Below, one piece after another: positions 1-64,000 of a DNA stretch of 64,000 nucleotides. Under the pieces are notes generated by a model. It made no database searches and was not told the DNA's origin. It was given only the letters and a program-made list of their open reading frames with translations. Source of the stretch: Halanaerobium praevalens DSM 2228. GTDB lineage: Bacteria > Bacillota > Halanaerobiia > Halanaerobiales > Halanaerobiaceae. The position numbers were made by a program, and so were the translations under genes. Positions within the stretch are counted from its first letter, which is position 1. The number at the start of each line of letters is the position of its first letter. The stretch covers positions 2,232,001 to 2,296,000 of the forward strand of contig NC_017455.1 of NCBI RefSeq assembly GCF_000165465.1, given 5' to 3'.

Positions 1-1204
1 AATACAAATTATCCAACTGTTCTTGTGAAATCATCGGGACTGCTGTTGATGATACAATTAAATTAAAAAATTCAGAAACAGAATTAGAAATTAAATAATA
101 ATAAAAATATTTAGCTTTTATTTCAAGATTATTAACAAGAATTAAACTAGGATTTATTGTAGCTTCACCAATGTTCTTATCAATTATTGCTACTTTTCCA
201 ATACTACCTCTTTGGACAACAACTAAATTATTATATTCTATCATAATTTCTGGCGATTCATAATATTTATCCCAACTAATATAAGTTGGGTCACTTAAAT
301 CTAACTGATTTCTATCATTAATATGCTTACCACCTAAAGTTAAAGCTCCTTGTCCTTTATCAACTAAATCATCTTTTGTATATCCTCTATAACCTATTCT
401 TCCATGAATGTCTGCTATATATTTAACTTTACTAATATCATAAAAGTGAGGAACATCTCTTATCCATTCAATTCCACTATCTTTCATTTCTACTTCATCA
501 ACTAAATCTCCATCCTCATTAAGATATTTATCTCCTAATTTACCTTTAGTTACAGCATCAGTTATAACTGATTTTTTATATTTTTCGAGTTGGTCTATAA
601 GCTTTTCTTTTTTGTTCGTTATCTCATCTATTTCAGCAGTTTTTTGGTCGAGGAATGATGCTATTTTTTGTTGTTCCTCAATACTAGGCTTTAAAACTAG
701 AATATCATTTATATCTTTCATTCCTAGATTTTTCTGAGTATTTGAATTAGATAATAAATCAGTTTGAATTTGAAAATATGAGCTTTTCATTGAGTATTCT
801 AAATAAGAAGATTCTATTTTATAGTTAGGTTTTATTAACGCTAGAGGAGACCATATAGAAAATGGAAAATCCACATTAATTTTAGCAACCTTTCCAACAG
901 AAGCAGCCTTGCCTAATAAAATATCTTCTTTCTCAGGATTGCTTTTATTTCTGTAAATCTTGTGATCTTTAACTGAAATTTGTCTGCAATTTTCAAAAAC
1001 CAACTTGCCATTTTGAATACTATCTACTGATAAAAATGGGACACCATTATCATATACATAATCAGGTGTTTCATGTGGTCCATCTGATACTGGTTCTTTC
1101 ACAAGATATTTTATTTTACTAATTATCCAATTTTTAGGTATATCAGCAATCCACTCAATTCCACTATCCTGATACTCCTCATATCTCTTATATTCTCTCA
1201 TCAT
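1..1204 (-). CDS. hsdS: Type I restriction specificity subunit HsdS, partial (C-terminus beyond window)
   Basis: Reading the minus strand from ATG at 1204 gives an open frame of 401 codons that runs off the window edge. It has the classic two-part HsdS layout. The first target-recognition domain starts with the signature DSGIEWIADIPKNW at about residues 13-26. A conserved helical spacer near residues 175-215 contains EEQQKIASFLDQKTAEID. A second domain starts with DSGIEWIRDVPHFY at about residue 240. HsdS gives DNA sequence specificity to the HsdM2S methylase and the HsdR2M2S nuclease. It begins 5 bases after the hsdM stop, so the two are probably co-translated. HsdR is not in the window and may lie further along the minus strand. 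A tandem ATG ATG makes the exact start uncertain by one codon. Confidence 0.93.
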   Translation of the reverse strand, partial: MMREYKRYEEYQDSGIEWIADIPKNWIISKIKYLVKEPVSDGPHETPDYVYDNGVPFLSVDSIQNGKLVFENCRQISVKDHKIYRNKSNPEKEDILLGKAASVGKVAKINVDFPFSIWSPLALIKPNYKIESSYLEYSMKSSYFQIQTDLLSNSNTQKNLGMKDINDILVLKPSIEEQQKIASFLDQKTAEIDEITNKKEKLIDQLEKYKKSVITDAVTKGKLGDKYLNEDGDLVDEVEMKDSGIEWIRDVPHFYDISKVKYIADIHGRIGYRGYTKDDLVDKGQGALTLGGKHINDRNQLDLSDPTYISWDKYYESPEIMIEYNNLVVVQRGSIGKVAIIDKNIGEATINPSLILVNNLEIKAKYFYYYLISNSVSEFFNLIVSSTAVPMISQEQLDNLY

Positions 1205-1209
1205 AACCA

Positions 1210-3306
1210 CTAACCTAAAACTTTCTGCATAATCTCATTAATCTCTGCTTCCAGCTTTTCTATATCTTCTTTAATCTTATGAGAAGGTTCTAGCTCTTCA
1301 AACTCATAAAAGTATCTGGTAAAAGGAATCTCATAACCAACTCTAGTATAAGAATAATCAACCCAAGCTTCTGGCACATGTGGTTTTACTTCTTCTTCAA
1401 AATAAGTTTGAATATTATCTTTTTCTTTTTCCACAAAATCAGAATAATCCTGTTTATATCCTTCTACCTTGTGACTAAAAAGAATTCTCTCATAATCACG
1501 AAGATCTGTATCTGATTCTATTTTGCCTCGCTTTTTGCAATAATCAGCAGTTTCATCTCTTTTAGCAAGACCATTTCTGACAGCTTTCATTAAGGAGCGC
1601 TTTAAATCCAAATCTCCTAAAATTTCTTTCAGCACTTCTTTAAATTCTTTTCTGTTTTTCCAGACTTTATCCTGCTCAATATTTGCTCTCAATCTATTTA
1701 AAATTTTATCCTGCAGTTTTTTACCTGCTTCCAGTTTTTCTAATTTATTTTTATCCTTAGACTTAAACTCAGGAGCTTCTGATAGTTTCTTCAGCTTCTT
1801 ATATTTCTCTTCATCAAATAACTTGGAGAAGGTATTTTCAGCATAAATATTTTCAATTCTATCTTCAGTAATCTTAAAATTTAATTTAAGTGGTCTTTCA
1901 ATTCGAACTTTAAGATAACCAAATTCTTCTTTATCAAATATTTGGGAGTATTCATTATCCTGGAAGGCACCATAGATTTCAGTTATTCTATTAATCTGTG
2001 GCTTAGTAATTTTATTTCTCTTTTTACCTAAACTTTTACGCATTGGTTCGGAAAAACTTGTAGCATCAACCAGCTGAATCTTATCTTTTCTGATTGGCCC
2101 TTTGGCTAAATCATCATTTTTCCTATTAGATAAAACCCAGATATAGGTAGCAATCCCAGTGTTATAGAATAATTCTTCTGGCAGGGCAATAATACCCTCT
2201 AATAAATCATTTTCTATTATCCAGCGTCTAATTTCACTTTCACCACTGTTAGCATCACCAGTAAATAGAGGAGAACCATTAAAGATTATAGCCATTCTAC
2301 TTCCTTTTTTATCTGTTTTCATTTTAGAAAGCATATGCTGCAAAAAAAGAAGTGAACCATCAGAAGTTCTGGGGGTTCCTGCTCCAAATCTGCCATCAAA
2401 ACCTTGATTTTTGTGCTCTTTTTTTACTTCCTTGCTATCTTTGCTCCAGCTGACACCAAAGGGAGGATTCATTAGACCATATCTAACTCTTAAACCTTTG
2501 TGTAAATCATTAGTTAAAGAATTTCCTAAAGCAATATTATCAGCGTTTTCTCCTTCATCTTTAATCAACATATCAGCCTTGCAAATTGCATAGGACTGAT
2601 CATTAATTTCCTGACCATATAAGGCGACCTCAGCCTCTTTATTCATCTTGTGAATATAGTTCTCAGCTACTGAAAGCATGCCACCAGTACCACAGGCAAA
2701 ATCTCCGATAGTAGAAATATTAGCTGGATTTGTCACTACATCTTCTTCACCACTAAAAATAATATTGACCATTAACTCGATTACCTCGCGGGGTGTATAG
2801 TGGTCACCAGCCTCAGCATTTTCGGAAAATCTTCTGATTAATTCTTCAAATATATAACCCATTTCCTGATTGGAAACTTTTTCTGGATGTAAATCTAATT
2901 TATTAAATTCTTTAACTACCAAAAAAAGTAGATTATTTGAGTTAAGTTTAGTTATCTCTTTATCAAAATCAAAATTCTCCATAATTTCTCTAATATTAGC
3001 ACTAAAACCTCTAATATAGGCTCTTAAATTCTCAGCGATATTATCTGGATCATCAAGCAGTTTTTCAAAGTCATACTTACTTTTATTATGAAATTTGAGA
3101 CCTGCAGCTGCATTTAGAAGTTCAGGGATCTCTACTTGCTTTGCTTTCTCTAAAACTTTGTCTTTAGTTGGTTCTAAAATGCAATCAAAGCGTCTCAAAA
3201 CAGAAAGAGGTAATATTATATCTCCATATTTTTCGGGCTTATATGGCCCTCTCAAAAGGTTGGCGATGTTCCAAATAAAATTTACTTTTTCTCCAAAATT
3301 GTTCAT
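1210..3306 (-). CDS. hsdM: Type I restriction-modification N6-adenine methyltransferase HsdM
   Basis: This 698-residue protein transfers a methyl group from S-adenosylmethionine to adenine in the site chosen by HsdS. It has an N-terminal HsdM helical domain (about residues 5-150) with the family signature YTPREVIELMV at 170-180. The SAM-binding motif I is GDFACGTGGM at 201-210, and the catalytic motif IV NPPF is at 280-283. A long charged C-terminal part (500-698) likely contacts HsdS and HsdR, which makes it longer than the roughly 500-residue short HsdM forms. AGGAGG lies 8-12 bases before the ATG. It is the first gene of a minus-strand hsdM-hsdS pair. All catalytic motifs look intact. Confidence 0.96.
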   Translation of the reverse strand: MNNFGEKVNFIWNIANLLRGPYKPEKYGDIILPLSVLRRFDCILEPTKDKVLEKAKQVEIPELLNAAAGLKFHNKSKYDFEKLLDDPDNIAENLRAYIRGFSANIREIMENFDFDKEITKLNSNNLLFLVVKEFNKLDLHPEKVSNQEMGYIFEELIRRFSENAEAGDHYTPREVIELMVNIIFSGEEDVVTNPANISTIGDFACGTGGMLSVAENYIHKMNKEAEVALYGQEINDQSYAICKADMLIKDEGENADNIALGNSLTNDLHKGLRVRYGLMNPPFGVSWSKDSKEVKKEHKNQGFDGRFGAGTPRTSDGSLLFLQHMLSKMKTDKKGSRMAIIFNGSPLFTGDANSGESEIRRWIIENDLLEGIIALPEELFYNTGIATYIWVLSNRKNDDLAKGPIRKDKIQLVDATSFSEPMRKSLGKKRNKITKPQINRITEIYGAFQDNEYSQIFDKEEFGYLKVRIERPLKLNFKITEDRIENIYAENTFSKLFDEEKYKKLKKLSEAPEFKSKDKNKLEKLEAGKKLQDKILNRLRANIEQDKVWKNRKEFKEVLKEILGDLDLKRSLMKAVRNGLAKRDETADYCKKRGKIESDTDLRDYERILFSHKVEGYKQDYSDFVEKEKDNIQTYFEEEVKPHVPEAWVDYSYTRVGYEIPFTRYFYEFEELEPSHKIKEDIEKLEAEINEIMQKVLG

Positions 3307-3453
3307 TATATCAATTTCCTCCTATGTAATTTCTACTAAGTACATACTTCTTTAAATATCTGCTTTTTCCTTTATTTACAAATCAACAAAATTTTCTAAA
3401 TAGCAATAGTTTTTAATGAGGAAGCTAACCCTCCTTTATATATCAAAATAATT

Positions 3454-3903
3454 TTAAATAAAACCTCTTTCTTGCATACTTACATAATTATCTTTGGAAC
3501 CCACTATAATATGATCAATTACTTTAATCCCAATTATCTTCCCTGCCTTAACTAAGATTTTAGTAATTTTAATATCATCACTACTTGGTTCTGGAACAAA
3601 ACTAGGATGATTATGGCCTACTAAAATAGCAGAAGCATTCTGCAAAATTGCCCTTTTAAAAACTTCTCTTGGCGAAACTAAACTAGATGATAAGGTCCCA
3701 ATTGAAACTTCAAAAACTCCTGTTATTTGGGCTTTAGAATCAAGGGTGATTATTGCAAATACCTCTTCAGCTCTTTTATCTAAATCTAAAACTTCAATGA
3801 AAACATCTTTGACATTCTCTAAGTTTCTAATTTTTCTTTTTAAGTCGTATCTACCACCTTTTTCTTTAACAACTCTTAATGAATATTTTTGGATGTTAAT
3901 CAT
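3454..3903 (-). CDS. Short RadC-family JAB/MPN domain protein
   Basis: The 149-residue protein carries the RadC (DUF2466) JAB-type metalloprotease-like fold. The metal-binding pattern is complete: Glu65, His97 and His99 in GHNHPS, then Ser107 and Asp110. Chromosomal RadC is usually about 220-230 residues with an N-terminal helix-hairpin-helix region. This protein has only about 30 residues before the JAB core. Such short forms are common on plasmids, prophages and restriction islands, which fits its place 147 bases upstream of hsdM on the same strand. AAAAGGAG sits 9 bases before the ATG. The biochemical role of RadC-family proteins is not settled, so I give none here. Confidence 0.85.
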   Translation of the reverse strand: MINIQKYSLRVVKEKGGRYDLKRKIRNLENVKDVFIEVLDLDKRAEEVFAIITLDSKAQITGVFEVSIGTLSSSLVSPREVFKRAILQNASAILVGHNHPSFVPEPSSDDIKITKILVKAGKIIGIKVIDHIIVGSKDNYVSMQERGFI

Positions 3904-4148
3904 TTTGTCAATCTCCTTTTTAGTTTAAATATTCTGTATTTTTAAAATAAAAATATAGATAATAATGCTAGATAAATCTAATTTATAGGACTAATTTCTA
4001 ATATCGGCTGATATATTTCGGAGAGTAACTTCCAATTCTACTTTATAGATTTGATATTAAGTCTGCAACAAAAACTTAATTATTTAGACTCTCCAGCCAT
4101 TTAATAGATTAAAATTAACCAGAAACTAAAATTAATTTTTTCTTTTAA
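3904..4148. other. Intergenic AT-rich stretch without recognisable gene
   Basis: Between the RadC-like gene and the nucleotidyltransferase relic I see no open frame with a start and ribosome site, no clear hairpin and no repeat. It may be the decayed 5' part of the relic that follows. Confidence 0.4.
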
Positions 4149-4246
4149 GTTTTCAAAGCTGATATTGATCTTGTTAATCTAACTAAAGCTAAACCGATTT
4201 TAAAAGTAGAAATTGCAAAAAAAGGAAAATTATTATACAGAAGTAA
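4149..4246 (+). pseudogene. C-terminal relic of an MntA-type nucleotidyltransferase antitoxin
   Basis: The plus frame from 4149 reads VFKADIDLVNLTKAKPILK followed by VEIAKKGKLLYRS. The pattern (acidic-hydrophobic DLVNL, then xxKPILKxEIxKKGKLLY) matches the stretch after the catalytic Asp in MNT nucleotidyltransferases that pair with HEPN toxins. An in-frame TAA at 4146-4148 precedes it. The glycine-serine catalytic motif is absent and there is no start codon or ribosome site, so this is a fragment. Its far end runs into the terminator of the opposing operon. Recognition is by eye over about 30 residues. Confidence 0.55.
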
Positions 4247-4278
4247 AAAAAAGTCCACCGCTAATCAAAGCAGTGAAC
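4245..4278 (-). terminator. Rho-independent terminator of the MarR-nitroreductase-ADH-OYE operon
   Basis: On the minus strand GTTCACTGC (4278-4270) pairs with GCGGTGGAC (4261-4253) as nine base pairs including G-U pairs, with an 8-base loop, followed by eight T. It lies 10 bases past the stop of the last gene in the operon. Confidence 0.85.
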
Positions 4279-4288
4279 CTCTTAAATC

Positions 4289-5380
4289 TTATTTTTTTCG
4301 CTTAAATATACAGGAATTACCAGCTTCAGCTCTGCACTGGCCGCAGGAAATACATTTTGCCTTAGTTTTATCGCCATTTTTCCATCTATTTATTAAATCA
4401 GGCTCTCTTAAAAATGGTCTGGCTAAAGAAAAATATTCAATTTCTGTCTCTTCTAAGAGCTTTTCCAGCAGCTGGGGTGAGCGATTACCACCAACTAAAA
4501 TGATTGGGACTTCAACTTCGGCTGCTATTTCTGCTGCATATTTTCGGAAATAGGATTCTTCCTTTAAGTAAGCAAGGCCTCTTTTCCTAACACTAATGTC
4601 TTCTTTTTGGGCTCCCACAACTCCACTAATCTCTATTGCATCTATTCCTAACTCATCTAAACGCTTACAAATATATTTGCAGTCTGCAAAAGTAAAGCCA
4701 TCATCTTTAAAGTCAGAACTATTAAGCTTAATCATTACTGGAAAATCTTCTCCGACTTTTTCTCTCACAGCAGCTAATGTTTCAAAAATAATTCTACCTC
4801 TATTTTCAATGTTGCCTCCATATTCATCAGTTCTCTGATTATAATGGGGACTCAAAAACTGACTGTAAAGATAGCCGTGAGCAGCATGAAACTGAACTCC
4901 ATCAAATCCAGATTTTTTGACTCTTAAAGCAGCCTCAGCAAAACTATTGATTAGTGACTTTATTTCTGCCTTAGTCGCCTTTTTGGGACTAACTCCATAA
5001 GTGGCATGTGGTACAGCCGAAGGACCTAAAATAGTTCTATTCTCAACTTTAAAGTTTGTTTGAGAACCTCCATAAGCCAACTGCATAATTATATTTGTCT
5101 CAAATTGATGTATTTGATCAGTAAATTCCTGATATTCTTCTATAAAAGAATCATCATAAATCCCCATCATCCCTGGATTTGGTTGTTCATCTTCAGTAAC
5201 AAAGGCATAGCCTGTAATTATTGTGCCGACTCCACCTTGGGCCAGGTCTTGATAAACTTTAACTAATTTCTCTGTCAAATGACCTTTCTCATCTGCCATT
5301 GCTTCCCAAGTCGCTGACCTAAAAAATCTATTTTTTAAATTCATATTCTTTAATTTTGTCTCTTCAAATAATTTGCTCAT
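4289..5380 (-). CDS. NADH:flavin oxidoreductase of the old yellow enzyme family
   Basis: This is a 363-residue flavin-dependent ene-reductase-like TIM barrel. Recognisable parts are the N-terminal LKNRFFRSATWEAMAD, the FMN/substrate segment GFDGVQFHAAHGYLYSQFLSP with His-Ala-Ala-His, and the phosphate-binding VGGNRSPQLLEKL. The C-terminus has closely spaced cysteines (CISCGQC, then a further C) like those of NADH oxidases with an iron-sulfur site, but the second flavin domain of that larger class is missing. The start is placed at ATG 5380 because GGGAGG lies 6 bases upstream; an in-frame TTG at 5395 lies upstream of that site. It is the last gene of a MarR-led operon, 45 bases after the alcohol dehydrogenase. 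A role in reducing electrophilic enones or quinones is inferred from family and context. Confidence 0.87.
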   Translation of the reverse strand: MSKLFEETKLKNMNLKNRFFRSATWEAMADEKGHLTEKLVKVYQDLAQGGVGTIITGYAFVTEDEQPNPGMMGIYDDSFIEEYQEFTDQIHQFETNIIMQLAYGGSQTNFKVENRTILGPSAVPHATYGVSPKKATKAEIKSLINSFAEAALRVKKSGFDGVQFHAAHGYLYSQFLSPHYNQRTDEYGGNIENRGRIIFETLAAVREKVGEDFPVMIKLNSSDFKDDGFTFADCKYICKRLDELGIDAIEISGVVGAQKEDISVRKRGLAYLKEESYFRKYAAEIAAEVEVPIILVGGNRSPQLLEKLLEETEIEYFSLARPFLREPDLINRWKNGDKTKAKCISCGQCRAEAGNSCIFKRKK

Positions 5381-5425
5381 AATTCCTCCCACCAAATACT
5401 TCTTTTAATCTCAGCTATTTGAGAT

Positions 5426-6589
5426 TTATAAGGCTTTTTGATAAATATTTAAGACATCTTCTTTGCTTAAAGGTTTAAAGTTACCTAGTTCGCCTCTTCT
5501 AGTAGCTTGTTCTGCCATTTTTTCTAATTTTTCTGCTTCAATCCCAACTTCACTTAACTTAGTAGGGATTCCAAGTGAGCTAAAGTATTCTCTTGTTTTT
5601 TCAATCGCAGTTTGAGCAATTTTATATTTATCTTTATCAGCATCAATTCCCCAAACATTAACCCCGTATTCAACAAATTTATCTAGAGTATTATCATTTA
5701 AGGCATATTCCATCCAATAAGGTGTTAAAATTGCAAGTCCTATACCATGAGTAATATCATAAAAAGCACTAAGTTCATGTTCCATAGCGTGGACACTCCA
5801 CTCAGTTTCTTTGCCAGAACTTAAAAGACCATTGATAGCCAGACTAGCTGTCCACATTAAATTAGCTCTAGCCTCATAATTTTCAGGTTCTGCAAGAGCT
5901 TTTGTGCCATAATTGATAGCTGTTTTTAAGAGGGACTCTGCCATTCTATTTTGGACATAGGCTCCTTTTGTCTTGCTAAAATATACTTCGAAAATATGAC
6001 TCATTATATCTGCTGTACCAGCAGCTGTTTGTTTTTCAGGAACTGTAAATGTATAAGTTGGATCTAAGATAGAAAATTTAGGTGCCATACTTGGATGACC
6101 AGTTCCTAATTTTTCTTGGGTTTCTAAATTAGTAATTACTGCACCTGCATTCATTTCTGAACCTGTAGCAGCTAGAGTTAAAACAGTTGCAATTGGTAGA
6201 GAATCCTCTATTTTTCTGGAATCAGTAACTATTTCCCAGGGATCTCCACTATGATAAAAACCTGCACCAATAACTTTGGCACAATCAATTGTACTTCCTC
6301 CCCCAACTGCAAGGATAAGATCTATTTCCTGCTTTTTACAAATTTTTATTCCTTCTTTTACACTAGCAATTCTAGGATTAGGCTTAACTCCCCCTAATTC
6401 CCAGGAACTTATATTATTTTCAGCAAAAATATCTATTATAGTATCATAAATACCATTTCTCTTTATACTGCCTCCACCGTAAACAAGCAAAACCTTAGAA
6501 CCATATTCTTTTATATTTTCTGCTAACAAATCAATTTTATGCTTACCGAAAAGTATTTTTGTTGGAACTGAATAATTAAAATTTAGCAT
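5426..6589 (-). CDS. Iron-containing alcohol dehydrogenase, butanol dehydrogenase/YqhD type
   Basis: The protein has 387 residues, normal for group III iron alcohol dehydrogenases. It has the NAD(P)-binding GGGS (LAVGGGSTIDCAKVIGAG, about residues 93-110) and the metal ligands in TADIMSHIFEVYF (Asp and His), VHAMEHELSAFYDITHG (two further His). The N-terminal FNYSVPTKILFGK is typical of the BdhA/YqhD branch, which reduces a broad range of aldehydes with NADPH. It is co-directional with the nitroreductase (69 bases upstream) and OYE, which suggests aldehyde or electrophile detoxification, though a fermentative role is also possible. Confidence 0.9.
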   Translation of the reverse strand: MLNFNYSVPTKILFGKHKIDLLAENIKEYGSKVLLVYGGGSIKRNGIYDTIIDIFAENNISSWELGGVKPNPRIASVKEGIKICKKQEIDLILAVGGGSTIDCAKVIGAGFYHSGDPWEIVTDSRKIEDSLPIATVLTLAATGSEMNAGAVITNLETQEKLGTGHPSMAPKFSILDPTYTFTVPEKQTAAGTADIMSHIFEVYFSKTKGAYVQNRMAESLLKTAINYGTKALAEPENYEARANLMWTASLAINGLLSSGKETEWSVHAMEHELSAFYDITHGIGLAILTPYWMEYALNDNTLDKFVEYGVNVWGIDADKDKYKIAQTAIEKTREYFSSLGIPTKLSEVGIEAEKLEKMAEQATRRGELGNFKPLSKEDVLNIYQKAL

Positions 6590-6658
6590 GCTTTAGTTCA
6601 CTCTCCCTAATTTATAGTTAATTAATTTATTTTTGTCTAATTTATTTTCTATAATTAA

Positions 6659-7213
6659 TTATCTTATATAATTTATGACATCCATCTTTCTTTTAGAAGG
6701 CCCTGTTGGAATTTTTTCTCCTTTATAACCTAAAGCTACTGCATAAAATGGTTTATAATCCTTAGGTAAATCTAATTTTTTAATATTTTCTTCCTTTTGA
6801 AAAAAGAATCTAGTCAGACCAATCCAAACTCCACCTAAATCAATACTTTCAGCAGTTATTAACATATTCTCTATAGCAGCAGCACAATCAACTAAAGCTG
6901 ACTCAATATCTTTTTTACCTGAAGCTATGATGACAGTTGGTGCATTATAGAAGATGTGAGGAATATTTTCTCCCATCTGAACTAATTTGGGATTATCACT
7001 TTTAAGCATCATTTTTTTAGATTCAGCACTCATCAAATCAATCAGTTCTTTATCTTGGACAACTGTAAAGTGCCAAGGCTGTAAATTATTCGCACTCGGA
7101 GCCTGAATCCCTGCCTCTAAAATTGTTTTTAATTCTTCTTCTTTTATTTGTTCTTCTTTATAATTTCTAATACTTCTTCTGTTCTTAATTGTCTTAATTA
7201 CTTCATTTTCCAT
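6659..7213 (-). CDS. Nitroreductase family protein
   Basis: This 184-residue FMN-dependent oxidoreductase begins with the family signature IKNRRSIRNYKEEQIKEEEL and continues with APSANNLQPWHFTVVQD, where Arg and Ser residues bind FMN phosphate. Near the C-terminus AVALGYKGEKIP is the second FMN contact. The start is taken as ATG 7213, with AAAGGG nine bases upstream. The in-frame TTG at 7222 would touch that ribosome site. It is the first structural gene after marR, and a 12-base palindrome matching the one in the marR promoter lies 55 bases upstream. That suggests control by that MarR protein. Confidence 0.9.
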   Translation of the reverse strand: MENEVIKTIKNRRSIRNYKEEQIKEEELKTILEAGIQAPSANNLQPWHFTVVQDKELIDLMSAESKKMMLKSDNPKLVQMGENIPHIFYNAPTVIIASGKKDIESALVDCAAAIENMLITAESIDLGGVWIGLTRFFFQKEENIKKLDLPKDYKPFYAVALGYKGEKIPTGPSKRKMDVINYIR

Positions 7214-7267
7214 CTTAATCAACCCTTTCTTATATTATTAGTAGTTTTAATTAAAAATTTTAGTTAG

Positions 7268-7279
7268 TTGTACATACAA
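7268..7279. promoter_or_regulatory. Candidate MarR operator before the nitroreductase
   Basis: TTGTACATACAA is a TTGTA-N2-TACAA palindrome. The same half-sites occur at 7781-7792 before marR. Two matching sites around a MarR gene and its neighbour are what an autoregulated MarR circuit predicts. Confidence 0.6.
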
Positions 7280-7298
7280 ATATAAATTAAAAAGAAGA

Positions 7299-7733
7299 TT
7301 ATTTAACTTCTTTTTCAATCTGATTACTTATTTTATTTATATTTTCCACTATTTCTGCCTCTTTTGAGCCAATAATTTTTTCATATCTTTGATGCAAATT
7401 TTCCCAAGCTTGATCAATTTCTGCCTGCTTTTGCTTTCCCTTTTCTGTTAAATAGATTAAGGAGTTCTTTCCTTTTTTAACTCTTTTAAGCAAAGCTTGA
7501 TTTTCTAATTTATCGATAAATCTAGTTATAGTAGAAGATGACATATGCAGTATTTCGCCGATTTCTTTTTGGACTATACCTTCTTTTTTATTAACAATAC
7601 TGAGCAAAAAGGCATATGTTGGCGAAAGACCAGTTATTTTAAATTCTTGGTCTGCCATTTTCCCGATCATTCTGGAAAGCTTATTTGAAGTAAAATATAA
7701 ACAGTTATTTAATTCAGCTTTTATTTCTGACAT
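7299..7733 (-). CDS. MarR family transcriptional regulator
   Basis: The protein has 144 residues, the usual MarR size. A winged helix-turn-helix lies at about residues 50-110: KEIGEILHMSSSTITRFIDKL is the recognition region and LLKRVKKGKNSLIYLTEKG is the wing with its conserved charged turn. Flanking helices at both ends would form the dimer interface. AAAGGA precedes the ATG by 9 bases. It heads the minus-strand operon with nitroreductase, alcohol dehydrogenase and OYE. Paired palindromes in its own promoter and before the nitroreductase support a role as local repressor. The inducer is unknown; an electrophile or phenolic compound would be usual for this family. Confidence 0.93.
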   Translation of the reverse strand: MSEIKAELNNCLYFTSNKLSRMIGKMADQEFKITGLSPTYAFLLSIVNKKEGIVQKEIGEILHMSSSTITRFIDKLENQALLKRVKKGKNSLIYLTEKGKQKQAEIDQAWENLHQRYEKIIGSKEAEIVENINKISNQIEKEVK

Positions 7734-7780
7734 CTACTTTTCCTTTCTTTTTGTCATTTGATTAATTTATTTAAAGTCAC

Positions 7781-7792
7781 TTGTATATACAA
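7781..7792. promoter_or_regulatory. Candidate MarR operator at the marR promoter
   Basis: TTGTATATACAA is a perfect 12-base palindrome directly downstream of the -10 of the marR promoter, at about the transcription start. It shares both half-sites with 7268-7279. Confidence 0.65.
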
Positions 7793-7821
7793 ATGATAAA
7801 GCATATTTTAGCTTTTGTCAA
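7793..7821 (-). promoter_or_regulatory. Sigma-A promoter of the marR operon
   Basis: On the minus strand TTGACA (7821-7816), a 17-base spacer and TATCAT (7798-7793) form a near-consensus promoter. The candidate operator begins at the next base. Confidence 0.75.
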
Positions 7822-7841
7822 TCTTTTTTAAAAAATTAAAA

Positions 7842-8486
7842 TTAATCTACAAATCTAACCAATAAACTAAATTTAATAAATAATTGATTATCTTTTCTTA
7901 TAATCTTCCCATATTTGTGTCTAGAACTACTGGGAGAATCTAAAATTGTATTTTGGAAAAGATAGCTTTTAAACTCATTATAATTATATAAATGATAGCA
8001 AAGTACTTCTCCATTTTCTTTGACAACTAAATAGCCACCTGTGGCATCATATTGGCCATCCCAAATAGATGCTGGAGTCATTCCTAAAGCTGAATCTACT
8101 AAAAATCTTTTTATTTTATATTGATAAAATTTATGTTTTTCTGAGCTAAAAGCACATGGGTTTTCAGCAGCTAATTCAGCTGTTAACTCATTTACTTTAT
8201 TTAATTTTGTTTTATAATATTTTAAAACAAGTCCAGCCATAATCTCGGGCATTTTGCTGTCGATGACTTGTAAATTGGATTTGAAATTTTCATCACACAT
8301 TTTATAATAATTAATCTCACAATATTTTTCGATTTCCTCAATTTTATTTCTAAAGAGTCTCATTTTATTGATCCGTTCAATTTCAGCAGCTGGAATTTGA
8401 TTTGAACTTAATTTATATAAAAAATTTGTTCTGTCTTGATTAGAATTAAATAACTTAGGCGGAATTATAATATAATCATAAATCAT
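7842..8486 (-). CDS. HpaII-like restriction endonuclease, probably N-terminally shortened
   Basis: The 214-residue protein resembles the C-terminal half of HpaII-type type II restriction endonucleases (specificity CCGG). The telling stretch is IWDGQYDATGGYLVVKENGE, then LCYHLYN, NEFKSYLFQNT, SSSRHKYGKI and a closing FIKFSLLVRF. It is far shorter than the roughly 350 residues I recall for HpaII, so the N-terminal region is probably missing. No cytosine methyltransferase is next to it, so it would be an orphan and is perhaps inactive. The ribosome site (AGAAAGG, 12 bases before ATG) is poor. The family call is from memory of the motif and not from a search. Confidence 0.55.
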   Translation of the reverse strand: MIYDYIIIPPKLFNSNQDRTNFLYKLSSNQIPAAEIERINKMRLFRNKIEEIEKYCEINYYKMCDENFKSNLQVIDSKMPEIMAGLVLKYYKTKLNKVNELTAELAAENPCAFSSEKHKFYQYKIKRFLVDSALGMTPASIWDGQYDATGGYLVVKENGEVLCYHLYNYNEFKSYLFQNTILDSPSSSRHKYGKIIRKDNQLFIKFSLLVRFVD

Positions 8487-8586
8487 TGATTATCAAAACC
8501 TTTCTAATTATTTTTGACTTGAATCCTAAGATTTATAAAGATCAGTTTCAATAAATTTAAAAAACTTAAGCTAGTTTGAGATTAAG

Positions 8587-8615
8587 TTGAACTTTTAAAT
8601 TAAATACAATATACT
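8587..8615 (+). promoter_or_regulatory. Promoter of the tetR gene at 8666
   Basis: TTGAAC, a 17-base spacer and TATACT precede the TetR gene by about 50 bases. No clear palindrome overlaps it. Confidence 0.6.
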
Positions 8616-8665
8616 TAAAAGTACAATTAATCATTAGCATTTCACAATGCTCAGGAGGAGTTTAA

Positions 8666-9262
8666 ATGACTAAAAAAGTTAATTCTAGAAAAAAACAAGC
8701 TGAATTTACCAAAAACAAAATTTTCGAAACTGCTACTGATCTAATAGAAAAAAAAGGCTATAATCAAGTTACAATTAGAGAAATCTGTAAAAAAGCTGGA
8801 GTAGCTAAAGGAACCTTTTACCATTATTTTTCAGCAAAAGAAGATCTAATTATTGAAACTTATAAAAGAATTGATCAATATTATGATGAAATTATAGAAA
8901 AGGGATTTAGCTGTGATAATACAATTCAACAAATAATTGAAATTGTAGCTCATAAAGCAGTCTATGTTCAAAAGTGTAAAATTGATAAAGTAAAGGAAGT
9001 ATATAAAGCTCAAATGGAAGTCGGAAATAATTTTTTCACTTCAAAAGACAGATCAAGTTATAAGATTTTATATAATATTATCCAAAAAGCTCAAGCAAAT
9101 AATGAATTTATAAAAACTAAAACCGCTGCTGAAATAACAACTTTTATCTGGATAATTGTCAGAGGTATTATTTATGATTGGTGTGTGAATAATGGTTCTT
9201 ATGACTTAGAAACTTTTCTTAAAAAATATATAAAAGATATTCTACAAACATTTCTGAAATAA
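8666..9262 (+). CDS. TetR/AcrR family transcriptional regulator
   Basis: The protein has 198 residues. The N-terminal DNA-binding domain (about 15-60) contains IFETATDLIEKKGYNQVTIREICKKAGVAKGTFYHYF, the standard TetR helix-turn-helix with the KGTFYHYFSAKEDL turn. The remaining helices form the ligand domain. AGGAGG lies 7 bases before the ATG. It converges on the membrane hydrolase gene at 9315, sharing a terminator with it. A short palindrome in the leader of that hydrolase gene is a possible operator. The ligand is not predictable. Confidence 0.93.
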   Translation: MTKKVNSRKKQAEFTKNKIFETATDLIEKKGYNQVTIREICKKAGVAKGTFYHYFSAKEDLIIETYKRIDQYYDEIIEKGFSCDNTIQQIIEIVAHKAVYVQKCKIDKVKEVYKAQMEVGNNFFTSKDRSSYKILYNIIQKAQANNEFIKTKTAAEITTFIWIIVRGIIYDWCVNNGSYDLETFLKKYIKDILQTFLK

Positions 9263-9302
9263 GCTAAAGACCTTATTTCCCTAATATAAGATCTTTAGCT
9301 TA
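9260..9302. terminator. Bidirectional terminator between tetR and the membrane hydrolase
   Basis: TAAGCTAAAGACCTTAT (9260-9276) pairs with ATAAGATCTTTAGCTTA (9286-9302) with one mismatch around a 9-base loop. It ends both convergent genes. Confidence 0.7.
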
Positions 9303-9314
9303 ATTAAATTATTT

Positions 9315-11204
9315 TTAAGAAATAAGTCTTGTTAAAGTATTGCTTGCCATTATCATAGTTACAATTGCTGCATTTATTATTCCTGCTAAATAAGGATTTT
9401 TAGTTGCTCTGTAAATCTTTCTCGAAATAATAGCAGCAGCTGGTAAAATTACGACTATTGGAAAAAGCCAAATTCCAACAATATTTGACACACTAGTAAA
9501 GTAAACTTCCCCAGTTTCAAAGAAGGTTAAATACTGAATTAAAACAAGAACTAGAGGTCCTAAGCCATTAAAAAATGCTAATAAAGCAGTATTCAGCCAT
9601 TCTTTTTTAAGCCACTTTTTTTCGCCCAATTCAACAAAGTTAAAAGAATTAATAGAAATCGAATTAGGTATATAGAACAAGAGGAATAAGGGTAAATATT
9701 TTAAAGCTATTAGAATTTTGTCTGCACCAAAAGCTTTAACTGCCAGCACCCAAATTCTAAAATCACTTTTAAAGAAATAATCAGCAATAAAAACCAGACT
9801 AAATGAAGCAACTATTACAGTAAAGGCTAAAGCAATTGTTTTAAGTGAATTTTTGGGGCTAAGAATAATGCCTTTGTCTTTCAGATCAAAGCCTTTTTCT
9901 TTAGCATAAAAATTATAAAAAATGATCATAATTATTGTAATAGCTATTCCCATAAAAGTACTCCAAACTCCAATGTAATACGTTGGAATTTGATTAAAGA
10001 AACTAGGCCTATTGACTTGAGTCCAATTATAAAGCTTTATATAACTTATAGCAGCAATAACTGCTGTTAATAATGAACCTCCCCAAAACCATAATTTACC
10101 TTTAAACTCAGTTAGCTGATTAATACTGGCTTTTTCAGATGCTTTAAGCGAACTAAAAATTTTAGTTTCGAGCATAAGCTTAGTGAAGCTAACAATAAAT
10201 ATTCCGAATCCAATTAAACCAAGAAAATTAAAAAATACTTTTTTTTGCCAAATCTGATTTGAAGCCTCTATTTTTTTAGGAGCAGCTAAAGATTTTTCAA
10301 AATAATTTAAGGTGTTTTTGACAACTGCTGCTGAAAAATGGTTCCAAGGATGAATTTGATTTGGAGTGTAAATAACTCTAATTGCTTTTTCTCCTTCAAT
10401 TTCTTTCTCATAAAAATTAGCATTTTCTCTTTTAGTCCAAGTTTGAATTTGATTTGAGCCAAAATTCAAGAAAGACTGAGCATATTCAGTTTCTATATAA
10501 TTTCTAGGTACAGTATGCCCTCCATTTTCTTTTTTACTTCTAAAGAAAAATTCATCATATTTTGCAGCAATAATTCCTACATCTCTGCTTCCATAATTAT
10601 TTGTATATTCGGGATCTTCTTTTCTTAAAGCCCAATATACTGGCTCATTTTCAGCTGTAGTATACATTGCATCATTTGCAATTAAAAGAACTGATTTTAT
10701 CAAACGCTCTGCTTTTGGCTTTTTATTATCTGCTTTAACTGACCAGTTTGCTGCTCTAGCACCATTTGAATGACCTGTTACTGCAATTTTATTTTTATCA
10801 ACATAAGGGAAAGTTGCCATTAATTCTACAGCATCATACATTCCAGTTCCTCGCTTTGGCCAATCTTTGGGACTTATTATTTCCGAATTACCATGGCCAT
10901 ACATATCAATAGCCATTACAACATAACCTCTGCGAGATAATTCAACATAATTTAAATCCTGCATTTCTCGATTGTTATACCAGCCATGACTTGTAACAAT
11001 TGCTGGTGCTTTATTAGTTTCTTGAGCATTTTTAGGTACAAAAAGTAGAGCACTCATTAATTTACCCGAAGGGGTTTCCCACCTCAGATCTTTTATTTTA
11101 ATATCTCCACCTGCAGTTTGAATTTTAGAAACTCCTATCATACTAATTAAACATAAAATCAAAGCAATAGCTAAAAAATAATAATTTTTCTTCTCACTTG
11201 TCAT
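9315..11204 (-). CDS. Membrane-anchored alpha/beta hydrolase with C-terminal multispan domain
   Basis: The 629-residue protein starts with one membrane segment (about residues 8-26). An alpha/beta-hydrolase domain follows (about 40-320), with the oxyanion region VTSHGWYNNREMQDL, the nucleophile elbow VTGHSNGARAANW, and a candidate catalytic His in NQIHPWNHFSA. The C-terminal half holds about seven hydrophobic segments (about 325-345, 370-388, 405-430, 450-475, 490-510, 545-565, 575-625). The hydrolase domain is predicted outside the cytoplasmic membrane. The substrate is unknown. GAGAGGAG precedes the ATG. Its leader has a palindrome that may bind the convergent TetR protein. Confidence 0.8.
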   Translation of the reverse strand: MTSEKKNYYFLAIALILCLISMIGVSKIQTAGGDIKIKDLRWETPSGKLMSALLFVPKNAQETNKAPAIVTSHGWYNNREMQDLNYVELSRRGYVVMAIDMYGHGNSEIISPKDWPKRGTGMYDAVELMATFPYVDKNKIAVTGHSNGARAANWSVKADNKKPKAERLIKSVLLIANDAMYTTAENEPVYWALRKEDPEYTNNYGSRDVGIIAAKYDEFFFRSKKENGGHTVPRNYIETEYAQSFLNFGSNQIQTWTKRENANFYEKEIEGEKAIRVIYTPNQIHPWNHFSAAVVKNTLNYFEKSLAAPKKIEASNQIWQKKVFFNFLGLIGFGIFIVSFTKLMLETKIFSSLKASEKASINQLTEFKGKLWFWGGSLLTAVIAAISYIKLYNWTQVNRPSFFNQIPTYYIGVWSTFMGIAITIIMIIFYNFYAKEKGFDLKDKGIILSPKNSLKTIALAFTVIVASFSLVFIADYFFKSDFRIWVLAVKAFGADKILIALKYLPLFLLFYIPNSISINSFNFVELGEKKWLKKEWLNTALLAFFNGLGPLVLVLIQYLTFFETGEVYFTSVSNIVGIWLFPIVVILPAAAIISRKIYRATKNPYLAGIINAAIVTMIMASNTLTRLIS

Positions 11205-11233
11205 TTTTTAAATTCTCCTCTCTTAAAATATTC

Positions 11234-11245
11234 ACCGGACACGGT
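11234..11245. promoter_or_regulatory. Palindrome in the leader of the membrane hydrolase gene
   Basis: ACCG-GACA-CGGT is GC-rich in an otherwise AT-rich region and lies 30 bases before the hydrolase start. Its form suits a TetR operator; the link to the TetR at 8666 is inference. Confidence 0.4.
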
Positions 11246-11382
11246 CAGTATATCATTATAATAAATTTATTACAAGTCTGAAAAATTAGTTTATTTGCTA
11301 TAAAAATGATTAAATCTCTTTAATTAATTTTCATTAATAATCATTTTGAGCTAAATTTTTAGGGGATTAGGCAAAGAAAAAT

Positions 11383-11405
11383 CCACCTAAATGTAATTAA
11401 GGTGG
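11383..11405 (-). terminator. Terminator of the PAS-GGDEF gene at 11453
   Basis: On the minus strand CCACCT and AGGTGG pair around an 11-base loop, followed by ATTTTTCTTT. Confidence 0.7.
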
Positions 11406-11452
11406 AAAGCAAAATTATTCTTATAATTAAAATATATTTTTTTAGTTGAAAG

Positions 11453-12325
11453 CTATTTTCTACCTTTATTAAAATACATCTTCTGATCAGCTAGCTTAAA
11501 AACTTCATTTAAATCCTGACTACTTGTTTCCATTACAGCAAAACCCAAAGAAATAGACAAAGGAGCCAAAAGATTATCTTGCTGATTAAACTGTTCTATC
11601 TTTTTTCTTATTCGCTGACAAATTTTTTGAGCCTCTTTTTTAGTAGTTTTTTCTAAAATAATGGCAAATTCATCTCCACCAATGCGAGCTGCTACATCTT
11701 CAGTCCTAGCAGTTGACTGCAAAATATCTGCTGCAGCAATTATAAATTTATCCCCTTTTTGGTGACCATAATTGTCATTTATTGATTTAAGTCCATCTAA
11801 ATCTCCAATAATAATTGCAATTGGAGTTTGACGGGAAGATTGCAATCTTTTTAACTCATTTTTAAAATATCTTCGATTATATAAACCGGTTAGGCCATCA
11901 TAAAAAGAAAGATATTCTAATTTTTCTTCATGCTTTTTTTGATCGGTGATCTCCATCACATAAGTCACCTTTTTATAGCTGCCATCAATGCCTTTAATTC
12001 TGGCTGCAGTGGCAGTGATAAAAATTTGTTTTCCATTTTTCTTTTTAACCTTCCATTCTCCCCTCATTTCAAAACCTTGTTCAATAAAATCGGCATGTAG
12101 CTTAGTTAAAGACTCCTTATTTTCCTCAGTTGCAACCATAGTAAAGTGCTCACCTAAAAGTTCTTGTTCACTGTAGCCATAAATTTTACAGTAATGAGCA
12201 TTGACTTTTTCAAAAAAACCATTTTCATCTGTAATACAAAATCCAATTGGGACTTCATTGATTATTTTACTATTCATTTTCACCATTGCAATTAGCTCTT
12301 TTTTGGATAATTTAGTTAAATCCAT
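11453..12325 (-). CDS. PAS-sensor diguanylate cyclase
   Basis: The roughly 290-residue protein has one PAS/PAC domain (about residues 20-140; IGFCITDENGFFEKVNAHYCKIYGY) and a GGDEF domain (about 150-290). The GGDEF active site is intact (ARIGGDEFAII), and RTED five residues before it is a product-inhibition I-site (RxxD). It should make cyclic di-GMP from two GTP and is likely cytoplasmic, since no membrane segment is visible. The start is set at ATG 12325 with GTGGTGA upstream; GTG codons 12 and 15 bases further up are alternatives. It is monocistronic with its own terminator. Confidence 0.9.
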   Translation of the reverse strand: MDLTKLSKKELIAMVKMNSKIINEVPIGFCITDENGFFEKVNAHYCKIYGYSEQELLGEHFTMVATEENKESLTKLHADFIEQGFEMRGEWKVKKKNGKQIFITATAARIKGIDGSYKKVTYVMEITDQKKHEEKLEYLSFYDGLTGLYNRRYFKNELKRLQSSRQTPIAIIIGDLDGLKSINDNYGHQKGDKFIIAAADILQSTARTEDVAARIGGDEFAIILEKTTKKEAQKICQRIRKKIEQFNQQDNLLAPLSISLGFAVMETSSQDLNEVFKLADQKMYFNKGRK

Positions 12326-12435
12326 CTTTAAGTTCACCACATTCCATTTATTATAGTCATTTTTTTAATTATTTATAATTAAAATAAGTTGATTTTTTCT
12401 TATTCCAATTTAGCCTATTATACTGACAATAAGAA

Positions 12436-12626
12436 TTTTGACGCTCTTCGGGCAAGCCACGAGGATTCCTTATTCATAGAAAATTGCCTAATTAAAGCAT
12501 AGCAAAAGCTAGATTAAGTTGGTCTTATGCTCTCTCCAAAGGCTTAAATTCGGGTATGCCCTACCCTATTATATAGTCTATCTAAGTCCCAAGTCTAACT
12601 TACCTTGTTTTAAGAGGTTTAGACTT
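12436..12626 (-). mobile_element. Transposase-less IS200/IS605-type element with TnpB/omega-RNA-like tail
   Basis: Read on the minus strand, it opens with a hairpin AAGTCTAA...TTAGACTT (12626-12591). The middle, if translated, gives YNRVGHTRI-stop-AFGESIRPT and then QFSMNKESSWLARRAS. Both match the usual C-terminal tail of TnpB (VGxTxIxAFGE; SMNKES), but with stop codons in frame. It closes with GGAATCC, a short GC hairpin and GTCAA, the usual 3' end of the guide RNA and right end of this family. No transposase or intact tnpB is present. Identification is by motif, not by search. Confidence 0.55.
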
Positions 12627-12695
12627 GCATTTTCAGATTTAATTATGCTCATTATACCACAACTGATAATTTAATTAAATAAAATACATCATTGC

Positions 12696-12793
12696 TATTA
12701 TATCCAAAAGCCATAGTTATAAAAACAAAAACCTCCATCATTGACTGAACAAAATGAAGTTTCTCTAAGGGTAAATCATTTCTTATTGAGATA
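12696..12793. repeat. Direct repeat copy A
   Basis: About 98 bases nearly identical to copy B at 14307-14414, in the same orientation. Copy A lacks about 11 bases present in B. Read on the minus strand, that gap shifts the frame of a short hydrophobic peptide encoded in B. Confidence 0.8.
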
Positions 12794-12956
12794 CTAATTT
12801 TATTCTATTTTCCGCAGTAAGCCTCAGGCGCGGTAAAATATACAGTATTTTACAACTATATGGGATATTCCCAACACTAGATTGCTGCTATGATAGTGAT
12901 TATAAGAAAAAATGCTAATATAAGGAACTTCGACAAAACTCTCCGAAGCCTTAAGC

Positions 12957-12984
12957 GTAGGTTCGACTCCTACCAGGGTCACCA
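12957..12984 (+). other. tRNA 3'-end fragment (T arm, acceptor strand and CCA)
   Basis: GTAGG-TTCGACT-CCTAC forms a perfect five-pair T stem and seven-base loop. It is followed by a 7-base acceptor strand CAGGGTC, discriminator A and encoded CCA. No matching 5' half (a strand like GACCCTG) or cloverleaf lies upstream. It is not a functional tRNA. A tRNA 3' end of this kind is the usual remnant left by integrating elements. Confidence 0.65.
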
Positions 12985-13002
12985 TTTTATTATATGCTGT
13001 TT

Positions 13003-13185
13003 TTAAGCATTTTCAAGATCAAAAACTAGTTCTTCTAGCTCTATATTCATCATTTCTACCTCATACTGGTTAGCAATTGTTTCATTTATGAAAACTTCCG
13101 GTAACTATTTTGAAATCCACATGCTTTTATCATTATTCCATTGACAAGTAAAAACTTCATCATTATTTTCAATATTATCACTCAT
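13003..13185 (-). pseudogene. Small gene coupled to the AbiEi-like gene, interrupted by an in-frame TAG
   Basis: The frame starts with ATG overlapping the stop of the AbiEi-like gene (ATGA), with TGGAGG upstream. It reads MSDNIENNDEVFTCQWNND, then KSMWISK, a TAG at 13107-13105, and continues in the same frame for 32 codons (LPEVFINETIANQYEV, then EVEMMNIELEELVFDLENA) to TAA. The sequence is acidic and matches no family I recognise. It is not the expected AbiEii nucleotidyltransferase toxin, which is about 300 residues. A mutation creating the stop, or a real 26-residue peptide, are both possible. Confidence 0.5.
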
Positions 13186-13790
13186 ACAAGTACCTCCAGG
13201 TATCTTTTCACTATATTCTTAACCCCTGTAACTTTTGCATAATCAAGTAGTTTAGAAATGTTCTTATCCTTACTCTTAAGATAGTTCTGCATAGCCTCTT
13301 TTACAACATCAGTACCCACTTTATTTCTCAGTCTGATGCAGTCACAGATTGTTTTCTCCTCATCATATATTTTAACCTTACTACCCTCAATATCTACCTC
13401 TTTAATCCCTGTATTAAACTGTTTCTCTGCAAAATAAAAAATAGAGATCGGCGGATAATCAGACAGTTTTGGCCTGTGCTCATCTCGGTGAATGGCAATA
13501 TAATACTCCCAGGGGTTGGTTGTAGTGAGATCATAATATGAAAGAGCTGAAAGCAGACAAATTACACCGTTAGGAACTATATTAGTTACTTCGATTAGTT
13601 CTATATTGCTATTAAACTCGTTACCATTCCAGCGATACAGACCCCTTTTGATCCTACTAATCTCTCCCTCTTCCTGAAGTTTGTATAAATGTGATGAATG
13701 AATATCTGCCTCAAGTATATCTTTAGTCCGAGCATATCCATTATTCCTCTCAAATATATTCTTTATCTTATTGTAAATAGTAGGATCCAT
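13182..13790 (-). CDS. AbiEi-like type IV antitoxin/transcriptional regulator
   Basis: This 202-residue protein has an N-terminal winged helix (about 10-50). The signature is NNGYARTKDILEADIHSSHLYKLQEEGEISRIKRGLYRW, as in the AbiEi antitoxin domain. A second domain contains GVICLLSALSYYDLTTTNPWEYYIAI, then KVKIYDEEKTICDCIRLRNKVG, the conserved core of this family. In complete systems AbiEi represses its own operon and counteracts the nucleotidyltransferase toxin AbiEii. Here the toxin is absent and only a short interrupted frame follows, so it is an orphan. GGAGG lies 8 bases before the ATG. A hairpin or operator-like inverted repeat lies just upstream. Confidence 0.85.
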   Translation of the reverse strand: MDPTIYNKIKNIFERNNGYARTKDILEADIHSSHLYKLQEEGEISRIKRGLYRWNGNEFNSNIELIEVTNIVPNGVICLLSALSYYDLTTTNPWEYYIAIHRDEHRPKLSDYPPISIFYFAEKQFNTGIKEVDIEGSKVKIYDEEKTICDCIRLRNKVGTDVVKEAMQNYLKSKDKNISKLLDYAKVTGVKNIVKRYLEVLV

Positions 13791-13813
13791 AATTACACCT
13801 CCATTATAATCAT

Positions 13814-13835
13814 CCGCACTTATAGATATGTGCGG
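13814..13835. promoter_or_regulatory. Inverted repeat before the AbiEi-like gene
   Basis: CCGCAC and GTGCGG are perfect arms separated by 10 bases, 24 bases before the start codon. GC-rich arms in AT-rich DNA suggest function: either an operator for the AbiEi-like protein or a leader hairpin. Confidence 0.5.
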
Positions 13836-14076
13836 AGTTTTTTAACACTTTCTCTGTTTTCAGTTTATCACTTTAGCTCAATATAGACAAGTTAATTCAA
13901 TTATAATATCCTGAAAGCTCTAGTAATTCTATGTTTATCAGTTTTCTAATAAACCTCTTCATCCTGTCCACTAAAATTTATAGTTTGATAATAAACTAAA
14001 TAGGCAAAAAAATAACCAGACAATATGGCTGGAATAATTAAATATGACTCAGAATATCTTCTATCGCTATTTTAAG
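13836..14076. other. AT-rich intergenic stretch upstream of the AbiEi-like gene
   Basis: This presumably holds the promoter of the AbiEi-like gene. I could not pick a clear -35/-10 pair. No open frame or repeat was recognised. Confidence 0.3.
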
Positions 14077-14245
14077 TTATCTTAATTTATTTGTTATAAC
14101 ATTCCAAACTATTTCCAAATCCACTTCAAAATAGTCATGTATTAATATATCTCTGAGGCCAGCAATTTTTCTCCACTCTATTGCAGGATAATCCACTCGA
14201 ATATCAGCTGGTACATTAAAAATTCAGTAATTTCTTGAGCTGTCA
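14077..14245 (-). pseudogene. HepT-type (DUF86, HEPN) toxin relic with frameshift
   Basis: A good ribosome site (AGGAGG) and ATG at 14245 start MTAQEITEF. A frame change then joins the C-terminal third of a DUF86 HEPN protein: VPADIRVDYPAIEWRKIAG, then LRDILIHDYFEVDLEIVWNVI and NKLR with TAA at 14077. The RNase motif R-x4-H (RDILIH) and the following DYF are intact. About 70 N-terminal residues are missing. It cannot encode a full toxin. The complete family acts as an RNA-cleaving toxin paired with an MNT nucleotidyltransferase. Confidence 0.7.
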
Positions 14246-14306
14246 TATTATCGACCTCCTATTTCCATTTCATTTTGAAATCATCCCTTTATTACTTTCT
14301 CCTTTT

Positions 14307-14414
14307 ATTATATCCAAAAGCTATAGTTATAAAAACAAAAACCCCTAGAAAAGCTCCATCAATAACTGAACAAAATGAAGTTTCTCTGAGGGTAAATTAT
14401 CTTCAATTGAGATA
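14307..14414. repeat. Direct repeat copy B
   Basis: About 108 bases matching copy A at 12696-12793. On the minus strand B keeps an open frame ending at 14293 that reads RETSFCSVIDGAFLGVFVF, then ITIAFGYNKRRK. That is one hydrophobic segment with a basic tail, so the repeat seems to derive from a small membrane-protein gene. No start codon is present in B. The two copies flank the AbiEi-like gene and HepT relic. Confidence 0.8.
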
Positions 14415-14501
14415 TAATATTTGATTGCCTGAATTTAGAAAATTAATTTTTGAGTTTAATTCATTTTTGAATTAAACTAATTAGATTAAAAAAGTTTTAA
14501 G

Positions 14502-14882
14502 CTATTTCAAAACATGATTAGCTAAAGCCTGCTGTACTTCAAAAATATTACTTGATTTTTTGCCAAACTTTTTTTCAATCGGTCCTGCTACCCCTGCAAT
14601 CCAAACTTTTAACTCTGAATCTAAATCAAAGGTTCCGGCTGATTCTACACTAAAATGTCTAATATTTTTATATGGTATAGAATGAAATTCTTTTTTGCTG
14701 CCAGTAACTCCCTGAATATCAACTAGAATTAATCTTTTATTAGTAAAAACAAAGTAATCTCTTAAAATCTTGTAACCACTTTCTATCTTTTCTCCTGCAA
14801 TTATTACCTCTTTTAATTCCTCTTCCAGTTGAACTTCATTCATTTCGCTTGCATTTCCCATTAAACCATCTAATAAACCCAT
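14502..14882 (-). CDS. Bacterial PH-domain protein
   Basis: This 126-residue protein belongs to the bacterial pleckstrin-homology-like family. About residues 20-120 form the beta-rich core: VIIAGEKIESGYKILRDYF, then VFTNKRLILVDIQGVTGSKKE, then YKNIRHFSVESAGTFDLDSE. It has no signal peptide or membrane segment, so it is cytoplasmic. GGAGGAG precedes the ATG. The molecular role of these single-domain proteins is unknown. It stands alone, with no co-directional close neighbour. Confidence 0.85.
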   Translation of the reverse strand: MGLLDGLMGNASEMNEVQLEEELKEVIIAGEKIESGYKILRDYFVFTNKRLILVDIQGVTGSKKEFHSIPYKNIRHFSVESAGTFDLDSELKVWIAGVAGPIEKKFGKKSSNIFEVQQALANHVLK

Positions 14883-15068
14883 TCTCTCTCCTCCTGTTAA
14901 TTTAATATCTGTTAAAATATTTTTATAATTTTTTTATAGTTAAAATCTAATATCTAATATTAATAGTTCTCTAATTAGCTCTATTTTCCTTTTTTAAAAA
15001 CGAAAAACTTAATTTTTATTAATTTCTAAACTGCAATTTTTTCTACCAAAACATTTGTTTTTTTGTGA
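14883..15068. other. AT-rich intergenic region between divergent genes
   Basis: This separates the PH-domain gene from the divergent YvrJ gene. Only the -10 element of the latter is evident; no other structure was seen. Confidence 0.3.
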
Positions 15069-15074
15069 TATAAT
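15069..15074 (+). promoter_or_regulatory. -10 element of the yvrJ-like gene
   Basis: TATAAT 40 bases before the start codon, preceded by TG (TGTGATATAAT, extended -10-like). No convincing -35 is visible. Confidence 0.5.
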
Positions 15075-15113
15075 TAGTTTAAGTGGAAAACTAAGAAAGG
15101 AGGGTAGAAAATT

Positions 15114-15269
15114 ATGGAAGAAATATTTAGCCTTATCAGCACTTATGGTTTCCCCATGGTTTTGTCAATTTATCTTTTAGTTAGATTTGAACCTTTAATT
15201 AAAGAACTAAAAGAGTCAATTGATACTTTAATTATGATTAATGACAATGATCAAAATTTTAAACATTAA
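15114..15269 (+). CDS. YvrJ-family small membrane protein
   Basis: A 51-residue protein with a strong ribosome site (AAGGAGGG, 10 bases before ATG). It reads MEEIFSLISTYGFPMVLSIY, then LLVRFEPLIKELKESIDTL. The order (short acidic N-terminus, xxGFPxxLxxYLLVRxE membrane segment, amphipathic helix with KEL and I/L repeats) is that of the YvrJ family (PF12841) of Firmicutes. Function is unknown; some relatives occur near phage or bacteriocin genes. A terminator follows. Confidence 0.75.
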   Translation: MEEIFSLISTYGFPMVLSIYLLVRFEPLIKELKESIDTLIMINDNDQNFKH

Positions 15270-15275
15270 AAAAAA

Positions 15276-15299
15276 GGCCCCTGCCTTTAAACAGAGACC
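15276..15299 (-). terminator. Terminator-like hairpin after yvrJ
   Basis: On the minus strand GGTCTCTG pairs with CAGGGGCC around 8 bases, followed by nine T. Directionality fits minus-strand transcription, so it is a back-up for the PAS-GGDEF gene upstream on that strand. Confidence 0.6.
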
Positions 15300-15369
15300 A
15301 CCGCTAACTTAGTAATCTTCTAATTCTTTTTTGAGGAATTTAACATATAATTAATAATATATTTTTGTT

Positions 15370-15414
15370 AAAAAAGCGTCTGTAAATAAAAAAATTAAAG
15401 ACAGACGCTTTTTT
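15370..15414. terminator. Bidirectional terminator
   Basis: AAAAAAGCGTCTGT and ACAGACGCTTTTTT form a perfect 14-pair stem around a 17-base loop. It overlaps the stop of the PAS-GGDEF gene and ends both that gene and yvrJ. Confidence 0.85.
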
Positions 15415-16751
15415 TATTTTTCAGTCTCTGCCTCTTTTTCAAAAAACTTAAAACAACCCTTATTCTTATTTTTAACTTCATACATTGTCAAATCAGCTTT
15501 GCGCATTAAGTCTTCAATTGCTTGACCATCTTCAGGATAAATTACAGCTCCAATTGAAGATCCGATCTGATATTCTTTACCCTTTAGCTTAATTACTTCT
15601 TTTAAACTTTTATGAATTTTTTCAATTATTTTTTGAGCATCTTTTTTGGCTGCTAAATTTCGCAAAATAATTGTAAATTCATCTCCACCCATGCGAGCTA
15701 CAGTATCAGATTGGCGCACAGCATTTAGTAAACGCTGGCCCACTGTAATCAAAACATCATCTCCAACATCATGCCCATAATTATCATTGATAGCTTTAAA
15801 ATGATCTAGATCTAAAAAAATAAGGGAAAATTTATTGTCATTTTCTTGCTGATTTTTAATTGTCTCAGCTAAAATTTCAAAAAATAATTTTCTATTAACT
15901 AAACCAGTTAAATTATCATAATTAGCCTGTTTTTCTAATTGTAATTCCAGTTTTTTGCGGGCAGTAATATCTTTAGAAGAACCAACAAGGTGAGTTACTT
16001 TTTGCTCTTTAATCACAGGTGTTAAACTAGTTAACCAAATTCTTTTGCCTGCTGGTAAATTAAGTTCTTCTTCATAAGTAATACTTTTAGCTGCTAAAAC
16101 AGCTTTTTGATAGTTACTACTAATTTTTTTACCCTGTTCAGCTCCAAATAATTCTCTTGGAGTTTTATTTTGAATTTCAGCTAAAGCAATACCTGTCTTA
16201 TTTTGGTGAGCTAAGTTATTGCGTAAATAATGGAATTTACCTTCAGGGCCAACTTTAATTAAAAACATTGCATCTTGAGTTCCATTAAAAACCTTTTGGT
16301 ATTCCTCTTTTAAACGTGACACTTCTTTTTCTGCCAATTTTAAATCAGTAATATCTGTATGGGCTCCTAACATCCTAATTGCTTGTCCATTTTGATCTCT
16401 AATTGCTAAACCACGGCATCTAATCCAGACAGTAGAACCATTTTTATGCCGATAACGAACTATTTGATCATAAGGATGATTTGGATCTGCACAATGTTTT
16501 TCAAAATTTTCGCTTGCCAACTTTAGATCTTCTTTAAAAATAATATCCTGCCATTCACTTGCCAAATGTTTTTTTTGCTCTGGATCATAACCTAAAGTCT
16601 GCCAAAATTTAGGGCTCATCCATTCCTGTTCTGGATTTTCCAAATCCCAATACCAGATTCCATCTAAAGAACCTGATTGGATAAACTCAAAAATACTATT
16701 ATCATTCTGCACTAAATTATATAATTCATTTTGTAGATAATTATTCTGCAA
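15414..16751 (-). CDS. Two-PAS diguanylate cyclase
   Basis: The 445-residue protein has two PAS/PAC modules. The first (about 18-140) is PAS_3-like, with IWYWDLENPEQEWMSPKFWQTLGY and VRYRHKNGSTVWIRCRG. The second covers about 150-270. A GGDEF domain follows at 280-440. The active site ARMGGDEFTII is intact, and RQSD five residues upstream is an I-site. The start is TTG at 16751, with AGGAGAG seven bases upstream; no ATG is near. No membrane segments are visible, so it senses a cytoplasmic signal and makes cyclic di-GMP. Confidence 0.9.
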   Translation of the reverse strand: MQNNYLQNELYNLVQNDNSIFEFIQSGSLDGIWYWDLENPEQEWMSPKFWQTLGYDPEQKKHLASEWQDIIFKEDLKLASENFEKHCADPNHPYDQIVRYRHKNGSTVWIRCRGLAIRDQNGQAIRMLGAHTDITDLKLAEKEVSRLKEEYQKVFNGTQDAMFLIKVGPEGKFHYLRNNLAHQNKTGIALAEIQNKTPRELFGAEQGKKISSNYQKAVLAAKSITYEEELNLPAGKRIWLTSLTPVIKEQKVTHLVGSSKDITARKKLELQLEKQANYDNLTGLVNRKLFFEILAETIKNQQENDNKFSLIFLDLDHFKAINDNYGHDVGDDVLITVGQRLLNAVRQSDTVARMGGDEFTIILRNLAAKKDAQKIIEKIHKSLKEVIKLKGKEYQIGSSIGAVIYPEDGQAIEDLMRKADLTMYEVKNKNKGCFKFFEKEAETEK

Positions 16752-16801
16752 GCTAAATCTCTCCTATCTGCTTTAATCATAAATATTTTTAACTAAAATA
16801 A

Positions 16802-18019
16802 TTATTCCATCAGATTAAGCTTTTTTGCCACTAAATTAGTTGTAGTTGCCTGTAATAATAAAGTGATAATAATTGTCATAAAAGAAATAGCTACTATATG
16901 ATCAATATAAGGTATTTCAAATTCCATCAACATTCCAGTTAAAGCTGCAGGCATGACACCTGTTTCTCGAATCCAGCTCATAAAAATTAATTCGTTTAAG
17001 CTCCAATCTGATTTTTTATCAAAATAAGTTGAAGCAAAAACAGTCAGTGGTCTGGCTATAAAAATAAAGATCGCTATAATCAATAAGTGAATCCAAAAAT
17101 TATTTAAAAGTATTTCAAAATCAATCATAGTTCCTAAAACAATAAAAATCATCATCCTTAAAATTAAGCCAAAGGTTTCATTAACTTCTTCTTGGACTCT
17201 TCTGTTTTTTAAATCACATTTTAAGCCTAAAGACAGCTTATTGCCACAGATCATCCCAGCTACAAAACTAGCCATAAAACCACTGCCACCTATATATTCA
17301 GCCACTAAATATGAAGTTAAAGCTACAAAAATCGACATTATAGGGGAAAAATTTTTCAGAAAACCATAACTGCTTTGAGAAATGAAAAAAGTTCCAAAAA
17401 CACCTAATAAAATACCAGCAAGAATACCAAAGCTTATATCTTTGAAAAAAAGAATAAAACTATGAGCTATATTTAAATGATTTGAAGTAATAATACTTAA
17501 AAATGTAAAAAACAAGACTGAACCAACAGCATCATTAAAGGCTGATTCGCTTGTTATTGTCTGAGTAAGTTTTCTTTTTATACTACATTTTTGAAAAATA
17601 GGAACTAAAGTAGCTGGATCAGTTGGAGCCAAAATTGCACCTAAAAGTAAAGCTACAGCTATTGGCATTCCCAATAATAGTTTTGAAGAAACAGCTACAA
17701 CAAGAGTTGAGATTAAAACTCCAACTGTTGCCAAAAGTGTTATGGTTAACCACACTTTTTTTACTATTTTAAGCTTTATTTCTCTTCCTCCAAGATATAA
17801 GATAAAAGCAGTTCCTGTTGTTAAAATTAATTTAACAGTTAAAGAACTACTGCCTAAATTTAAAATATCTATTCCATAAGGACCAAAAAAGATACCTACT
17901 AATAAATAAAGTACAACATCAGGTAATTTAATTTTTTCCGAAATAGCCCCACCTAACATACCACCGAGAAAAATTAAAGATGTCATCAAAAGAATTTCCT
18001 GAACAATTTGAGAATCCAT
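16802..18019 (-). CDS. Cation:proton antiporter (CPA1/NhaP type)
   Basis: This 405-residue integral membrane protein has about 12 hydrophobic segments. Family markers are GGMLGGAISEKIKLPDVVLYLLVG near the N-terminus, the ion-site segment LGAILAPTDPATLVPIF (about 126-142) and ITSESAFNDAVGSVLFF (about 154-170), where the acidic residues carry ions. It would exchange Na+ or K+ for H+ across the cytoplasmic membrane, useful in saline habitats. The start is ATG 18019 with AGAGGTGA upstream; the in-frame GTG at 18028 lies inside that ribosome site. It sits between two PAS-GGDEF genes on the same strand. Confidence 0.9.
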   Translation of the reverse strand: MDSQIVQEILLMTSLIFLGGMLGGAISEKIKLPDVVLYLLVGIFFGPYGIDILNLGSSSLTVKLILTTGTAFILYLGGREIKLKIVKKVWLTITLLATVGVLISTLVVAVSSKLLLGMPIAVALLLGAILAPTDPATLVPIFQKCSIKRKLTQTITSESAFNDAVGSVLFFTFLSIITSNHLNIAHSFILFFKDISFGILAGILLGVFGTFFISQSSYGFLKNFSPIMSIFVALTSYLVAEYIGGSGFMASFVAGMICGNKLSLGLKCDLKNRRVQEEVNETFGLILRMMIFIVLGTMIDFEILLNNFWIHLLIIAIFIFIARPLTVFASTYFDKKSDWSLNELIFMSWIRETGVMPAALTGMLMEFEIPYIDHIVAISFMTIIITLLLQATTTNLVAKKLNLME

Positions 18020-18084
18020 TTTTATCACCTCTGATACAAGATTATACTAACAATTATTGTATTATAACATACTAAAAAAGCATG

Positions 18085-19317
18085 TCAAGCTCTAAATTTC
18101 TTCTGCTGATACATTTTTTGATCAGCCTGATTAAAACATTTTTCTAAATCTGCAACTTGCTCAGTTACAGTTTCAGAGCCTAAAGCAATAGTTAATGGTT
18201 CTGGTAATTCACCTTTTTGATTCTCAATTTTTATATTTCTTTCAATTCTGCTGATCACAGTTTGGGCTAAATTCTGATCAGTTCTAGCTAAAATAATAGC
18301 AAATTCATCTCCCCCGATTCGAGCCACAATATCATCTTCTCTGAGGCTTTTTTCTAAGGCAGCAGCTGTTTTTTTAATATAATGATCTCCCATACTGTGG
18401 CCATAATTATCATTTATTATTTTTAAATTATCAATATCACCAATTATCAAACTGATTGGATATTGATATGAATTCCGCAGTTCAGCTAAGCGTTTGTTAA
18501 AATAGCGGCGATTATAAAGGCCAGTTAGCTCATCGTGAATTGATAAATATTCAATTTCTTTAGCTGCTCTTTTTTGTTGATCAATATCAATATGAACTCC
18601 TACTATTCTCTTAACTGCTCCTGTATTATCTCTTTCTATTACTTTACCGATATCCCGAATCCATTTCCAACTGCCAGATTTAGTTAATAATCTATATTGA
18701 CTAGAATAGATAGCCGTTTTACCCTGAAAATGATCATTCATTTTCTCAAAAATACGGGCTTCATCTTCTGAGTGAAGCAATTTTAACCAAGTATTTATAT
18801 TTTTTTCTAATTCGGAGAGTTGATAACCTAACATCTGAGCCCAATTGTGATTATAATGGACTGCATTTGTTTTGACATTCCAGTCCCAAATTCCAATTTT
18901 AGCCCCATCAACTGCTAATTCTAATCTTTCTTTGACTTCTTTGAGTTCTCTTTTTCTTTTTTCATTTTCAGTTATATCATTAATTAAAATACAAATACAA
19001 TTATCAAAACCTCCATTTTTAACTCGAAAACTATTTATTTTACATACTTTAGTTTTAGTTCCAACTTTAAATTTAATTTTCTGCTCATATCTATATTTTT
19101 TAACAATATTATTAACTAGGTCATATTTAGCTTGACTTGCTATTTGAGGCTGAATAAAATCAAATAAATACTGATTTTTACTTACTACTTGCGAAATCCC
19201 AAAAACAATTTCAGCTTGGTGGTTAACTCTAATTATCTTTAAATTATGATCAACCAAAATTATGGCTTGAGGTAAATTTTTAAATACATTATCTAAAATC
19301 TGGCCCTGCCTCTGCAT
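18085..19317 (-). CDS. Two-PAS diguanylate cyclase
   Basis: The 410-residue protein starts with a PAS domain (about 8-115; AIILVDHNLKIIRVNHQAEIVFG). A second PAS_3-type domain (about 125-245) contains GIWDWNVKTNAVHYNHNWAQML and YRLLTKSGSWKWIRDIG. The GGDEF domain is at 255-405, with intact ARIGGDEFAIIL and an I-site REDD five residues before it. It is closely related in its last 160 residues to the protein at 11453, suggesting gene duplication. No membrane segments. The ribosome site AAAGGAG is about 14 bases from ATG, which is rather far. Confidence 0.9.
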   Translation of the reverse strand: MQRQGQILDNVFKNLPQAIILVDHNLKIIRVNHQAEIVFGISQVVSKNQYLFDFIQPQIASQAKYDLVNNIVKKYRYEQKIKFKVGTKTKVCKINSFRVKNGGFDNCICILINDITENEKRKRELKEVKERLELAVDGAKIGIWDWNVKTNAVHYNHNWAQMLGYQLSELEKNINTWLKLLHSEDEARIFEKMNDHFQGKTAIYSSQYRLLTKSGSWKWIRDIGKVIERDNTGAVKRIVGVHIDIDQQKRAAKEIEYLSIHDELTGLYNRRYFNKRLAELRNSYQYPISLIIGDIDNLKIINDNYGHSMGDHYIKKTAAALEKSLREDDIVARIGGDEFAIILARTDQNLAQTVISRIERNIKIENQKGELPEPLTIALGSETVTEQVADLEKCFNQADQKMYQQKKFRA

Positions 19318-19425
19318 AAATTATATTTTCGCTCCTTTCCTATCATTTTAATGATATTACTTACTTTTTATAATTCTTGATTAAAGTTATAATCCCTGTT
19401 TTTTATTTCTTAATTTTAAGTTAAT

Positions 19426-19454
19426 TTGACAAAAAAGGCTTAAAATAATATAAT
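19426..19454 (+). promoter_or_regulatory. Consensus promoter of the tetR-TSUP genes
   Basis: TTGACA, a 17-base spacer and TATAAT, a perfect sigma-A promoter, 31 bases before tetR. Confidence 0.85.
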
Positions 19455-19468
19455 GAATTAAGATTCAT
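19453..19468. promoter_or_regulatory. Candidate TetR operator, site 1
   Basis: ATGAAT-N4-ATTCAT overlaps the -10 of the tetR promoter, so binding would block RNA polymerase. The same site recurs at 20073-20088. Confidence 0.7.
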
Positions 19469-19485
19469 AAAAAAGGAGGCTTTTT

Positions 19486-20037
19486 ATGCCTAAAATTATC
19501 CAAAATATAGAAAAGAAAATTAATCAGGCTACACTTAAATTATTAGAAGACCATAATTATCAGAGTTTAAATATGAAACTAATTGCCCAAGAAGCAGAAA
19601 TGGCTGTTGGAACCTTATATAATTATTATCAGAACAAAGAAGAGTTGTTTTTGGCTGTTTTTAAGCAGAGTTGGCAAAAAACTTTTGTTAAACTAGATCA
19701 AATTTTAAGTGAACAAAAAAAAGAGAAAAATATATTAGTTGAACTAGTTATTAGTTTATATAATGAAATCTGTCAGCGCAAAGGCATTGGAAGTGAAATT
19801 ATTAAAGCTGATATTTTTAATGAAAATGATATTTCAGTCATCAAAAAAACTTTAAGATCCAAATTTAAAAGTGCTTTAAAAATTTTAGAGCAGAATCAAA
19901 AAATTGAACTTAAAAAAGCAGTAGAAATTAGATTAATTGACAGCCTTATTTTAACTACTGTTCATTTGGCTACAGATTATTCTGAACAAAAAGAAGAAAA
20001 TATAGAATTTATTAAAAGTATTATTCAAAAAATATAG
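19486..20037 (+). CDS. TetR/AcrR family transcriptional regulator
   Basis: The 183-residue protein has an N-terminal TetR DNA-binding domain (about 8-55): INQATLKLLEDHNYQSLNMKLIAQ, then EMAVGTLYNYYQNKEELFLAV. The C-terminal helical part would bind an unknown ligand. AAGGAGG precedes the ATG by 7 bases. A palindrome ATGAAT-N4-ATTCAT covers its -10 element and recurs before the downstream TSUP exporter gene. It therefore likely represses itself and the exporter. Confidence 0.93.
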   Translation: MPKIIQNIEKKINQATLKLLEDHNYQSLNMKLIAQEAEMAVGTLYNYYQNKEELFLAVFKQSWQKTFVKLDQILSEQKKEKNILVELVISLYNEICQRKGIGSEIIKADIFNENDISVIKKTLRSKFKSALKILEQNQKIELKKAVEIRLIDSLILTTVHLATDYSEQKEENIEFIKSIIQKI

Positions 20038-20072
20038 TAAAAAGAGAAAAGACTATATTTTTTTAAAATTAA

Positions 20073-20088
20073 ATGAATCTTTATTCAT
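20073..20088. promoter_or_regulatory. Candidate TetR operator, site 2
   Basis: ATGAAT-N4-ATTCAT, followed by the same AAAAA and ribosome site context as site 1, 20 bases before the exporter gene. Confidence 0.7.
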
Positions 20089-20107
20089 AAAAAGGAGAGT
20101 ATAAAAA

Positions 20108-20875
20108 ATGATTAGTTTATTAACAATTATCTTTGCTGGCTGGGGAGCTGGTATTGTCACAGGTTTAGTTGGGGCTTCAGCTGTAGTAATTGTAACACCG
20201 ATTTTAGTTAACTTTTTAGGTTATAGTCCTTATACAGCGATTGGAATTAGTTTAGCAACAGATGTAATTGCTTCTTCTATTTCTGCTTATACTTATCACA
20301 AGCACGGTAATACAGATATTAAAAATGGAATCTATATGACTATAGCAGCTGTGATTGCAGCTTTAGTTGGGAGTAAACTATCAGGTCAAATGTCAGATTC
20401 AATTTTAGGTGGAAGCACAAATATAGTAATTTTATTTTTAGGTATTTCTTTTTTAAGAAAGCCAATTCATCAGCGGATAGAAGATTTTAAAGAAAAATTT
20501 GATTTATCATTCTGGAAAAAAAGAAAGCTCTTTTCTTCTTTATTTTTTGGTAGCTTAATTGGTCTAATGTGTGGCATAGTTGGAGCTGGTGGGGGAATGA
20601 TTATTTTATTGATTTTAACTTTTGTTTTAGGTTACTCAGTTCATATTGCAATTGGAACCTCTGTAATTATTATGACTTTTACGGCTTTATCTGGCTCAAT
20701 TGGCCATTTTATAGTCGAAGCCTCTGTTCCTTACCTCGAGGTTGTTTTAAGCTGTTTTGGAGCTTTAATCGGGGCTTTAATGGCTGCTAATTATGCCAAT
20801 TTGGCTTCAGAAGAAAAGTTATCAAAATTAGTGGGTACAGCTTTTATTTGCTTAGGTTTAATCTCTTTAGCTTAG
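20108..20875 (+). CDS. TauE/SafE (TSUP) family membrane exporter
   Basis: This 255-residue protein has about eight membrane segments arranged as two similar halves. Each carries the family glycine-rich signature: GWGAGIVTGLVGASAVVIVTP near residue 12 and GLMCGIVGAGGGMIILLIL near residue 158. TSUP proteins carry sulfite, sulfoacetate, sulfide-like anions or related small acids across the cytoplasmic membrane; the substrate here is unknown. It follows the tetR gene by 70 bases and has a copy of its operator directly upstream. Confidence 0.88.
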   Translation: MISLLTIIFAGWGAGIVTGLVGASAVVIVTPILVNFLGYSPYTAIGISLATDVIASSISAYTYHKHGNTDIKNGIYMTIAAVIAALVGSKLSGQMSDSILGGSTNIVILFLGISFLRKPIHQRIEDFKEKFDLSFWKKRKLFSSLFFGSLIGLMCGIVGAGGGMIILLILTFVLGYSVHIAIGTSVIIMTFTALSGSIGHFIVEASVPYLEVVLSCFGALIGALMAANYANLASEEKLSKLVGTAFICLGLISLA

Positions 20876-20884
20876 AAAGTGAGA

Positions 20885-20913
20885 TTGACAGAATAGACTT
20901 AATTAGATAAGAT
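20885..20913 (+). promoter_or_regulatory. Promoter of trpS
   Basis: TTGACA, 17 bases, TAAGAT. The leader before trpS is only about 25 bases, too short for a T-box. Confidence 0.7.
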
Positions 20914-20944
20914 TAATATTAAATATCTAACAGGAGGTTTTCTA

Positions 20945-21946
20945 ATGCAAGCAGCAAAAAAAAGAGTTTTTTCTGGGATTCAACCAACAGGCAAAATACA
21001 TATTGGAAATTATGTTGGGGCTTTAAGTCTCTGGGTTGAAAACCAAAAAAAATATGATAATATTTTTTGTATAGTTGATTTACATTCACTGACAATTCCA
21101 GAAAATATCGATCCTAAATATCTAAGAAAAAAAGTTAAAGAAATAGCAGCCTTATATCTAGCTTGTGGTATTGATCCCCAAGAATCAACAATTTTTGTTC
21201 AATCTCATGTTCCTCAACACGCTGAGCTTACTTGGCTTTTAAATTGTGTGACTCCAATGGGCTGGCTGCAGAGAATGACTCAGTTTAAGGATAAATCGAA
21301 AAAATCAGATTCAGTTAGTACAGCTTTATTTGATTATCCAGTTTTAATGGCTTCTGATATTTTGCTTTATCAAACTGATTTAGTTCCAGTTGGTGAAGAT
21401 CAAAAACAACATATAGAAATCACTAGAGATATTGCCCAGCGTTTTAACCATCTTTATGGAGATACTTTTAAAATTCCCAAAGAATTAATTAAAAAAAGTG
21501 GAGCCAGAATTATGGGTTTTGATGATCCCGAAAATAAGATGAGTAAAAGTACAGGTGAAATCAAAGCAAGACATTCAATTGGACTTTTAGATTCTAAAGC
21601 AGATATAAAAAATACTATTATGAAAGCTACAACTGATTCCAACCGTGAGTTTAGATTTGACCATGCTTCAGCTGGAGTTAAAAATATGTTAGTTTTATAT
21701 GAAAATTTAAGTGGAAAATCACGTTCTAAAATAGAAGCACATTTTGCTGGCTCAAATTATGGCCAACTTAAGAGAGAATTAGTTGAGCTGACAATTGAAA
21801 ACTTAGAGCCAATCCAAAAAGAATATCAAAGAATTATTAAAGAAGATTCTTATCTAGATGATATTTTAGAAAAAGGCCAAAAAAAGGCCAGTCAAATTGC
21901 AGCTAAAACTTTAGCTGAAGTTAAAAAAAATATGGGTTTAAACTAA
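20945..21946 (+). CDS. trpS: Tryptophanyl-tRNA synthetase
   Basis: The 333-residue class I synthetase charges tRNA-Trp with tryptophan using ATP. The HIGH-like motif is GKIHIGNYVGAL (about 17-28) and the KMSKS motif is ENKMSKSTGEI (about 195-205). The tryptophan-binding DYPVLMASDILLYQTDLVPVGEDQ is present around 127-150. Length is normal for bacterial TrpRS. AGGAGG lies 8 bases before the ATG. The acetyltransferase gene follows after 27 bases, probably co-transcribed. Confidence 0.97.
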   Translation: MQAAKKRVFSGIQPTGKIHIGNYVGALSLWVENQKKYDNIFCIVDLHSLTIPENIDPKYLRKKVKEIAALYLACGIDPQESTIFVQSHVPQHAELTWLLNCVTPMGWLQRMTQFKDKSKKSDSVSTALFDYPVLMASDILLYQTDLVPVGEDQKQHIEITRDIAQRFNHLYGDTFKIPKELIKKSGARIMGFDDPENKMSKSTGEIKARHSIGLLDSKADIKNTIMKATTDSNREFRFDHASAGVKNMLVLYENLSGKSRSKIEAHFAGSNYGQLKRELVELTIENLEPIQKEYQRIIKEDSYLDDILEKGQKKASQIAAKTLAEVKKNMGLN

Positions 21947-21973
21947 GCTTTTAATTATAAAAGAGGTGCAAAA

Positions 21974-22543
21974 ATGGCTGAGCAATTTAAATTTAAATTT
22001 AAGAAGTTTAATTTTTTTGATCAGGATTACAAAAAAGTTAAAAAATTATATGAACAAGCTTTTCCCGAATATGAAAGAATCAATTTGGCCTTTTTAAATC
22101 TAAGAAGCTGGCAAAAAGGTTTTGAGTTATTAGCCATTTATCGGAGAAATAAATTTGTGGGTTTTTGTTACCTTATCTCACAGGGAGACTTAACTTTAGT
22201 CCTCTATCTTGCTCTTAGCAAAAAATTCCAAGGTCAGGGTTTTGGATCTCTAATCTTAGCTCAAATTAAGGAATATAAAAAAAAGCAGCGGCTTATTTTG
22301 GAAATTGAAATCCCCAAAAAAGAAGCTGATAATTATCAACAGCGCCAGCGTAGAAAAAATTTCTATTTAAAAAATGGTTTTGAATTTAGTGGACTAATTA
22401 CTCAAGAAAAAACTGAAGAGTTTGAAATAATGATTCTCAAAGGTAAACAAGTTACTAGTCAGGAATATTTGGCGATTTTAAAAAAATTTTTTACTCCCTT
22501 ACTCTTTAAATTTTATAGTCCGCGAGTTTATTCTAAGAACTAG
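21974..22543 (+). CDS. GNAT family N-acetyltransferase
   Basis: The protein has 189 residues. The GNAT core is visible: FVGFCYLISQGDLTLVLYLALSKKFQGQGFGSLIL. That contains beta-4 and the acetyl-CoA-binding motif A (Q-G-Q-G-F/G-G). It is followed by RRKNFYLKNGFEFSG, the usual YxxxGF motif B. It transfers an acetyl group from acetyl-CoA to an unknown substrate. AAAAGAGGTG precedes the ATG. It is the second gene of the trpS transcript, which ends at a strong terminator. Confidence 0.85.
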   Translation: MAEQFKFKFKKFNFFDQDYKKVKKLYEQAFPEYERINLAFLNLRSWQKGFELLAIYRRNKFVGFCYLISQGDLTLVLYLALSKKFQGQGFGSLILAQIKEYKKKQRLILEIEIPKKEADNYQQRQRRKNFYLKNGFEFSGLITQEKTEEFEIMILKGKQVTSQEYLAILKKFFTPLLFKFYSPRVYSKN

Positions 22544-22544
22544 C

Positions 22545-22574
22545 AAAAGAGCTGCCATCTCAGGCAGCTCTTTT
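22545..22574. terminator. Bidirectional terminator between trpS-gnat and the glycan operon
   Basis: AAAAGAGCTGCC and GGCAGCTCTTTT form a perfect 12-pair stem around ATCTCA. T-runs on both sides allow it to end both convergent operons. Confidence 0.9.
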
Positions 22575-22592
22575 AGTTTTTTTACTAAATTA

Positions 22593-23936
22593 TTAGAGTT
22601 GATTTAAAAGCTCTTTATTTTCTTGATAAATCTTTAAGATTAATTCTCCAAATAGGGTATTAGCCCAGGCAAACCAAGCTCGAGTAAAGTTAGCTGGATT
22701 ATCTTTATTAAATGATTCGTGCATCAAACCAGTACCAGCATGAGTTGATTTTAAAAGCTTTAAACAGCTAATAATCTCTTGGGGCTCAGTACTTGTTAAT
22801 GCTCTTAAAATAATTCCCATTGGCCAGATATTTTCTTTACCAGAATGCGGACTTCCCTGGCCAACTGCTGCTTGGCCTTGAATAAAGAAAGGATTATCTG
22901 AGCTTAATAAAAACCGACGGGTATTTTGATAAATTTGATCATCAGCCTTAGCAATCCCTAGATAATTTAGAGAAATTAGAGAAGGCACATTGGCATCATC
23001 CATAAATACTCTATTACCAAAACCATCTACCTCATAAGCATAAATTGGCCCATAATCTAAATGCTCAAAAACTCCATATTTTTCAACAGCTGCTTCAACC
23101 TCAGCTGCAAGTTGACTACACTTAGCAGCAAATTTTTGATCAGCAAATTCTGAATTATAGAGCTTAGCTAATTTTTTAAGAACAGAAACTGCAAACAGAT
23201 TTGAAGGAATTAAATAAGGAAATAAGGTTGCATCATCAGATGGTCTAAAAGCAGAATGGATTAGACCAACCTTTTTAGTTGGTCTACCAGTTCCCTTAAA
23301 AGTTGCTGCTTCGATCATTTCTGTTGTTTGACGAACAAAATAGTAGTCACTTTCATCATTTTTACGCTGTTCAGTCTTTAAGGTTTTATAAATTAAGCGC
23401 ATTGCCTGATCTAATTTTTCAGTAAAAATTGATTTATCTTCAACAGATTGAGTATAACCTGTAATTAATCTCACTACAGCACAGAGAGAATCAATTTCCC
23501 ATTTTCTTTCGTGGACTCCTGGTTTAGGCTGTGGTTTATCAGCTGCAAAAGGAGATTTTTGCTTGCTATCTTTATAAAAAGCATTAGCATAAGGATCTCT
23601 AAGCACAAATTCCACCTGTCTTTTAATTAAGCCCTTAATCATTTTTTTTAGTTTTGGGTCTTCTTTCAGCAAAGGCAAATAGGGCCAGACCTGAGCTGTA
23701 GAATCTCGCAGCCACATTGCATCAATATCACCTGTAATTACATAGCTTTCAGCTTCTCCATTTTTTTCCTGATAACTAACAGTTGTATCTAAAGTATTGG
23801 GATAACAATTGCTAAATAACCAAGCTAATTCTTGATCATCAATAAAAGCTACTACCTCCTCAATTTTTGCTTCTACAGCTTCACTTACAAAACAACGCTC
23901 ATTTTGAGGTGGTCTTTTAGTAGAAAGTCTCTCCAT
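22593..23936 (-). CDS. GH125 exo-alpha-1,6-mannosidase
   Basis: The 447-residue protein is a family 125 (former DUF1237) inverting, metal-independent mannosidase. The substrate-pocket signature GDIDAMWLRDSTAQVWPYLPLL is at about 69-90. PKPGVHERKWEIDSLCAVVRL and the C-terminal GLMHESFNKDNPANFTRAWFAWANTL carry further conserved acidic residues. Characterised members remove alpha-1,6-mannose from N-glycan cores. There is no signal peptide, so it acts in the cytoplasm. It is the last gene of the operon, 15 bases after GH38, a pairing also known from Streptococcus and Clostridium N-glycan loci. Confidence 0.93.
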   Translation of the reverse strand: MERLSTKRPPQNERCFVSEAVEAKIEEVVAFIDDQELAWLFSNCYPNTLDTTVSYQEKNGEAESYVITGDIDAMWLRDSTAQVWPYLPLLKEDPKLKKMIKGLIKRQVEFVLRDPYANAFYKDSKQKSPFAADKPQPKPGVHERKWEIDSLCAVVRLITGYTQSVEDKSIFTEKLDQAMRLIYKTLKTEQRKNDESDYYFVRQTTEMIEAATFKGTGRPTKKVGLIHSAFRPSDDATLFPYLIPSNLFAVSVLKKLAKLYNSEFADQKFAAKCSQLAAEVEAAVEKYGVFEHLDYGPIYAYEVDGFGNRVFMDDANVPSLISLNYLGIAKADDQIYQNTRRFLLSSDNPFFIQGQAAVGQGSPHSGKENIWPMGIILRALTSTEPQEIISCLKLLKSTHAGTGLMHESFNKDNPANFTRAWFAWANTLFGELILKIYQENKELLNQL

Positions 23937-23951
23937 CTTTAAACATCCTTT

Positions 23952-26900
23952 CTATAAACTCAATTTAAATGTCTTAATTTCATATGGTTTAATCGTAAAT
24001 TCAAACTGATTATTATTAACTGCTAATTTTTCAATTTCATTTTCATTTAGATCACACTCAAAAACTTGAGCCAATTCTTTTTGAGTATTAACTTTAATTG
24101 CAGTTTTAGTCCTTCTATTATAGGCCTCATAAACTCTAAGAATCAGATCATCACTAGCTTCTGCTTTTTTAACTACTTCTAGAATTACATTTTCAGCTGC
24201 AAGCTCAAATAAAGAATAATTTGCTTTTAAATTACCTTCTTGTTTTGCTACAACTCGCTTAAACAAAGGTTGGTTTAATTTATAGGCTTCTTTAATTGTA
24301 GCTGCTTTTTTCCAATCTCCCTGATGAGGATAAAGGGAATATTTAAAGTTATGAATTTCTCTATCAGCAGCTTCATTTGGATCTTTAGCAGATTTAAGCA
24401 GAGTTAAACGCATTCTACTTTCCTGAATATCATAACCATATTTACAGTCATTTAATAAGCTAACTCCATAATTATCTTCCGAAATATCAGCCCATTTATG
24501 ACCAACAACCTCAAATTGAGCCTGATCCCAGCTAGTATTTGAATGAGTATTTCTTTTTAAATTACCATATTGAATTTCGTAAGTTGCCTGATCACTATGA
24601 ACATCAACTGGAAATTCTGCTTTAAGTAATATCTGTTCTTCTTGCCAATCAATAGTTGTATCAAAATCAATCCTCGGTAGTGTGCTATAAATCTGAACCA
24701 ACTGCTCAATTTTAGAATCTAAAAATTTCTTAGTAATTTTGAGAGTAGCTCTAACTGGGCCATTTTCTATAACTTCAATTTTTTCTACCTCTTCAACTTG
24801 CCAGCGTTTTTCCTGATAATAAATATTAATATCCCAAGCATCCCAGTTATGAGGCTTATCTTCGAAAGCAGCCAAAACATTTGCTTTTTCTCCTGCTTTT
24901 AAAACCTCACGCTCTGCTTTTTTATCATAAATAGAATCAAGATTAGCCTGCTGATCAAATTGAAGTTTAAAGAAATCATTTTCCATTTGCTGACTGCTAA
25001 CTTGGAGTGTATTTGCTTTTACTTTGTTTTTGCTTTCTACAACTTCCAGTCTGAAAACTTTAAATCCATATGCTGGAATTGAAGGAGCCATAAAAATTAT
25101 TTTTTGAGTTTCAGACTCAGCATCCGAGTCAGAGCTAGAATCTAAATACTGGACTGGAATTTCTTGCTCTCCATCATATAATTTAATAAATTTAATTCCA
25201 GCTGGTAACTCTAATTCGACAATATCATTTCGTTTAAAATCTAACTGATTAAAAACTATAATCGAATCACTTTCTAAATTAATAGCAGCTGTGATTTGAT
25301 CTAACTTCTGCTCTAATAGTTTTTCTCCTTTTTCCATTAGCTCTAAATATTGTGCTTCTGACTCTTCGTAAACAGGTTTAATCGAAGTTCCTGGAATAAT
25401 ATCATGGAATTGATTTAGGAGTATTTTTTCCCAACCAGCATTAATTTCTGTTTGAGGATAATCAGTAGATCCAAAAATTAGATCTTTAAGTACACTAAAA
25501 AATTCAAGGTTTTGGTATAAAAATTCACTTTTACGGTTATATTTTTTGTTTCTGGCCATTGAAGTATAAGTTCCACGATGATATTCAAGATATAGTTCTC
25601 CTACCCATTTTGGTACCTGTTTTTCTTTTAGACGCTGGTCTAGTTCTTCAAAAAACTGACGTGAACTTCCTCTTTTCACCTTTGGTAGACCGGGAATTCC
25701 TTTTTCTAATCTTTTGGCATTTTCGTGCATTGCTTTAGTAACTCCACCACCACCATCTCCATGACCATAGGCAAATAATATTTGATTATTAATATCTTTT
25801 TGCTGATAACGCTGCCAACCACCTTTAACTTGAGATGGATTTAAAATCCCATTATAGGTTGTAAAAAAACCTTCAGAATCATAATCAGTTGTTGTAATAA
25901 AGTGAGAGAGGACTTCTGAGCCATCAATCCCCTGCCACTTAAAAGTATCATAAGGTATTTTATTATATTCATTCCAGCTTAATTTAGTTGTCATAAAATA
26001 ATCGATACCAAATTTCTTTAAAATCTGAGGTAAAGCAGCACTATAACCAAAGACATCAGGCAGCCATAAGACTTTGTTTTCAACTCCAAACTCATCTCTA
26101 AAAAAACGAGTCCCAAATAAAATTTGTCTAATTAAGGATTCTCCCGAGGAAATATTGCAATCTGCCTCAAGCCACATTGCCCCTTCTGCTTCCCATTGGC
26201 CAGACTTTACTTTTGCTTTAACTCTCTCAAATTGAGCTGGTTGTTCTTCTTTTAAATATTTATATAATTGCGGCTGACTTGACATAAAAACATAATCAGG
26301 ATAAGCTTCCATCTGATTTAAAACTGTAGAAAAACTGCGGCATACTTTTTCTCTGGTCTGCTCTAAAGTCCAGAGCCAGGCAACATCAATATGAGTATGG
26401 CCAACACAGTGAGTTATCACATCTTCTGACCCACAATAACCATTATAAAATTCTTTTTCCAAATAATTAATTGCTTGATCTACTGACTGATCAAAACTTG
26501 GAGAATAAACTTTGCGCAAATCAAGTAGATTAACTGCCTGATTAAGATAATTGATGATATCTAGTTGGATTTTTTGGTTATCAGCATTAACTTTAGCTGC
26601 TTCTAGAGGCACTTTAAGATCATAATAGAGTTTTTCCAGTTTTGGATTTAAAATAGCCAATTTTGTTTTGACTCGAATTTTCCCATCTTTAAAACCAGCA
26701 AAACCACCACGCTTATTGGCCTGCCAAGTCCCATTATATCCATGCAGATAAAGAGTATGGCTCTGACCTGCTTTGGCTTTTTTGGTTATTTGAACTACTT
26801 TATGATTTTGATCAATCCCTTGCTGCAGCTGCTGATCTACATAAACTACAGCTTCTGGCAATTTTTCTGCAAAAATAACTACCAATTCTTGACCTGCCAT

Positions 26901-27119
26901 TTTTTCTGGTACCTCAAATTTAGTTTTTAGCCAAAAATGTTCTTTTTCTTGGGCCTGCTCGCCAAATATATAATCAGACCATTTAGCTGGGTCTTTTTTT
27001 AAATCAGTTAAATTTTTAGCTTTTGACTTTTTTATTTGATAATTACTTAATTCTACTTTGGCTGAATAAATATAACTTTTTATTTCTTCAGTTAAACGAT
27101 TTAGTCTTTCAATTTTCAT
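23952..27119 (-). CDS. GH38 alpha-mannosidase
   Basis: The 1055-residue retaining, zinc-dependent alpha-mannosidase has the metal ligands in GHTHIDVAWLW (His243, Asp245). The nucleophile is Asp355 in LWLPDVFGYS, and a further conserved GHGDGGGGVT motif is near residue 452. It has the N-terminal domain, alpha/beta barrel, helical bundle and C-terminal beta-sandwich expected for bacterial cytoplasmic GH38. There is no signal peptide. Likely substrates are alpha-1,2/1,3/1,6-mannosyl residues of imported high-mannose glycans. AGGAGG precedes the ATG by 9 bases. It lies between GH85 and GH125. Confidence 0.95.
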   Translation of the reverse strand: MKIERLNRLTEEIKSYIYSAKVELSNYQIKKSKAKNLTDLKKDPAKWSDYIFGEQAQEKEHFWLKTKFEVPEKMAGQELVVIFAEKLPEAVVYVDQQLQQGIDQNHKVVQITKKAKAGQSHTLYLHGYNGTWQANKRGGFAGFKDGKIRVKTKLAILNPKLEKLYYDLKVPLEAAKVNADNQKIQLDIINYLNQAVNLLDLRKVYSPSFDQSVDQAINYLEKEFYNGYCGSEDVITHCVGHTHIDVAWLWTLEQTREKVCRSFSTVLNQMEAYPDYVFMSSQPQLYKYLKEEQPAQFERVKAKVKSGQWEAEGAMWLEADCNISSGESLIRQILFGTRFFRDEFGVENKVLWLPDVFGYSAALPQILKKFGIDYFMTTKLSWNEYNKIPYDTFKWQGIDGSEVLSHFITTTDYDSEGFFTTYNGILNPSQVKGGWQRYQQKDINNQILFAYGHGDGGGGVTKAMHENAKRLEKGIPGLPKVKRGSSRQFFEELDQRLKEKQVPKWVGELYLEYHRGTYTSMARNKKYNRKSEFLYQNLEFFSVLKDLIFGSTDYPQTEINAGWEKILLNQFHDIIPGTSIKPVYEESEAQYLELMEKGEKLLEQKLDQITAAINLESDSIIVFNQLDFKRNDIVELELPAGIKFIKLYDGEQEIPVQYLDSSSDSDAESETQKIIFMAPSIPAYGFKVFRLEVVESKNKVKANTLQVSSQQMENDFFKLQFDQQANLDSIYDKKAEREVLKAGEKANVLAAFEDKPHNWDAWDINIYYQEKRWQVEEVEKIEVIENGPVRATLKITKKFLDSKIEQLVQIYSTLPRIDFDTTIDWQEEQILLKAEFPVDVHSDQATYEIQYGNLKRNTHSNTSWDQAQFEVVGHKWADISEDNYGVSLLNDCKYGYDIQESRMRLTLLKSAKDPNEAADREIHNFKYSLYPHQGDWKKAATIKEAYKLNQPLFKRVVAKQEGNLKANYSLFELAAENVILEVVKKAEASDDLILRVYEAYNRRTKTAIKVNTQKELAQVFECDLNENEIEKLAVNNNQFEFTIKPYEIKTFKLSL

Positions 27120-27163
27120 AGTTAAAACCTCCTCTAGTATTTTTTAATTATTTAGTTCTTTTT

Positions 27164-29947
27164 TTATTTTTCTGCCTCATAAGCTGTACTCATTTTAATA
27201 CTTTCTGCCTTTGTTTCAGCTTGAACTGTATAATAAATCCGTCCCGCTTGACTGCCAAAATTCAAATTATCTAATTTAAATCTAGAACTATCATTCGGGT
27301 CAATTGCTTGAGATAAAAATGGTTTTTGAGCATCTAAGCTCTGATATAAATGAACTGTTTGAGCTCCCACAATATTTTCTAAAATAAATTCATCTTGAGC
27401 TCCCTTATTATTTAAAGCTTGGGCATAACTAAGGGGAATATAATTTGTTCTTGCAACTCTAGGCTCTTTGTAGAGCTGGAATTCATAGATTCTAATTGCT
27501 CCCCAGGGTGATTCTCCCGAATTATCAATCCACAGTCTAAAATATTGAGCAATAACTGCTTCTTTTAAATTTCGATCTGTAATCATAGCCTCATTATTTT
27601 TAACTTGATCTAAATCTTGATAAGTTTTGCCTTTGTCAGCAGAAAACTGTAATTTGAAATCTCTGGTATTCATTAATTTTGTTTCTCCACCTGCTTCTGC
27701 GTGTTCTACCCGCCAGCGCTGAACTTGCTGCGGCTGGTCTAGCTTAATTTCCAACCAACCTTTTTCTGCATTTGTTACACACCATTTACTATTATTAGCA
27801 ACAGTACCATCAACTGCTTTTGCAGCTGGTTCTGCCTTGTTTTCTGCACTAGCTCTTACTTTTTTAGCTAAAGCTAGATTAATTCTTGTTTTGGATTCTG
27901 GAATTTCTGTAGCAGAAGGTGGAATTTTAAAAGCAAAATTTAAATAAGCTGCTTCGCCTCTTTTATAATTTTGACTTACAGGAACAAGCTTAATTTTAAC
28001 TTTATCAGTATTTTTTTCTCTTTCAAGTTTGGAAATATAATAAGCATGATTATAAGTCGCTCCTATAAATTCTTCTTTTTGATTAGTTTTGACTCGATAA
28101 AGCTCATAAAAAGCTAAATTAGGATTATCAAGTTTTGGCCAAGAAATTCTAGCTTCTAAGCTTTGGGCATTTTGATAAATTAAACGATCAATATTTATCT
28201 CAGCTGGAGCTTTGATTGGCTGTATTTTTGCTTGATCATAGATTTTAATTTGACCTAAATTTAATTTATAATTCTCGATTTTAGTTTTAGCTTTAACTTT
28301 CAGAGCCACAGCATAAATTCTCTGACCGGCAATAGATTTTAATGGTAACTGAACTTGCTGCCATTGATTATCTCCTTTAACTTTTAAATCAAAAAATTTA
28401 TAATCCTTTGGCTGAGCTTGAGGTTTTAAAGATAAACCAAGCTCTAAATCAGCAGCAGCTATTGGACTTTTATAAGTTAAAGCTAAATAACTGGCCTGAT
28501 TGATATCTAATTTTGTTTTATATAAAGCAATAATATTAGCTTTTTTAGCTGCTAAATCACCACTTAATTTTAAGGAACTGCCTCCATTATAAGCATCTTC
28601 AAAATCAAAACCAGCCTTTAATTTGGGACCAACTGAATCTATTTGCCAGCGCCAAGTTGGTAAATATTCTTGTAAAGAGCGATTGTTCCAGGCTGAATCT
28701 TTAGCCAATTTACCTGCTATAAAATATTTTTTTCCCTGACCTGTATTAAAATTACTGACAAAGGGTTTGCTCCTAATTGCTGATTTCGTACTAACAAAGC
28801 TTGCCATACCCGGCCAATCTATTTGTTCTTCCAGCTGCTCGACTGAATCTAAATTAGCAGCTGAGCCAAGCCAAAAAATACTTTCTTTTTTATAAAAATC
28901 TAAAGGGTCTTGTGCCATCGAAAGAGTAGAATTAGGAGCAAATAAACCAAGTGATACTTTTAGTTTTGAATTAGTATCTAATAGTTCTTCAACTCTAAAT
29001 TCTGTTAAATAAGAATTCTGCTGCACATCAAGCCCAGCGTAAACAGCATAAGGACTCCGCTGATGTTTTTTAGCTGTTTGAACAGATTTTTCAATTTTTG
29101 CTTGATTCCAATTGTAATTTAAGAAAAATTGATCTGCTATTTTGGCTCCATTTTTTTGAAAAAAATGATCATTTTTGTCGTTTAAAGCATCTTGATAAAC
29201 AACTGGTCCTTGATTGATCATTGAATCATACCAGCTAATAATCAGTTCTGGTTTTTTAGCCTTTAGATAACTAATAAATTCTATTAATTTTTCCGAATCT
29301 GCAGCAGTTGTACCATAGCTTTCTTGGTTAAAAAAATAACCATCAAAACCATAAAAATCTGCAATTTCTATTAATTTATTGGCAGCTATAAACTCACCCG
29401 CTTGATCTTGCTGCAAAAAGTCTCTAAGTCGTTTTACATACCCTTTGCCTTGACCCCAAGGGAAACCTATAGTTCCTAAGACAGGAACTCCGTTTTTATG
29501 AGCAGCATTAATTATATCAGCTGTGGGAACTAAGCCTGCCCAATAAACATAAGTGTCCAAATACTGCCAATAAGAAAAGTTGTAGGTACTAAATGAATCT
29601 GTACCTCGGGCAGGAGCATTTTTAGTATCTGCATTAGTTAAAGCAATACTCATGATCTTTGCTTCTGGATTAACACCTTGTTTAAAGTTGGGGCCAGCAA
29701 ATCTCTTTTTTAAAGAAATATTTGCCTGATTATATTTGGCATCAGGATCTTGACTAGGCTCCCAATCTACTACATCTTCTACTTCAATAAAAGGTCCATA
29801 AGGCTGTAAAATTCGATTAAGATTTACCGGCTTTTTCAAAGCAGCTGCTCTCTCTGGATAAAAACTTAAACTAAATAAAAAAAAGATTAAAAAACTAAAA
29901 ACTATTATTTTTCCTGCCTTATTTAAAACCACTCTATAATTTAGCAT
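27164..29947 (-). CDS. Secreted GH85 endo-beta-N-acetylglucosaminidase with C-terminal discoidin-like domain
   Basis: This 927-residue protein has a signal peptide (hydrophobic 12-30, cleavage near AAA at 34-36). The GH85 barrel shows YWQYLDTYVYWAGLVP (126-141), NGVPVLGTIGFPWG (152-165) and the catalytic FDGYFFNQES, with Asn207 stabilising the reaction intermediate and Glu209 as acid/base. After the barrel come beta-sandwich and fibronectin-like regions. At about 690-850 lies an F5/8 type C (discoidin, CBM32-like) domain with VRASAENKAEPAAKAVDGT and WRVEHAEAGGE. GH85 cuts between the two core GlcNAc of N-glycans. The start is ATG 29947 with GGGAGG upstream. It is the only exported hydrolase of the operon. 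Confidence 0.92.
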   Translation of the reverse strand: MLNYRVVLNKAGKIIVFSFLIFFLFSLSFYPERAAALKKPVNLNRILQPYGPFIEVEDVVDWEPSQDPDAKYNQANISLKKRFAGPNFKQGVNPEAKIMSIALTNADTKNAPARGTDSFSTYNFSYWQYLDTYVYWAGLVPTADIINAAHKNGVPVLGTIGFPWGQGKGYVKRLRDFLQQDQAGEFIAANKLIEIADFYGFDGYFFNQESYGTTAADSEKLIEFISYLKAKKPELIISWYDSMINQGPVVYQDALNDKNDHFFQKNGAKIADQFFLNYNWNQAKIEKSVQTAKKHQRSPYAVYAGLDVQQNSYLTEFRVEELLDTNSKLKVSLGLFAPNSTLSMAQDPLDFYKKESIFWLGSAANLDSVEQLEEQIDWPGMASFVSTKSAIRSKPFVSNFNTGQGKKYFIAGKLAKDSAWNNRSLQEYLPTWRWQIDSVGPKLKAGFDFEDAYNGGSSLKLSGDLAAKKANIIALYKTKLDINQASYLALTYKSPIAAADLELGLSLKPQAQPKDYKFFDLKVKGDNQWQQVQLPLKSIAGQRIYAVALKVKAKTKIENYKLNLGQIKIYDQAKIQPIKAPAEINIDRLIYQNAQSLEARISWPKLDNPNLAFYELYRVKTNQKEEFIGATYNHAYYISKLEREKNTDKVKIKLVPVSQNYKRGEAAYLNFAFKIPPSATEIPESKTRINLALAKKVRASAENKAEPAAKAVDGTVANNSKWCVTNAEKGWLEIKLDQPQQVQRWRVEHAEAGGETKLMNTRDFKLQFSADKGKTYQDLDQVKNNEAMITDRNLKEAVIAQYFRLWIDNSGESPWGAIRIYEFQLYKEPRVARTNYIPLSYAQALNNKGAQDEFILENIVGAQTVHLYQSLDAQKPFLSQAIDPNDSSRFKLDNLNFGSQAGRIYYTVQAETKAESIKMSTAYEAEK

Positions 29948-29980
29948 AAATAAGCCTCCCAATTATATTTAATTATTTGA

Positions 29981-30586
29981 CTAAGTTCTATATTGAATAA
30001 ATAACCCTTTTAAAATATAAGCAACCCATAAAGCATAAAAAACAGCTGTAAAAAGTACAAAAAAACTATTCCAGCTCAAAACTAAATAAATTAGCGGAAA
30101 AAAACTGAGGCATTTAATAGTAGTTAAAAAATGGCGATTAGCCATTACAAAAGATGCTTTGAAAGCATTAAATAAATCAACATGATGTCTGGCCAAAAGT
30201 GGAAAAATATAAATGCTAATCAGTAAAAGCTCAAAGAAGACTACAAGTTGTAAAAAATAGATATATTTTGCTAATTCAACTGGAATTAAATTAATATTAA
30301 TTAGATTAACATAAATTAAATAAAAAGCAGTTAGTAAAATTAACCAAATCAAGCTGGCTTTTTTAAAATTAAGTTTAAAGCTTTGATAAAAAGCCTGTGG
30401 TATAGAGGCAATACTTTCTTTATTTACTAATTTAAAACTAAGATAAAATAAAGCTGTAGTTGAGGCTCCAATACTGACTAAAGCTAAACTAAAAAAAAGC
30501 CAGAGAAAATTAAGCAATAAAATTTTATAAACTAACTTAAAAAAACTAAATAAAGGGCCGTCATAATTGAGATATTTTTTCTGCAT
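29981..30586 (-). CDS. DUF624 (YesL-like) membrane protein
   Basis: This 201-residue protein has about five hydrophobic segments (15-45, 75-100, 105-128, 150-170, 172-192). It begins with NYDGPLFSFFKLVYKILLLNFLWLFFS, the usual opening of DUF624 proteins. Those occur inside many LplB/YtcP-type sugar ABC operons of Firmicutes, but their function is not known. A role in assembling or assisting the transporter is a guess from genomic association. It lies between GH20 and GH85 in the operon. AAGGTGG precedes the ATG. Confidence 0.82.
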   Translation of the reverse strand: MQKKYLNYDGPLFSFFKLVYKILLLNFLWLFFSLALVSIGASTTALFYLSFKLVNKESIASIPQAFYQSFKLNFKKASLIWLILLTAFYLIYVNLININLIPVELAKYIYFLQLVVFFELLLISIYIFPLLARHHVDLFNAFKASFVMANRHFLTTIKCLSFFPLIYLVLSWNSFFVLFTAVFYALWVAYILKGLFIQYRT

Positions 30587-30664
30587 TCTTAACCACCTTA
30601 AACTAAAATACTTAACTGATTTTTGGGAACTTAAACTAAGCTGACCTGAAATTGAATTTTGAAC

Positions 30665-32524
30665 TTAATTTAAATCTCTTAAATAATCTGCATACCAATT
30701 AATTATATCTCTAATTCGATAAAATTCAGATTCCCGACTAATACTTAACCAGAGTTGATGATAATCCTTTAAAAAATATTCTAAATCAACTGCCAGCTGC
30801 TTTGAATTAAAATTAGATTTTAACTCTGATTTCAGATTGCCAGATTTTAAATTATTAATTAACAAAGCTATTTTATTAAATAAAAGCATAGCTTGAGCAG
30901 CTATTAAATAGGCCTGCAGCTTGGATTTTTTGTCTAAAGCAACCGAACTTAAGCTTTGATATATTTTTTGGACCTGTTTTTTTATTTTTTGATTTGCTTT
31001 TTTAACTAAATCAGGCTCAAAATCAGCAAAATAAGCAGTTACTCTTTGGTCAGCTCTTTTTAGTTTATTCATTTCTTGAAAGCGAACAATCATTTCCCAA
31101 CCAAATTTGCTTTGCTGACTCAATTCTGCTATTATGGCCCCTATTTTTTCTGAAGGATCTCCATATTCTAATAAAGAAATCTGTTGATTAATTTCTTTAA
31201 ATTCCAGCGGCTTCTGATTCCAAGCAAAATTAGCTCCATAAATGAGACCCATAGTCGAAAATTCGGGATGATTAAAATGACCAAAATCTCCCCAGTCGGT
31301 ATTTAAAAGCCCCAGTGCCTGATATTGATGAGCATAATCTGTCATTAAGGTTATATTTTGATAAGAAGATTTGATTAAATTAAGAATTTGATTCCAGCCT
31401 CCAACTCCTGGACAAAGGTATTGTTTAGCTCCAGCTTGAGCTAGAGCCTTAACTGCAGTCTCTGACTGCTGAGGGGCATAGCCCCAATTTAAACAGATTA
31501 TTTCTGGGGGCAGTTCTTTAATTTTTTCGGGAAATTTAGATATAATATCTCCCCAAAACATTGGGATTTTACCATTTGCTAAAACAAATTCTGCTAACTC
31601 ACTGACAAAATTTAAATAAAGTTTTTCACTTCCAATCTCAGCTGCTAATTTTTGGCTGCGGTCTTGACCTAAATCAAAAGTTTCATCAGCACAAATATTA
31701 AAATAATCAGAACTAAATAAGGGCATAAATTCTGCAATCATTTGCTTGATAAATTTGAGACTTTCTGGATTAGAAGCATCAATAGTGTGATGCTGCATTC
31801 GATCTAAAAAAGAAAATTCTTTTTTGGCAGCTCCTTTAAGTTCAGCTAAATGCTGATAACTTTTAGTACTCAAAACTTTATATAAGTGACCAAAAGAAGC
31901 TAAAGAAGGAATCAAATCAATATTTAATTTATTACAATATCGATCTAAATCCATAATATCGGCTGCTGTTAAGGGGGTATCATCACGCCAAACTTCACTA
32001 AAATCTTCAAATAAAAAACTATGTTCTATATAAAGTTGTAATTGATTAAGTTTATAATAACTCATTTTAGCAGCTAATTTTTTTAAATAAGCTAACTTAG
32101 GAATCCTACCTCGACTCACATCATGATAAAAGCCTCTATTTTTAAGCTCGGGATAATCCTCTATTTCCAAGCAAGGCAAGACTGCCCCGTATTGTTTAAT
32201 AATCTGTCTTAAAGTTTGAACTCCAAATAATAGTCCTTCTTTGGCAGCTGCTAAAATGATAATCTTATCTTTTTCAATTTTAAGCTGATAGGATTCTGCT
32301 TTTAATTTAGAATCTAAATTTAAATAAATAGCTTTGGCTTGAGTTTGAGATTTTCTAATTGCTAAGTTAAAGCCTAAGTTTTTAACTATTGATTTTTGCA
32401 AAATTTGAGCATAATTATAAATTTTGGGCTCAAAAGCTGGATCAATTACTATTGAACTATTATAATTTAAATAAAATTGAGAATCAGTTATTTTCATTGA
32501 TTGAGGTTGAGGCAAAATATACAT
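30665..32524 (-). CDS. GH20 beta-N-acetylhexosaminidase
   Basis: The 619-residue protein has an N-terminal GH20b-type domain (1-120) and a catalytic barrel from about 125. The barrel has RGFYHDVSRGRIPKLAYLKKL and the catalytic pair Asp280-Glu281 in YFNICADETFDLG. In this family Glu is the acid and Asp orients the substrate acetamide that acts as nucleophile. A helical C-terminal extension (460-619) is longer than in short GH20 enzymes. There is no signal peptide, so it works on imported sugars. It would release beta-linked GlcNAc (or GalNAc) from antennae or core fragments. GGGGG lies 8 bases before the ATG. Confidence 0.85.
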   Translation of the reverse strand: MYILPQPQSMKITDSQFYLNYNSSIVIDPAFEPKIYNYAQILQKSIVKNLGFNLAIRKSQTQAKAIYLNLDSKLKAESYQLKIEKDKIIILAAAKEGLLFGVQTLRQIIKQYGAVLPCLEIEDYPELKNRGFYHDVSRGRIPKLAYLKKLAAKMSYYKLNQLQLYIEHSFLFEDFSEVWRDDTPLTAADIMDLDRYCNKLNIDLIPSLASFGHLYKVLSTKSYQHLAELKGAAKKEFSFLDRMQHHTIDASNPESLKFIKQMIAEFMPLFSSDYFNICADETFDLGQDRSQKLAAEIGSEKLYLNFVSELAEFVLANGKIPMFWGDIISKFPEKIKELPPEIICLNWGYAPQQSETAVKALAQAGAKQYLCPGVGGWNQILNLIKSSYQNITLMTDYAHQYQALGLLNTDWGDFGHFNHPEFSTMGLIYGANFAWNQKPLEFKEINQQISLLEYGDPSEKIGAIIAELSQQSKFGWEMIVRFQEMNKLKRADQRVTAYFADFEPDLVKKANQKIKKQVQKIYQSLSSVALDKKSKLQAYLIAAQAMLLFNKIALLINNLKSGNLKSELKSNFNSKQLAVDLEYFLKDYHQLWLSISRESEFYRIRDIINWYADYLRDLN

Positions 32525-32562
32525 TTAATAACCCCCAGTTAGTAAAATTCTATTTGCTTTGT

Positions 32563-33561
32563 TTAAGCTTCAAGTGGATTTTCTTGGGCATAAGCGATTA
32601 GTTGATCCACAGTAGTAAAGGCTAAACCTGTTACAGTATCAGCACAACCATAATAAATAGCAATTCTGCCTGTTGCAGCATCAACTAGACTAGCACAAGG
32701 GAAAACAACATTTGGGACATCTCCTACACACTCATACAATTTTTGGGGTGCTAAAATATAGTTTTTAGAACGATATTTAACCTGCCAAGGCTGCTCACGA
32801 TCTAAAATTGCTACTCCCATTCGATAAACAAAACCATTACAAGTATTAATTACTCCATGGTAAATTAACAGCCAGCCGATTTCCGTTTCAATAGGAACAG
32901 GGCCTGGGCCAATCTTGGTCGACTGCCAAGCAGATTTATCACCTGGATAAGTACCCATTACATGCCGGTGGTGGCCCCAGTACTCTAAATCAGGACTCTG
33001 ACTATAAAAAATATCCCCAAAAGGAGTATGCCCATTATCACTAGGACGGCTCAGCATTGCATATTTACCATTTATTTTTCGGGGGAATAAAACTCCATTC
33101 CGATTAAAAGGTAAAAATGCATTTTCTAATTGATAAAATTCTTTAAAATCTGTAGTATAAGCAAGTCCAATTGTTGGACCATGATAACCATTACACCAAC
33201 TAATATAGTATTTATCACCAATTTTAGTTACTCGCGGATCATATCTATATTCTCTTTTTAAAATTTCTGGCTCAGCACCTTTAAATTCAATTGGATCTGA
33301 TTCTATTTCCCAATTTATTCCATCATCACTAAAGCCAACAAAAATATCCATACTAATTGATTTACTATCACAGCGAAAAACACCGGCAAATTTATCTTGA
33401 TACGGTACAACTGCACTATTAAAAATACTATTTGAAAATTTCTGCTCATCCCGCTTAATAATTGGATTATCCTGATATCTCCAAACAGGATCTTTTAAGT
33501 TTTTAGGCTTTTTTTGCCAAGGAATATTTTTTAAAGTATCAGCTATAACTTTATTTTTCAT
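32563..33561 (-). CDS. GH130 beta-mannoside phosphorylase
   Basis: The 332-residue five-bladed propeller protein has GH130 markers IFNSAVVPY (46-54), the proposed general acid Asp108 in YDPRVT, and phosphate-binding Arg/His-rich segments HRHVMGT and IYHGV. Characterised relatives phosphorolyse Man-beta-1,4-GlcNAc or Man-beta-1,4-Glc to mannose-1-phosphate. The neighbouring N-glycan enzymes favour Man-beta-1,4-GlcNAc here, but specificity cannot be read from sequence by eye. The start is ATG 33561 with GGAGG five bases upstream; an in-frame TTG or ATG further up (33615) lacks a ribosome site. Cytoplasmic. Confidence 0.88.
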
Positions 33562-33601
33562 ATTTACCTCCACTATATCTTTATTTTGATCTATAATAAA
33601 G

Positions 33602-33640
33602 AAAAATGATAGCATATTTTTAATTTATGCTATCATTTTT
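33602..33640 (-). terminator. Hairpin between the binding-protein gene and GH130
   Basis: AAAAATGATAGCATA and TATGCTATCATTTTT form a 15-pair stem around 9 bases, with T-rich flank on the minus strand. Placed just after the binding-protein stop, it may end most transcripts or protect the 3' end, raising binding-protein output over the enzymes. Confidence 0.65.
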
Positions 33641-33662
33641 TTAAACTTAATTTTACTTTATC

Positions 33663-35072
33663 TTAATTATTATAAAATTCATCTACCTGTCTTTGGGCTT
33701 CAGCTTGTAATTTATTAAAACCTGCAGCTTCTAATTCAGCCTTTATCTTAGCAATTAACGGCTTAGGCGCTTTAGAACCTGTCAAAAGGATACTTTTATA
33801 TTTATTATAAATACTAATACAATTAGCAAGTTCATTTTGATAATCACTAGTATCCATATCAAAGCCTAACATGACAGAGGGAAAAGCTTTTTCATTTAAT
33901 TCTTGTACTTCTTGCCACTGATTAACTTCTTGTTCTGCTAATTGAGAAACTGTAAAGAAAGTAGCTTGAGTATAACCTGCCATTCCCCAGTTATTATTTA
34001 ATCTTTCAATTTTGCCTGCTTGATTATAAACAAAATTATCCCCTTCTAAACCGTAATATAAAGAATCTCTAAAATAAGGATCTAGATTTGCCAACTCTAA
34101 GAGTTCTAAAGCTTTTTTGGGATATCTACTCCCAGAATAAATTGCATTTAAAGAACCTCTAACAGTTCTATTAGATACAATTGGAGCGGAATACTGAACC
34201 GCTACTGCTTCAGTTCCCATATTTGGTCCCCAAACAGTTTTGGCTGCTGTAGACCAACCTTGAGCAATCTGTAAAATGCGATATTGTGGTACTTCAGTAA
34301 TTATTGGAGCATCTGAGTTGATGATTCCAGCTTTATACCATTGATGTAAAATTTCTAATTTAGATACAAATTCTTTTTGATCTAAAAGATTAACAACTTT
34401 TCTATCTTGATCTCTAACCTGAACTCCTAAAAATCTTAAACCAGTACCTAAATTATCATACTGATTTGTGATAGCTGTTAAGCCTTCTTGAGCTAAAAGT
34501 AAAGGACTTTTGTTTTCTCCCTTTTTGATTCTTTTTAAATCATCTGTTAGAGAAGCTAAACTAGTATCTTCCTGATAAGCAACATTATATTTATCTACAA
34601 TATTTTTATCCCAAACTAAATAATTTGTTAAAGAAGAATCTTTATAAGTTGGAACTGAATAAATTTTATTATTTACTTTTACTGCTTTCCAATAAGAATC
34701 CGGGATATAAGCATCAAGTTCTGATGCATTTTCTTTAACTAATTTTGTAATATCTTTAAAAGCCCCAATTTTGACTTCATTTGTATAACGAGAAGCATCA
34801 GTAAAAATCAAGTCGAAATATTCACCTGAGTTGATTACAATATTGCGTCTGTTTTCCCAGTCTCCCCAGGACACAACTTCAATTTCGAGATGAACTCCAA
34901 TTTCTTTTTCTAAATATTGATTGATCTCTGCTTGCCATTTGTCATAATTAGCCGGCATTCCATTCCCAACTGTAATCCATTTTAAAGTTGGAACATCTTT
35001 AGCTAAGGTAGTCAAAGAAAAGATAAGTAAAAAGGAAACTAAAAGACAAGTTAAAAATATTTTCTTTTTCAT
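33663..35072 (-). CDS. ABC transporter sugar-binding protein
   Basis: The 469-residue protein has a signal peptide (KKKIFLTCLLVSFLLIFSLTTLA, cleavage near residue 25) and no lipobox cysteine at the cleavage site. That fits a periplasmic protein of a two-membrane cell. It belongs to the family 1 extracellular solute-binding proteins related to LplA: KWITVGNGMPANYDKWQAEI near the N-terminus, YFDLIFTDASRYTNEV, and a C-terminal DUF3502-like region. It would bind the glycan released by GH85. The start is ATG 35072 behind GAGGGGG; TTG 35075 is the codon before. It is the third gene of the operon. Confidence 0.88.
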   Translation of the reverse strand: MKKKIFLTCLLVSFLLIFSLTTLAKDVPTLKWITVGNGMPANYDKWQAEINQYLEKEIGVHLEIEVVSWGDWENRRNIVINSGEYFDLIFTDASRYTNEVKIGAFKDITKLVKENASELDAYIPDSYWKAVKVNNKIYSVPTYKDSSLTNYLVWDKNIVDKYNVAYQEDTSLASLTDDLKRIKKGENKSPLLLAQEGLTAITNQYDNLGTGLRFLGVQVRDQDRKVVNLLDQKEFVSKLEILHQWYKAGIINSDAPIITEVPQYRILQIAQGWSTAAKTVWGPNMGTEAVAVQYSAPIVSNRTVRGSLNAIYSGSRYPKKALELLELANLDPYFRDSLYYGLEGDNFVYNQAGKIERLNNNWGMAGYTQATFFTVSQLAEQEVNQWQEVQELNEKAFPSVMLGFDMDTSDYQNELANCISIYNKYKSILLTGSKAPKPLIAKIKAELEAAGFNKLQAEAQRQVDEFYNN

Positions 35073-35139
35073 CAATAAAACCCCCTCATTTTTTATAAAA
35101 AGCTTGAGCTTTAAATCTCAGCTTTTTGCTTAATTTAAT

Positions 35140-36054
35140 CTAGCCCTTAACTGCTCCAATTGTTAAACCAGAAACAAAATATTTCTGAAAAAAAGGATAA
35201 ACTAAAGCAATTGGCACTACAATTACAACAGCAATGGCCATCCTGACACCTTCAGCTGGCATCTGACTTGCATATTGTTGTAAGGAAAGTCCTGCTGAAG
35301 GATTATTTGCTATAAATTCGATATTTCTCTGAATATTATTTAATAATGCCTGTAAAGGCATCAAAGATCTTTTACTGATATATAATGAGGCAAGAAACCA
35401 ATCATTCCAAAAAGCAAAACTTAAAAAGAGACTTATTGTAGCAAGTAAAGGTTTAGCTATTGGCAAAACAATTGCTGTAAAAATTCGCAATTGGCTGGCC
35501 CCGTCTATTTTTGCTGATTCTACAATTGAATCTGGAATAATTGTCTTAAAAAATGTTTTACAAATAATAACATTAAAAGAAGATACCAAAAGTGGTAAAA
35601 TTAAAGCCCAAATTGTATTTCTTAAATGTAAAATATTTGCATTAACTACATAACTTGCAACCATCCCTCCATTAAAAATCATGGGAATAAAAACAATCCA
35701 AGTAAAAAAACTTTTTAACTTATAATCTGGCCTTGAAAGTACATAGCCCATTGTTGTAGATAATAAAAGTCCGATTAAAGTCCCAATTACTGTAATAAAG
35801 ACTGAAATTCCAAGTGAATTTAAAATCATATCTTTTTCCTGCCATAAATATTTATAGGCTGTAAAAGACAGTTCTTTAGGAATTAATTGATAACCATAAT
35901 TGGCAATCGAAGCTTCGGAACTAATAGAAATTACAAAAACAAATAAAAAAGGAACAATACATGAAATCGAAATTATAAAAAGTAATATATTAAAAATAAT
36001 ATTTGTTTTTTGAGAAATACTATTAATCCCCTTTTTTCTTTTTGGCTTCTCCAT
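35140..36054 (-). CDS. ABC sugar permease, YtcP type
   Basis: This 304-residue inner-membrane permease has six hydrophobic segments. The EAA loop that docks with the ATPase is VESAKIDGASQLRIFTAIVLPIAKPLLA (about 178-205). It pairs with the permease gene 13 bases upstream. In this subfamily (LplB/YtcP) the pair imports complex oligosaccharides. No ATP-binding subunit is encoded in the operon, so a shared MsmK-like ATPase elsewhere in the genome is expected. Confidence 0.93.
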   Translation of the reverse strand: MEKPKRKKGINSISQKTNIIFNILLFIISISCIVPFLFVFVISISSEASIANYGYQLIPKELSFTAYKYLWQEKDMILNSLGISVFITVIGTLIGLLLSTTMGYVLSRPDYKLKSFFTWIVFIPMIFNGGMVASYVVNANILHLRNTIWALILPLLVSSFNVIICKTFFKTIIPDSIVESAKIDGASQLRIFTAIVLPIAKPLLATISLFLSFAFWNDWFLASLYISKRSLMPLQALLNNIQRNIEFIANNPSAGLSLQQYASQMPAEGVRMAIAVVIVVPIALVYPFFQKYFVSGLTIGAVKG

Positions 36055-36067
36055 TTTTAATCACTCC

Positions 36068-36997
36068 CTAAATTATTGCATAATCCTTATCTATTTTTTT
36101 AACTATCCAGTTAGCTAATAAAATTGTAATACAGCAAGCAACTGACTGTAAAAGAGTAACTGCTGTTGTCATGCCAATCGGAGTAGAAGATAATAATGAT
36201 TGATAAACATAAGTATCAATAGTTGAAACAGTATCATAAATTGGGGCGGGTATACCTCTTGTAACCTGATAAAATAAACCGAAATCAGAAAAGAAAATGC
36301 GACCTGTATTTAAAATAAACATCATAATTACAATTGGTCTAATACTTGGAATAGTAATATGTTTTACCTGCTGCCAGGTAGAGGCTCCATCGATCACAGC
36401 AGCTTCGTAAAGTGAAGGATCAATCCCCATAATACTGGCTAAGTAAATAACAGTATTATAACCTGTAGTTTTCCACAACTGAACAATAATTAAAATATAA
36501 GGCCAGTATTTAGACTCCATATACCACTGAATAGAATTTAAATGAAAATAATTTAAAATACTATTTAAAACTCCTTTATCATAACTAAAAAAAGCATAGA
36601 AAAAATAACTAACTACTACCCAAGATAAAAAATGAGGAAAAAACATAAAGGTTTGATATATTTTAGATCTCCATTTACCATAAATTAAGCTAATTATAAT
36701 CGCTAAAGTTACAGAAATAAAAATTCCTAAAATAATAAAAGTAATATTATAAGCTAAAGTATTTCTTAATAAAATCAAAAAACTATTTGACTGCAATATG
36801 TATTTAAAATTATCAAAACCAACCCAATTACTATTAACAATATTATATAAGAAGCTTTCTCCAGGAAATACTTGATACTTTTTAAATGCAATTAAGACTC
36901 CAAACATTGGTAAAAAACTAAATAAAATATACCAAATAAAAGTTGGGATTGCTAATAGTGTTAACTCAGTATCATCTCTTGTCCATTTTTTTCTCAT
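36068..36997 (-). CDS. ABC sugar permease, LplB type
   Basis: The 309-residue protein has six membrane segments and the EAA motif YEAAVIDGASTWQQVKHITIPSIRPIVI (about 197-225). The N-terminal TLLAIPTFIWYILFSFLPMFGVLIAFKKY is typical for the LplB branch. It is the first gene of the glycan operon, 75 bases downstream of a strong promoter, and forms the heterodimeric channel with the YtcP-type protein. AGGAGG precedes the ATG. Confidence 0.93.
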   Translation of the reverse strand: MRKKWTRDDTELTLLAIPTFIWYILFSFLPMFGVLIAFKKYQVFPGESFLYNIVNSNWVGFDNFKYILQSNSFLILLRNTLAYNITFIILGIFISVTLAIIISLIYGKWRSKIYQTFMFFPHFLSWVVVSYFFYAFFSYDKGVLNSILNYFHLNSIQWYMESKYWPYILIIVQLWKTTGYNTVIYLASIMGIDPSLYEAAVIDGASTWQQVKHITIPSIRPIVIMMFILNTGRIFFSDFGLFYQVTRGIPAPIYDTVSTIDTYVYQSLLSSTPIGMTTAVTLLQSVACCITILLANWIVKKIDKDYAII

Positions 36998-37073
36998 AAC
37001 TTAAAACCTCCTCTTTAATTGAATTAAAAATCTAATTGTTAAAATATTTTAAATTTAACTTAATACTAACTGC

Positions 37074-37102
37074 ATTTTAACACCAGATTTAAATATTGTC
37101 AA
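37074..37102 (-). promoter_or_regulatory. Promoter of the N-glycan operon
   Basis: On the minus strand TTGACA (37102-37097), a 17-base spacer and TAAAAT (37079-37074). It faces away from the LacI promoter 50 bases off. Confidence 0.8.
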
Positions 37103-37119
37103 TTATATTTAATATTTAA

Positions 37120-37145
37120 TTTAACAATTTTAATGTTTTGTTAAA
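37120..37145. promoter_or_regulatory. Inverted repeat between the divergent promoters
   Basis: TTTAACAA-N10-TTGTTAAA lies between the glycan-operon promoter and the lacI promoter. Similar TGTTAAAA and TTTTAACA strings occur near the operon -10. A candidate LacI-family or global control site; the region is so AT-rich that chance cannot be excluded. Confidence 0.4.
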
Positions 37146-37149
37146 AAAA

Positions 37150-37178
37150 TTGTAAAAAAAATAATTATATGCTATACT
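37150..37178 (+). promoter_or_regulatory. Promoter of the lacI-type gene
   Basis: TTGTAA, 17 bases, TATACT, about 47 bases before the start codon. Confidence 0.7.
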
Positions 37179-37224
37179 AAAATTGGTTATGGATCTATAA
37201 TCTTATTCTAAAAGAGGTTTTAAT

Positions 37225-38250
37225 ATGAAAAAAATCACAATGCAAGATATTGCAGATGACTTAAATGTTTCACGGGTTACAGTCTGGAAAGTTTTGAACG
37301 GAAAAGAGGGAGTTTCTTTTGAGTTAAAAGAAAAAATAATAAAAAAAGCTAAAGAATTAGGCTATCTCAAAGCTGAGATGCCTGAAGAAAAAGTTGAACC
37401 AAAACAAAGCAAAAAAATTTCTGTTTTAATTTCAAGACCAGAATCTTCTGTTTTCTGGATTAATATTATTCATGCTGTGGCCAAAGAGCTAGATCAATAT
37501 GACTTAAATTTAGTTTACACATATTTACCTCCAAAATACGAAGAAGGCTATACTTTACCTGATATTTTAAAAGAAGATAAAAAGATTGATGGTATTTTAA
37601 TTATGAATGTTTATGATGCTAAATTATTAGAAATGATTAATCAATTAGAATTACCAAAAGTCTATTTGGATCTTGTTAGTAAGTTTAAACTTGAAAAAAT
37701 AACAGGCGATTTGATACTTTTGGAAGGTAAAACAGCTGTCCAAAAAATAACCAAACATTTAATTGAAAATGGCAAAAAGAAACTTGGTTTTATTGGAGAC
37801 ATTAATTATGCTTTAACAAATAAAAAACGCTACCAAGGATTTACAACTGCTTTAAAAAACAAGGGTTTAGAAATAGAAAATAAATACTGCTTAACTAAAG
37901 AAATTGGTATTTATTCTTATTATACCGAAATATCTAATTTTTTAGATCAGCTAGAAACATTGCCTGATGCTTTTGTTTGTGCTAGTGACTTTATCGCTAA
38001 TTTTTTAATGAGATATTTTATTGAAAATGGGATTAAGGTACCAGAAGATATTGCTTTATCTGGCTATGACGGTAATAATGAATATTCAATGATTGCCGGC
38101 AAATTAACAACTGTTAAGGTGGAAACTGATTATTTAGGTAAAAGATTAGCTGATCAATTAATTTATCGGATTAAAAATCCTAATTCACCAATTGGGATTA
38201 CCAATATCTACTCGAAAGTACTTTGGGGAGATTCGACAAAGTTTAGCTAA
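37225..38250 (+). CDS. LacI family transcriptional regulator
   Basis: The 341-residue protein has the LacI DNA-binding domain at 1-55 (ITMQDIADDLNVSRVTVWKVLNGKEGVSFELKEKI). A periplasmic-binding-like effector domain follows, with GKKKLGFIGDINYALTNKKRYQGF and the closing IALSGYDGNNEYSMIAGKLTTVKV. It is divergent from the glycan operon, separated by 227 bases holding both promoters. It is the likely local repressor, induced by an imported oligosaccharide or a breakdown product. The helix-turn-helix has VW where most members have VS or VT and S, so operator recognition may be unusual. Confidence 0.92.
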   Translation: MKKITMQDIADDLNVSRVTVWKVLNGKEGVSFELKEKIIKKAKELGYLKAEMPEEKVEPKQSKKISVLISRPESSVFWINIIHAVAKELDQYDLNLVYTYLPPKYEEGYTLPDILKEDKKIDGILIMNVYDAKLLEMINQLELPKVYLDLVSKFKLEKITGDLILLEGKTAVQKITKHLIENGKKKLGFIGDINYALTNKKRYQGFTTALKNKGLEIENKYCLTKEIGIYSYYTEISNFLDQLETLPDAFVCASDFIANFLMRYFIENGIKVPEDIALSGYDGNNEYSMIAGKLTTVKVETDYLGKRLADQLIYRIKNPNSPIGITNIYSKVLWGDSTKFS

Positions 38251-38262
38251 ATTTTAAACTCT

Positions 38263-38805
38263 TTACCAGCCAATTAGCTCACTAAATAATTCACCGAGCT
38301 CGGCTGGAGATTCTTTCATCCCCTTTTCAATCCATTTATCTAAAGTACCCCATAAAGCACCAGCGTAAAATTTAGGTGCGTATTCTGCTGCCTGTTGACT
38401 TAAACCTAAACAGTTAAAAGCAGCAAAAGCCTTATCTAATTCGGCTATATATTTTTCAAATCCTTTTAACAAAATTAATAAATTATTATTTTTTAACAAG
38501 AGTACAAAATCTAAATGTTTGGCCCATAATTTAAAATATATTTCGGCTATTGTTAGTTGAGAATGATCAGCCAGCTCTAGATAAGATTGAATATGTTCTT
38601 CAATTATATGGTCAATATAAACTGCTAAAACTTCTTCTTTACTACTAAAATGAGAATAGAAAGTTCTTCTAACTCTATCTGCTTTGTCGGCAATTTCTGC
38701 TACTGTAATCTCTGTATAATCTTTTCTCTCCATTAAAAAAATTAAAGCTTCAGTCAATTTCTGTTTAGATTTAAAAGCAGCTGGCTTTGCCTTTTTACTT
38801 TTCAT
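38263..38805 (-). CDS. TetR/AcrR family transcriptional regulator
   Basis: The 180-residue protein has the TetR domain at about 8-58: LTEALIFLMERKDYTEITVAEIADKADRVRRTFYSHFSSKEEVLAVYI. The recognition helix (RVRRTFYSHF) is typical of the AcrR-like TetR_C_8 proteins. The start is ATG 38805 with AGGAGG nine bases upstream; a further in-frame start at 38835 would lie upstream of that site. It is divergent from the ferredoxin-nitroreductase gene, whose promoter is followed by a perfect palindrome. It converges with the lacI gene, ending 12 bases from it. Confidence 0.92.
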   Translation of the reverse strand: MKSKKAKPAAFKSKQKLTEALIFLMERKDYTEITVAEIADKADRVRRTFYSHFSSKEEVLAVYIDHIIEEHIQSYLELADHSQLTIAEIYFKLWAKHLDFVLLLKNNNLLILLKGFEKYIAELDKAFAAFNCLGLSQQAAEYAPKFYAGALWGTLDKWIEKGMKESPAELGELFSELIGW

Positions 38806-38870
38806 TATTTGAAACCTCCTAACTAAAAAATTCACATTATAAAAATTATGAGTAAGTTAATCATAATTTA

Positions 38871-38899
38871 TTGACAGAACTGATTAAGCTTAGTATACT
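38871..38899 (+). promoter_or_regulatory. Promoter of the ferredoxin-nitroreductase gene
   Basis: TTGACA, 17 bases, TATACT: nearly perfect sigma-A promoter. Confidence 0.85.
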
Positions 38900-38912
38900 A
38901 AAAAATGCACAA

Positions 38913-38928
38913 TTACACAAGTGTGTAA
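38913..38928. promoter_or_regulatory. Candidate TetR operator
   Basis: TTACACA-AG-TGTGTAA is a perfect 7-base-arm palindrome just downstream of the expected transcription start. The divergent TetR gene suggests its binder. Confidence 0.65.
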
Positions 38929-38960
38929 ATTAAACTAAAATTATTAGGAGTGGTTTTTAA

Positions 38961-39782
38961 ATGATGCAAATTGATCAAGAAAAATGTATTGGCTGTGCTA
39001 AGTGTATAACTGACTGTTTAGTTAGAGATATCGTGATGGAGGACGGTAAAGCCCGTATTAAAAATGAGAGTTGTTTTAAATGCGGCCACTGTATTGCAAT
39101 TTGCCCTGCAGATGCGGTAAGTTCGACAGAATATGAGATGGATGAGGTAAAAGAATATAAGGCCGAAAAATTTGAAGTTCCAGCTGAAAATTTACTTAAT
39201 TTTATTAAATTTAGAAGAACTATCAGACAATTTAAAGATCAAAAAGTAGAAAAAGATAAGATCAAAAAAATTATTGAAGCAGGACGATTTACACCAACTG
39301 GTAGTAATCAACAAGATGTTGCTTTTACTGTAATCGAAAATGAAATTGAGCAATTTAGAAAATTGATTTTGGAAAATCTAAATGAAAAAGGAAAAGAAAT
39401 ACTGGATAATTTAAGTCCCAAAACTCAAAAATTTAAAAAATATGCTGAAATGTGGATTAAAATGTATCAAGACTTCCAAAATAAAAATCTAGAAAACGAT
39501 CTCTTGTTTTTCAATGCTCCTCTAATAATAGTTGTTTCAGCTAATTCTACTGTTAATGGAGCCCTTGCTTCTGCCAATATGGAATTAATGGCAAATGCCC
39601 TTGATTTAGGAGCTCTTTTTAGCGGCTTTACCATCAGAGGAGCTAAAGGCAAAGATAATCTAAGAAAGTTTTTAAAAATAAAAGAAAATAAAGAAATAGT
39701 AACAACTTTAGTGTTAGGTTACCCTGATGTTAATTACTTAAGAACTGTTCCCAGAAAAGAAGCTGATATTAGCTGGCTTTAA
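38961..39782 (+). CDS. Ferredoxin-nitroreductase fusion protein
   Basis: The 273-residue protein starts with two 4Fe-4S motifs (CIGCAKCITDC at about 11-21 and CFKCGHCIAICP at about 40-51). A nitroreductase FMN domain follows, starting near residue 78 (FIKFRRTIRQFKDQKVEKDKI, FTPTGSNQQDVAFTVI). Such fusions are common in anaerobes and probably take electrons from ferredoxin for an unknown acceptor. It is divergent from a TetR gene, with a palindrome at its transcription start, so it is probably induced by a ligand of that regulator. Confidence 0.92.
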   Translation: MMQIDQEKCIGCAKCITDCLVRDIVMEDGKARIKNESCFKCGHCIAICPADAVSSTEYEMDEVKEYKAEKFEVPAENLLNFIKFRRTIRQFKDQKVEKDKIKKIIEAGRFTPTGSNQQDVAFTVIENEIEQFRKLILENLNEKGKEILDNLSPKTQKFKKYAEMWIKMYQDFQNKNLENDLLFFNAPLIIVVSANSTVNGALASANMELMANALDLGALFSGFTIRGAKGKDNLRKFLKIKENKEIVTTLVLGYPDVNYLRTVPRKEADISWL

Positions 39783-39788
39783 ACTAAA

Positions 39789-41207
39789 TTATAGGATTGG
39801 GGAGAGCAGTCGTGAAATAGATTCTCTAAGTTTCATTGTCCAACCTCTGCTCTCAAATTCCGCCTTAGTTATTTCTCTAGACTTTTTGAGATCATTTAAA
39901 AAAATTTCATCATGTAATTGAGCTTTTTCTCGATCATAAATAAAAGCATTTAATTCAAAATTTAATTTAAAACTGCGAACATCCATATTTGTGGTTCCAA
40001 TTGATAAAACACGACCGTCGATACAGATTGTCTTGCTATGTAAAAAACCAGCAGTATAACGATAGCAGCGAGCACCTGCTGCTAAAAGTTGTCCGACAAA
40101 AGAATTATTAGCTGCATAAACAAAGGGATGATCTCCCCGGTCAGGAATCATTATCTTGACTTCAACTCCAGACCTAGCTGCCATTTTCAGCGCTTCCAGT
40201 ATTGACTGATCTGGAATAAAATAAGGTGTCTGAATATAAATTTTCTTTTCAGCTTCATAAATCATCTTTAAAAACATTGCTTTTATTTCTTCTTCTCTAG
40301 AATCAGGTCCACTACTTATAATCTGGAGTGCCGAATCTCCCTTAGTTTTTTTGGGAGGAAAATATTTTTCTGCTTCTAATAAATTAGTCCCTGCAGCAAA
40401 ATTCCAATCTAATAAGAATCTATACTGCAAACTATCAACACTTTCTCCTTCTAATTTTAAGTGAGTATCCCGCCACTGCCCAAATTTATCTGACCTACCT
40501 AGATATTCATCCCCAACATTAATTCCACCTAAATAACCTATTTGACCATCAATAATTACATTTTTGCGGTGATTTCGATAATTAATATCTAAAACAAAAG
40601 GCGCAAAAGGAGCAACCTCTGCTCCCGAATCTTCTAAATTAAAAATAGAATAACGGGAAAGATTTTTAGAACCAATTTTATCATAGATTAACCTAACTTC
40701 AAGTCCTTCAGCTGCTTTTTGACTTAAAATTCGCATAAATTTATTTCCTAATTGATCATCATTAATTATATAATAATTCACATGAATAAAATCTTTAGCT
40801 TCTTTTAAATCTTGAAATAAATCTTTAAATTTTTCCTGTCCACTGCTATATATTTTCAGCTGATTATAGCCAATAGCTGCAGGTATCTCATTGTGAAAAC
40901 CAAGTCTAATTATGCTTTGTTCTAAATGGCCAAAAGTTTTTTTCTGTTCTTTAAAATTCGTTTCAAAATATTTTTTTCTATATTGGCCCGACTCATCTGT
41001 TTCTTGTTTACGCTGATAAATTTTGTGCTTTTTAGGAGTTAAACCAAAAAACAAATATAAAATAAAGCCCAAAACAGGAATTAAAGTCAAAATTAAAAGC
41101 CAAGCCCAAGTTGTGGTGGGGTCTTTTCTTTCAAAAAATATTAATAAAATAATAAAAATTAGATTTAAAACTATTACTAATGAAGGTAAAGATGATAAAA
41201 AATTCAT
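39789..41207 (-). CDS. cls: Cardiolipin synthase
   Basis: The 472-residue phospholipase D-superfamily protein has two N-terminal membrane segments (about 8-27 and 35-55). The two catalytic HKD motifs are HRKNVIIDGQIGYLGG (about residue 215) and HSKTICIDGRVLSIGTTN (about 395). It condenses two phosphatidylglycerol molecules to cardiolipin at the cytoplasmic membrane, a lipid often raised in halophiles. GAGGAG precedes the ATG. It follows the HD-GYP gene by 21 bases and is probably co-transcribed with it. Confidence 0.94.
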   Translation of the reverse strand: MNFLSSLPSLVIVLNLIFIILLIFFERKDPTTTWAWLLILTLIPVLGFILYLFFGLTPKKHKIYQRKQETDESGQYRKKYFETNFKEQKKTFGHLEQSIIRLGFHNEIPAAIGYNQLKIYSSGQEKFKDLFQDLKEAKDFIHVNYYIINDDQLGNKFMRILSQKAAEGLEVRLIYDKIGSKNLSRYSIFNLEDSGAEVAPFAPFVLDINYRNHRKNVIIDGQIGYLGGINVGDEYLGRSDKFGQWRDTHLKLEGESVDSLQYRFLLDWNFAAGTNLLEAEKYFPPKKTKGDSALQIISSGPDSREEEIKAMFLKMIYEAEKKIYIQTPYFIPDQSILEALKMAARSGVEVKIMIPDRGDHPFVYAANNSFVGQLLAAGARCYRYTAGFLHSKTICIDGRVLSIGTTNMDVRSFKLNFELNAFIYDREKAQLHDEIFLNDLKKSREITKAEFESRGWTMKLRESISRLLSPIL

Positions 41208-41228
41208 AAATAACTCCTCAATTTAAAT

Positions 41229-42302
41229 CTATTTTTTAGCTTTAACAGCAGCTTCTGCTTTTTCTACATCTTTAACTAAACTTACAATATTTAAATCACT
41301 TTCTTCGGCTAAATCTAGGTAATTGTCGTCAACTTTGACAATTGGGGATTCGGGGTGAACAGGATTAATAAAGACAATTTTTGCAATTTCTCCACTACTC
41401 AATTCTACTTGATCACCAATTAAAGAATAAGGAATTTTTTCGATAAATAAGGATTTAAGGCGGTGGTCAAAAGATTTAAAATCTGCATCTAACATTTTAA
41501 TAGCTCCAAAAGGAGATATTGATTTTTGGTAAGGGCGATCTGTTGTAACAGCATCAAAGGTGTCACAAATACCGATAATTCTCCCAAAAAGCGGTATTTT
41601 TTTAGCTTTTAAGCCTAAAGGATAACCACTACCATCATAACGCTCATGGTGAGTTAAAACCCCTCCCATAATTGTTTTAGAAAACCTGTTACTTTTTTTA
41701 AGTAACTGGTAACCATATTCTGAATGATTTTTAACTTCTTCATATTCTGCAGGTGTTAAAGAAGTTGGTTTAGTTAAAATTTCTTTTTTAATCCTGCTTT
41801 TACCAATATCATGGAGTAAAGCGGAAGTTGTCAAATTACAAAGACGATTTTGATTTAGATGTAACCATTTACCAAATTTATGGGCCAAAATACCAACATG
41901 TAAAGAATGAGAATATGTATACTCATCAATATCTCTAGTCATTTTTAAAGTATCTTTTAATTCAAGTGATTCAGAAATTTCCATTGCTTCTTCAGATAGA
42001 CTACGAACTGTTTTGAAATCAACTTTTTTCATGTAATAAGCTTTTTTATAGGCATCAGAAAATTTTTCTAAGTTTCTCTCATATTTTTCTTTAGCAATTT
42101 TCTTTTTATTTTCAGCTTGTTTAAGCTCTGCTTTACTTTTTATCTTTATTTCTTTTAAACCTGTATTTTCTAATTGCAAAATTAAACGCCTATTCAACTT
42201 AGTACCTTTTGGAATTAAAATCCCGCCAAATTCACTTCTTACTTCTTGATCAATGATTAGTCCTTTTTCCAGATCTTGAATTTTGATCTTTTTCTCAGAA
42301 AT
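41229..42302 (-). CDS. HD-GYP domain protein, probable AUU start
   Basis: The protein, about 357 residues, carries an HD-GYP phosphodiesterase domain: YSHSLHVGILAHKFGKW, LLHDIGKSRI (HD pair), HHERYDGSGYPLGL (HHE and GYP) and ICDTFDAVTTDRPYQ. It should break down cyclic di-GMP. The conserved N-terminal module KKIKIQDLEKGLIIDQEV, then GGILIPKGTKLNRRLI, lies upstream of the first ATG/GTG/TTG (TTG at 42197). No standard start exists between an in-frame stop near 42326 and that TTG. The ribosome site GAAGGGAG is 9 bases before an ATT at 42302 (another ATT at 42308). I therefore place the start at ATT 42302. Confidence 0.85.
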   Translation of the reverse strand: MSEKKIKIQDLEKGLIIDQEVRSEFGGILIPKGTKLNRRLILQLENTGLKEIKIKSKAELKQAENKKKIAKEKYERNLEKFSDAYKKAYYMKKVDFKTVRSLSEEAMEISESLELKDTLKMTRDIDEYTYSHSLHVGILAHKFGKWLHLNQNRLCNLTTSALLHDIGKSRIKKEILTKPTSLTPAEYEEVKNHSEYGYQLLKKSNRFSKTIMGGVLTHHERYDGSGYPLGLKAKKIPLFGRIIGICDTFDAVTTDRPYQKSISPFGAIKMLDADFKSFDHRLKSLFIEKIPYSLIGDQVELSSGEIAKIVFINPVHPESPIVKVDDNYLDLAEESDLNIVSLVKDVEKAEAAVKAKK

Positions 42303-42487
42303 ATTAATCCACTCCCTTCTAACAATTACTCATTATACAAAATATTATAACATTTTTTTTAATAAACAACAATAATCTTCTTTAAACAAATAGCTTTCAG
42401 ATTAGACCTTAACAACAAATGGATAGTTTAGTTAAAATTTACTTAGTTTTTTAATAAAATTCATATTTAAAAAGAATAAGATATAAT
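42303..42487. other. Promoter region of the HD-GYP-cls genes
   Basis: On the minus strand two TATAAT-like strings lie 25-45 bases before the ribosome site. No gene or repeat is visible here. Confidence 0.4.
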
Positions 42488-42517
42488 AAAAGACCAGCGG
42501 CGTCCCACTGGTCTTTT
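42488..42517 (-). terminator. Terminator of the pyruvate:ferredoxin oxidoreductase gene
   Basis: AAAAGACCAG and CTGGTCTTTT form a 10-pair stem around 10 bases, 40 bases after the stop codon. Confidence 0.85.
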
Positions 42518-42556
42518 AAAGTTAAACTAGATATTTATTACTTAATCAACTCAAAT

Positions 42557-45500
42557 CTACTCTTCATCTGGAGCATAAGCTGATTCAAGTCTTTTATAAG
42601 ATTCATAACGTTCTTCAGCATCTTCTGCTGCTTTCTCAAAGAGATCCTCTGCAAGTTCAGGGAAAGTTTTCTTAAGTGAAGCAAAACGAACCTCACTTAA
42701 TAAGAACTCTCTAAAGTCACCTTGAGGCTCTTTTGAATCCATAATAAATGGATTTTTACCTTCTGCCTTGAGTTCTGGATTGAAACGGAATAAGTGCCAG
42801 TAACCTGATTTAACAGCATCTTTCTCTTGGTTAACACTACATCCCATACCTTTTTTAAGTCCATGTGAAATACAAGGAGAATAAGCAATTACAATCGAAG
42901 GTCCATCAAAAGCTTCAGCTTCTGCTATAGCTTTAATAGCCTGATTCATGTTTGCTCCTAAAGCAATCTGAGCCACATAAACATAACCATAAGTCATAGC
43001 CATTTGGCCTAAGTCTTTTTTCTTGATTTTCTTACCTGAAGCAGCAAATTTAGCAGCTGCAGCAGTAGGACTAGCTTTAGATGATTGACCACCAGTATTA
43101 GAGTAAACTTCTGTATCAAAGACTAATACATTTACATCATCACCAGAAGCGATAACATGGTCTAAACCTCCATAACCGATATCATAAGCCCAACCGTCTC
43201 CACCAAAGATCCATTGAGATTTCTTAGTAATAAATTCTTTGCGGTCAACGATTTCAGCAATTACTTCATTATCACTATATTTAGCGAGTAAAGGCATCAT
43301 TTTTTGTTTGATTTCTTTAGTTTTCTCGCCATCATTATAATTATCTAACATTTCTTGCATCAATTCAGTTAGTTTTGAGTCTAAATCAAGCTCAATTGCT
43401 GTTTCCATTAGATCAGCAATTTTAGCTCTAATTTGCTGATTAGCTAATAACATACCATAACCAAATTCAGCATTATCTTCAAATAAGGAGTTAGCCCAAG
43501 CTGGTCCGTGTCCTTCTGGATTAGTAGAGTACACAGAAACAGGAGCAGATCCACCCCAGATTGAAGAACAACCTGTAGCATTAGCGATTAACATTCTATC
43601 TCCAAATAACTGAGTTACAAGCTTAGCATAAGCTGTTTCTCCACAACCAGCACAAGCACCGTGGAACTCAAGTAGTGGTTCTTGGAACTGACTACCTTTG
43701 ATATTAACTGGATCCATTAAATCATCTTTAACAGATACTTCATTTACAGCATATTCCCAGTTGTCTGCTTCTTTTTCTGCCATTTCTGCAAAAGAAGTCA
43801 TTTCTAATGCGTCAACAGGACAAACTTCAGCACAAACTCCACAACCTGTACAGTCATAAGGGCTTACCTGAATCTTATACTCTAATCCTTCTAGCTGCTT
43901 ACCGCGAGCATCTAGAGTTTCAAATCCTTCAGGTGCATTAGCAGCCTCTTCTTCATTTAATAAGAAAGGTCTAATTACAGCGTGAGGACAAGCTAATGAA
44001 CACTGGTTACATTGGATACAAGTATCAATTTTCCAATCAGGTACATTAATCGCAATTCCACGTTTTTCGTATTGAGATAGACCTGGAGGGAAGTGGCCAT
44101 CTTCACGACCAACAAAAGTACTTACAGGAAGCTCATCACCTTTTTGGCCGTTAACAACTTGTAATACATTTTTCACAAATTCTGGTACATCTGCTTCACT
44201 TTCTTCTGCTGCTGCTTCAGCTTCAGCATCTGACCAGTCTGCTGGTACTTCAATTTTAGTTAGAGCATCTAAAGCTTTATCTACAGCTTTATTATTCATT
44301 TCGACAATCTTATCACCTTTATGGCCGTAAGATTTCTGAATAGCTTCTTTTAGATATTCAATTGCTTCATCGACTGGGATAATATCTGCTACTTTAAAGA
44401 AGGCTGTCTGCATAACCATATTTATTCTCTGGCCTAAGCCAACTTCTTGAGCGAGATCAACAGCATTAATGGTATAGAAATTAATATCGTGATCAGCGAT
44501 ATATTTCTTCATTTCTGCAGGCAGCTTTTCAGATAACTCAGCTTCTGACCAAGTACAGTTAAGGACAAAGCTTCCTCCATCATGTAAATCTTCTACCATA
44601 TCAAATTTATCTACATAAGATTCGTTGTGACAAGCAACATAATCAGCCTCATCAATTAGATAAGTTGATTTGATTGGCTGCTCACCAAATCTTAAGTGAG
44701 ATACTGTTACACCACCAGATTTTTTGGAGTCATAAGAGAAGTATGCCTGAGCATATTTGTCTGTATTATCTCCAATAATCTTAATAGCATTTTTATTAGC
44801 CCCAACAGTACCATCAGAACCAAGACCCCAGAACTTACAGCGAACTGTACCTTCAGGAGAAGTATTGATGTGATCCTCAAGTTCAAGATTAGTATGAGTA
44901 ACATCATCTTTAATTCCAATTGTAAAGTTATCTTTGGGCTCATCTTTTCTTAAATTATCAAAAACAGCTTTAATTTGAGTTGGAGTAGTGTCTTTAGAAC
45001 TTAAACCATAACGTCCACCAACTACAACTGGTCTTTCTTCTTTATCATAAAATAATGATCTTACATCTTCATAAAGTGGTTCCCCTACTGCACCAGGTTC
45101 TTTAGTTCTATCTAATACAGCAATCTTCTCAGCAGTTTCTGGAAGAGCCTTCATGAGGTATTTTTCGGAGAAAGGACGATATAATCTTACTTTAATTAAA
45201 CCAACCTTTTCTCCCTGATCAACTAAATACTTAACTGTTTCTTCAATAGTATCAGTTGCGGAACCCATTGCTACAATTATGTACTTAGCATCTTCTGCTC
45301 CTACATAATTAAATGGGTGGTATTCTCTACCTGTTATTTCGGAAATTTCCTGCATATATTCTTCTACGATATCTGGCACTGCATCATAAAAACCATTAGC
45401 TGCCTCACGTGCCTGGAAGAAAATATCGGAGTTTTGAGCTGTTCCCATTGTTACTGGACGCTCAGGATTTAAAGCTCTATGTCTAAATTCGCTAACTTTA

Positions 45501-46093
45501 CCATAATCAACTAGTTCTGCTAGGTCATCATAATCTAAAACTTCTATCTTTTGATATTCGTGTGAGGTTCTAAAACCATCAAAGAAATGCATAAATGGAA
45601 CACTTGATTTAATTGATGCTAAATGAGCAATACCCGCTAAATCCATAACTTCCTGAACACTACCAGAAGCTATCATAGCAACACCTGTTTGACGAGTAGC
45701 CATTACATCAGAGTGATCACCAAAAATTGAAAGAGCATGAGTTGCAACAGTACGAGCACTAACATGGAAAACTCCAGGTAATAATTCCCCTGCAATTTTG
45801 TACATATTAGGCAGCATTAATAATAAACCCTGTGAAGCTGTAAAAGTAGTTGTCAATGCTCCAGCCACCAAAGAACCATGTACTGCACCAGCTGCTCCTC
45901 CCTCTGACTGCATTTCAGTTAACTTCACTTCTTGGTCGAAAATATTTTTACGACCATTAGCACTCCATGAGTCAACTAATTCAGCCATCGGAGATGAAGG
46001 TGTAATCGGATAGATAGCTGCCACGTCTGTAAAAGCATAAGCTACATGAGCTGCAGCAGTATTTCCATCCATTGTCTTCATTTGTTTAGCCAT
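42557..46093 (-). CDS. nifJ: Pyruvate:ferredoxin (flavodoxin) oxidoreductase, single chain
   Basis: The 1178-residue homodimer-forming enzyme oxidises pyruvate with CoA to acetyl-CoA and CO2, reducing ferredoxin. It has the gamma/alpha-like N-terminal region (MDGNTAAAHVAYAFTDVAAIYPITPSSPMAE). Two 4Fe-4S motifs are present (CIQCNQCSLACPHAVIRPF near 690 and CTGCGVCAEVCPVDALEM near 748). The proximal cluster cysteines include GACAGCGE. The thiamine-diphosphate motif GDGWAYDIGYGGLDHV, then VFDTEVYSNTGGQSSKASP, is near 975-1030. It is the key fermentative enzyme, monocistronic with a consensus promoter and terminator. Confidence 0.97.
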   Translation of the reverse strand: MAKQMKTMDGNTAAAHVAYAFTDVAAIYPITPSSPMAELVDSWSANGRKNIFDQEVKLTEMQSEGGAAGAVHGSLVAGALTTTFTASQGLLLMLPNMYKIAGELLPGVFHVSARTVATHALSIFGDHSDVMATRQTGVAMIASGSVQEVMDLAGIAHLASIKSSVPFMHFFDGFRTSHEYQKIEVLDYDDLAELVDYGKVSEFRHRALNPERPVTMGTAQNSDIFFQAREAANGFYDAVPDIVEEYMQEISEITGREYHPFNYVGAEDAKYIIVAMGSATDTIEETVKYLVDQGEKVGLIKVRLYRPFSEKYLMKALPETAEKIAVLDRTKEPGAVGEPLYEDVRSLFYDKEERPVVVGGRYGLSSKDTTPTQIKAVFDNLRKDEPKDNFTIGIKDDVTHTNLELEDHINTSPEGTVRCKFWGLGSDGTVGANKNAIKIIGDNTDKYAQAYFSYDSKKSGGVTVSHLRFGEQPIKSTYLIDEADYVACHNESYVDKFDMVEDLHDGGSFVLNCTWSEAELSEKLPAEMKKYIADHDINFYTINAVDLAQEVGLGQRINMVMQTAFFKVADIIPVDEAIEYLKEAIQKSYGHKGDKIVEMNNKAVDKALDALTKIEVPADWSDAEAEAAAEESEADVPEFVKNVLQVVNGQKGDELPVSTFVGREDGHFPPGLSQYEKRGIAINVPDWKIDTCIQCNQCSLACPHAVIRPFLLNEEEAANAPEGFETLDARGKQLEGLEYKIQVSPYDCTGCGVCAEVCPVDALEMTSFAEMAEKEADNWEYAVNEVSVKDDLMDPVNIKGSQFQEPLLEFHGACAGCGETAYAKLVTQLFGDRMLIANATGCSSIWGGSAPVSVYSTNPEGHGPAWANSLFEDNAEFGYGMLLANQQIRAKIADLMETAIELDLDSKLTELMQEMLDNYNDGEKTKEIKQKMMPLLAKYSDNEVIAEIVDRKEFITKKSQWIFGGDGWAYDIGYGGLDHVIASGDDVNVLVFDTEVYSNTGGQSSKASPTAAAAKFAASGKKIKKKDLGQMAMTYGYVYVAQIALGANMNQAIKAIAEAEAFDGPSIVIAYSPCISHGLKKGMGCSVNQEKDAVKSGYWHLFRFNPELKAEGKNPFIMDSKEPQGDFREFLLSEVRFASLKKTFPELAEDLFEKAAEDAEERYESYKRLESAYAPDEE

Positions 46094-46146
46094 TATAATT
46101 TTCCCTCCTATTAATAAGGTAAATTTTTATTATCATTTCCTCTTTT

Positions 46147-46175
46147 AGTATAATACTTTACAATTCTACTGTCAA
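46147..46175 (-). promoter_or_regulatory. Promoter of the pyruvate:ferredoxin oxidoreductase gene
   Basis: On the minus strand TTGACA, 17 bases, TATACT, ending 54 bases before the start codon. Confidence 0.8.
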
Positions 46176-46314
46176 ATATTTCAGAGCTTTTATTGCTGCT
46201 CAATTATAGAAAAAATAATTATTATATTTTGAATATTTAAAAGGAAAAATTGAACTTAGGTAGAACTATAAAGTAATAGTATTTTTGATTTTACTTAAAA
46301 AAGGGGGAATTAAA

Positions 46315-47655
46315 TTGAAAAAGGGGCTTTCTCTTATCTTATTACTTGTCATTTTTTTGGCACCCGCTGTCAGCGCTGATCGAGGCTCAATTCCATTTAT
46401 TCAAGATATTGACATTTTCGAACCTAATCAAGATGCTTTAATAGCTTGGAATGGCGAAGAAGAAATTCTTATTTTATCGACAAAATTATATTCCTCTCAA
46501 CCGACCAAAGTTCTCCAAGTCTTACCTTTACCAAGTGAACCAGAAGTTAAAAAATCAAGTCGTGATATCTTGAGAAGAGCAAATGAACTAATTTTTAAAA
46601 ATTTATTTAACGAGTTGAGACTACCAGTTTTAAGAAATTCAAATCCAAAAGTTCCAGCTGCTGAAATTAAAGAAGAAGTTGTAATCGGCTCACATGATAT
46701 TTTAGTTCTAAAAGTTTTAAATCAAAATGATTTTGTTGATTGGGTAAATAATTATCTGCAGGAAAAAGGACAAAAAAATCCTCAAATACCTCTTTCACTC
46801 CAAAAAACAATTAATAATTACATTAAAAAAGGTTATAATTATTTTGTTTTTGATACAATTGAAGTTGGCCCTGAACCGAAAACAAATGAGGCTATTTCTT
46901 ATCAATTTAAAAGCAAAGAATTATATTATCCCTTAGAAATCACAAAATCTGATCACGGCCAAAGCGAAATTAGTTTACTAATTTTAACAAATAAAAATTT
47001 AGTTAATTATCAAGGCTTAGCTCAAAATAGGATTAAAACTAAAAATTCTGCTCTTAACCTAAGTCCAGAGCAGTTGGATTATATTTCTCCTGTTTTTGTT
47101 AATTTCTTTAGCCAAAACATTGAATCGGAAGTGATTGAGCCGCAAGTAAAACTTTTAAGTTGGTCGATTAAAGATGATTTAGCAAACTTCGACCAGGATT
47201 TAATTGTTGATCATCAAATAGAAAATTTATTAAAAAATCAATTTAATTATAAAGGAAGAACTTATGTAGATTTTAAAGAAGTAGAAAACTATCCTTTTTC
47301 AACACCTGAAAAATTAACCACTTTAAGCGGCCAAGTTGAAATGAGAATGGGCAGCAGAATGTTCCCCTGGTTGGCTGCTTCTATTGAGGGTAAAGTATTA
47401 TTTAATGCTCAAACTAAAAAGTTGATTTCCAATTTTGCTGATCAAGGTCAGTACCATAGAGTTAGAGGCTATTATCGACCAGAAGCCGAAATTGGAATGA
47501 GAGATCCCATAGACTCTATGCCGGCAATGGTTAAAATCAAAAATGTCTTTTATGTAACTGAGATCAAAGGTTGGAAACCATATAGTGGTCTAGCTTTAAG
47601 GAGTAATGGCAGTATCAGTAATACCAGAACTTATTTGTGGTTAAAAGAGGATTAG
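46315..47655 (+). CDS. Secreted protein of unknown function (DUF2330-like)
   Basis: The 446-residue protein has a clear signal peptide (KKGLSLILLLVIFLAPAVSA, cleavage before DRGS). The mature start DRGSIPF, then VFEP-like IFEPNQDALIAWNGEEEILILST and VLPLPSEPEV, resembles DUF2330-type exported proteins. The start is TTG 46315 because AAAGGGGGAA lies 5-8 bases upstream; the signal peptide begins there. Function is unknown. No membrane segment follows the signal peptide, so it is periplasmic or released. It stands alone, with a bidirectional terminator behind it. Confidence 0.75.
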   Translation: MKKGLSLILLLVIFLAPAVSADRGSIPFIQDIDIFEPNQDALIAWNGEEEILILSTKLYSSQPTKVLQVLPLPSEPEVKKSSRDILRRANELIFKNLFNELRLPVLRNSNPKVPAAEIKEEVVIGSHDILVLKVLNQNDFVDWVNNYLQEKGQKNPQIPLSLQKTINNYIKKGYNYFVFDTIEVGPEPKTNEAISYQFKSKELYYPLEITKSDHGQSEISLLILTNKNLVNYQGLAQNRIKTKNSALNLSPEQLDYISPVFVNFFSQNIESEVIEPQVKLLSWSIKDDLANFDQDLIVDHQIENLLKNQFNYKGRTYVDFKEVENYPFSTPEKLTTLSGQVEMRMGSRMFPWLAASIEGKVLFNAQTKKLISNFADQGQYHRVRGYYRPEAEIGMRDPIDSMPAMVKIKNVFYVTEIKGWKPYSGLALRSNGSISNTRTYLWLKED

Positions 47656-47662
47656 CTTTGAA

Positions 47663-47699
47663 AATAATAGCATCTCAGTTAAAAGGAGATGCTATTATT
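47663..47699. terminator. Bidirectional terminator
   Basis: AATAATAGCATCTC and GAGATGCTATTATT form a 14-pair stem, ending both the secreted-protein gene and ugd. Confidence 0.85.
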
Positions 47700-47707
47700 T
47701 AAATTAT

Positions 47708-48874
47708 TTAATTATTATTAAATAGATCTCTGGTATAAACTTTTTCTTCAACATCTTTTAATTCAGGTGCCATTCGATTAGCAATAATAATTTCCGACTG
47801 GGCCTTAAATTCTTCTAAATCTTTAATAACCTTTGATCTATAAAAATCATCAGCAGCTAAAGTTGGTTCATAAACTACTACTTCTATTCCTTTAGCTTTG
47901 ATTCTTTTCATAACTCCCTGAACTGATGACTGCCTAAAGTTATCTGAGTTTTTCTTCATAGTTAAACGATAAACTCCTACTTTTTCAGGCTTTTGCTGCA
48001 CAATCATCTTAGCTATATGATCTTTTCTGGTTCTATTTGCATCTACAATTGCCTGCATAATATTATTTGGCACATTTTCGTAATTAGCTAATAACTGTTT
48101 AGTATCTTTAGGCAAACAATAGCCTCCATAACCAAAAGAAGGATTATTATAGTGATCTCCAATCCTTGGATCTAGGCCAACACCTTCAATTATTTGTTTA
48201 CTATCTAAGCCGCGGACTTCAGCATAAGTATCTAGTTCGTTAAAAAATGAAACTCTCATTGCTAAATATGTATTAGCAAATAATTTAATGGCCTCAGCTT
48301 CAGTGGAATCTGTAAATAAAAGATCAATATCTTTTTTTAGGGCTCCTTCGACTAATAAATTAGCAAATTCCTTTGCTCTTTTTGATCTTTCACCAACAAT
48401 AATTCGGGAAGGATAAAGATTATCATAAAGAGCTTTACCTTCTCTTAAAAATTCTGGTGAAAAAATTATATTTTCTGTATCAAATTTTTCTCGCAGCTCT
48501 GCTGTATAACCAACTGGAACTGTTGATTTGATAATCATAACAGCATCCTCATTAAAAGAAAGCACATTCGCTACAACAGCCTCAACTGTTCTGGTATTAA
48601 AATAATTTTGTTCTGGATCATAGTTAGTTGGTGTTGCAATAACTACATAATCAGCTTCCCGATAAGCTTTTAAAGAATCAGTTGTTGCTTCTAAATTTAA
48701 TTCCTTGTTTGCTAAATAATCTTCCAACTCTGCATCAACTATCGGTGATTTTCTTTGATTAATCATTTCTACTTTTTCAGAAACTACATCTACTGCTGTG
48801 ACTTCATGGTTTTGAGCAAGTAAAACTGCATTAGAAAGCCCAACATAACCTGCCCCAGCAACCGTAATTTTCAT
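47708..48874 (-). CDS. ugd: UDP-glucose 6-dehydrogenase
   Basis: The 388-residue enzyme oxidises UDP-glucose to UDP-glucuronate with two NAD+. The Rossmann start is [22 protein letters not shown], and the catalytic cysteine is in [19 protein letters not shown] (about 255-273). From memory of E. coli Ugd, the length (388) and long stretches such as [20 protein letters not shown] and [23 protein letters not shown] are nearly the same. That is unusually close for a Firmicute-like genome and hints at horizontal exchange. The product would feed capsule or LPS sugars; the Wzz-type gene lies about 100 bases upstream. Confidence 0.95.
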
Positions 48875-48980
48875 ATTATCATTCTCCCCTGAATATAAAT
48901 TTTATTAATGAATTATTTCTCAAACTTAATTTTATTATAAAAACTTATGATATTCAAATCAAAATTTTTGGATTATTATT

Positions 48981-49811
48981 CTAATCTTCCCGCATAAATT
49001 CTCTAAAGAAAACTATAAAGACTGCTAACATAAATGCTAAAACAGCTGCTATTGCCATGTTTAATTTAAGATTAGGACTTATTTTATTTTCTGGAGAATA
49101 AGGTTTATCAAGTATTTTAAGTGAATAAAACTTTAGTATTTTTGACTCTTTACTTTCAATTTCTTTTCTCAAATCTCTTTTAGAATTTTGTAAAGAAGAG
49201 TTTTGTTGAACTAATAGAGAAGTACTATCTAATTTTCCAGCATCTCTACTTTTATTTATTAACTGCTGATTATTATCTAAATCAGAATTTATATTATCTA
49301 TATCACTTTTTAGGTCTGAAATATATTTTCTTTCCTGTTTTAAAATATTTTCAAAATATTGATTAGAATTATTTTTAAAATTACTAATCAAGTTGTTTGC
49401 TATATTAAATGTTAATTCTGGTTCATTATTTTTAACCACTAGTTCAATGATTGAGGTTTGGCCTATTCTTTTAACACTTATATTATTATTAATATAAGTG
49501 TTCAATCTAGATGCTGATATATCAATGTCCAAATCAGTCATTACTTCTTGCATCAAATCTGTACTACTTAAAAGTTGAACTACTGTATTAGGATCACTAT
49601 ATAAGCCCTCATAATTAGAAAGTTGAATCCTGGCTTTTGTCTCATAAACTGGCTCAACTAAAAAAGAACTATATAAGAAAGCAGTAATTATGGCTAAAAC
49701 AACTAAACCACCTATAAATAATTTATTCTCCCAAAGCAGCATTATATATTCCCTTAAATCAATTTCATATTCATCATAATAATTTGAATTTGGCTGTGGT
49801 TCTTTTTCCAT
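48981..49811 (-). CDS. Wzz/chain-length determinant-type polysaccharide protein
   Basis: The 276-residue protein has two membrane segments (about 33-52 and 250-270) flanking a periplasmic coiled-coil-rich region (120-225). The N-terminal YEIDLREYIMLLWENKLFIGG and the PYSPENKISPNLKLNMAIAAVLAF before the second segment are the hallmarks of Wzz proteins. They set the length of O-antigen or exopolysaccharide chains at the inner membrane. No tyrosine-kinase domain is attached. No glycosyltransferase cluster follows; only ugd lies next to it. Confidence 0.88.
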   Translation of the reverse strand: MEKEPQPNSNYYDEYEIDLREYIMLLWENKLFIGGLVVLAIITAFLYSSFLVEPVYETKARIQLSNYEGLYSDPNTVVQLLSSTDLMQEVMTDLDIDISASRLNTYINNNISVKRIGQTSIIELVVKNNEPELTFNIANNLISNFKNNSNQYFENILKQERKYISDLKSDIDNINSDLDNNQQLINKSRDAGKLDSTSLLVQQNSSLQNSKRDLRKEIESKESKILKFYSLKILDKPYSPENKISPNLKLNMAIAAVLAFMLAVFIVFFREFMRED

Positions 49812-49856
49812 TTAAAAATCCCCCATTTTATCTTTTTTATTAAAACTAAAAATTTA

Positions 49857-50495
49857 TTATTTAAAAGTTATTTGCTGCAGCTGATTAAAATCAATCTCTA
49901 TAATCTCTGCGGCTGCAGGCCAGACAATTATTTTCTTATTTTTTAAATTAGACTTAATTGCAGAGCCTTTGACTCTATTGATTAAATAAAGATCCTCTCC
50001 AGCTAAATACTCAATCGATTTGATATTATTATAATTAAGATTAACTGAGCTGCCTAAAGAAGTATTCAGACTAATACTTTTTTCTACAGGGTTAGCAAAA
50101 AAGAAGTCTCCATTTTTTAAACTAAGTTTAAGCTCTTTATTATTACTAAAAGCATCTGTCTTTGAAAAATTAATACTTGCTATCTCAGTTGCTGCTATCT
50201 TTTTATTTGCACCTCCACTGGAAAAACTAATCTCAGTCATTAATTGACCACTAAATTTATTATTAGCTGCTGCTTTAAATTTGAAAATACCATTTTCATT
50301 TTTAATTTTAGTTAGGTATCTACTTTGAATATTTAATTGAGCATAATTAGTTTTTAATTGAAGTGTATTGTTTTGTACTTCTCCCCTCAAATTATTACCA
50401 GCTTGAAGTTCAATTTGATCTGCAAAAATTGGCTGACTAAAAATTGAGCTAAAAAATAAAATCATTACTAATAAATATTTTACTTTTCTCCTCAT
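49857..50495 (-). CDS. Exported protein of unknown function
   Basis: The 212-residue protein begins with a signal peptide (KVKYLLVMILFFSSIFSQPIFA, cleavage before DQIEL). The rest looks all-beta, with repeated short strands (LQLKTNYAQLNIQSRYLTKI; LKLSLKNGDFFFANPVEKSI; IEIDFNQLQQITF). Similar strand patterns, in which 'lxLknGdxxxG' elements repeat, occur in small periplasmic proteins. I do not recognise the family. It lies 45 bases upstream of the Wzz-type gene on the same strand, so a link to surface polysaccharide is possible. Confidence 0.65.
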   Translation of the reverse strand: MRRKVKYLLVMILFFSSIFSQPIFADQIELQAGNNLRGEVQNNTLQLKTNYAQLNIQSRYLTKIKNENGIFKFKAAANNKFSGQLMTEISFSSGGANKKIAATEIASINFSKTDAFSNNKELKLSLKNGDFFFANPVEKSISLNTSLGSSVNLNYNNIKSIEYLAGEDLYLINRVKGSAIKSNLKNKKIIVWPAAAEIIEIDFNQLQQITFK

Positions 50496-50532
50496 TTTGC
50501 TTCCCCCTTTAAATATTTAAGTCTAAATATTT

Positions 50533-50874
50533 TTATTCTTCCAGCATATTATGAAGAATACTAGAAACAAAACTAACAATTATTGAGGCAATTAAAGCTG
50601 AAAAAAAGCCGCTGACAGCAAAACCAGGTACTAAAACAGATGTTAAAGCTAACATGATTGCATTAATAACTAATAAAAATAAGCCAAAGCTTAGAATTGT
50701 AAATGGAATGGTCAAAATCGTAAAAATTGGTCTAATAAAACCATTAACAAATCCTAAAACTACAGCTGCAAAGAAACCAGCCCAAATACCACTGACTGTA
50801 ATTCCTGCTAATAAATAAGAAGCAACTAAAAGGGCCACCATAGTTGAAAATACTTTTGCAAAAAATTGAGACAT
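50533..50874 (-). CDS. YvlD-type (phage holin IV-like) membrane protein
   Basis: The 113-residue protein has four hydrophobic segments (about 8-25, 30-48, 53-75, 85-108). The signature is GFVNGFIRPIFTILTIPFTILSFGLFLLVINAIML, as in the PF04020 family, which includes B. subtilis YvlD. Despite the phage-holin name there are no phage genes nearby, and these proteins are ordinary envelope-stress membrane proteins of unknown action. AGGAGG precedes the ATG. Confidence 0.88.
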   Translation of the reverse strand: MSQFFAKVFSTMVALLVASYLLAGITVSGIWAGFFAAVVLGFVNGFIRPIFTILTIPFTILSFGLFLLVINAIMLALTSVLVPGFAVSGFFSALIASIIVSFVSSILHNMLEE

Positions 50875-51039
50875 CTAAAATACCTCCTTAATTAATCATC
50901 AAATATAGATTTTAATTACATAATTTAGTTACTATTTTTTATAATTAAAGCTTAATAACATTATACCTTTTTTGAAAAAAATGTCAAAATTAAAAAAATG
51001 AGAAAAAATGATTTATTTATTTTATTTTCAAAAATATAG

Positions 51040-51068
51040 TTGACAGTTCTAGAATACTATATTATAAT
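51040..51068 (+). promoter_or_regulatory. Promoter of cysK
   Basis: TTGACA, 17 bases, TATAAT: perfect sigma-A promoter about 62 bases before the start codon. Confidence 0.85.
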
Positions 51069-51130
51069 TAATTCACAGTAAATCGCTCAACTTTTAGATT
51101 TAAGCTTTAAAATTCACAGGAGGTTTTTAA

Positions 51131-52042
51131 ATGATTTTCGAAAATATAACAGAATTAATTGGAAAAACACCTTTGGTTAAATTGAATAACTTAGTTGAAC
51201 AAGATTCTGCAGAAATAGTTCTCAAACTGGAGAGCTTTAATCCTGGAGGTAGTATAAAAGACAGGATTGCCTTAAATATGATCCAAAAAGCAGAAGAAAA
51301 TGGGGATCTAAAAGCAGGTGGTACAATAGTTGAACCAACAAGCGGTAATACTGGGATTGGAATTGCAATGGTAGGAGCTGCTCGTGGTTATCAAGTTATT
51401 TTGACTATGCCAGAATCAATGAGTGAGGAAAGAAGGAAAATGTTAAAGGCTTATGGTGCTGAATTAGTTTTAACAAAAGCTGAAGCTGGAATGAAAGGTG
51501 CCATTGCTAAAGCTGAAGAAATTGCTAAAGCTAGAGATGGTTTTATACCGTCTCAATTTACTAATCCTGCTAATCCTGATGCTCATCGCAAAACTACAGC
51601 TCAAGAAATAATTAAAGCCACAGGAGCTAAAATAGATTATTTTGTGGCTGGTATAGGTACTGGCGGCACAATTAGTGGAACTGGTAAAGAACTTAAAAAG
51701 AGAGTTAAAAACTTAAAAATTATAGCAGTGGAACCTACAAATTCAGCTGTGATTTCTGGTGAAAAAGCTGGATCTCATAAAATCCAAGGAATTGGAGCTG
51801 GCTTTATTCCTGAAGTATTAAATACAGAAATTATTGACCAGGTAGCAAAAGCTGATAATGAAGAAGCTTTTAAAACTGCTCAAGACTTAGCTGCCAAAGA
51901 AGGTATTTTAGCTGGTATTTCTGCTGGTGCAGCAGTTGCTGTTGCCTTAAAATTAGCCAAAAAAGTTGGAGCAGACAAGAGAATTGTGGTTATTTCGCCA
52001 GATACTGGTGAACGCTATTTATCAACTGGAATTTTTGGCTAA
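51131..52042 (+). CDS. cysK: Cysteine synthase A (O-acetylserine thiol-lyase)
   Basis: The 303-residue pyridoxal-phosphate enzyme makes cysteine from O-acetylserine and sulfide. The PLP lysine is in SFNPGGSIKDRIALNMI (about 35-51). PLP phosphate and substrate loops are VEPTSGNTGIGIAMVGAA (about 66-83) and GIGTGGTISGTGKELK (about 173-188). It is transcribed alone. cysE, which makes its substrate, is convergent 200 bases away. CysK and CysE form a complex in many bacteria. Confidence 0.96.
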   Translation: MIFENITELIGKTPLVKLNNLVEQDSAEIVLKLESFNPGGSIKDRIALNMIQKAEENGDLKAGGTIVEPTSGNTGIGIAMVGAARGYQVILTMPESMSEERRKMLKAYGAELVLTKAEAGMKGAIAKAEEIAKARDGFIPSQFTNPANPDAHRKTTAQEIIKATGAKIDYFVAGIGTGGTISGTGKELKKRVKNLKIIAVEPTNSAVISGEKAGSHKIQGIGAGFIPEVLNTEIIDQVAKADNEEAFKTAQDLAAKEGILAGISAGAAVAVALKLAKKVGADKRIVVISPDTGERYLSTGIFG

Positions 52043-52137
52043 ACTAATAATTTAAATTTACTTTATAATTTTTGTCTAAATTTTTATTTTAAATTTTACC
52101 CCGATAATTTAAATATAGAAGAATTTCCCCTGTGAAA

Positions 52138-52166
52138 GGCCCGGAGGACCCCCAACCTACCGGGCC
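52138..52166 (+). terminator. Terminator of cysK
   Basis: GGCCCGG and CCGGGCC form a perfect 7-pair stem around 15 bases, followed by ATTTTTAT. Confidence 0.8.
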
Positions 52167-52197
52167 ATTTTTATAATAAAAATTTATAATAAAAAAA

Positions 52198-52229
52198 TGA
52201 CAGTTCCAATTTAAAATAGAAAGCTGTCA
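52198..52229 (-). terminator. Terminator of the purB-purA-purD-cysE operon
   Basis: On the minus strand TGACAG and CTGTCA pair around 20 bases, followed by seven T; 17 bases after the cysE stop. Confidence 0.65.
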
Positions 52230-52245
52230 CTTATTTAAGTTAATT

Positions 52246-52902
52246 TTAAACTACATCTTCATAATTTGATTTAGTTAAAATTTCTTTTTTTAGTTTTAAA
52301 AAATCATTTTCTAATTGAACCAGCTTATCTGCTACTGGATCTGGAAGATCTGCATGTTCTAAATCTCTTTCTGGATGAACTCTTTTGCCACCTCGACTAA
52401 CAATTCTACCTGGAATACCAACTACAGTAGAATTTTCGGCTACATCCTTTAAAACAACAGAACCAGCCCCAATTTTAGAATCCTTAGCTATTTTAATTGA
52501 GCCTAAAATTTTTGCTCCTGCCCCAATAACTACATTATCTCCAATTGTGGGGTGCCGTTTACCTTTTTCTTTACCAGTTCCACCAAGGGTTACACCTTGA
52601 TAAAGGGTTACATTATTTCCAATTTCAGTTGTTTCTCCAATTACAACTCCCATTCCATGATCTATAAAAAAACCACAACCTATTTCTGCTCCAGGATGAA
52701 TTTCAATTCCTGTTAAGAAACGTCCAATTTGCGAAATAAGTCGCGGCAGAGTCCTTAAACCATGCTTATATAACCAATGTGAAAGCCGATGTAATAAAAG
52801 TGAATGTAAACCAGAATAAACTAAAAGTACTTCTAATAAATTATTAGCTGCTGGATCACGAGCAAAAATTGCTTCAATATCACATTTTAAGGTCTTAAAC
52901 AT
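52246..52902 (-). CDS. cysE: Serine O-acetyltransferase
   Basis: The 218-residue enzyme acetylates serine with acetyl-CoA as the first step of cysteine synthesis. It has an N-terminal helical region and a left-handed beta-helix of hexapeptide repeats ([38 protein letters not shown], then [21 protein letters not shown]). The catalytic His is in DHG. The C-terminal tail extends beyond the beta-helix. The start is ATG 52902 with GGAGGTGA upstream; ATG 52917 is an alternative that would cover that site. It is last in a purine operon, 36 bases after purD. Confidence 0.95.
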
Positions 52903-52938
52903 TACATTCACCTCCATAAACTAAGCTGAAAGTATTCT

Positions 52939-54219
52939 TTAATTTTTATTTTTAGAAATAGTAAAACCAATATCAGTTCGATAATGCATATCCTTAAAAT
53001 TAACTTCATCAAGGTAACTATAAACTTTATCAATCACATTAAAAATACCTTCTCCTACAACTGTCAGCCCTAATACTCGACCACCAGCAGTATAATAATT
53101 ACCAGCTTCTAAACTAGTAGCTGAATGAAATAAAATTAAATCATCATGATATTTAAGTTGATCTAAACCTTTAATTTCATAACCAGTTTTATAAGTTAAA
53201 GGGTAACCCGCAGAACTTAACATAACACAAACAGCATCACTATCATAAATTTCAATTTCTTTTTTATATTTTAATTGGACAGCATTAGTCATTTGCATTA
53301 ATTCTATCAAATCTTCTGCTAATAGGGGCATAATAACCTGTGTTTCTGGATCACCAAAGCGGGCATTATAATCAATTACCTTCGGTCCGTTTTCAGTTAA
53401 AATAATTCCCACATGCATAACTCCCCGATAATCAATTCCTTCACTATTTAAAGCATGCAGAGTTGGCCGTAAAATTTCTCTACAAATTTGTTCCATCATC
53501 TCTGAATCAACATAAGGAGTTGGCGAGTAAGCACCCATTCCACCTGTATTTGGACCTTCTTCTCCTTCAAATACTGCTTTATGGTCTCTGCTGCTGGTAA
53601 CAGGCAAAATTGTCTGACCATCTGTTAAAGCAAAAACAGAAATTTCTTCTCCTTCAATAAAATCTTCCACTACAATTCTATCTCCAGCATCTCCAAAGGC
53701 CTTATCTTCCATAATTCTTGCCACAGCAGTTTGAGCAGCTTTATAGTCAGAAGCAATAATAACCCCTTTGCCGCCTGCTAAACCATTTGCTTTAATAACC
53801 AAAGGATAATCGGCATTTTGAAGGTAATTTAAAGCAGTGTCTGGGTCTGTAAAGACTTCATATTCTCCAGTTGGGATCTTGTATTTATCTAAAATATTTT
53901 TAGCAAAGGCTTTACTTCCTTCTAAAAGGGCAGCCTGCTTTTTGGGACCAAAAATGGGAATATCTCTGTCCACAAAGTAATCGACAATACCTGCAACTAA
54001 TGGTTCTTCTGGGCCAACTATGGTCATTTTTATATCCTGTTTTTGAGCAAAATATGCTAAAGCTTCAATTTGATCTGCCTCAATTGCAATTCTTTCGGCA
54101 ATATTTAGCATCCCGTCATTCCCTGGAGCTACAAAAATCTTATCAACTTTTTCACTCTGATAGAGTTTCCAAGCTAGAGCATGTTCTCTGCCTCCATCTC
54201 CTACTATTAAAACCTTCAT
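52939..54219 (-). CDS. purD: Phosphoribosylamine-glycine ligase
   Basis: This 426-residue ATP-grasp enzyme joins phosphoribosylamine and glycine in the second step of purine synthesis. It begins MKVLIVGDGGREHALAWKL. ATP-grasp regions include YPLVIKANGLAGGKGVIIASDY, VVEDFIEGEEISVFALTDG and NTGGMGAYSPTPYVD, and it closes with DYNARFGDPETQV. All are family-typical and intact. It is the third gene of the operon, 22 bases after purA. Confidence 0.97.
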   Translation of the reverse strand: MKVLIVGDGGREHALAWKLYQSEKVDKIFVAPGNDGMLNIAERIAIEADQIEALAYFAQKQDIKMTIVGPEEPLVAGIVDYFVDRDIPIFGPKKQAALLEGSKAFAKNILDKYKIPTGEYEVFTDPDTALNYLQNADYPLVIKANGLAGGKGVIIASDYKAAQTAVARIMEDKAFGDAGDRIVVEDFIEGEEISVFALTDGQTILPVTSSRDHKAVFEGEEGPNTGGMGAYSPTPYVDSEMMEQICREILRPTLHALNSEGIDYRGVMHVGIILTENGPKVIDYNARFGDPETQVIMPLLAEDLIELMQMTNAVQLKYKKEIEIYDSDAVCVMLSSAGYPLTYKTGYEIKGLDQLKYHDDLILFHSATSLEAGNYYTAGGRVLGLTVVGEGIFNVIDKVYSYLDEVNFKDMHYRTDIGFTISKNKN

Positions 54220-54241
54220 AACCGATCCTCCTTATCATTTA

Positions 54242-55513
<1,272 letters not shown>

Positions 55514-55618
55514 TTAATTTCTCTCCTCACTTATTCTTTTAAAAATATTTAAATTTAGTATCTTACTTATAGTTTAACAAATATTAAGCAAAGATGCATC
55601 CTTTTCTCTAATTGATTT

Positions 55619-56917
55619 TTATGTTAAAAGTTCAGTTCTTTTAAAAATTTGATCAATATTTTTTAAATAGGCTTCCCAATCAAAAATTTGATCAAGTTCT
55701 TTTTCTGTTAAATATTTTTTTATTTTCTGATCTGAACTAACTAATTTTTTATAATCTTTCTTTTCTTCCCAAGCAGTCATTGCATTTCTTTGAGCTAATT
55801 CATAGGCATCTTCTCTTCTTAATCCTTTTTCAACTAAAGCTAACATTAGCCGCTGAGAAAAGGTTAAACCTAAAGTCTTTTCTAAATTAAGCTGCATATT
55901 TTCTTCATTAACTACTAATTCTTCCATTACCTGATTAAATTTATAGAGCATATAATCAAGTAAAATAGAACTATCTGGTAAAATAACTCTCTCAACCGAA
56001 GAATGAGTTAAATCTCTTTCATGCCAAAGACTAATATTTTCTAAAGCAGGTACTACATTACCTCGAATGACTCTAGCTAAACCGCTTAAGCGTTCACAAA
56101 CAATCGGATTCTTTTTATGAGGCATTGCTGAGGATCCTTTTTGGCCTTTGCGAAATCCTTCTTCAACCTCTAAAATATCAGTCCGCTGTAGATTTCTAAT
56201 TTCAGTAGCAAATTTTTCAATAGAAGCTGCTGCTAAAGCAATTCTTTCTACAAAATCTGCATGTCTATCTCTTTGCAAAATTTGGGAGCTTACTTTGGAA
56301 TTTTTCAAACCTAAAATTTGGCAAACTTTCTTTTCTACAGCTGGATCTATTGTTGCGAAAGTTCCTACTGCTCCAGAAATCTGGCCTACAGCTACAACTT
56401 CTTCTAACTGTTCAAATCTCTTAATCTGTCTTTTAATTTCTTGGTACCAGTTTAAGACTTTAAGCCCCCAAGTAATTGGCTCAGCGTGTACACCATGAGT
56501 CCGGCCCACCATAATTGTATCTTTAGCAGCTAATGCTTTTTGGCCTAAAGTCTCTTTTAAAGCTTTTAAATCAGTTAAAATTAACTGACAGGCCTCCTGC
56601 ATCTGAATTGAGCGAGCTGTATCTTTAATATCTGAAGAAGTAACTCCTTCATGAATAAAGCGAGATTCTTCGCCTAATTTTTCGGATATCCCTTCAATAA
56701 AAGCAATCATATCATGTCTAGTTTTGGCTTCAATTGCTTTAATCCTCTTTAAATCAACTACTGCTTCTTTTTCGATTTTATCAACTGCACTTTGCGGAAT
56801 TTCGCCTAAATCAGCCCTTGCTTTTAAAATAGCAAGTTCAATTTTAAGCCAAATTTCATATTTCCTTTTTTCACTCCAGATATTTTCCATTTGACTGCGA
56901 CTATACCTTGAAAGCAT
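55619..56917 (-). CDS. purB: Adenylosuccinate lyase
   Basis: The 432-residue fumarase-superfamily enzyme splits adenylosuccinate to AMP and also acts on SAICAR. The signature loop GQKGSSAMPHKKNPIVCERLSGLAR (about 260-284) and GRTHGVHAEPITWGLKVL with its catalytic His (about 138-155) are intact. It is the first gene of the purB-purA-purD-cysE operon. A terminator-like hairpin in the leader suggests attenuation control. Confidence 0.97.
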   Translation of the reverse strand: MLSRYSRSQMENIWSEKRKYEIWLKIELAILKARADLGEIPQSAVDKIEKEAVVDLKRIKAIEAKTRHDMIAFIEGISEKLGEESRFIHEGVTSSDIKDTARSIQMQEACQLILTDLKALKETLGQKALAAKDTIMVGRTHGVHAEPITWGLKVLNWYQEIKRQIKRFEQLEEVVAVGQISGAVGTFATIDPAVEKKVCQILGLKNSKVSSQILQRDRHADFVERIALAAASIEKFATEIRNLQRTDILEVEEGFRKGQKGSSAMPHKKNPIVCERLSGLARVIRGNVVPALENISLWHERDLTHSSVERVILPDSSILLDYMLYKFNQVMEELVVNEENMQLNLEKTLGLTFSQRLMLALVEKGLRREDAYELAQRNAMTAWEEKKDYKKLVSSDQKIKKYLTEKELDQIFDWEAYLKNIDQIFKRTELLT

Positions 56918-56963
56918 AAAAAATCTCCCTCTCTCTTATTTAATTAAATTAAATTTTAGCCTC

Positions 56964-57016
56964 AAAAAAATATTAGGCTTATCTCAGCTGCCAAATTTTA
57001 GCACTGATAAGCCTAA
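56964..57016 (-). promoter_or_regulatory. Candidate attenuator in the purB leader
   Basis: On the minus strand TTAGGCTTATC (57016-57006) pairs with GATAAGCCTAA (56983-56973) as 11 perfect pairs, with a smaller inner hairpin, followed by TATTTTTTT. It lies between the promoter and purB, so readthrough must be controlled or leaky. It does not match the purine riboswitch core as I know it. Confidence 0.65.
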
Positions 57017-57044
57017 AGTTAAATTTTCTCTTTTTTTCAGTTTA

Positions 57045-57073
57045 ATATTAGCAGATGCAGTGTTTACTGTCAA
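57045..57073 (-). promoter_or_regulatory. Promoter of the purine-cysE operon
   Basis: On the minus strand TTGACA, 17 bases, TAATAT. Transcription would begin near 57038, giving a leader of about 120 bases that contains the hairpin. Confidence 0.8.
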
Positions 57074-57247
57074 GTTAAAGCTTCTGCTTACAACCCTCAT
57101 ACTTTTACTTCATTATACCACAATTTAAAAATTAATTAAATCAAATCAGCCTTAGTTACTGCTTGAATTTTAGGCCAATAACAAGTATAATTATTAATTG
57201 CGATTGAAATTTTATTTAATTTTTCTTAAAAAATCTTAAAACTCTGA

Positions 57248-57253
57248 TATAAT
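57248..57253 (+). promoter_or_regulatory. -10 element before the dnaD-like gene
   Basis: TATAAT 43 bases before the start; a weak CTTAAA lies 17 bases upstream as possible -35. Confidence 0.45.
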
Positions 57254-57295
57254 GAAGTTAAGATTTAAGTTTTTGGAAGGTTAAAAGGTGATATT

Positions 57296-58408
57296 ATGAA
57301 AAAAAATTATTATAAAAAAACCATAGATTTAAGTGAAGCTGAAAGTAGACAACTTTTAACTTTAGGTGACAGTTTAATTGAAAAAGGATTTTTGCGTCAG
57401 TTTTCTGGTCAGCAGACTAAAGTTTTACTTTATCTGTTAACACATCTAAAAGAGGCTAATAAAATTGAGATCCAGTTACCTTTAGCTGCTGGTTCTTTGG
57501 GGCTTGAAATGAACGAATTAAAAAAATCTTTAAAAGGGCTTAGTCAGCTGGGAATTATTAATTATCAAAAAACTGAACAAAATAACCTTTTTAACTGTTT
57601 TCTAAATTTAGAAGCTGTTTTAAAAACTGAAAGTCAACTGGAAAAAGAAACTGAAACTCAGATTACGGGAACTGAAGTAAGGGAACAGCTAATTAAAAGC
57701 AATTCGGCGTCTAAACGAGAGCTGGCCTCTGCTTTAATTTCTTTTCTGCCTCCAAATAACCGTAATCTCCACCGGAGGGAAGAAATTAAAAGCTGGCTTA
57801 ATGACTTTGAGCCCCAAATGTTAAAGGAATTAGTAAGAAGAGTAGATAAATGGCTTAAAAGACAAGGTGGAAATGACCACCTGCAAGGAGCTTATGCTTA
57901 TCTGAAAGCAATTGTTAACAATTGGTATCAGGCAGAAATTACAAGTTATGAAAAACTAAAAAAACAAGATAAATTACACCGTGAAACTAAAGAATTAGCC
58001 CGTGCTTATGGAATTAGATCATTTTCTTCGAATACAGCCCAGCTTAAGACTTTTCAGGCTTGGTTAACTGGTGAGCAGGCTTTAAGCAAAGAATTAGCTT
58101 TAGCTGCCATTAGAGAAGCTGTCCGCCGCAAAAGAGATGGTCAGCCTTCTTTAAAATATGTAGAAGATAATTTTATTAATCCAATTAAAGAATTAGGGAT
58201 TAATAATTTAGCTGATTTTAGGCGCTGGCTGCAAAAAGAAATGGACGGCCAAGCTGGCGATGCTGATCAAAGAGATCAGGCTAAAACAAAATCAGAGGCT
58301 AAGCAAAATAATTCTAAAACTAAACAAAGAAAAAATAATACTAAACAAGATGATAATAATTATAAATGGAAAGACTTTTTTATTGATTTTGATAAATATA
58401 AAGAATAA
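57296..58408 (+). CDS. DnaD-like primosomal protein
   Basis: The 370-residue protein has an N-terminal winged-helix-like part (about 35-95; GQQTKVLLYLLTHLKEANKIEIQLPLAAGSLGLEMNELKKSLKGLSQLGIINYQK). The C-terminal helical part contains AAIREAVRRKRDGQPSLKYVEDNF, resembling the DnaD C-terminal DNA-binding helix pattern. A low-complexity Lys/Asn/Gln tail follows (about 325-360). Directly upstream of dnaI and dnaB, it fits the helicase-loading primosome of Firmicutes. Family assignment rests partly on context, as the match is not textbook. AAAAGGTG precedes the ATG. Confidence 0.65.
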   Translation: MKKNYYKKTIDLSEAESRQLLTLGDSLIEKGFLRQFSGQQTKVLLYLLTHLKEANKIEIQLPLAAGSLGLEMNELKKSLKGLSQLGIINYQKTEQNNLFNCFLNLEAVLKTESQLEKETETQITGTEVREQLIKSNSASKRELASALISFLPPNNRNLHRREEIKSWLNDFEPQMLKELVRRVDKWLKRQGGNDHLQGAYAYLKAIVNNWYQAEITSYEKLKKQDKLHRETKELARAYGIRSFSSNTAQLKTFQAWLTGEQALSKELALAAIREAVRRKRDGQPSLKYVEDNFINPIKELGINNLADFRRWLQKEMDGQAGDADQRDQAKTKSEAKQNNSKTKQRKNNTKQDDNNYKWKDFFIDFDKYKE

Positions 58409-58428
58409 GAATAGAAAGGGGAGCAAAT

Positions 58429-59451
58429 ATGCCACTTCAATTTAACTCAAATAAATATCAGGGTAAAGCCAGAGAAAAGTATTTAGAAGCTGAAAAAAGA
58501 ATAAATTTTATTCACAAAAAATATCCTGAGGTGGAGCAGGCATACAGCTGTCTTAATTCCCTCAAACGCGACTATAAAATGTTAAAAGTGGGTTTTTTAA
58601 AGCAAAATGATAAGACTGAGAATTCAACAGCTGAATTAAAAAAAGAAATTGATCAATTAGAAGCTCATTATCATCAGCTGTTAAAAAAACATGATATTCC
58701 TTTAGATTATAAGGAACCTGATTGGGATTGCCCTAAGTGCCATGATACAGGCAGGATTTATCGTAATAATCAATATTTAGTCTGTAGTTGTGCCAAAAAT
58801 GATTTGCGAGAAAGAAAACAAAAAAGTGGTAATTTACCTCAGCATCTAAGAAAAGCAAGTTTTGCTACTGCTAATTTAAGTTATTATGAAACTGATTTGA
58901 TCACAAATAGTGGCATGAATTACCGTGAAAATGCTCAAAAGGTCTATAGTCTTGCTTCATCTTTTGTGCAGCGTTTTCAGGCTGCAAAACAAAATCGAGG
59001 TCTAATAATTGAAGGACCAATTGGGAGTGGAAAATCTTATCTTTTAGGTTGTATTGCTAATGGTTTAATTGACCGCGGAATCCAATTTCGTTATATTGTT
59101 TACTCTGACCTTTTGCAGCAGATTAGAAGTACCTATAACCAAAACAATCCCGAAACTGATGAAAAACAAATTTTAAGTACAGTTCAAAAAGTCCCAGTCC
59201 TTTTAATTGATGATTTAGGGACAGAAAAAGCAACGGAATTTGCCTCTTCTACTCTTTATCAAATTATTGACCGCCGTTACCGAGAAGAAAAACCAATTAT
59301 TTTATCAACAAATTATTCAATTAAAAATTTAAAAAATAGATTTCCAGTAATGGGAGAAAGAATTTTTCAGCGTCTTTTAGAAATGAATAAATATTTAGAA
59401 CTTGCTGGTAATGTTAGAGTTAAAAAAATTGAAGAACAACAGGAGGCCTAA
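58429..59451 (+). CDS. dnaI: Helicase loader DnaI (AAA+ ATPase)
   Basis: The 340-residue protein has an N-terminal helicase-binding region with a zinc-knuckle, CPKCHDTGRIYRNNQYLVCSC (about 101-121). The AAA+ domain follows: Walker A GPIGSGKSYLLG (about 197-208), Walker B VLLIDDLGTEK, and sensor regions (ILSTNYSIKNL). It loads the replicative helicase on DNA. AAAGGGGAG precedes the ATG. The stop of this gene is 2 bases before the dnaB start, so the partners are made together. Confidence 0.93.
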   Translation: MPLQFNSNKYQGKAREKYLEAEKRINFIHKKYPEVEQAYSCLNSLKRDYKMLKVGFLKQNDKTENSTAELKKEIDQLEAHYHQLLKKHDIPLDYKEPDWDCPKCHDTGRIYRNNQYLVCSCAKNDLRERKQKSGNLPQHLRKASFATANLSYYETDLITNSGMNYRENAQKVYSLASSFVQRFQAAKQNRGLIIEGPIGSGKSYLLGCIANGLIDRGIQFRYIVYSDLLQQIRSTYNQNNPETDEKQILSTVQKVPVLLIDDLGTEKATEFASSTLYQIIDRRYREEKPIILSTNYSIKNLKNRFPVMGERIFQRLLEMNKYLELAGNVRVKKIEEQQEA

Positions 59452-59453
59452 AG

Positions 59454-60836
59454 ATGGAAACAGAAGTTGAAAATAGGGAAAATAATGACCGCTATAACAA
59501 AAATGAATACCAACTACTGGGCATCCTGCTCCAATACCCCGATAAAATTGATGAGGTTGCTGATTTACTAGAAGTAAAACATTTTCTGGACCCACAGGCT
59601 CAGATTATTTTTGATCAACTTTTAAAACAGTATCAGCAGGATAATCAGATTTCACGGACTAAACTCTTAATAGATTTACAAAGTCAAAATGCAGTTGATA
59701 AAGCAGAACAAATTATTGAAAGGTTAACTTCAGGTTTTAATACAATTGATGAACTAAAACCAACTATTGATTTAATTAAAAAGGATTATCAGCGTTCACT
59801 TTTAAGTAGAGCTTCAGCAAAATTGAAAGAGTTAACTGAAGCAAATGATTTGACTATTGATGATTACCAGGCTAGAGCTCAAGAAATTATTTTTCAGGCT
59901 ACTAATGAAAGTAATGACTTAGAGAAACATATTTATAATATGGAAGAAGTTTTAATGGAGTCTTTTTCTAATTATATGGACCGTAAACACAAAAAGGCTG
60001 ATGTCGGTCTTAGAACTGGCTTTATTTCTTTAGATAATCTAATTGGTGGTTTTAAACGCGGGCATTTAACAGTTATTGCTGCTTCGACTTCAATGGGAAA
60101 AACTGCTTTTGCAATCAATATGGCTAAAAATGTGCTCAAAAGAAAGGCTAAAGTAGCTATTATGTCTCTTGAGATGGATGCTACTGAAGTGGTAGATCGA
60201 ATGATTGTCCAGGAAGCACAGGTTAATGCCTGGAAATATACTCAAGGAGAAACTAATGAAGAAGAAGATCAGCGGGTTTCTAAAGCTTTAGATAACTTAC
60301 ATGAGCTGCCACTTATGATCTCAGATGAACGTGGTTTAAATACAGCCCAGATTAGAGCAAGACTCAGAAAATTTAAGGCCCAAATGGATGGCTTGGATCT
60401 AGCTGTTGTGGATTATTTGCAGATGATTCAGCTGCCAGAAGAACATGCTCAAAATACTTCTCGGGCTGTTGGTCAAATTGTACTCCAGCTTAGAAACTTA
60501 GCTTCGGAATTAGATATTCCAGTAATTTTAATTTCTCAAATTTCTCGTAGTTTTACCAGCCGTCAGGATAAAAGGCCTGTTTTATCTGATCTGAGAGACT
60601 CTGGTAATATTGAGGAAGTTGCTGATGGTGTTATTTTCCTTTATCGACATGCACATACTTCTGCCAAGGCCCGCGAAGAAGCCGAGGCTGAAGGTACTGA
60701 AAGCGATACAGATATAATTATTGCTAAACAGCGTACTGGTCAAACTGGATCAATTAAACTCTTTTTTGAAGAAGAATTTATTCGTTTTGTGGATCCGGAA
60801 AATCTTTCTTTAGAAGGTGTGATGCCTCGTGCCTAA
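59454..60836 (+). CDS. dnaB: Replicative DNA helicase DnaB
   Basis: The 460-residue RecA-like hexameric helicase has an N-terminal helical domain (about 15-150; EYQLLGILLQYPDKIDEVADLL). The motor has Walker A STSMGKTAFAINMAK (about 212-226), Walker B DLAVVDYLQMI, motif H3 VILISQISRSF, and LSDLRDSGNIEEVADGVIFLYR. The SxSMGKT Walker A form is normal for DnaB, but STSMGKT replaces the more common RPSMGKT. It unwinds DNA at the fork. It overlaps the next small gene by 8 bases. Confidence 0.96.
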   Translation: METEVENRENNDRYNKNEYQLLGILLQYPDKIDEVADLLEVKHFLDPQAQIIFDQLLKQYQQDNQISRTKLLIDLQSQNAVDKAEQIIERLTSGFNTIDELKPTIDLIKKDYQRSLLSRASAKLKELTEANDLTIDDYQARAQEIIFQATNESNDLEKHIYNMEEVLMESFSNYMDRKHKKADVGLRTGFISLDNLIGGFKRGHLTVIAASTSMGKTAFAINMAKNVLKRKAKVAIMSLEMDATEVVDRMIVQEAQVNAWKYTQGETNEEEDQRVSKALDNLHELPLMISDERGLNTAQIRARLRKFKAQMDGLDLAVVDYLQMIQLPEEHAQNTSRAVGQIVLQLRNLASELDIPVILISQISRSFTSRQDKRPVLSDLRDSGNIEEVADGVIFLYRHAHTSAKAREEAEAEGTESDTDIIIAKQRTGQTGSIKLFFEEEFIRFVDPENLSLEGVMPRA

Positions 60837-61032
60837 TAATCTTAATTTAGATAGCTTAGACTTAAAATTAGTACTTTCTTTTGCTAATGCTTATAGTCGA
60901 CTCAACGAAAAAGGAGAAATTAGTGATCAACAGTTAGAAGAAGTAATGCAGCTGGTGGAAAATTATCAGAACTATGCTCCAGCTGACTTTAAAAATCGGC
61001 TGCAGGAGATTTTTCCGGAAAGTGATTTTTAA
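60829..61032 (+). CDS. Small acidic protein of unknown function
   Basis: A 67-residue frame starts with GTG inside the last codons of dnaB (8-base overlap), with AGAAGGTG upstream. It reads PNNLNLDSLDLKLVLSFANA, then an acidic helical stretch rich in Glu and Gln. No family recognised. The overlap suggests translational coupling to dnaB, but short conserved data are lacking. Confidence 0.55.
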   Translation: MPNNLNLDSLDLKLVLSFANAYSRLNEKGEISDQQLEEVMQLVENYQNYAPADFKNRLQEIFPESDF

Positions 61033-61048
61033 AGAGGTAGGGAATTTA

Positions 61049-61158
61049 ATGGAAAGTGATAAAACTTTTACAAAAAAATTGCTCTCTCAGCTGGATTAAG
61101 AAATAGAATCATACACGAATATGAAGAAATAGATGACAAAATTGTTTATAAAAAATAA
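61049..61158 (+). pseudogene. HepT-type (DUF86, HEPN) toxin relic
   Basis: After AGAGGTAGGGA and ATG the frame MESDKTFTK runs on briefly. Shifted by one base, the sequence reads KIALSAGLRNRIIHEYEEI, then DDKIVYKK and TAA at 61156. GLRNRIIHEYE carries the HEPN R-x4-H motif (RNRIIH) and the typical following acidic tail of DUF86. Over 80 N-terminal residues are missing. A decayed toxin fragment; a second, less similar one is at 14077. Confidence 0.65.
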
Positions 61159-61178
61159 AAAATTATCTTGATAATATT

Positions 61179-61208
61179 AAAAGTTCCAGCTTAAAAGCTG
61201 GAACTTTT
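61179..61208. terminator. Bidirectional terminator after dnaB cluster and pspC
   Basis: AAAAGTTCCAGC and GCTGGAACTTTT form a perfect 12-pair stem around TTAAAA. Confidence 0.9.
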
Positions 61209-61221
61209 AGTTTAGTCTTAA

Positions 61222-61485
61222 CTAATATTTATCTTCATTGCTGCTTTGCTTCTGGTCTTCTGCTGCTGAATCAGAATCAATATCATAATCTACATCTATG
61301 TGTGTTGGTCTTTCAGGAATGATGGCCCAAGCTGCAACATAAGCAAGTATCCCAATCCCAGACATTAAAACTAATAAAAAGACACCTATTCTAATCAAAT
61401 TTGGATCAAGATCGAAATATTCTGCTAGTCCTCCACAAACTCCAGCAATTTTTTTGTTTTCTCGTGATCTATACAATTTTTTCAT
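61222..61485 (-). CDS. PspC domain protein
   Basis: The 87-residue protein starts KKLYRSRENKKIAGVCGGLAEYFDLDPNLIRIGVFLLVLMSG, the PspC signature, followed by one membrane segment (about 30-53) and WAIIPERP. The tail is acidic. PspC proteins take part in membrane-stress responses as membrane partners. It is monocistronic. Predicted to sit in the cytoplasmic membrane. Confidence 0.92.
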   Translation of the reverse strand: MKKLYRSRENKKIAGVCGGLAEYFDLDPNLIRIGVFLLVLMSGIGILAYVAAWAIIPERPTHIDVDYDIDSDSAAEDQKQSSNEDKY

Positions 61486-61613
61486 TTTCTCACCTCTTTA
61501 AATCTTTATTAAGCCTTAATTTAAACTTAAATTTTAATATTTTTTAATTAAAAGCTAATTATATTATAAAACAAATAGACTGCAATTAACAGTCTTAAAT
61601 GCCTTTTTTCTTT

Positions 61614-61639
61614 AAAAAAGGCTTCCCAGCTGGGAAGCC
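61614..61639 (-). terminator. Terminator of the universal stress protein gene
   Basis: GGCTTCCC-AGCT-GGGAAGCC, followed on the minus strand by TTTTTT; 17 bases after the stop. Confidence 0.85.
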
Positions 61640-61655
61640 CCTTAAATATAATTTT

Positions 61656-62117
61656 TTATTTAACTACCATTACGGAAGTTTTAGCATGTCTTACAATTTT
61701 ATCACTAATACTACCAAGCAAAAATCTTTCTACTTTACCATGACCGCGATCTGCAACTACAATTAAATCAAAACCATTTTCATTTGCATATTCACAAACT
61801 TTATCAGCTGGATCACCCTGAACTAATAATTTTTCAACTTCCATCCCTTTTTCTTCAAAAAATTTAGCATCTTTATTAATAATTTTTTCTCTCTTAGCTC
61901 TAATTGTTTTTTCTTGTTCCTGCATAATTTCTTCTAGAGTTTCAGCAGATAAATAAGAAGATACCTCATTAAACTGATTAACTGGAATTTGAGCTCTTTC
62001 CGTATAAACATGGATCATAGTTACTTTGGAATCTAAATCTTCAGCAAAATCAGCTGCTTTTTGAGCTGCTTTTTTAGCACTTTCAGAACCATCTACAGCA
62101 ACTAAAATTTTCTTCAT
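61656..62117 (-). CDS. Universal stress protein (UspA family)
   Basis: The 153-residue protein begins MKKILVAVDGSESAKKAAQKA, the UspA beta-1 with Asp binding the adenine. It ends with the nucleotide loop GDPADKVCEYANENGFDLIVVADRGHGKVERFLLGSISDKIVRH, where G-x2-G-x9-G-S binds ATP phosphates. A cytoplasmic ATP-binding stress protein. A terminator follows, so it is monocistronic. Confidence 0.93.
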   Translation of the reverse strand: MKKILVAVDGSESAKKAAQKAADFAEDLDSKVTMIHVYTERAQIPVNQFNEVSSYLSAETLEEIMQEQEKTIRAKREKIINKDAKFFEEKGMEVEKLLVQGDPADKVCEYANENGFDLIVVADRGHGKVERFLLGSISDKIVRHAKTSVMVVK

Positions 62118-62195
62118 GATATCTACCTCCCTTTCATTTTAATAATTCACTATTAAAACAAAAATTCCTGCTTTTATTGCTTTAAATTAATAAAA

Positions 62196-62219
62196 GCCCA
62201 CTCTAAATTAAGAGTGAGC
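62196..62219 (-). terminator. Terminator downstream of rplI and the inserted element
   Basis: On the minus strand GCTCACTCT and AGAGTGGGC pair (one G-U) around 6 bases, followed by TTTTATTAATTT. It ends the ribosomal transcript after crossing the IS200/IS605-type element. Confidence 0.75.
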
Positions 62220-62225
62220 TTAGTT

Positions 62226-62427
62226 GTGAACCTCACCACCTAAATTAAAAATTTAGATGGAGCTTCGCTATACTTCATATACTCAAAAAAACAAGTATAT
62301 TACTAGTAGCTTTTTAGTGAAGTTTGTAGTTTAAGTTTCCTCTACAAATGTAGATTACCTTATTCACTAGGGGCTGTCCACAAACCCATTATCCCTCATA
62401 TCCACCTAATACAGTAGTTTAGATGGA
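62226..62427 (-). mobile_element. Transposase-less IS200/IS605-type element
   Basis: On the minus strand the first hairpin (62427-62401, TCCATCTAA...TTAGGTGGA) and the last (62260-62236, CCATCTAAATT...AATTTAGGTGG) share the stem CCATCTAA/TTAGGTGG. Both pair fully only on this strand, with G-U pairs. The last is preceded by GAAGCT and followed by GAGGTTCAC, like the 3' end of TnpB guide RNAs and the right end of IS605. Between are nested stems (TAGTGAA/TTCACTA, TTTGTAG/CTACAAA). No transposase frame fits in 200 bases. Confidence 0.6.
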
Positions 62428-62469
62428 GTTTTTTTTGAATGTTTTAGATAAATAATTTTAAGTTTAAAT

Positions 62470-62913
62470 TTATTTTTCTTTAACATTTATCTTTAAGTTA
62501 GCTGTAATATCATCATATAATTTAACTTTTATGCTGTGCATTCCTAAAGATTTAATTGAATCATCAAGGTCAATTTTTCTTTTATCAATATCATAACCTT
62601 TATCTGAAGCTGCTTTGGCAATATCTTTGGTATTAACTGAACCAAAGAGTCTACCATTATCACCAGCTTTAACTTTAATTATAAATTTTTCTGATTCTAT
62701 TTTAGATTTTAACTTTTTGGCATCTTCTCTTTTTTCTGATTCTAAACGGTTCTTTTTGGCTTCTTTTTCTTTCATTTCTTTTATCTTTTGTTGGGTTGCT
62801 TCTACTGCTAAACCTCTAGGCATTAAATAATTACGTGCATAACCATCTGCAGCCTCAATAATTTCACCTTTAGAACCTAATTTTTTAACATCTTTTTTTA
62901 ATAATACTTTCAT
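62470..62913 (-). CDS. rplI: 50S ribosomal protein L9
   Basis: The 147-residue protein is typical L9: [40 protein letters not shown], a long charged helix (about 42-80), and the C-terminal domain [23 protein letters not shown]. It binds 23S rRNA. AGGAGG lies 9 bases before the ATG. It follows the DUF2232 gene by 32 bases. Instead of dnaB, which follows rplI in many Firmicutes, a mobile element and stress genes follow here and dnaB faces it. Confidence 0.97.
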
Positions 62914-62945
62914 AATAATTTACCTCCTTCATCATTTTAACCAAG

Positions 62946-63821
62946 TTATTTAGTTTGTTTCCTAAAATTAAACCACATATCCAATAATCCTAAAATAATT
63001 AAAATAATTGGAACAGGTGGGAAAATGAAAATTAAAAATATCATAAAAGATTTAAGTAAAAAAGAGCTGTTTTTAGCAGAAAAATAATACATTAAAACTG
63101 CAAATCCCTGCAAAAAAGCTAAGAAAAACATTAAAATATTTAAATTTATAAAAATAGGGTTTGGGCTCAATAATAGAGAAATAATAATTGCAGGTGTGAC
63201 TAACCAACGATAAAAATACCAACTACTAATTGGTTTATATAATTTTAGATTTAAGCCTCTTCTCCTTAAATACCAAGCAGATACATAATAGTTTAAAATT
63301 CCAGTTATACTAGCAGAAATAGTTAGTAAAGCAGGAAAAATCATTTTAATTAAACCTAATTGAGACATAACTAATTGCTCAACTGACTGCTGATCAAATT
63401 CACCACTTAAACCTTTTACTGTCTGCTTTAATAAGGTTTGGTAGTCTAAATTAAGAATGCCAGAAGCTACATAAAAAATTAAAGCTTGGGAAATTATAAC
63501 TGTAATAATAGTTATAATTAGAGTTTTTAGAGGAGAAAAATCTTCTTTAATTACATTACCTATTACAAAACCAACTAAACCAAAACCAATAATGGTCATT
63601 AAGCCCATAACTATTCCAAATAAAAAACCATTAATTAAAGCAGCTATTACAATTATTCCAATTACTCTACTGCTTTCTTCTTTTTGAACAAGATATACTA
63701 TTGGCACTGGCCAAAATACCATAACTGCCATTGATAAAAATGGAATAAAGTAATTAATAGCTGTTAACAAAATTATATAGGACAGAGTTTTAAGGCTAGA
63801 TTTATATTGTTTAAGATCCAT
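62946..63821 (-). CDS. DUF2232 (YybS-like) membrane protein
   Basis: The 291-residue protein has about eight hydrophobic segments throughout. It lies between rpsR and rplI, as YybS-type DUF2232 proteins do in Firmicutes. Matching elements are the N-terminal YIILLTAINYFIPFLSMAVMVFWPVPIVYLVQK, and GLVGFVIGNVIKEDFSPLKTL. Function is unknown. Located in the cytoplasmic membrane. Confidence 0.85.
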   Translation of the reverse strand: MDLKQYKSSLKTLSYIILLTAINYFIPFLSMAVMVFWPVPIVYLVQKEESSRVIGIIVIAALINGFLFGIVMGLMTIIGFGLVGFVIGNVIKEDFSPLKTLIITIITVIISQALIFYVASGILNLDYQTLLKQTVKGLSGEFDQQSVEQLVMSQLGLIKMIFPALLTISASITGILNYYVSAWYLRRRGLNLKLYKPISSWYFYRWLVTPAIIISLLLSPNPIFINLNILMFFLAFLQGFAVLMYYFSAKNSSFLLKSFMIFLIFIFPPVPIILIILGLLDMWFNFRKQTK

Positions 63822-63868
63822 CTAATTTATCACCTCATTTACCGGTAAAAAATCTTAAAGATTAAAGA

Positions 63869-63899
63869 AAGGAGGCTCCATCATAGATTTTGCCTCCTT
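63869..63899 (-). terminator. Terminator after rpsR
   Basis: On the minus strand AAGGAGGC and GCCTCCTT pair around 15 bases, then TCTTTAATCTTT. It lies between rpsR and the DUF2232 gene, so some readthrough or a second promoter serves the downstream genes. Confidence 0.7.
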
Positions 63900-63907
63900 A
63901 ATTAAAA

Positions 63908-64000
63908 CTATTCTTTTACATATGGCAGTAAAGCTACTGATCTAGCTCTTTTTACTGCCTTTGTAATTAATTTTTGGTGTTTTGAACAATTTCCTGTTAC
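63908..64000 (-). CDS. rpsR: 30S ribosomal protein S18, partial (N-terminus beyond window)
   Basis: The last 30 codons read [20 protein letters not shown], then [10 protein letters not shown] and TAG. This is the conserved C-terminus of S18 (TG-C-KHQ-xLxxAIKRAR-ALLPY). The frame continues past the window end. Confidence 0.96.

Follow-up and report, generated by a model that had tools for sequence, protein, structure and literature searches.

A putative N-glycan utilization operon with an Ngt-type importer and a GH130 phosphorylase in Halanaerobium praevalens

We identified in Halanaerobium praevalens DSM 2228 a run of nine genes with a divergent regulator gene that is very probably an operon for N-glycan utilization, with N-glycans as the predicted substrate. 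Feeding on N-glycans is familiar chiefly from animal-associated microbes. An earlier note on this DNA had proposed a linked pathway of glycan capture and breakdown, and the enzyme families, the NgtS-like kinship of the importer, and the pattern of export signals bear this out at the level of sequence. The window referred to below is the whole stretch analyzed, 64,000 nucleotides of contig NC_017455.1 (positions 2,232,001 to 2,296,000), and coordinates are those of the window.

Results

Organization of the operon

Nine open reading frames occupy the minus strand in a single run (22593–36997) with gaps of 13 to 78 nt as called, and a LacI frame diverges from them, which agrees with the layout given in the earlier note. 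Pfam matches identified GH125, GH38, GH85, GH20, and GH130 enzymes, a DUF624 protein, a DUF3502 binding protein, two permeases, and LacI.

22544..22575, no strand assigned: 13-pair stem-loop, bidirectional terminator-like, better on the plus strand
22593..23936, minus: predicted GH125 exo-alpha-mannosidase, cytoplasmic (PF06824)
23952..27119, minus: predicted GH38 alpha-mannosidase, Ams1-like class, cytoplasmic (PF01074, PF09261, PF07748, PF17677)
27164..29962, minus: predicted GH85 endo-beta-N-acetylglucosaminidase with F5/8 type C domain and signal peptide (PF03644, PF21910, PF00754)
29981..30586, minus: DUF624 membrane protein, seen beside several transporters of this kind (PF04854)
30665..32524, minus: predicted GH20 beta-N-acetylhexosaminidase, no signal peptide (PF02838/PF00728)
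32563..33615, minus: predicted GH130 beta-1,4-mannoside phosphorylase, cytoplasmic (PF04041; Uhgb_MP match; tree)
33663..35075, minus: solute-binding protein (DUF3502), predicted secreted, NgtS-like, no lipobox cysteine (PF12010/PF01547)
35140..36054, minus: ABC permease B, Ngt-type (PF00528; trees)
36068..36997, minus: ABC permease A, Ngt-type, NgtP1-like (PF00528)
37074..37102, minus: promoter-like site ahead of the operon
37225..38250, plus: LacI-family regulator, divergent, probable repressor of the operon (PF00356, PF13377)

For GH85, ATG 29947 is a likelier start than the called TTG 29962, and for GH130, ATG 33561 is likelier than 33615; both inner starts have good ribosome-binding sites. 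With these starts, two intergenic gaps become wider, one of them about 100 nt.

The consensus promoter and strong terminator of the earlier note stood in part. Ahead of the operon lies a near-consensus site, TTGACA-17-TAAAAT with a TG extension (score 11 of 12). When the bases of the 227-bp intergenic gap were shuffled 500 times, 6 of the shuffled sequences also scored 11, and promoter-like sites across the whole region hardly exceed chance (97 vs 81.4 expected, sd 9.5). The stem at 22544–22575 is the only one between 21500 and 40000 with at least 12 pairs and at least 5 GC pairs, and none arose in 5 shuffles. The genes on its two sides converge, and the T-run of the stem, good in the plus direction, is weak on the operon strand, so we regard the terminator claim as partly right. 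Terminator-like sites over the whole region are not above chance (9 vs 9.8 expected). The window gave no hits with ARAGORN or Rfam.

From its observed position, the LacI protein is likely the switch of the operon. The best listed operator candidates were AT-rich inverted repeats with 11–18 nt spacers, with no CG-centred palindrome among them, so we claim no operator.

Enzymes

Pfam and solved relatives agree on the five enzyme families that had been called earlier from motifs, and catalytic motifs were found in all five proteins. The GH85 protein is assigned to its family by a 294-bit match to PF03644 (cut-off 22.2) together with GH85_C and F5/8 type C domains, and it has the catalytic Asn-x-Glu (FNQE, 211–214). 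Its N-terminus is hydrophobic and its C-terminus is without a cell-wall anchor. The nearest solved structure is EndoD (478 bits), an enzyme that needs Man5 or smaller (PMC10154615).

The GH38 protein, with Pfam scores of 308 and 235 bits, scored 532 bits against Ams1 and 448 against 5jm0 vs 64–74 against 2wyh and 3lvt (2wyh 64), which assigns it to the Ams1-like class and not to that of SpGH38. It contains HTHIDVAWLW, PDVFGYS, and NQFHDI, which we take to be the GH38 catalytic and metal motifs. An assignment as mannosylglycerate hydrolase was rejected at 177 of 1138 bits. For GH125, we obtained 549 bits with PF06824 and 511, 386, and 313 bits with BT3781, 3qt3 (CpGH125), and 3qpf, respectively; SDDAT and HESF, presumably the functional motifs of the family, are present. 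The predicted GH20 fold (pLDDT 75.6) had 7dup as its best Foldseek match (2.3e-23), and of the 50 matches listed, GH20C of Streptococcus pneumoniae had the top TM-score, 0.70. The D280-E281 catalytic pair is invariant in 6/6 aligned sequences.

The earlier note had named a mannosylglucose-clade GH130 as a finding that would count against its reading. Our PDB matches favored Uhgb_MP (498 bits), RaMP2 (479), and TM1225 (421); mannosylglucose phosphorylases reached 96 and 74 bits and beta-1,2 enzymes no more than 135, and we rejected both the mannosylglucose and the beta-1,2-mannobiose assignments. The NCBIfam models BtaManbiosPhlase and beta-1,2-mannobiose phosphorylase gave 180 of a 550 cut-off and 153 of 450. 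In the GH130 tree, the window protein falls inside the Uhgb_MP/RaMP2 half (100/100) on the longest end branch (0.54), and we assign it to the beta-1,4-mannoside phosphorylase branch, GH130_2. Because it groups with these enzymes, it probably cleaves Man-beta-1,4-GlcNAc by phosphorolysis; GlcNAc may be its preferred acceptor, for which the evidence in the sequence is motif identity with Uhgb_MP. Uhgb_MP, from an uncultured gut bacterium, and BT1033, from Bacteroides thetaiotaomicron, are GH130 phosphorylases of the N-glycan core (PMC8950772). The window enzyme shares the branch of Uhgb_MP, the one of the two with which it was compared, and the reaction expected of it is that of both enzymes; unlike them, it sits in an ABC-importer operon with a GH85 gene.

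Could the locus instead serve broader mannose-rich glycans, such as yeast alpha-mannan fragments or beta-1,4-manno-oligosaccharides, with a GH130 that acts as a manno-oligosaccharide phosphorylase and not on Man-GlcNAc? We consider this unlikely, though GH130 is about equally close to RaMP2 and Uhgb_MP, and its nearest relatives, 70% identical, include one from a beta-mannan-type locus of the same genus (G018), where its neighbors are a cellobiose-2-epimerase-like gene, another GH130, GH2, and GH1. The operon, by contrast, has no genes for an epimerase, a second GH130, an endo-mannanase, or a beta-mannosidase, and a GH85 enzyme would be useless for mannan. Furthermore, NGYHGPTIG and a second motif of 12 residues are identical in the window protein and Uhgb_MP, and the two together are absent from the other 28 tree rows, an identity of sequence that does not imply a role for them at the acceptor.

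The importer

The best solved matches of the binding protein are 5mlt, 5swa, and 5suo (128–130 bits); 5SUO, 5SWA, and 5SWB are NgtS, the N-glycan binder of S. pneumoniae (PMC5215778). The nine best matches of permease A among the fetched loci (46–51% identity) all come from GH85/GH125 loci. In the permease tree, the window permease belongs to a 17-row set with support of 100/100, and 14 of the 16 other rows come from loci with GH85 and/or GH125, two of them by a loose link with GH85 about 14 kb off (L035/36; Niallia). Permeases of GH130 loci fall outside this set. Based on binding-protein kinship and the permease clade, we assign the importer to the Ngt type.

This clade is defined by loci and not by substrates, and since the 13 comparison loci were found via GH85 or GH125, the N-glycan label was favored from the outset. 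Our first reading, a purely N-glycan permease clade, was weakened by two loci (L173 and L175) from a search not tied to these families. The closest importer lies on a Paenibacillus megaplasmid (L173; binding protein 42% and permease 57% identical; 52.8% for permease A against the L173 permease). None of the 26 annotated features that surround it is a glycosidase, so the substrate of the window importer can only be proposed. A relative on an Enterococcus faecium plasmid adjoins GH20C-type, GH2, and O-GlcNAcase genes, with no GH85 or GH125 in the 19 kb read. Because of these two relatives, membership in the transporter clade does not prove that N-glycans are imported.

The E. faecium locus would suit an importer for other HexNAc oligosaccharides (from mucin, chitin, or bacterial polymers), with the alpha-mannosidases in a side role, as would the reported use of N-acetylglucosamine, along with D-mannose, by H. 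praevalens (PMC3156398). We regard this as very unlikely, given that characterized GH85 enzymes have N-glycans as their sole substrates (PMC10154615) and that the GH38/GH125 pair has been linked to N-glycan cores (PMC5215778).

Trp81, a ligand residue of NgtS, is kept in the window protein but is weakly diagnostic, being present in 1 of 2 outgroup proteins and absent from the E. faecium relative. The position of Trp386 is Tyr in the window protein, whereas among 12 distinct comparators it is Trp in 9 and Phe in 3; the offset to NgtS numbering is our own deduction. The ATPase is probably a shared MsmK-type protein encoded elsewhere, and the genome has one MsmK homologue (65% identity). The DUF624 protein scored 66 bits against the MusI-family model, under the cut-off of 160.

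Proposed pathway

Families, catalytic motifs, layout, export signals, and transporter kinship are read from the sequence, and together they suggest a pathway whose substrate, step order, and ATPase are our proposal. Since GH85 and the binding protein alone look exported, release would occur outside the inner membrane, followed by import and cytoplasmic trimming. GH85 would cleave N-glycoproteins or glycopeptides within their chitobiose core to yield Man(n)GlcNAc, which the NgtS-like binding protein, the two permeases, and the probable shared ATPase would carry into the cytoplasm. There, GH38, presumably broad in specificity as an Ams1-like enzyme, and GH125 (alpha-1,6) would strip alpha-mannose, and GH130 would phosphorolyze Man-beta-1,4-GlcNAc to mannose 1-phosphate and GlcNAc. 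GH20 may remove terminal beta-GlcNAc of hybrid or complex arms, or split chitobiose, and the LacI protein would act as regulator. For mannose 1-phosphate, the genome has five PGM/PMM-family matches.

The Ams1-like GH38 class could cover alpha-1,2-mannose. We found no GH92 match in the genome, so these bonds would fall to the GH38 enzyme. To say, as the earlier note did, that the enzymes cover every bond in a high-mannose glycan goes too far, because GH92 is absent, the GH85 is EndoD-like, and GH20 is dispensable for Man(n)GlcNAc1, that is, after GH85. Three points go beyond the earlier note: the importer is of the Ngt type, the setting includes an outer membrane, and what distinguishes the operon is the predicted phosphorolytic step. 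The operon holds no gene that explains glycan passage across the outer membrane.

Comparison with known systems

The S. pneumoniae pathway, which follows the scheme proposed here, comprises EndoD, NgtS/NgtP1/NgtP2, GH38, GH125, GH92, GH20C, and ROK (PMC5215778). The window likewise has a GH85 predicted to be secreted, an ABC importer of the NgtS type that lacks an ATPase of its own, GH125 and GH38 proteins with no export signal, and the GH20 with GH20C as its top TM-score match noted above. Unlike in the pneumococcal system, the window genes form one operon, with GH130 and LacI and without GH92, GH29, or ROK; GH38 is not of the 2wyh class, the binding protein is no lipoprotein, and GH85 ends without a cell-wall anchor.

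In 6 of 7 Peptostreptococcaceae-type loci (L006–L012; Romboutsia, Paraclostridium, Faecalimicrobium, and kin), permease A, permease B, the binding protein, GH125, and GH85 lie in one run as in the window; the seventh, L012, is cut by a contig end, with GH125 and GH85 visible. Unlike the window, these loci have a YesM/YesN two-component regulator, GH1, ROK, and GH31, and no GH38, GH130, or window-type GH20 in the 10-kb flanks read. The Cutibacterium acnes GH38/GH5_18/GH20 locus similarly brings together a cytoplasmic alpha-mannosidase, a beta-mannose-bond enzyme, GH20, and ABC transporter genes; there, GH5_18 hydrolyzes the beta-mannose bond (PMC6160142), and GH130 takes that place in the window.

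Origin and genomic context

The operon looks like a graft, in which parts also seen in other Bacillota (the Ngt-type importer, GH85, GH38, and GH125) are joined by GH130, GH20, and LacI. GH130 was found in the flanks read of 0 of 13 comparable loci, and loci related to the operon were found in Peptostreptococcaceae, on plasmids, and in other Bacillota genomes. The operon lies at a synteny break. Two genomes without the operon (G014 and G010) show synteny with its right flank (nitroreductase, PLD, PFOR, DUF2330); because the left flank is not kept in this comparison, there is no clean empty site. GC content is 31.7% in the operon vs 31.2% in the window, so the operon appears at home or old, and its composition gives no signal of foreign origin that could prove a recent transfer.

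The synteny break, the absence of GH85, GH125, and GH20 from 11/11 other Halanaerobium genomes searched, and the long GH130 branch would fit an acquired island now idle or decaying. That such an island has no current function strikes us as most improbable: all ten frames are open, ribosome-binding sites stand at their starts (inner ones for GH85 and GH130), a near-consensus promoter lies ahead, the catalytic motifs are intact, and the GC content is close to that of the window.

Discussion

The N-glycan operon appears to be a known pathway in a new form, with a predicted phosphorolytic last step that would be unusual and energy-saving. We lean slightly toward a fuller reading: a pathway for N-glycan breakdown by phosphorolysis in a diderm anaerobe living free in brine, built by equipping an Ngt-type import module with a beta-1,4-mannoside-type phosphorylase and a separate GH20, with the binding protein turned from a lipoprotein to a soluble periplasmic form, and directed at N-glycoproteins of brine shrimp, algae, or fungi. 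More generally, algae, fungi, and animals are candidate glycoprotein sources. The operon, with no outer-membrane uptake gene, raises the question of how large glycans or glycopeptides cross the outer membrane of diderm Bacillota. Its enzymes may tolerate salt and so be useful for releasing glycans and for synthesizing Man-beta-1,4-GlcNAc. If the assignment is true, phosphorolysis would spare ATP for a fermenter, since mannose 1-phosphate needs no kinase, and N-glycans would feed anaerobes of hypersaline sediments too, not animal-associated microbes alone.

Organization of the operon

The genome of H. praevalens DSM 2228 is a single contig of 2,309,262 bases; passages of PMC3156398 equate the strain with H. 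praevalens GSL and give its source as the Great Salt Lake. A domain search agreed with every family call made from motifs in the earlier note, and the gene set observed there was borne out as follows.

22593-36997, minus strand: operon of nine open reading frames (gaps of 13-78 nt as called) in the order permease A, permease B, solute-binding protein, GH130, GH20, DUF624, GH85, GH38, GH125
32563-33615, minus strand: GH130, likely start 33561 (ribosome-binding site)
29981-30586, minus strand: DUF624
29947, minus strand: likely start of GH85 (ribosome-binding site)
37225-38250, divergent from the operon: LacI-family gene

Upstream of permease A is a promoter-like site that matches the consensus at 11 of 12 bases and carries a TG extension. 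The strong terminator described at the far end was upheld in its stem-loop, which is real, but its T-run is better on the opposite strand. Small membrane proteins of the DUF624 type also stand beside similar sugar ABC transporters in three comparison loci (L123, L175, and L102).

The enzymes compared with solved structures

Catalytic motifs were found in all five enzymes, with those of GH38 and GH125 being ones that we take to be catalytic. Among solved structures, GH85 was nearest to EndoD of S. pneumoniae (478 bits for the long construct, 422 bits for the core), followed by the 3fhq group (379 bits), and GH125 was nearest to BT3781 (511 bits), followed by the Clostridium (386 bits) and Streptococcus (313 bits) enzymes. 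GH38 was nearest to Ams1 (532 bits; 5jm0, 448 bits), with just 64-74 bits for 2wyh (SpGH38) and 3lvt; the identities of 5JM0 and 2WYH are from passages of PMC6160142. GH20 is divergent by sequence, its top solved match reaching 73 bits. A structure model predicted from an alignment of GH20 with five relatives (six sequences; pLDDT 75.6, pTM 0.82) has the GH20 fold. In a structure search 7dup came first by E-value, and the top TM-score among the 50 matches listed (0.70 over 641 columns) was to GH20C, the GH20 of the S. pneumoniae N-glycan locus.

GH130 best matched Uhgb_MP, RaMP2, and TM1225 (498, 479, and 421 bits), as opposed to ≤135 bits for beta-1,2-mannobiose phosphorylases and 96 and 74 bits for mannosylglucose phosphorylases. 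In a tree of 30 rows it fell into the beta-1,4-mannoside phosphorylase group that holds Uhgb_MP and RaMP2, on the longest end branch (0.54) and with no close sister. Nearest by identity were three Halanaerobiales proteins (68-71%). The relative in G018, a genome of the same genus, adjoins a cellobiose-2-epimerase-like gene, a second GH130, GH2, and GH1, a neighborhood of the beta-mannan type. In G008, GH1 and GH2-like genes lie 8-12 kb further along the contig, and in G009 (L104) GH130 has no GH1/GH2-like neighbors. Local recruitment of the operon's GH130 from a mannan phosphorylase is plausible. The protein carries changes at positions that its relatives otherwise conserve, such as VYRMGV in place of their VYSMGA or a similar motif, and together with the long branch these changes hint at altered specificity.

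Kinship of the transporter and location of the proteins

The binding protein best matched the solved structures 5mlt, 5swa, and 5suo (128-130 bits); passages of PMC5215778 identify 5SUO, 5SWA, and 5SWB as NgtS, with Man1GlcNAc and Man5GlcNAc as ligands. In a first permease tree, the window's protein grouped with 13 permeases of N-glycan loci (support 97/99), while three GH130-locus permeases and four rows labeled as N-glycan fell outside. Because GH85 or GH125 had served to find these loci, the transporter's own proteins, the binding protein and the permease, were then used to query plasmids. The nearest relative was on a Paenibacillus cellulositrophicus megaplasmid (L173; binding protein 42%, permease 57% identity), where an incomplete gene table showed no glycosidase among 26 annotated features, 14 kb each side. 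At 11872-19551 of L173, the transporter has another binding protein and a two-component regulator beside it. A Niallia taxi megaplasmid locus (L174), which is of the N-glycan type, joined the permease clade with GH20C, GH38, GH1, and ROK genes and a GH85 ∼14 kb downstream of its second binding-protein gene. It also has permeases, two tandem binding proteins, and YesMN, and the locus as a whole is unannotated in the gene table. An E. faecium plasmid locus joined as well (L175, 6999-17729), with its Ngt-type transporter, DUF624, GH20C-type hexosaminidase, GH2, and annotated O-GlcNAcase; the binding-protein search matched 69 Enterococcus plasmid records, one of which supplied the locus details. 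In the clade of 17 permeases (100/100), 14 of the other 16 sit in GH85/GH125 loci. This kinship supports an N-glycan substrate without proving it, because two of the 16 (L173 and L175) lie outside such loci.

By hydropathy alone, and membrane proteins aside, a signal-like hydrophobic N-terminus is seen only in GH85 and the binding protein; GH38, GH125, GH130, and GH20 have no such stretch. A lipobox cysteine is present in all 12 distinct full-length Ngt-type comparators (L099, the thirteenth row, holds just part of the L126 protein and was left out) and in five further compared proteins. This cysteine is missing from the operon's binding protein and likewise from both outgroup proteins, one of the same genus as the window. 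Because Halanaerobiia are diderm (passages of PMC11448272), a soluble periplasmic binding protein fits and GH85 may be retained in the periplasm. The operon has no gene accounting for passage across the outer membrane.

Proposed pathway

GH85 would free Man(n)GlcNAc, as in the pneumococcal scheme, the Ngt-type importer would bring it into the cell, exo-mannosidases would trim it, and phosphorolysis by GH130 would be the last step. According to passages of a review, the enzyme families known for Man-beta-1,4-GlcNAc are GH2, GH5_18, and GH130. MsmK is proposed as the ATPase of the pneumococcal importer (passages of PMC5215778), and its one homologue in the genome (65% identity) lies ∼350 kb from the operon. 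Breakdown of Man(n)GlcNAc1 has no need of GH20, which would act on glycans that carry GlcNAc at an end or retain an intact chitobiose core; the same is proposed for the Cutibacterium acnes GH38/GH5_18/GH20 set (passages of PMC6160142). The genome has five PGM/PMM-family matches, substrates unsorted, and use of D-mannose and GlcNAc by the strain is reported (passages of PMC3156398). The linked reading of N-glycan capture, import, and breakdown is well supported. The further claims of "high-mannose" glycans and "every bond" exceed the evidence: the genome has no GH92 match, so alpha-1,2-mannose, if a substrate, would be left to the Ams1-like GH38.

Distribution and comparison loci

Within the order, GH85 occurs in 2/38 genomes, GH125 in 1/38, and GH20 (E ≤ 1e-20) in 5/38, the window's genome included each time. 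None of the three was found in the 11 other Halanaerobium genomes, two of which are <90% complete; for GH130 the genus was covered through the phylum sample, with G018 as its one other member there. Synteny breaks at the operon, with its right flank kept in G014 and G010. Gain in the H. praevalens lineage is the simpler reading; loss elsewhere may also account for the pattern. Near the operon, 20945-21946 holds a second tryptophanyl-tRNA synthetase gene (39% identity to the other genome copy), with close copies (73-76%) in 4 of the 11. The other GH85 of the order, in G007 (L004/L005), belongs to a different N-glycan-type locus; nearby are two sets of ABC transporter genes and an Ams1-like GH38 that shares 43% identity with the operon's, and GH125 is absent from that genome.

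Across the phylum sample of 398 genomes, with weaker matches excluded, 7 had GH85 (>150 bits), 9 full-length GH125 (>500 bits), and 30 GH130 (E ≤ 1e-60). Six, the window's included, had both GH130 and full-length GH125, and by coordinates the two lie together only in the window's genome; in G059, G103, G141, G367, and G407 they are on separate contigs or >600 kb apart. Homology examination of 19 loci with GH85 or GH125 (flanks about 10-20 kb) showed an Ngt-type importer in 13: L006-L011, L035/36 (importer and GH85 split by ∼14 kb of other genes), L037/38, L039/40, L123, L125 (which stops inside the binding-protein gene), L126, and L128. Within those flanks, GH130 and window-type GH20 were found in none of the 13, and a YesM/YesN-like regulator pair was found in 10. 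Their other enzymes included GH1, GH3, GH31, a second-class GH38, GH92, GH20C, and a weakly matching GH5/GH42-like protein.

The public annotation of the genome presumably lists single enzyme families. In the open-access papers searched, Halanaerobium was not tied to N-glycans (the sole co-mention was an unrelated history article) and no paper joined it to GH85; with mannosidase, one passage concerned guar gum. The operon is a distinct version of the Ngt-type N-glycan locus, marked out by its phosphorylase, its probable LacI switch, its soluble binding protein, and its hypersaline diderm host.

Follow-up and report, generated by a model that had tools for sequence, protein, structure and literature searches.

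Results

A transposase-less element between rplI and its terminator

The window analysed here, a stretch of 64,000 nucleotides of Halanaerobium praevalens DSM 2228 (contig NC_017455.1, positions 2,232,001 to 2,296,000), contains close to its right-hand end rplI, the gene for ribosomal protein L9 (62470..62913, minus strand; assigned by Pfam). Downstream of rplI and on the same strand lies a 222-nt block (62226..62447, minus strand as sense strand), delimited from its copies and their boundaries. In the minus-strand reading, the block begins CTAAAACATTC right after the sequence TTTAT (62448..62452) and finishes GAGGTTCAC. The junction TTTAT|CTAAA recurs at about 40 loci whose flanks are unrelated; insertion there had taken place 3' of this fixed short target without target duplication. 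The initial annotation had put the block at 62226-62427; the block is real, but its right-hand bound had to be moved to 62447, since the left end starts CTAAAAC directly after TTTAT. Beyond the element, the terminator-like hairpin reported earlier was recovered on the minus strand (62221-62194); it resembles an intrinsic terminator, and a terminator-like hairpin is similarly placed relative to rplI in congeners.

The element is too short for a transposase gene, and no open reading frame of at least 60 aa lies inside it. Terminal inverted repeats are absent, and subterminal palindromes related to IS605 ends are present. The left end (LE; 62401..62447) contains the hairpin TCCATC...GGTGGA at 62401-62427, and the right end (RE; 62226..62262) consists of a hairpin and a tail. 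Both end stems previously described, CCATCTAA/TTAGGTGG, were found in the block, as was the GAAGCT...GAGGTTCAC setting of the last hairpin. The proposed minus-strand preference of the end hairpins was borne out: their folding energies (as DNA) were -6.4 and -3.6 kcal/mol on the minus strand versus -5.1 and -2.1 kcal/mol on the plus strand, and 0 and 4 of 200 shuffles, respectively, folded as well on the minus strand. The whole minus-strand RNA had a folding z of -2.76. With this value and its 99-100% identical copies at other places in the genome, the block lies well outside what chance would produce. In the window copy, the bottom C-G pair of the left hairpin is gone through an internal deletion, and the right hairpin has a T-T mismatch near its base, at a pair that is free of mismatch in the compared relatives. 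A remnant of the tnpB 3' end (62367..62396, minus strand; RDNGFVDSP followed by the stop codon TAG) was recognized by homology to RDNGFVDNPSRLRVS, the C-terminus of a TnpB from a relative, genome G007. We conclude that the block is almost certainly a palindrome-associated transposable element (PATE), here a transposase-less internal-deletion derivative of a Halanaerobiales IS605-type (IS200/IS605-family) element. There is equally little doubt that the kept parts are LE, the last tnpB codons, an omega RNA scaffold and RE, with some leader-like sequence retained in full-length copies only.

The rplI site was compared at the species level with that of 11 other species of the genus. Conservation of the block at the same place would, according to the initial annotation, mean a native RNA; the block was absent from the locus in all 11. 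A terminator-like hairpin closely follows the rplI stop codon in nearly all of these congeners; in many of them, and in the window too, a GCAGGAATTTT-like motif comes after that hairpin. By this comparison, the window has the congener order, with the element pushed between the rplI stop codon and the terminator. Before insertion, the junction would have read TTTAT-AACTAAGC, uninterrupted. The layout of rplI stop, element and terminator fits the presumed co-transcription of the element with rplI.

Copies in the genome

A search of the genome (one contig, 2,309,262 bp) revealed three further copies, making four in total, 98-100% identical in their shared parts. Two are full length: one of 439 nt at position 502028, beside a thiD-like gene, and one of 445 nt at position 2077340, near a uvrB-like gene (both gene names were given by eye from the sequence). 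The third, at 75114, has lost its left end and adjoins a UPF0236 gene; we take UPF0236 to be the ISLre2 transposase family. The lack of any other copy of either end had been named beforehand as grounds for rejecting the element, and other copies of both ends are present. The claim of a transposase-less element with single-strand-transposition ends after rplI, carrying a TnpB RNA end, has thus withstood both tests set for it. Compared with the full form, the window copy is missing 217 internal bases, and the deletion junction shows no clear repeat. No match to the full-length copy was obtained in phage and plasmid collections. When a single-hairpin model (described below) was run over the window, significant scores occurred only at the two ends of this element, and the other, "first" element implied by the initial annotation was not located. 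A leader-like segment (GTGAATATATGGAGTT..GTAAAATATTCAAGG) was observed near the left ends of IS605-like elements of different hairpin types (L032, L033, L047 and the full-length L003 and L004).

A covarying omega RNA scaffold

In ISDra2, the tnpB 3' end plus RE is the known source of reRNA (PMC8612924). Both parts, with a conserved fold, are present in the element, and the segment 62226..62375 (minus strand) matched a covariance model with five covarying stems at 158.5 bits. In an unfitted alignment (n = 6), 14 pairs changed on both sides; none of 500 shuffles was as high, and slid structures were far lower. In the model-fitted alignment of 22 distinct sequences, which is partly circular, 22 pairs changed on both sides, above 500 of 500 shuffles and all slid versions. 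The outer stem, for example, is TAGTGAA/TTCACTA here, CAAGAT/ATCTTG in G007 and AAACGAA/TTCGTTT in G024, while stem 3 occurs as GCTA/TAGC, ACTG/CAGT and TCTC/GAGA. When the window RNA was folded for minimum energy, the covarying stems were obtained again. We conclude that ca. 150 nt of the element are predicted, with strong covariation support, to be a structurally intact TnpB guide-RNA (omega RNA) scaffold. A two-way fold had been proposed for this RNA; its stem TTTGTAG/CTACAAA is not conserved, and covariation was seen instead in the competing stem, TCTAC/GTAGA.

The would-be guide AACTAAGCTCACTCTTAATT (62206..62225, minus strand) belongs to the host flank and was placed from its position beside the RE tip and the reRNA rule (PMC8612924). 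This guide would correspond to the 5' arm of the terminator hairpin of rplI (62194..62221, minus strand), with which it overlaps. No cognate TnpB was found in the genome, where the best TnpB was 30-35% identical and had other ends.

The parent family in relatives

DNA matches to the element were obtained in 20 of 41 relatives across the order, and right-end model matches in 18 of 38 genomes. In its RE region, the element shares 67-73% identity with IS605 elements of G007, G018, G022, G004 and others. The G007 elements carry a 417-aa TnpB (OrfB_IS605/Cas12f1-like) and a divergent Y1_Tnp TnpA between matching ends. An intact parent with exactly the ends of the window element was not found among the relatives, the nearest being ca. 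70% identical in RE.

The parent IS605 family and one 271-nt PATE of the same make-up have been published from Halanaerobium hydrogeniformans (PMC7290912). A right-end model match in G007 (843504-843689) falls on that PATE, published at 843,418, and because the coordinates coincide we take G007 to be H. hydrogeniformans. The two PATEs are alike in genus, ends and make-up (LE hairpin, last tnpB part, whole RE). They differ in that the window RE is only ca. 70% identical, fewer tnpB codons remain, and the window element is one of four copies. The kind of element is therefore already known, and the 222-nt element is a new example within a published type. The LE and RE hairpins were read as dissimilar in that work, and RE was not seen as a guide RNA (PMC7290912). 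At the well-preserved loci inspected here, LE and RE have one common stem, CTCCATC/GGTGGAG, which, as we map it, supports RE structure 3 of PMC7290912 over its favoured structure 2. At one locus, L088 (G032:C129), the right end contains tandem repeats of GGAAGCTCCATCTAAATGAAGCAGCT-like units, which suggests replication slippage at the hairpin.

Single-hairpin elements of 59-66 nt

Most copies escaped a strict single-hairpin pattern; a covariance model covering TTTAT, the LE foot, one hairpin and the RE tail (59-66 nt) was used instead. Single-hairpin forms, in which the LE half of the common stem is fused to the RE half, were found scattered through the order. In G013 there were 18 model matches (for example L050:1501-1560, L077:537-602 and L078:597-661), most of which had higher scores than complete LE or RE ends elsewhere. 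This genome had no matching tnpB and one 38-residue scrap of tnpA, and its best right-end match, at 56 bits, fell short of a full score. The loop TCTGTGATTTAGG is common to the single-hairpin elements of G013, G006 and G017, is slightly changed in the H. praevalens genome, and occurred in none of the full-length ends inspected. Two origins are conceivable: independent trimming of many insertions between the shared stems, or movement of the single-hairpin form itself. These elements keep the left guide and lack the right one, and are hence predicted to be non-excisable by the standard rule.

Further single-hairpin loci were seen in G015 (L071-L075) and G021 (L086). Decayed relics are present in the H. 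praevalens genome itself at 2038986-2039045 (L228), 1438718-1438776 (L227) and 1243376-1243434 (L008), the last of which has come to resemble a terminator hairpin, complete with a T run. L087 (G008:C14:285651-285737) is a single-hairpin form with a variant of the 28-nt insertion known from type 2 right ends, and its sequence makes derivation from an element with such a right end likely. Two longer single-hairpin model matches in G007, L195 and L209, may be L087-like.

Predicted cleavage sites and their guides

In IS608, the left cleavage site C_L TTAC pairs with the guide G_L AAAG, and the right site C_R TCAA with G_R GAAT (PMC5934647). Placed by this rule, the equivalents in the window PATE would be TTAT (62448-62451) with AAAA (62429-62432) and TCAC (62226-62229) with GAAG (62263-62266, just outside RE), with site and guide both differing from IS608 in the fourth base at either end. 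These pairings were deduced from position and are consistent across loci. Resident IS605 copies of this genome (L052, L053, L054 and L055) have TTAC/AAAG and TCAA/GAAT, as IS608 does, and CCTCGCC hairpins. No matching TnpA was found in the genome; the resident TnpA is 31% identical to that of the parent family. Resident TnpA and TnpB both fall into a different clade.

Discussion

In the proposed course of events, a Y1 TnpA supplied in trans would have bound both minus-strand hairpins and cut beside TTTAT and TTCAC; the single strand would have been excised as a circle and then joined 3' of TTTAT. A TnpB acting in trans with the omega RNA would cut the emptied donor site, and retention of the element would thereby be promoted.

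The block might instead be a structured RNA native to the 3' untranslated region of rplI, such as a regulatory switch with two folds; this reading would account for the position between rplI and its terminator and for folding better than that of shuffles. As an origin it is refuted by the 11 congeners whose rplI locus lacks the block; together with copies at three unrelated loci, no Rfam match to the element and a second fold that is not conserved, this leaves it a negligible chance. In two other readings the element is still served by resident proteins. The omega RNA might be an active guide RNA that a resident TnpB uses in trans, not a relic, as its intact scaffold and several open resident TnpB frames would allow. 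This is very improbable given resident TnpBs so distant from the parental one (30-35% identity), which adjoin a right end of different sequence, and a window guide that is an arm of a terminator hairpin. Slightly less improbable, yet still poorly favoured, is a PATE that remains mobile, moved in trans by resident IS605 TnpA: there are four resident TnpA reading frames (133 residues), and the 98-100% identity of the copies implies that they are recent. The resident elements keep other hairpins and other cleavage sites (CCTCGCC; TTAC and TCAA); it is thus unlikely that their TnpA acts on the PATE, and its 31% identity to the TnpA of the parent family likewise argues against this reading.

Since no matching TnpB or TnpA was found in the genome, the element has probably been left stranded after a recent spread. 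The copy in the window most likely no longer moves and is carried as a passenger in the 3' untranslated region of rplI; loss of the bottom pair of its left hairpin may have disabled it as well. A broader scheme can be offered only as a speculation that we consider rather unlikely: the end hairpins would be mobile alone as 59-66 nt elements, the longer PATEs would be trans-served guide-RNA carriers whose retention needs a TnpB encoded elsewhere, and the genome would hold orphan guide RNAs of a lost nuclease.

A precedent for the single-hairpin form has been published. In Haloquadratum walsbyi, 52-bp terminal-only PATEs are suspected of mobility, and the PATEs of that organism are likewise transposase-free, with near-terminal IS605-related palindromes, no target duplication and terminal-only forms (PMC3119063). 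They differ in having an archaeal host; the likeness is one of description, and the passages considered here describe no guide RNA. Free-standing IS605 stem loops on Borrelia plasmids, some of which follow genes, are likewise end hairpins that have no transposase gene with them; they are single and lack the paired ends and omega RNA of the window element (PMC2775950). IS608 and ISDra2 share with the PATE one-strand hairpin ends and insertion 3' of a short target, IS608 also the guide and cleavage tetranucleotides and ISDra2 a guide RNA from the right end; in contrast, they carry tnpA and tnpB and have the targets TTAC and TTGAT, respectively, instead of TTTAT (PMC5934647, PMC8612924). C_R is TCAA in IS608 and TCAC here (PMC5934647).

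The minimum DNA that an HUH transposase needs for movement could be tested cleanly on the single-hairpin elements. For the published Halanaerobium IS605 family, the analysis provides a covariation-supported omega RNA structure in a right end previously read otherwise, and the copies in H. praevalens record that an IS605 derivative bearing a guide RNA spread recently and now seems to be stranded.
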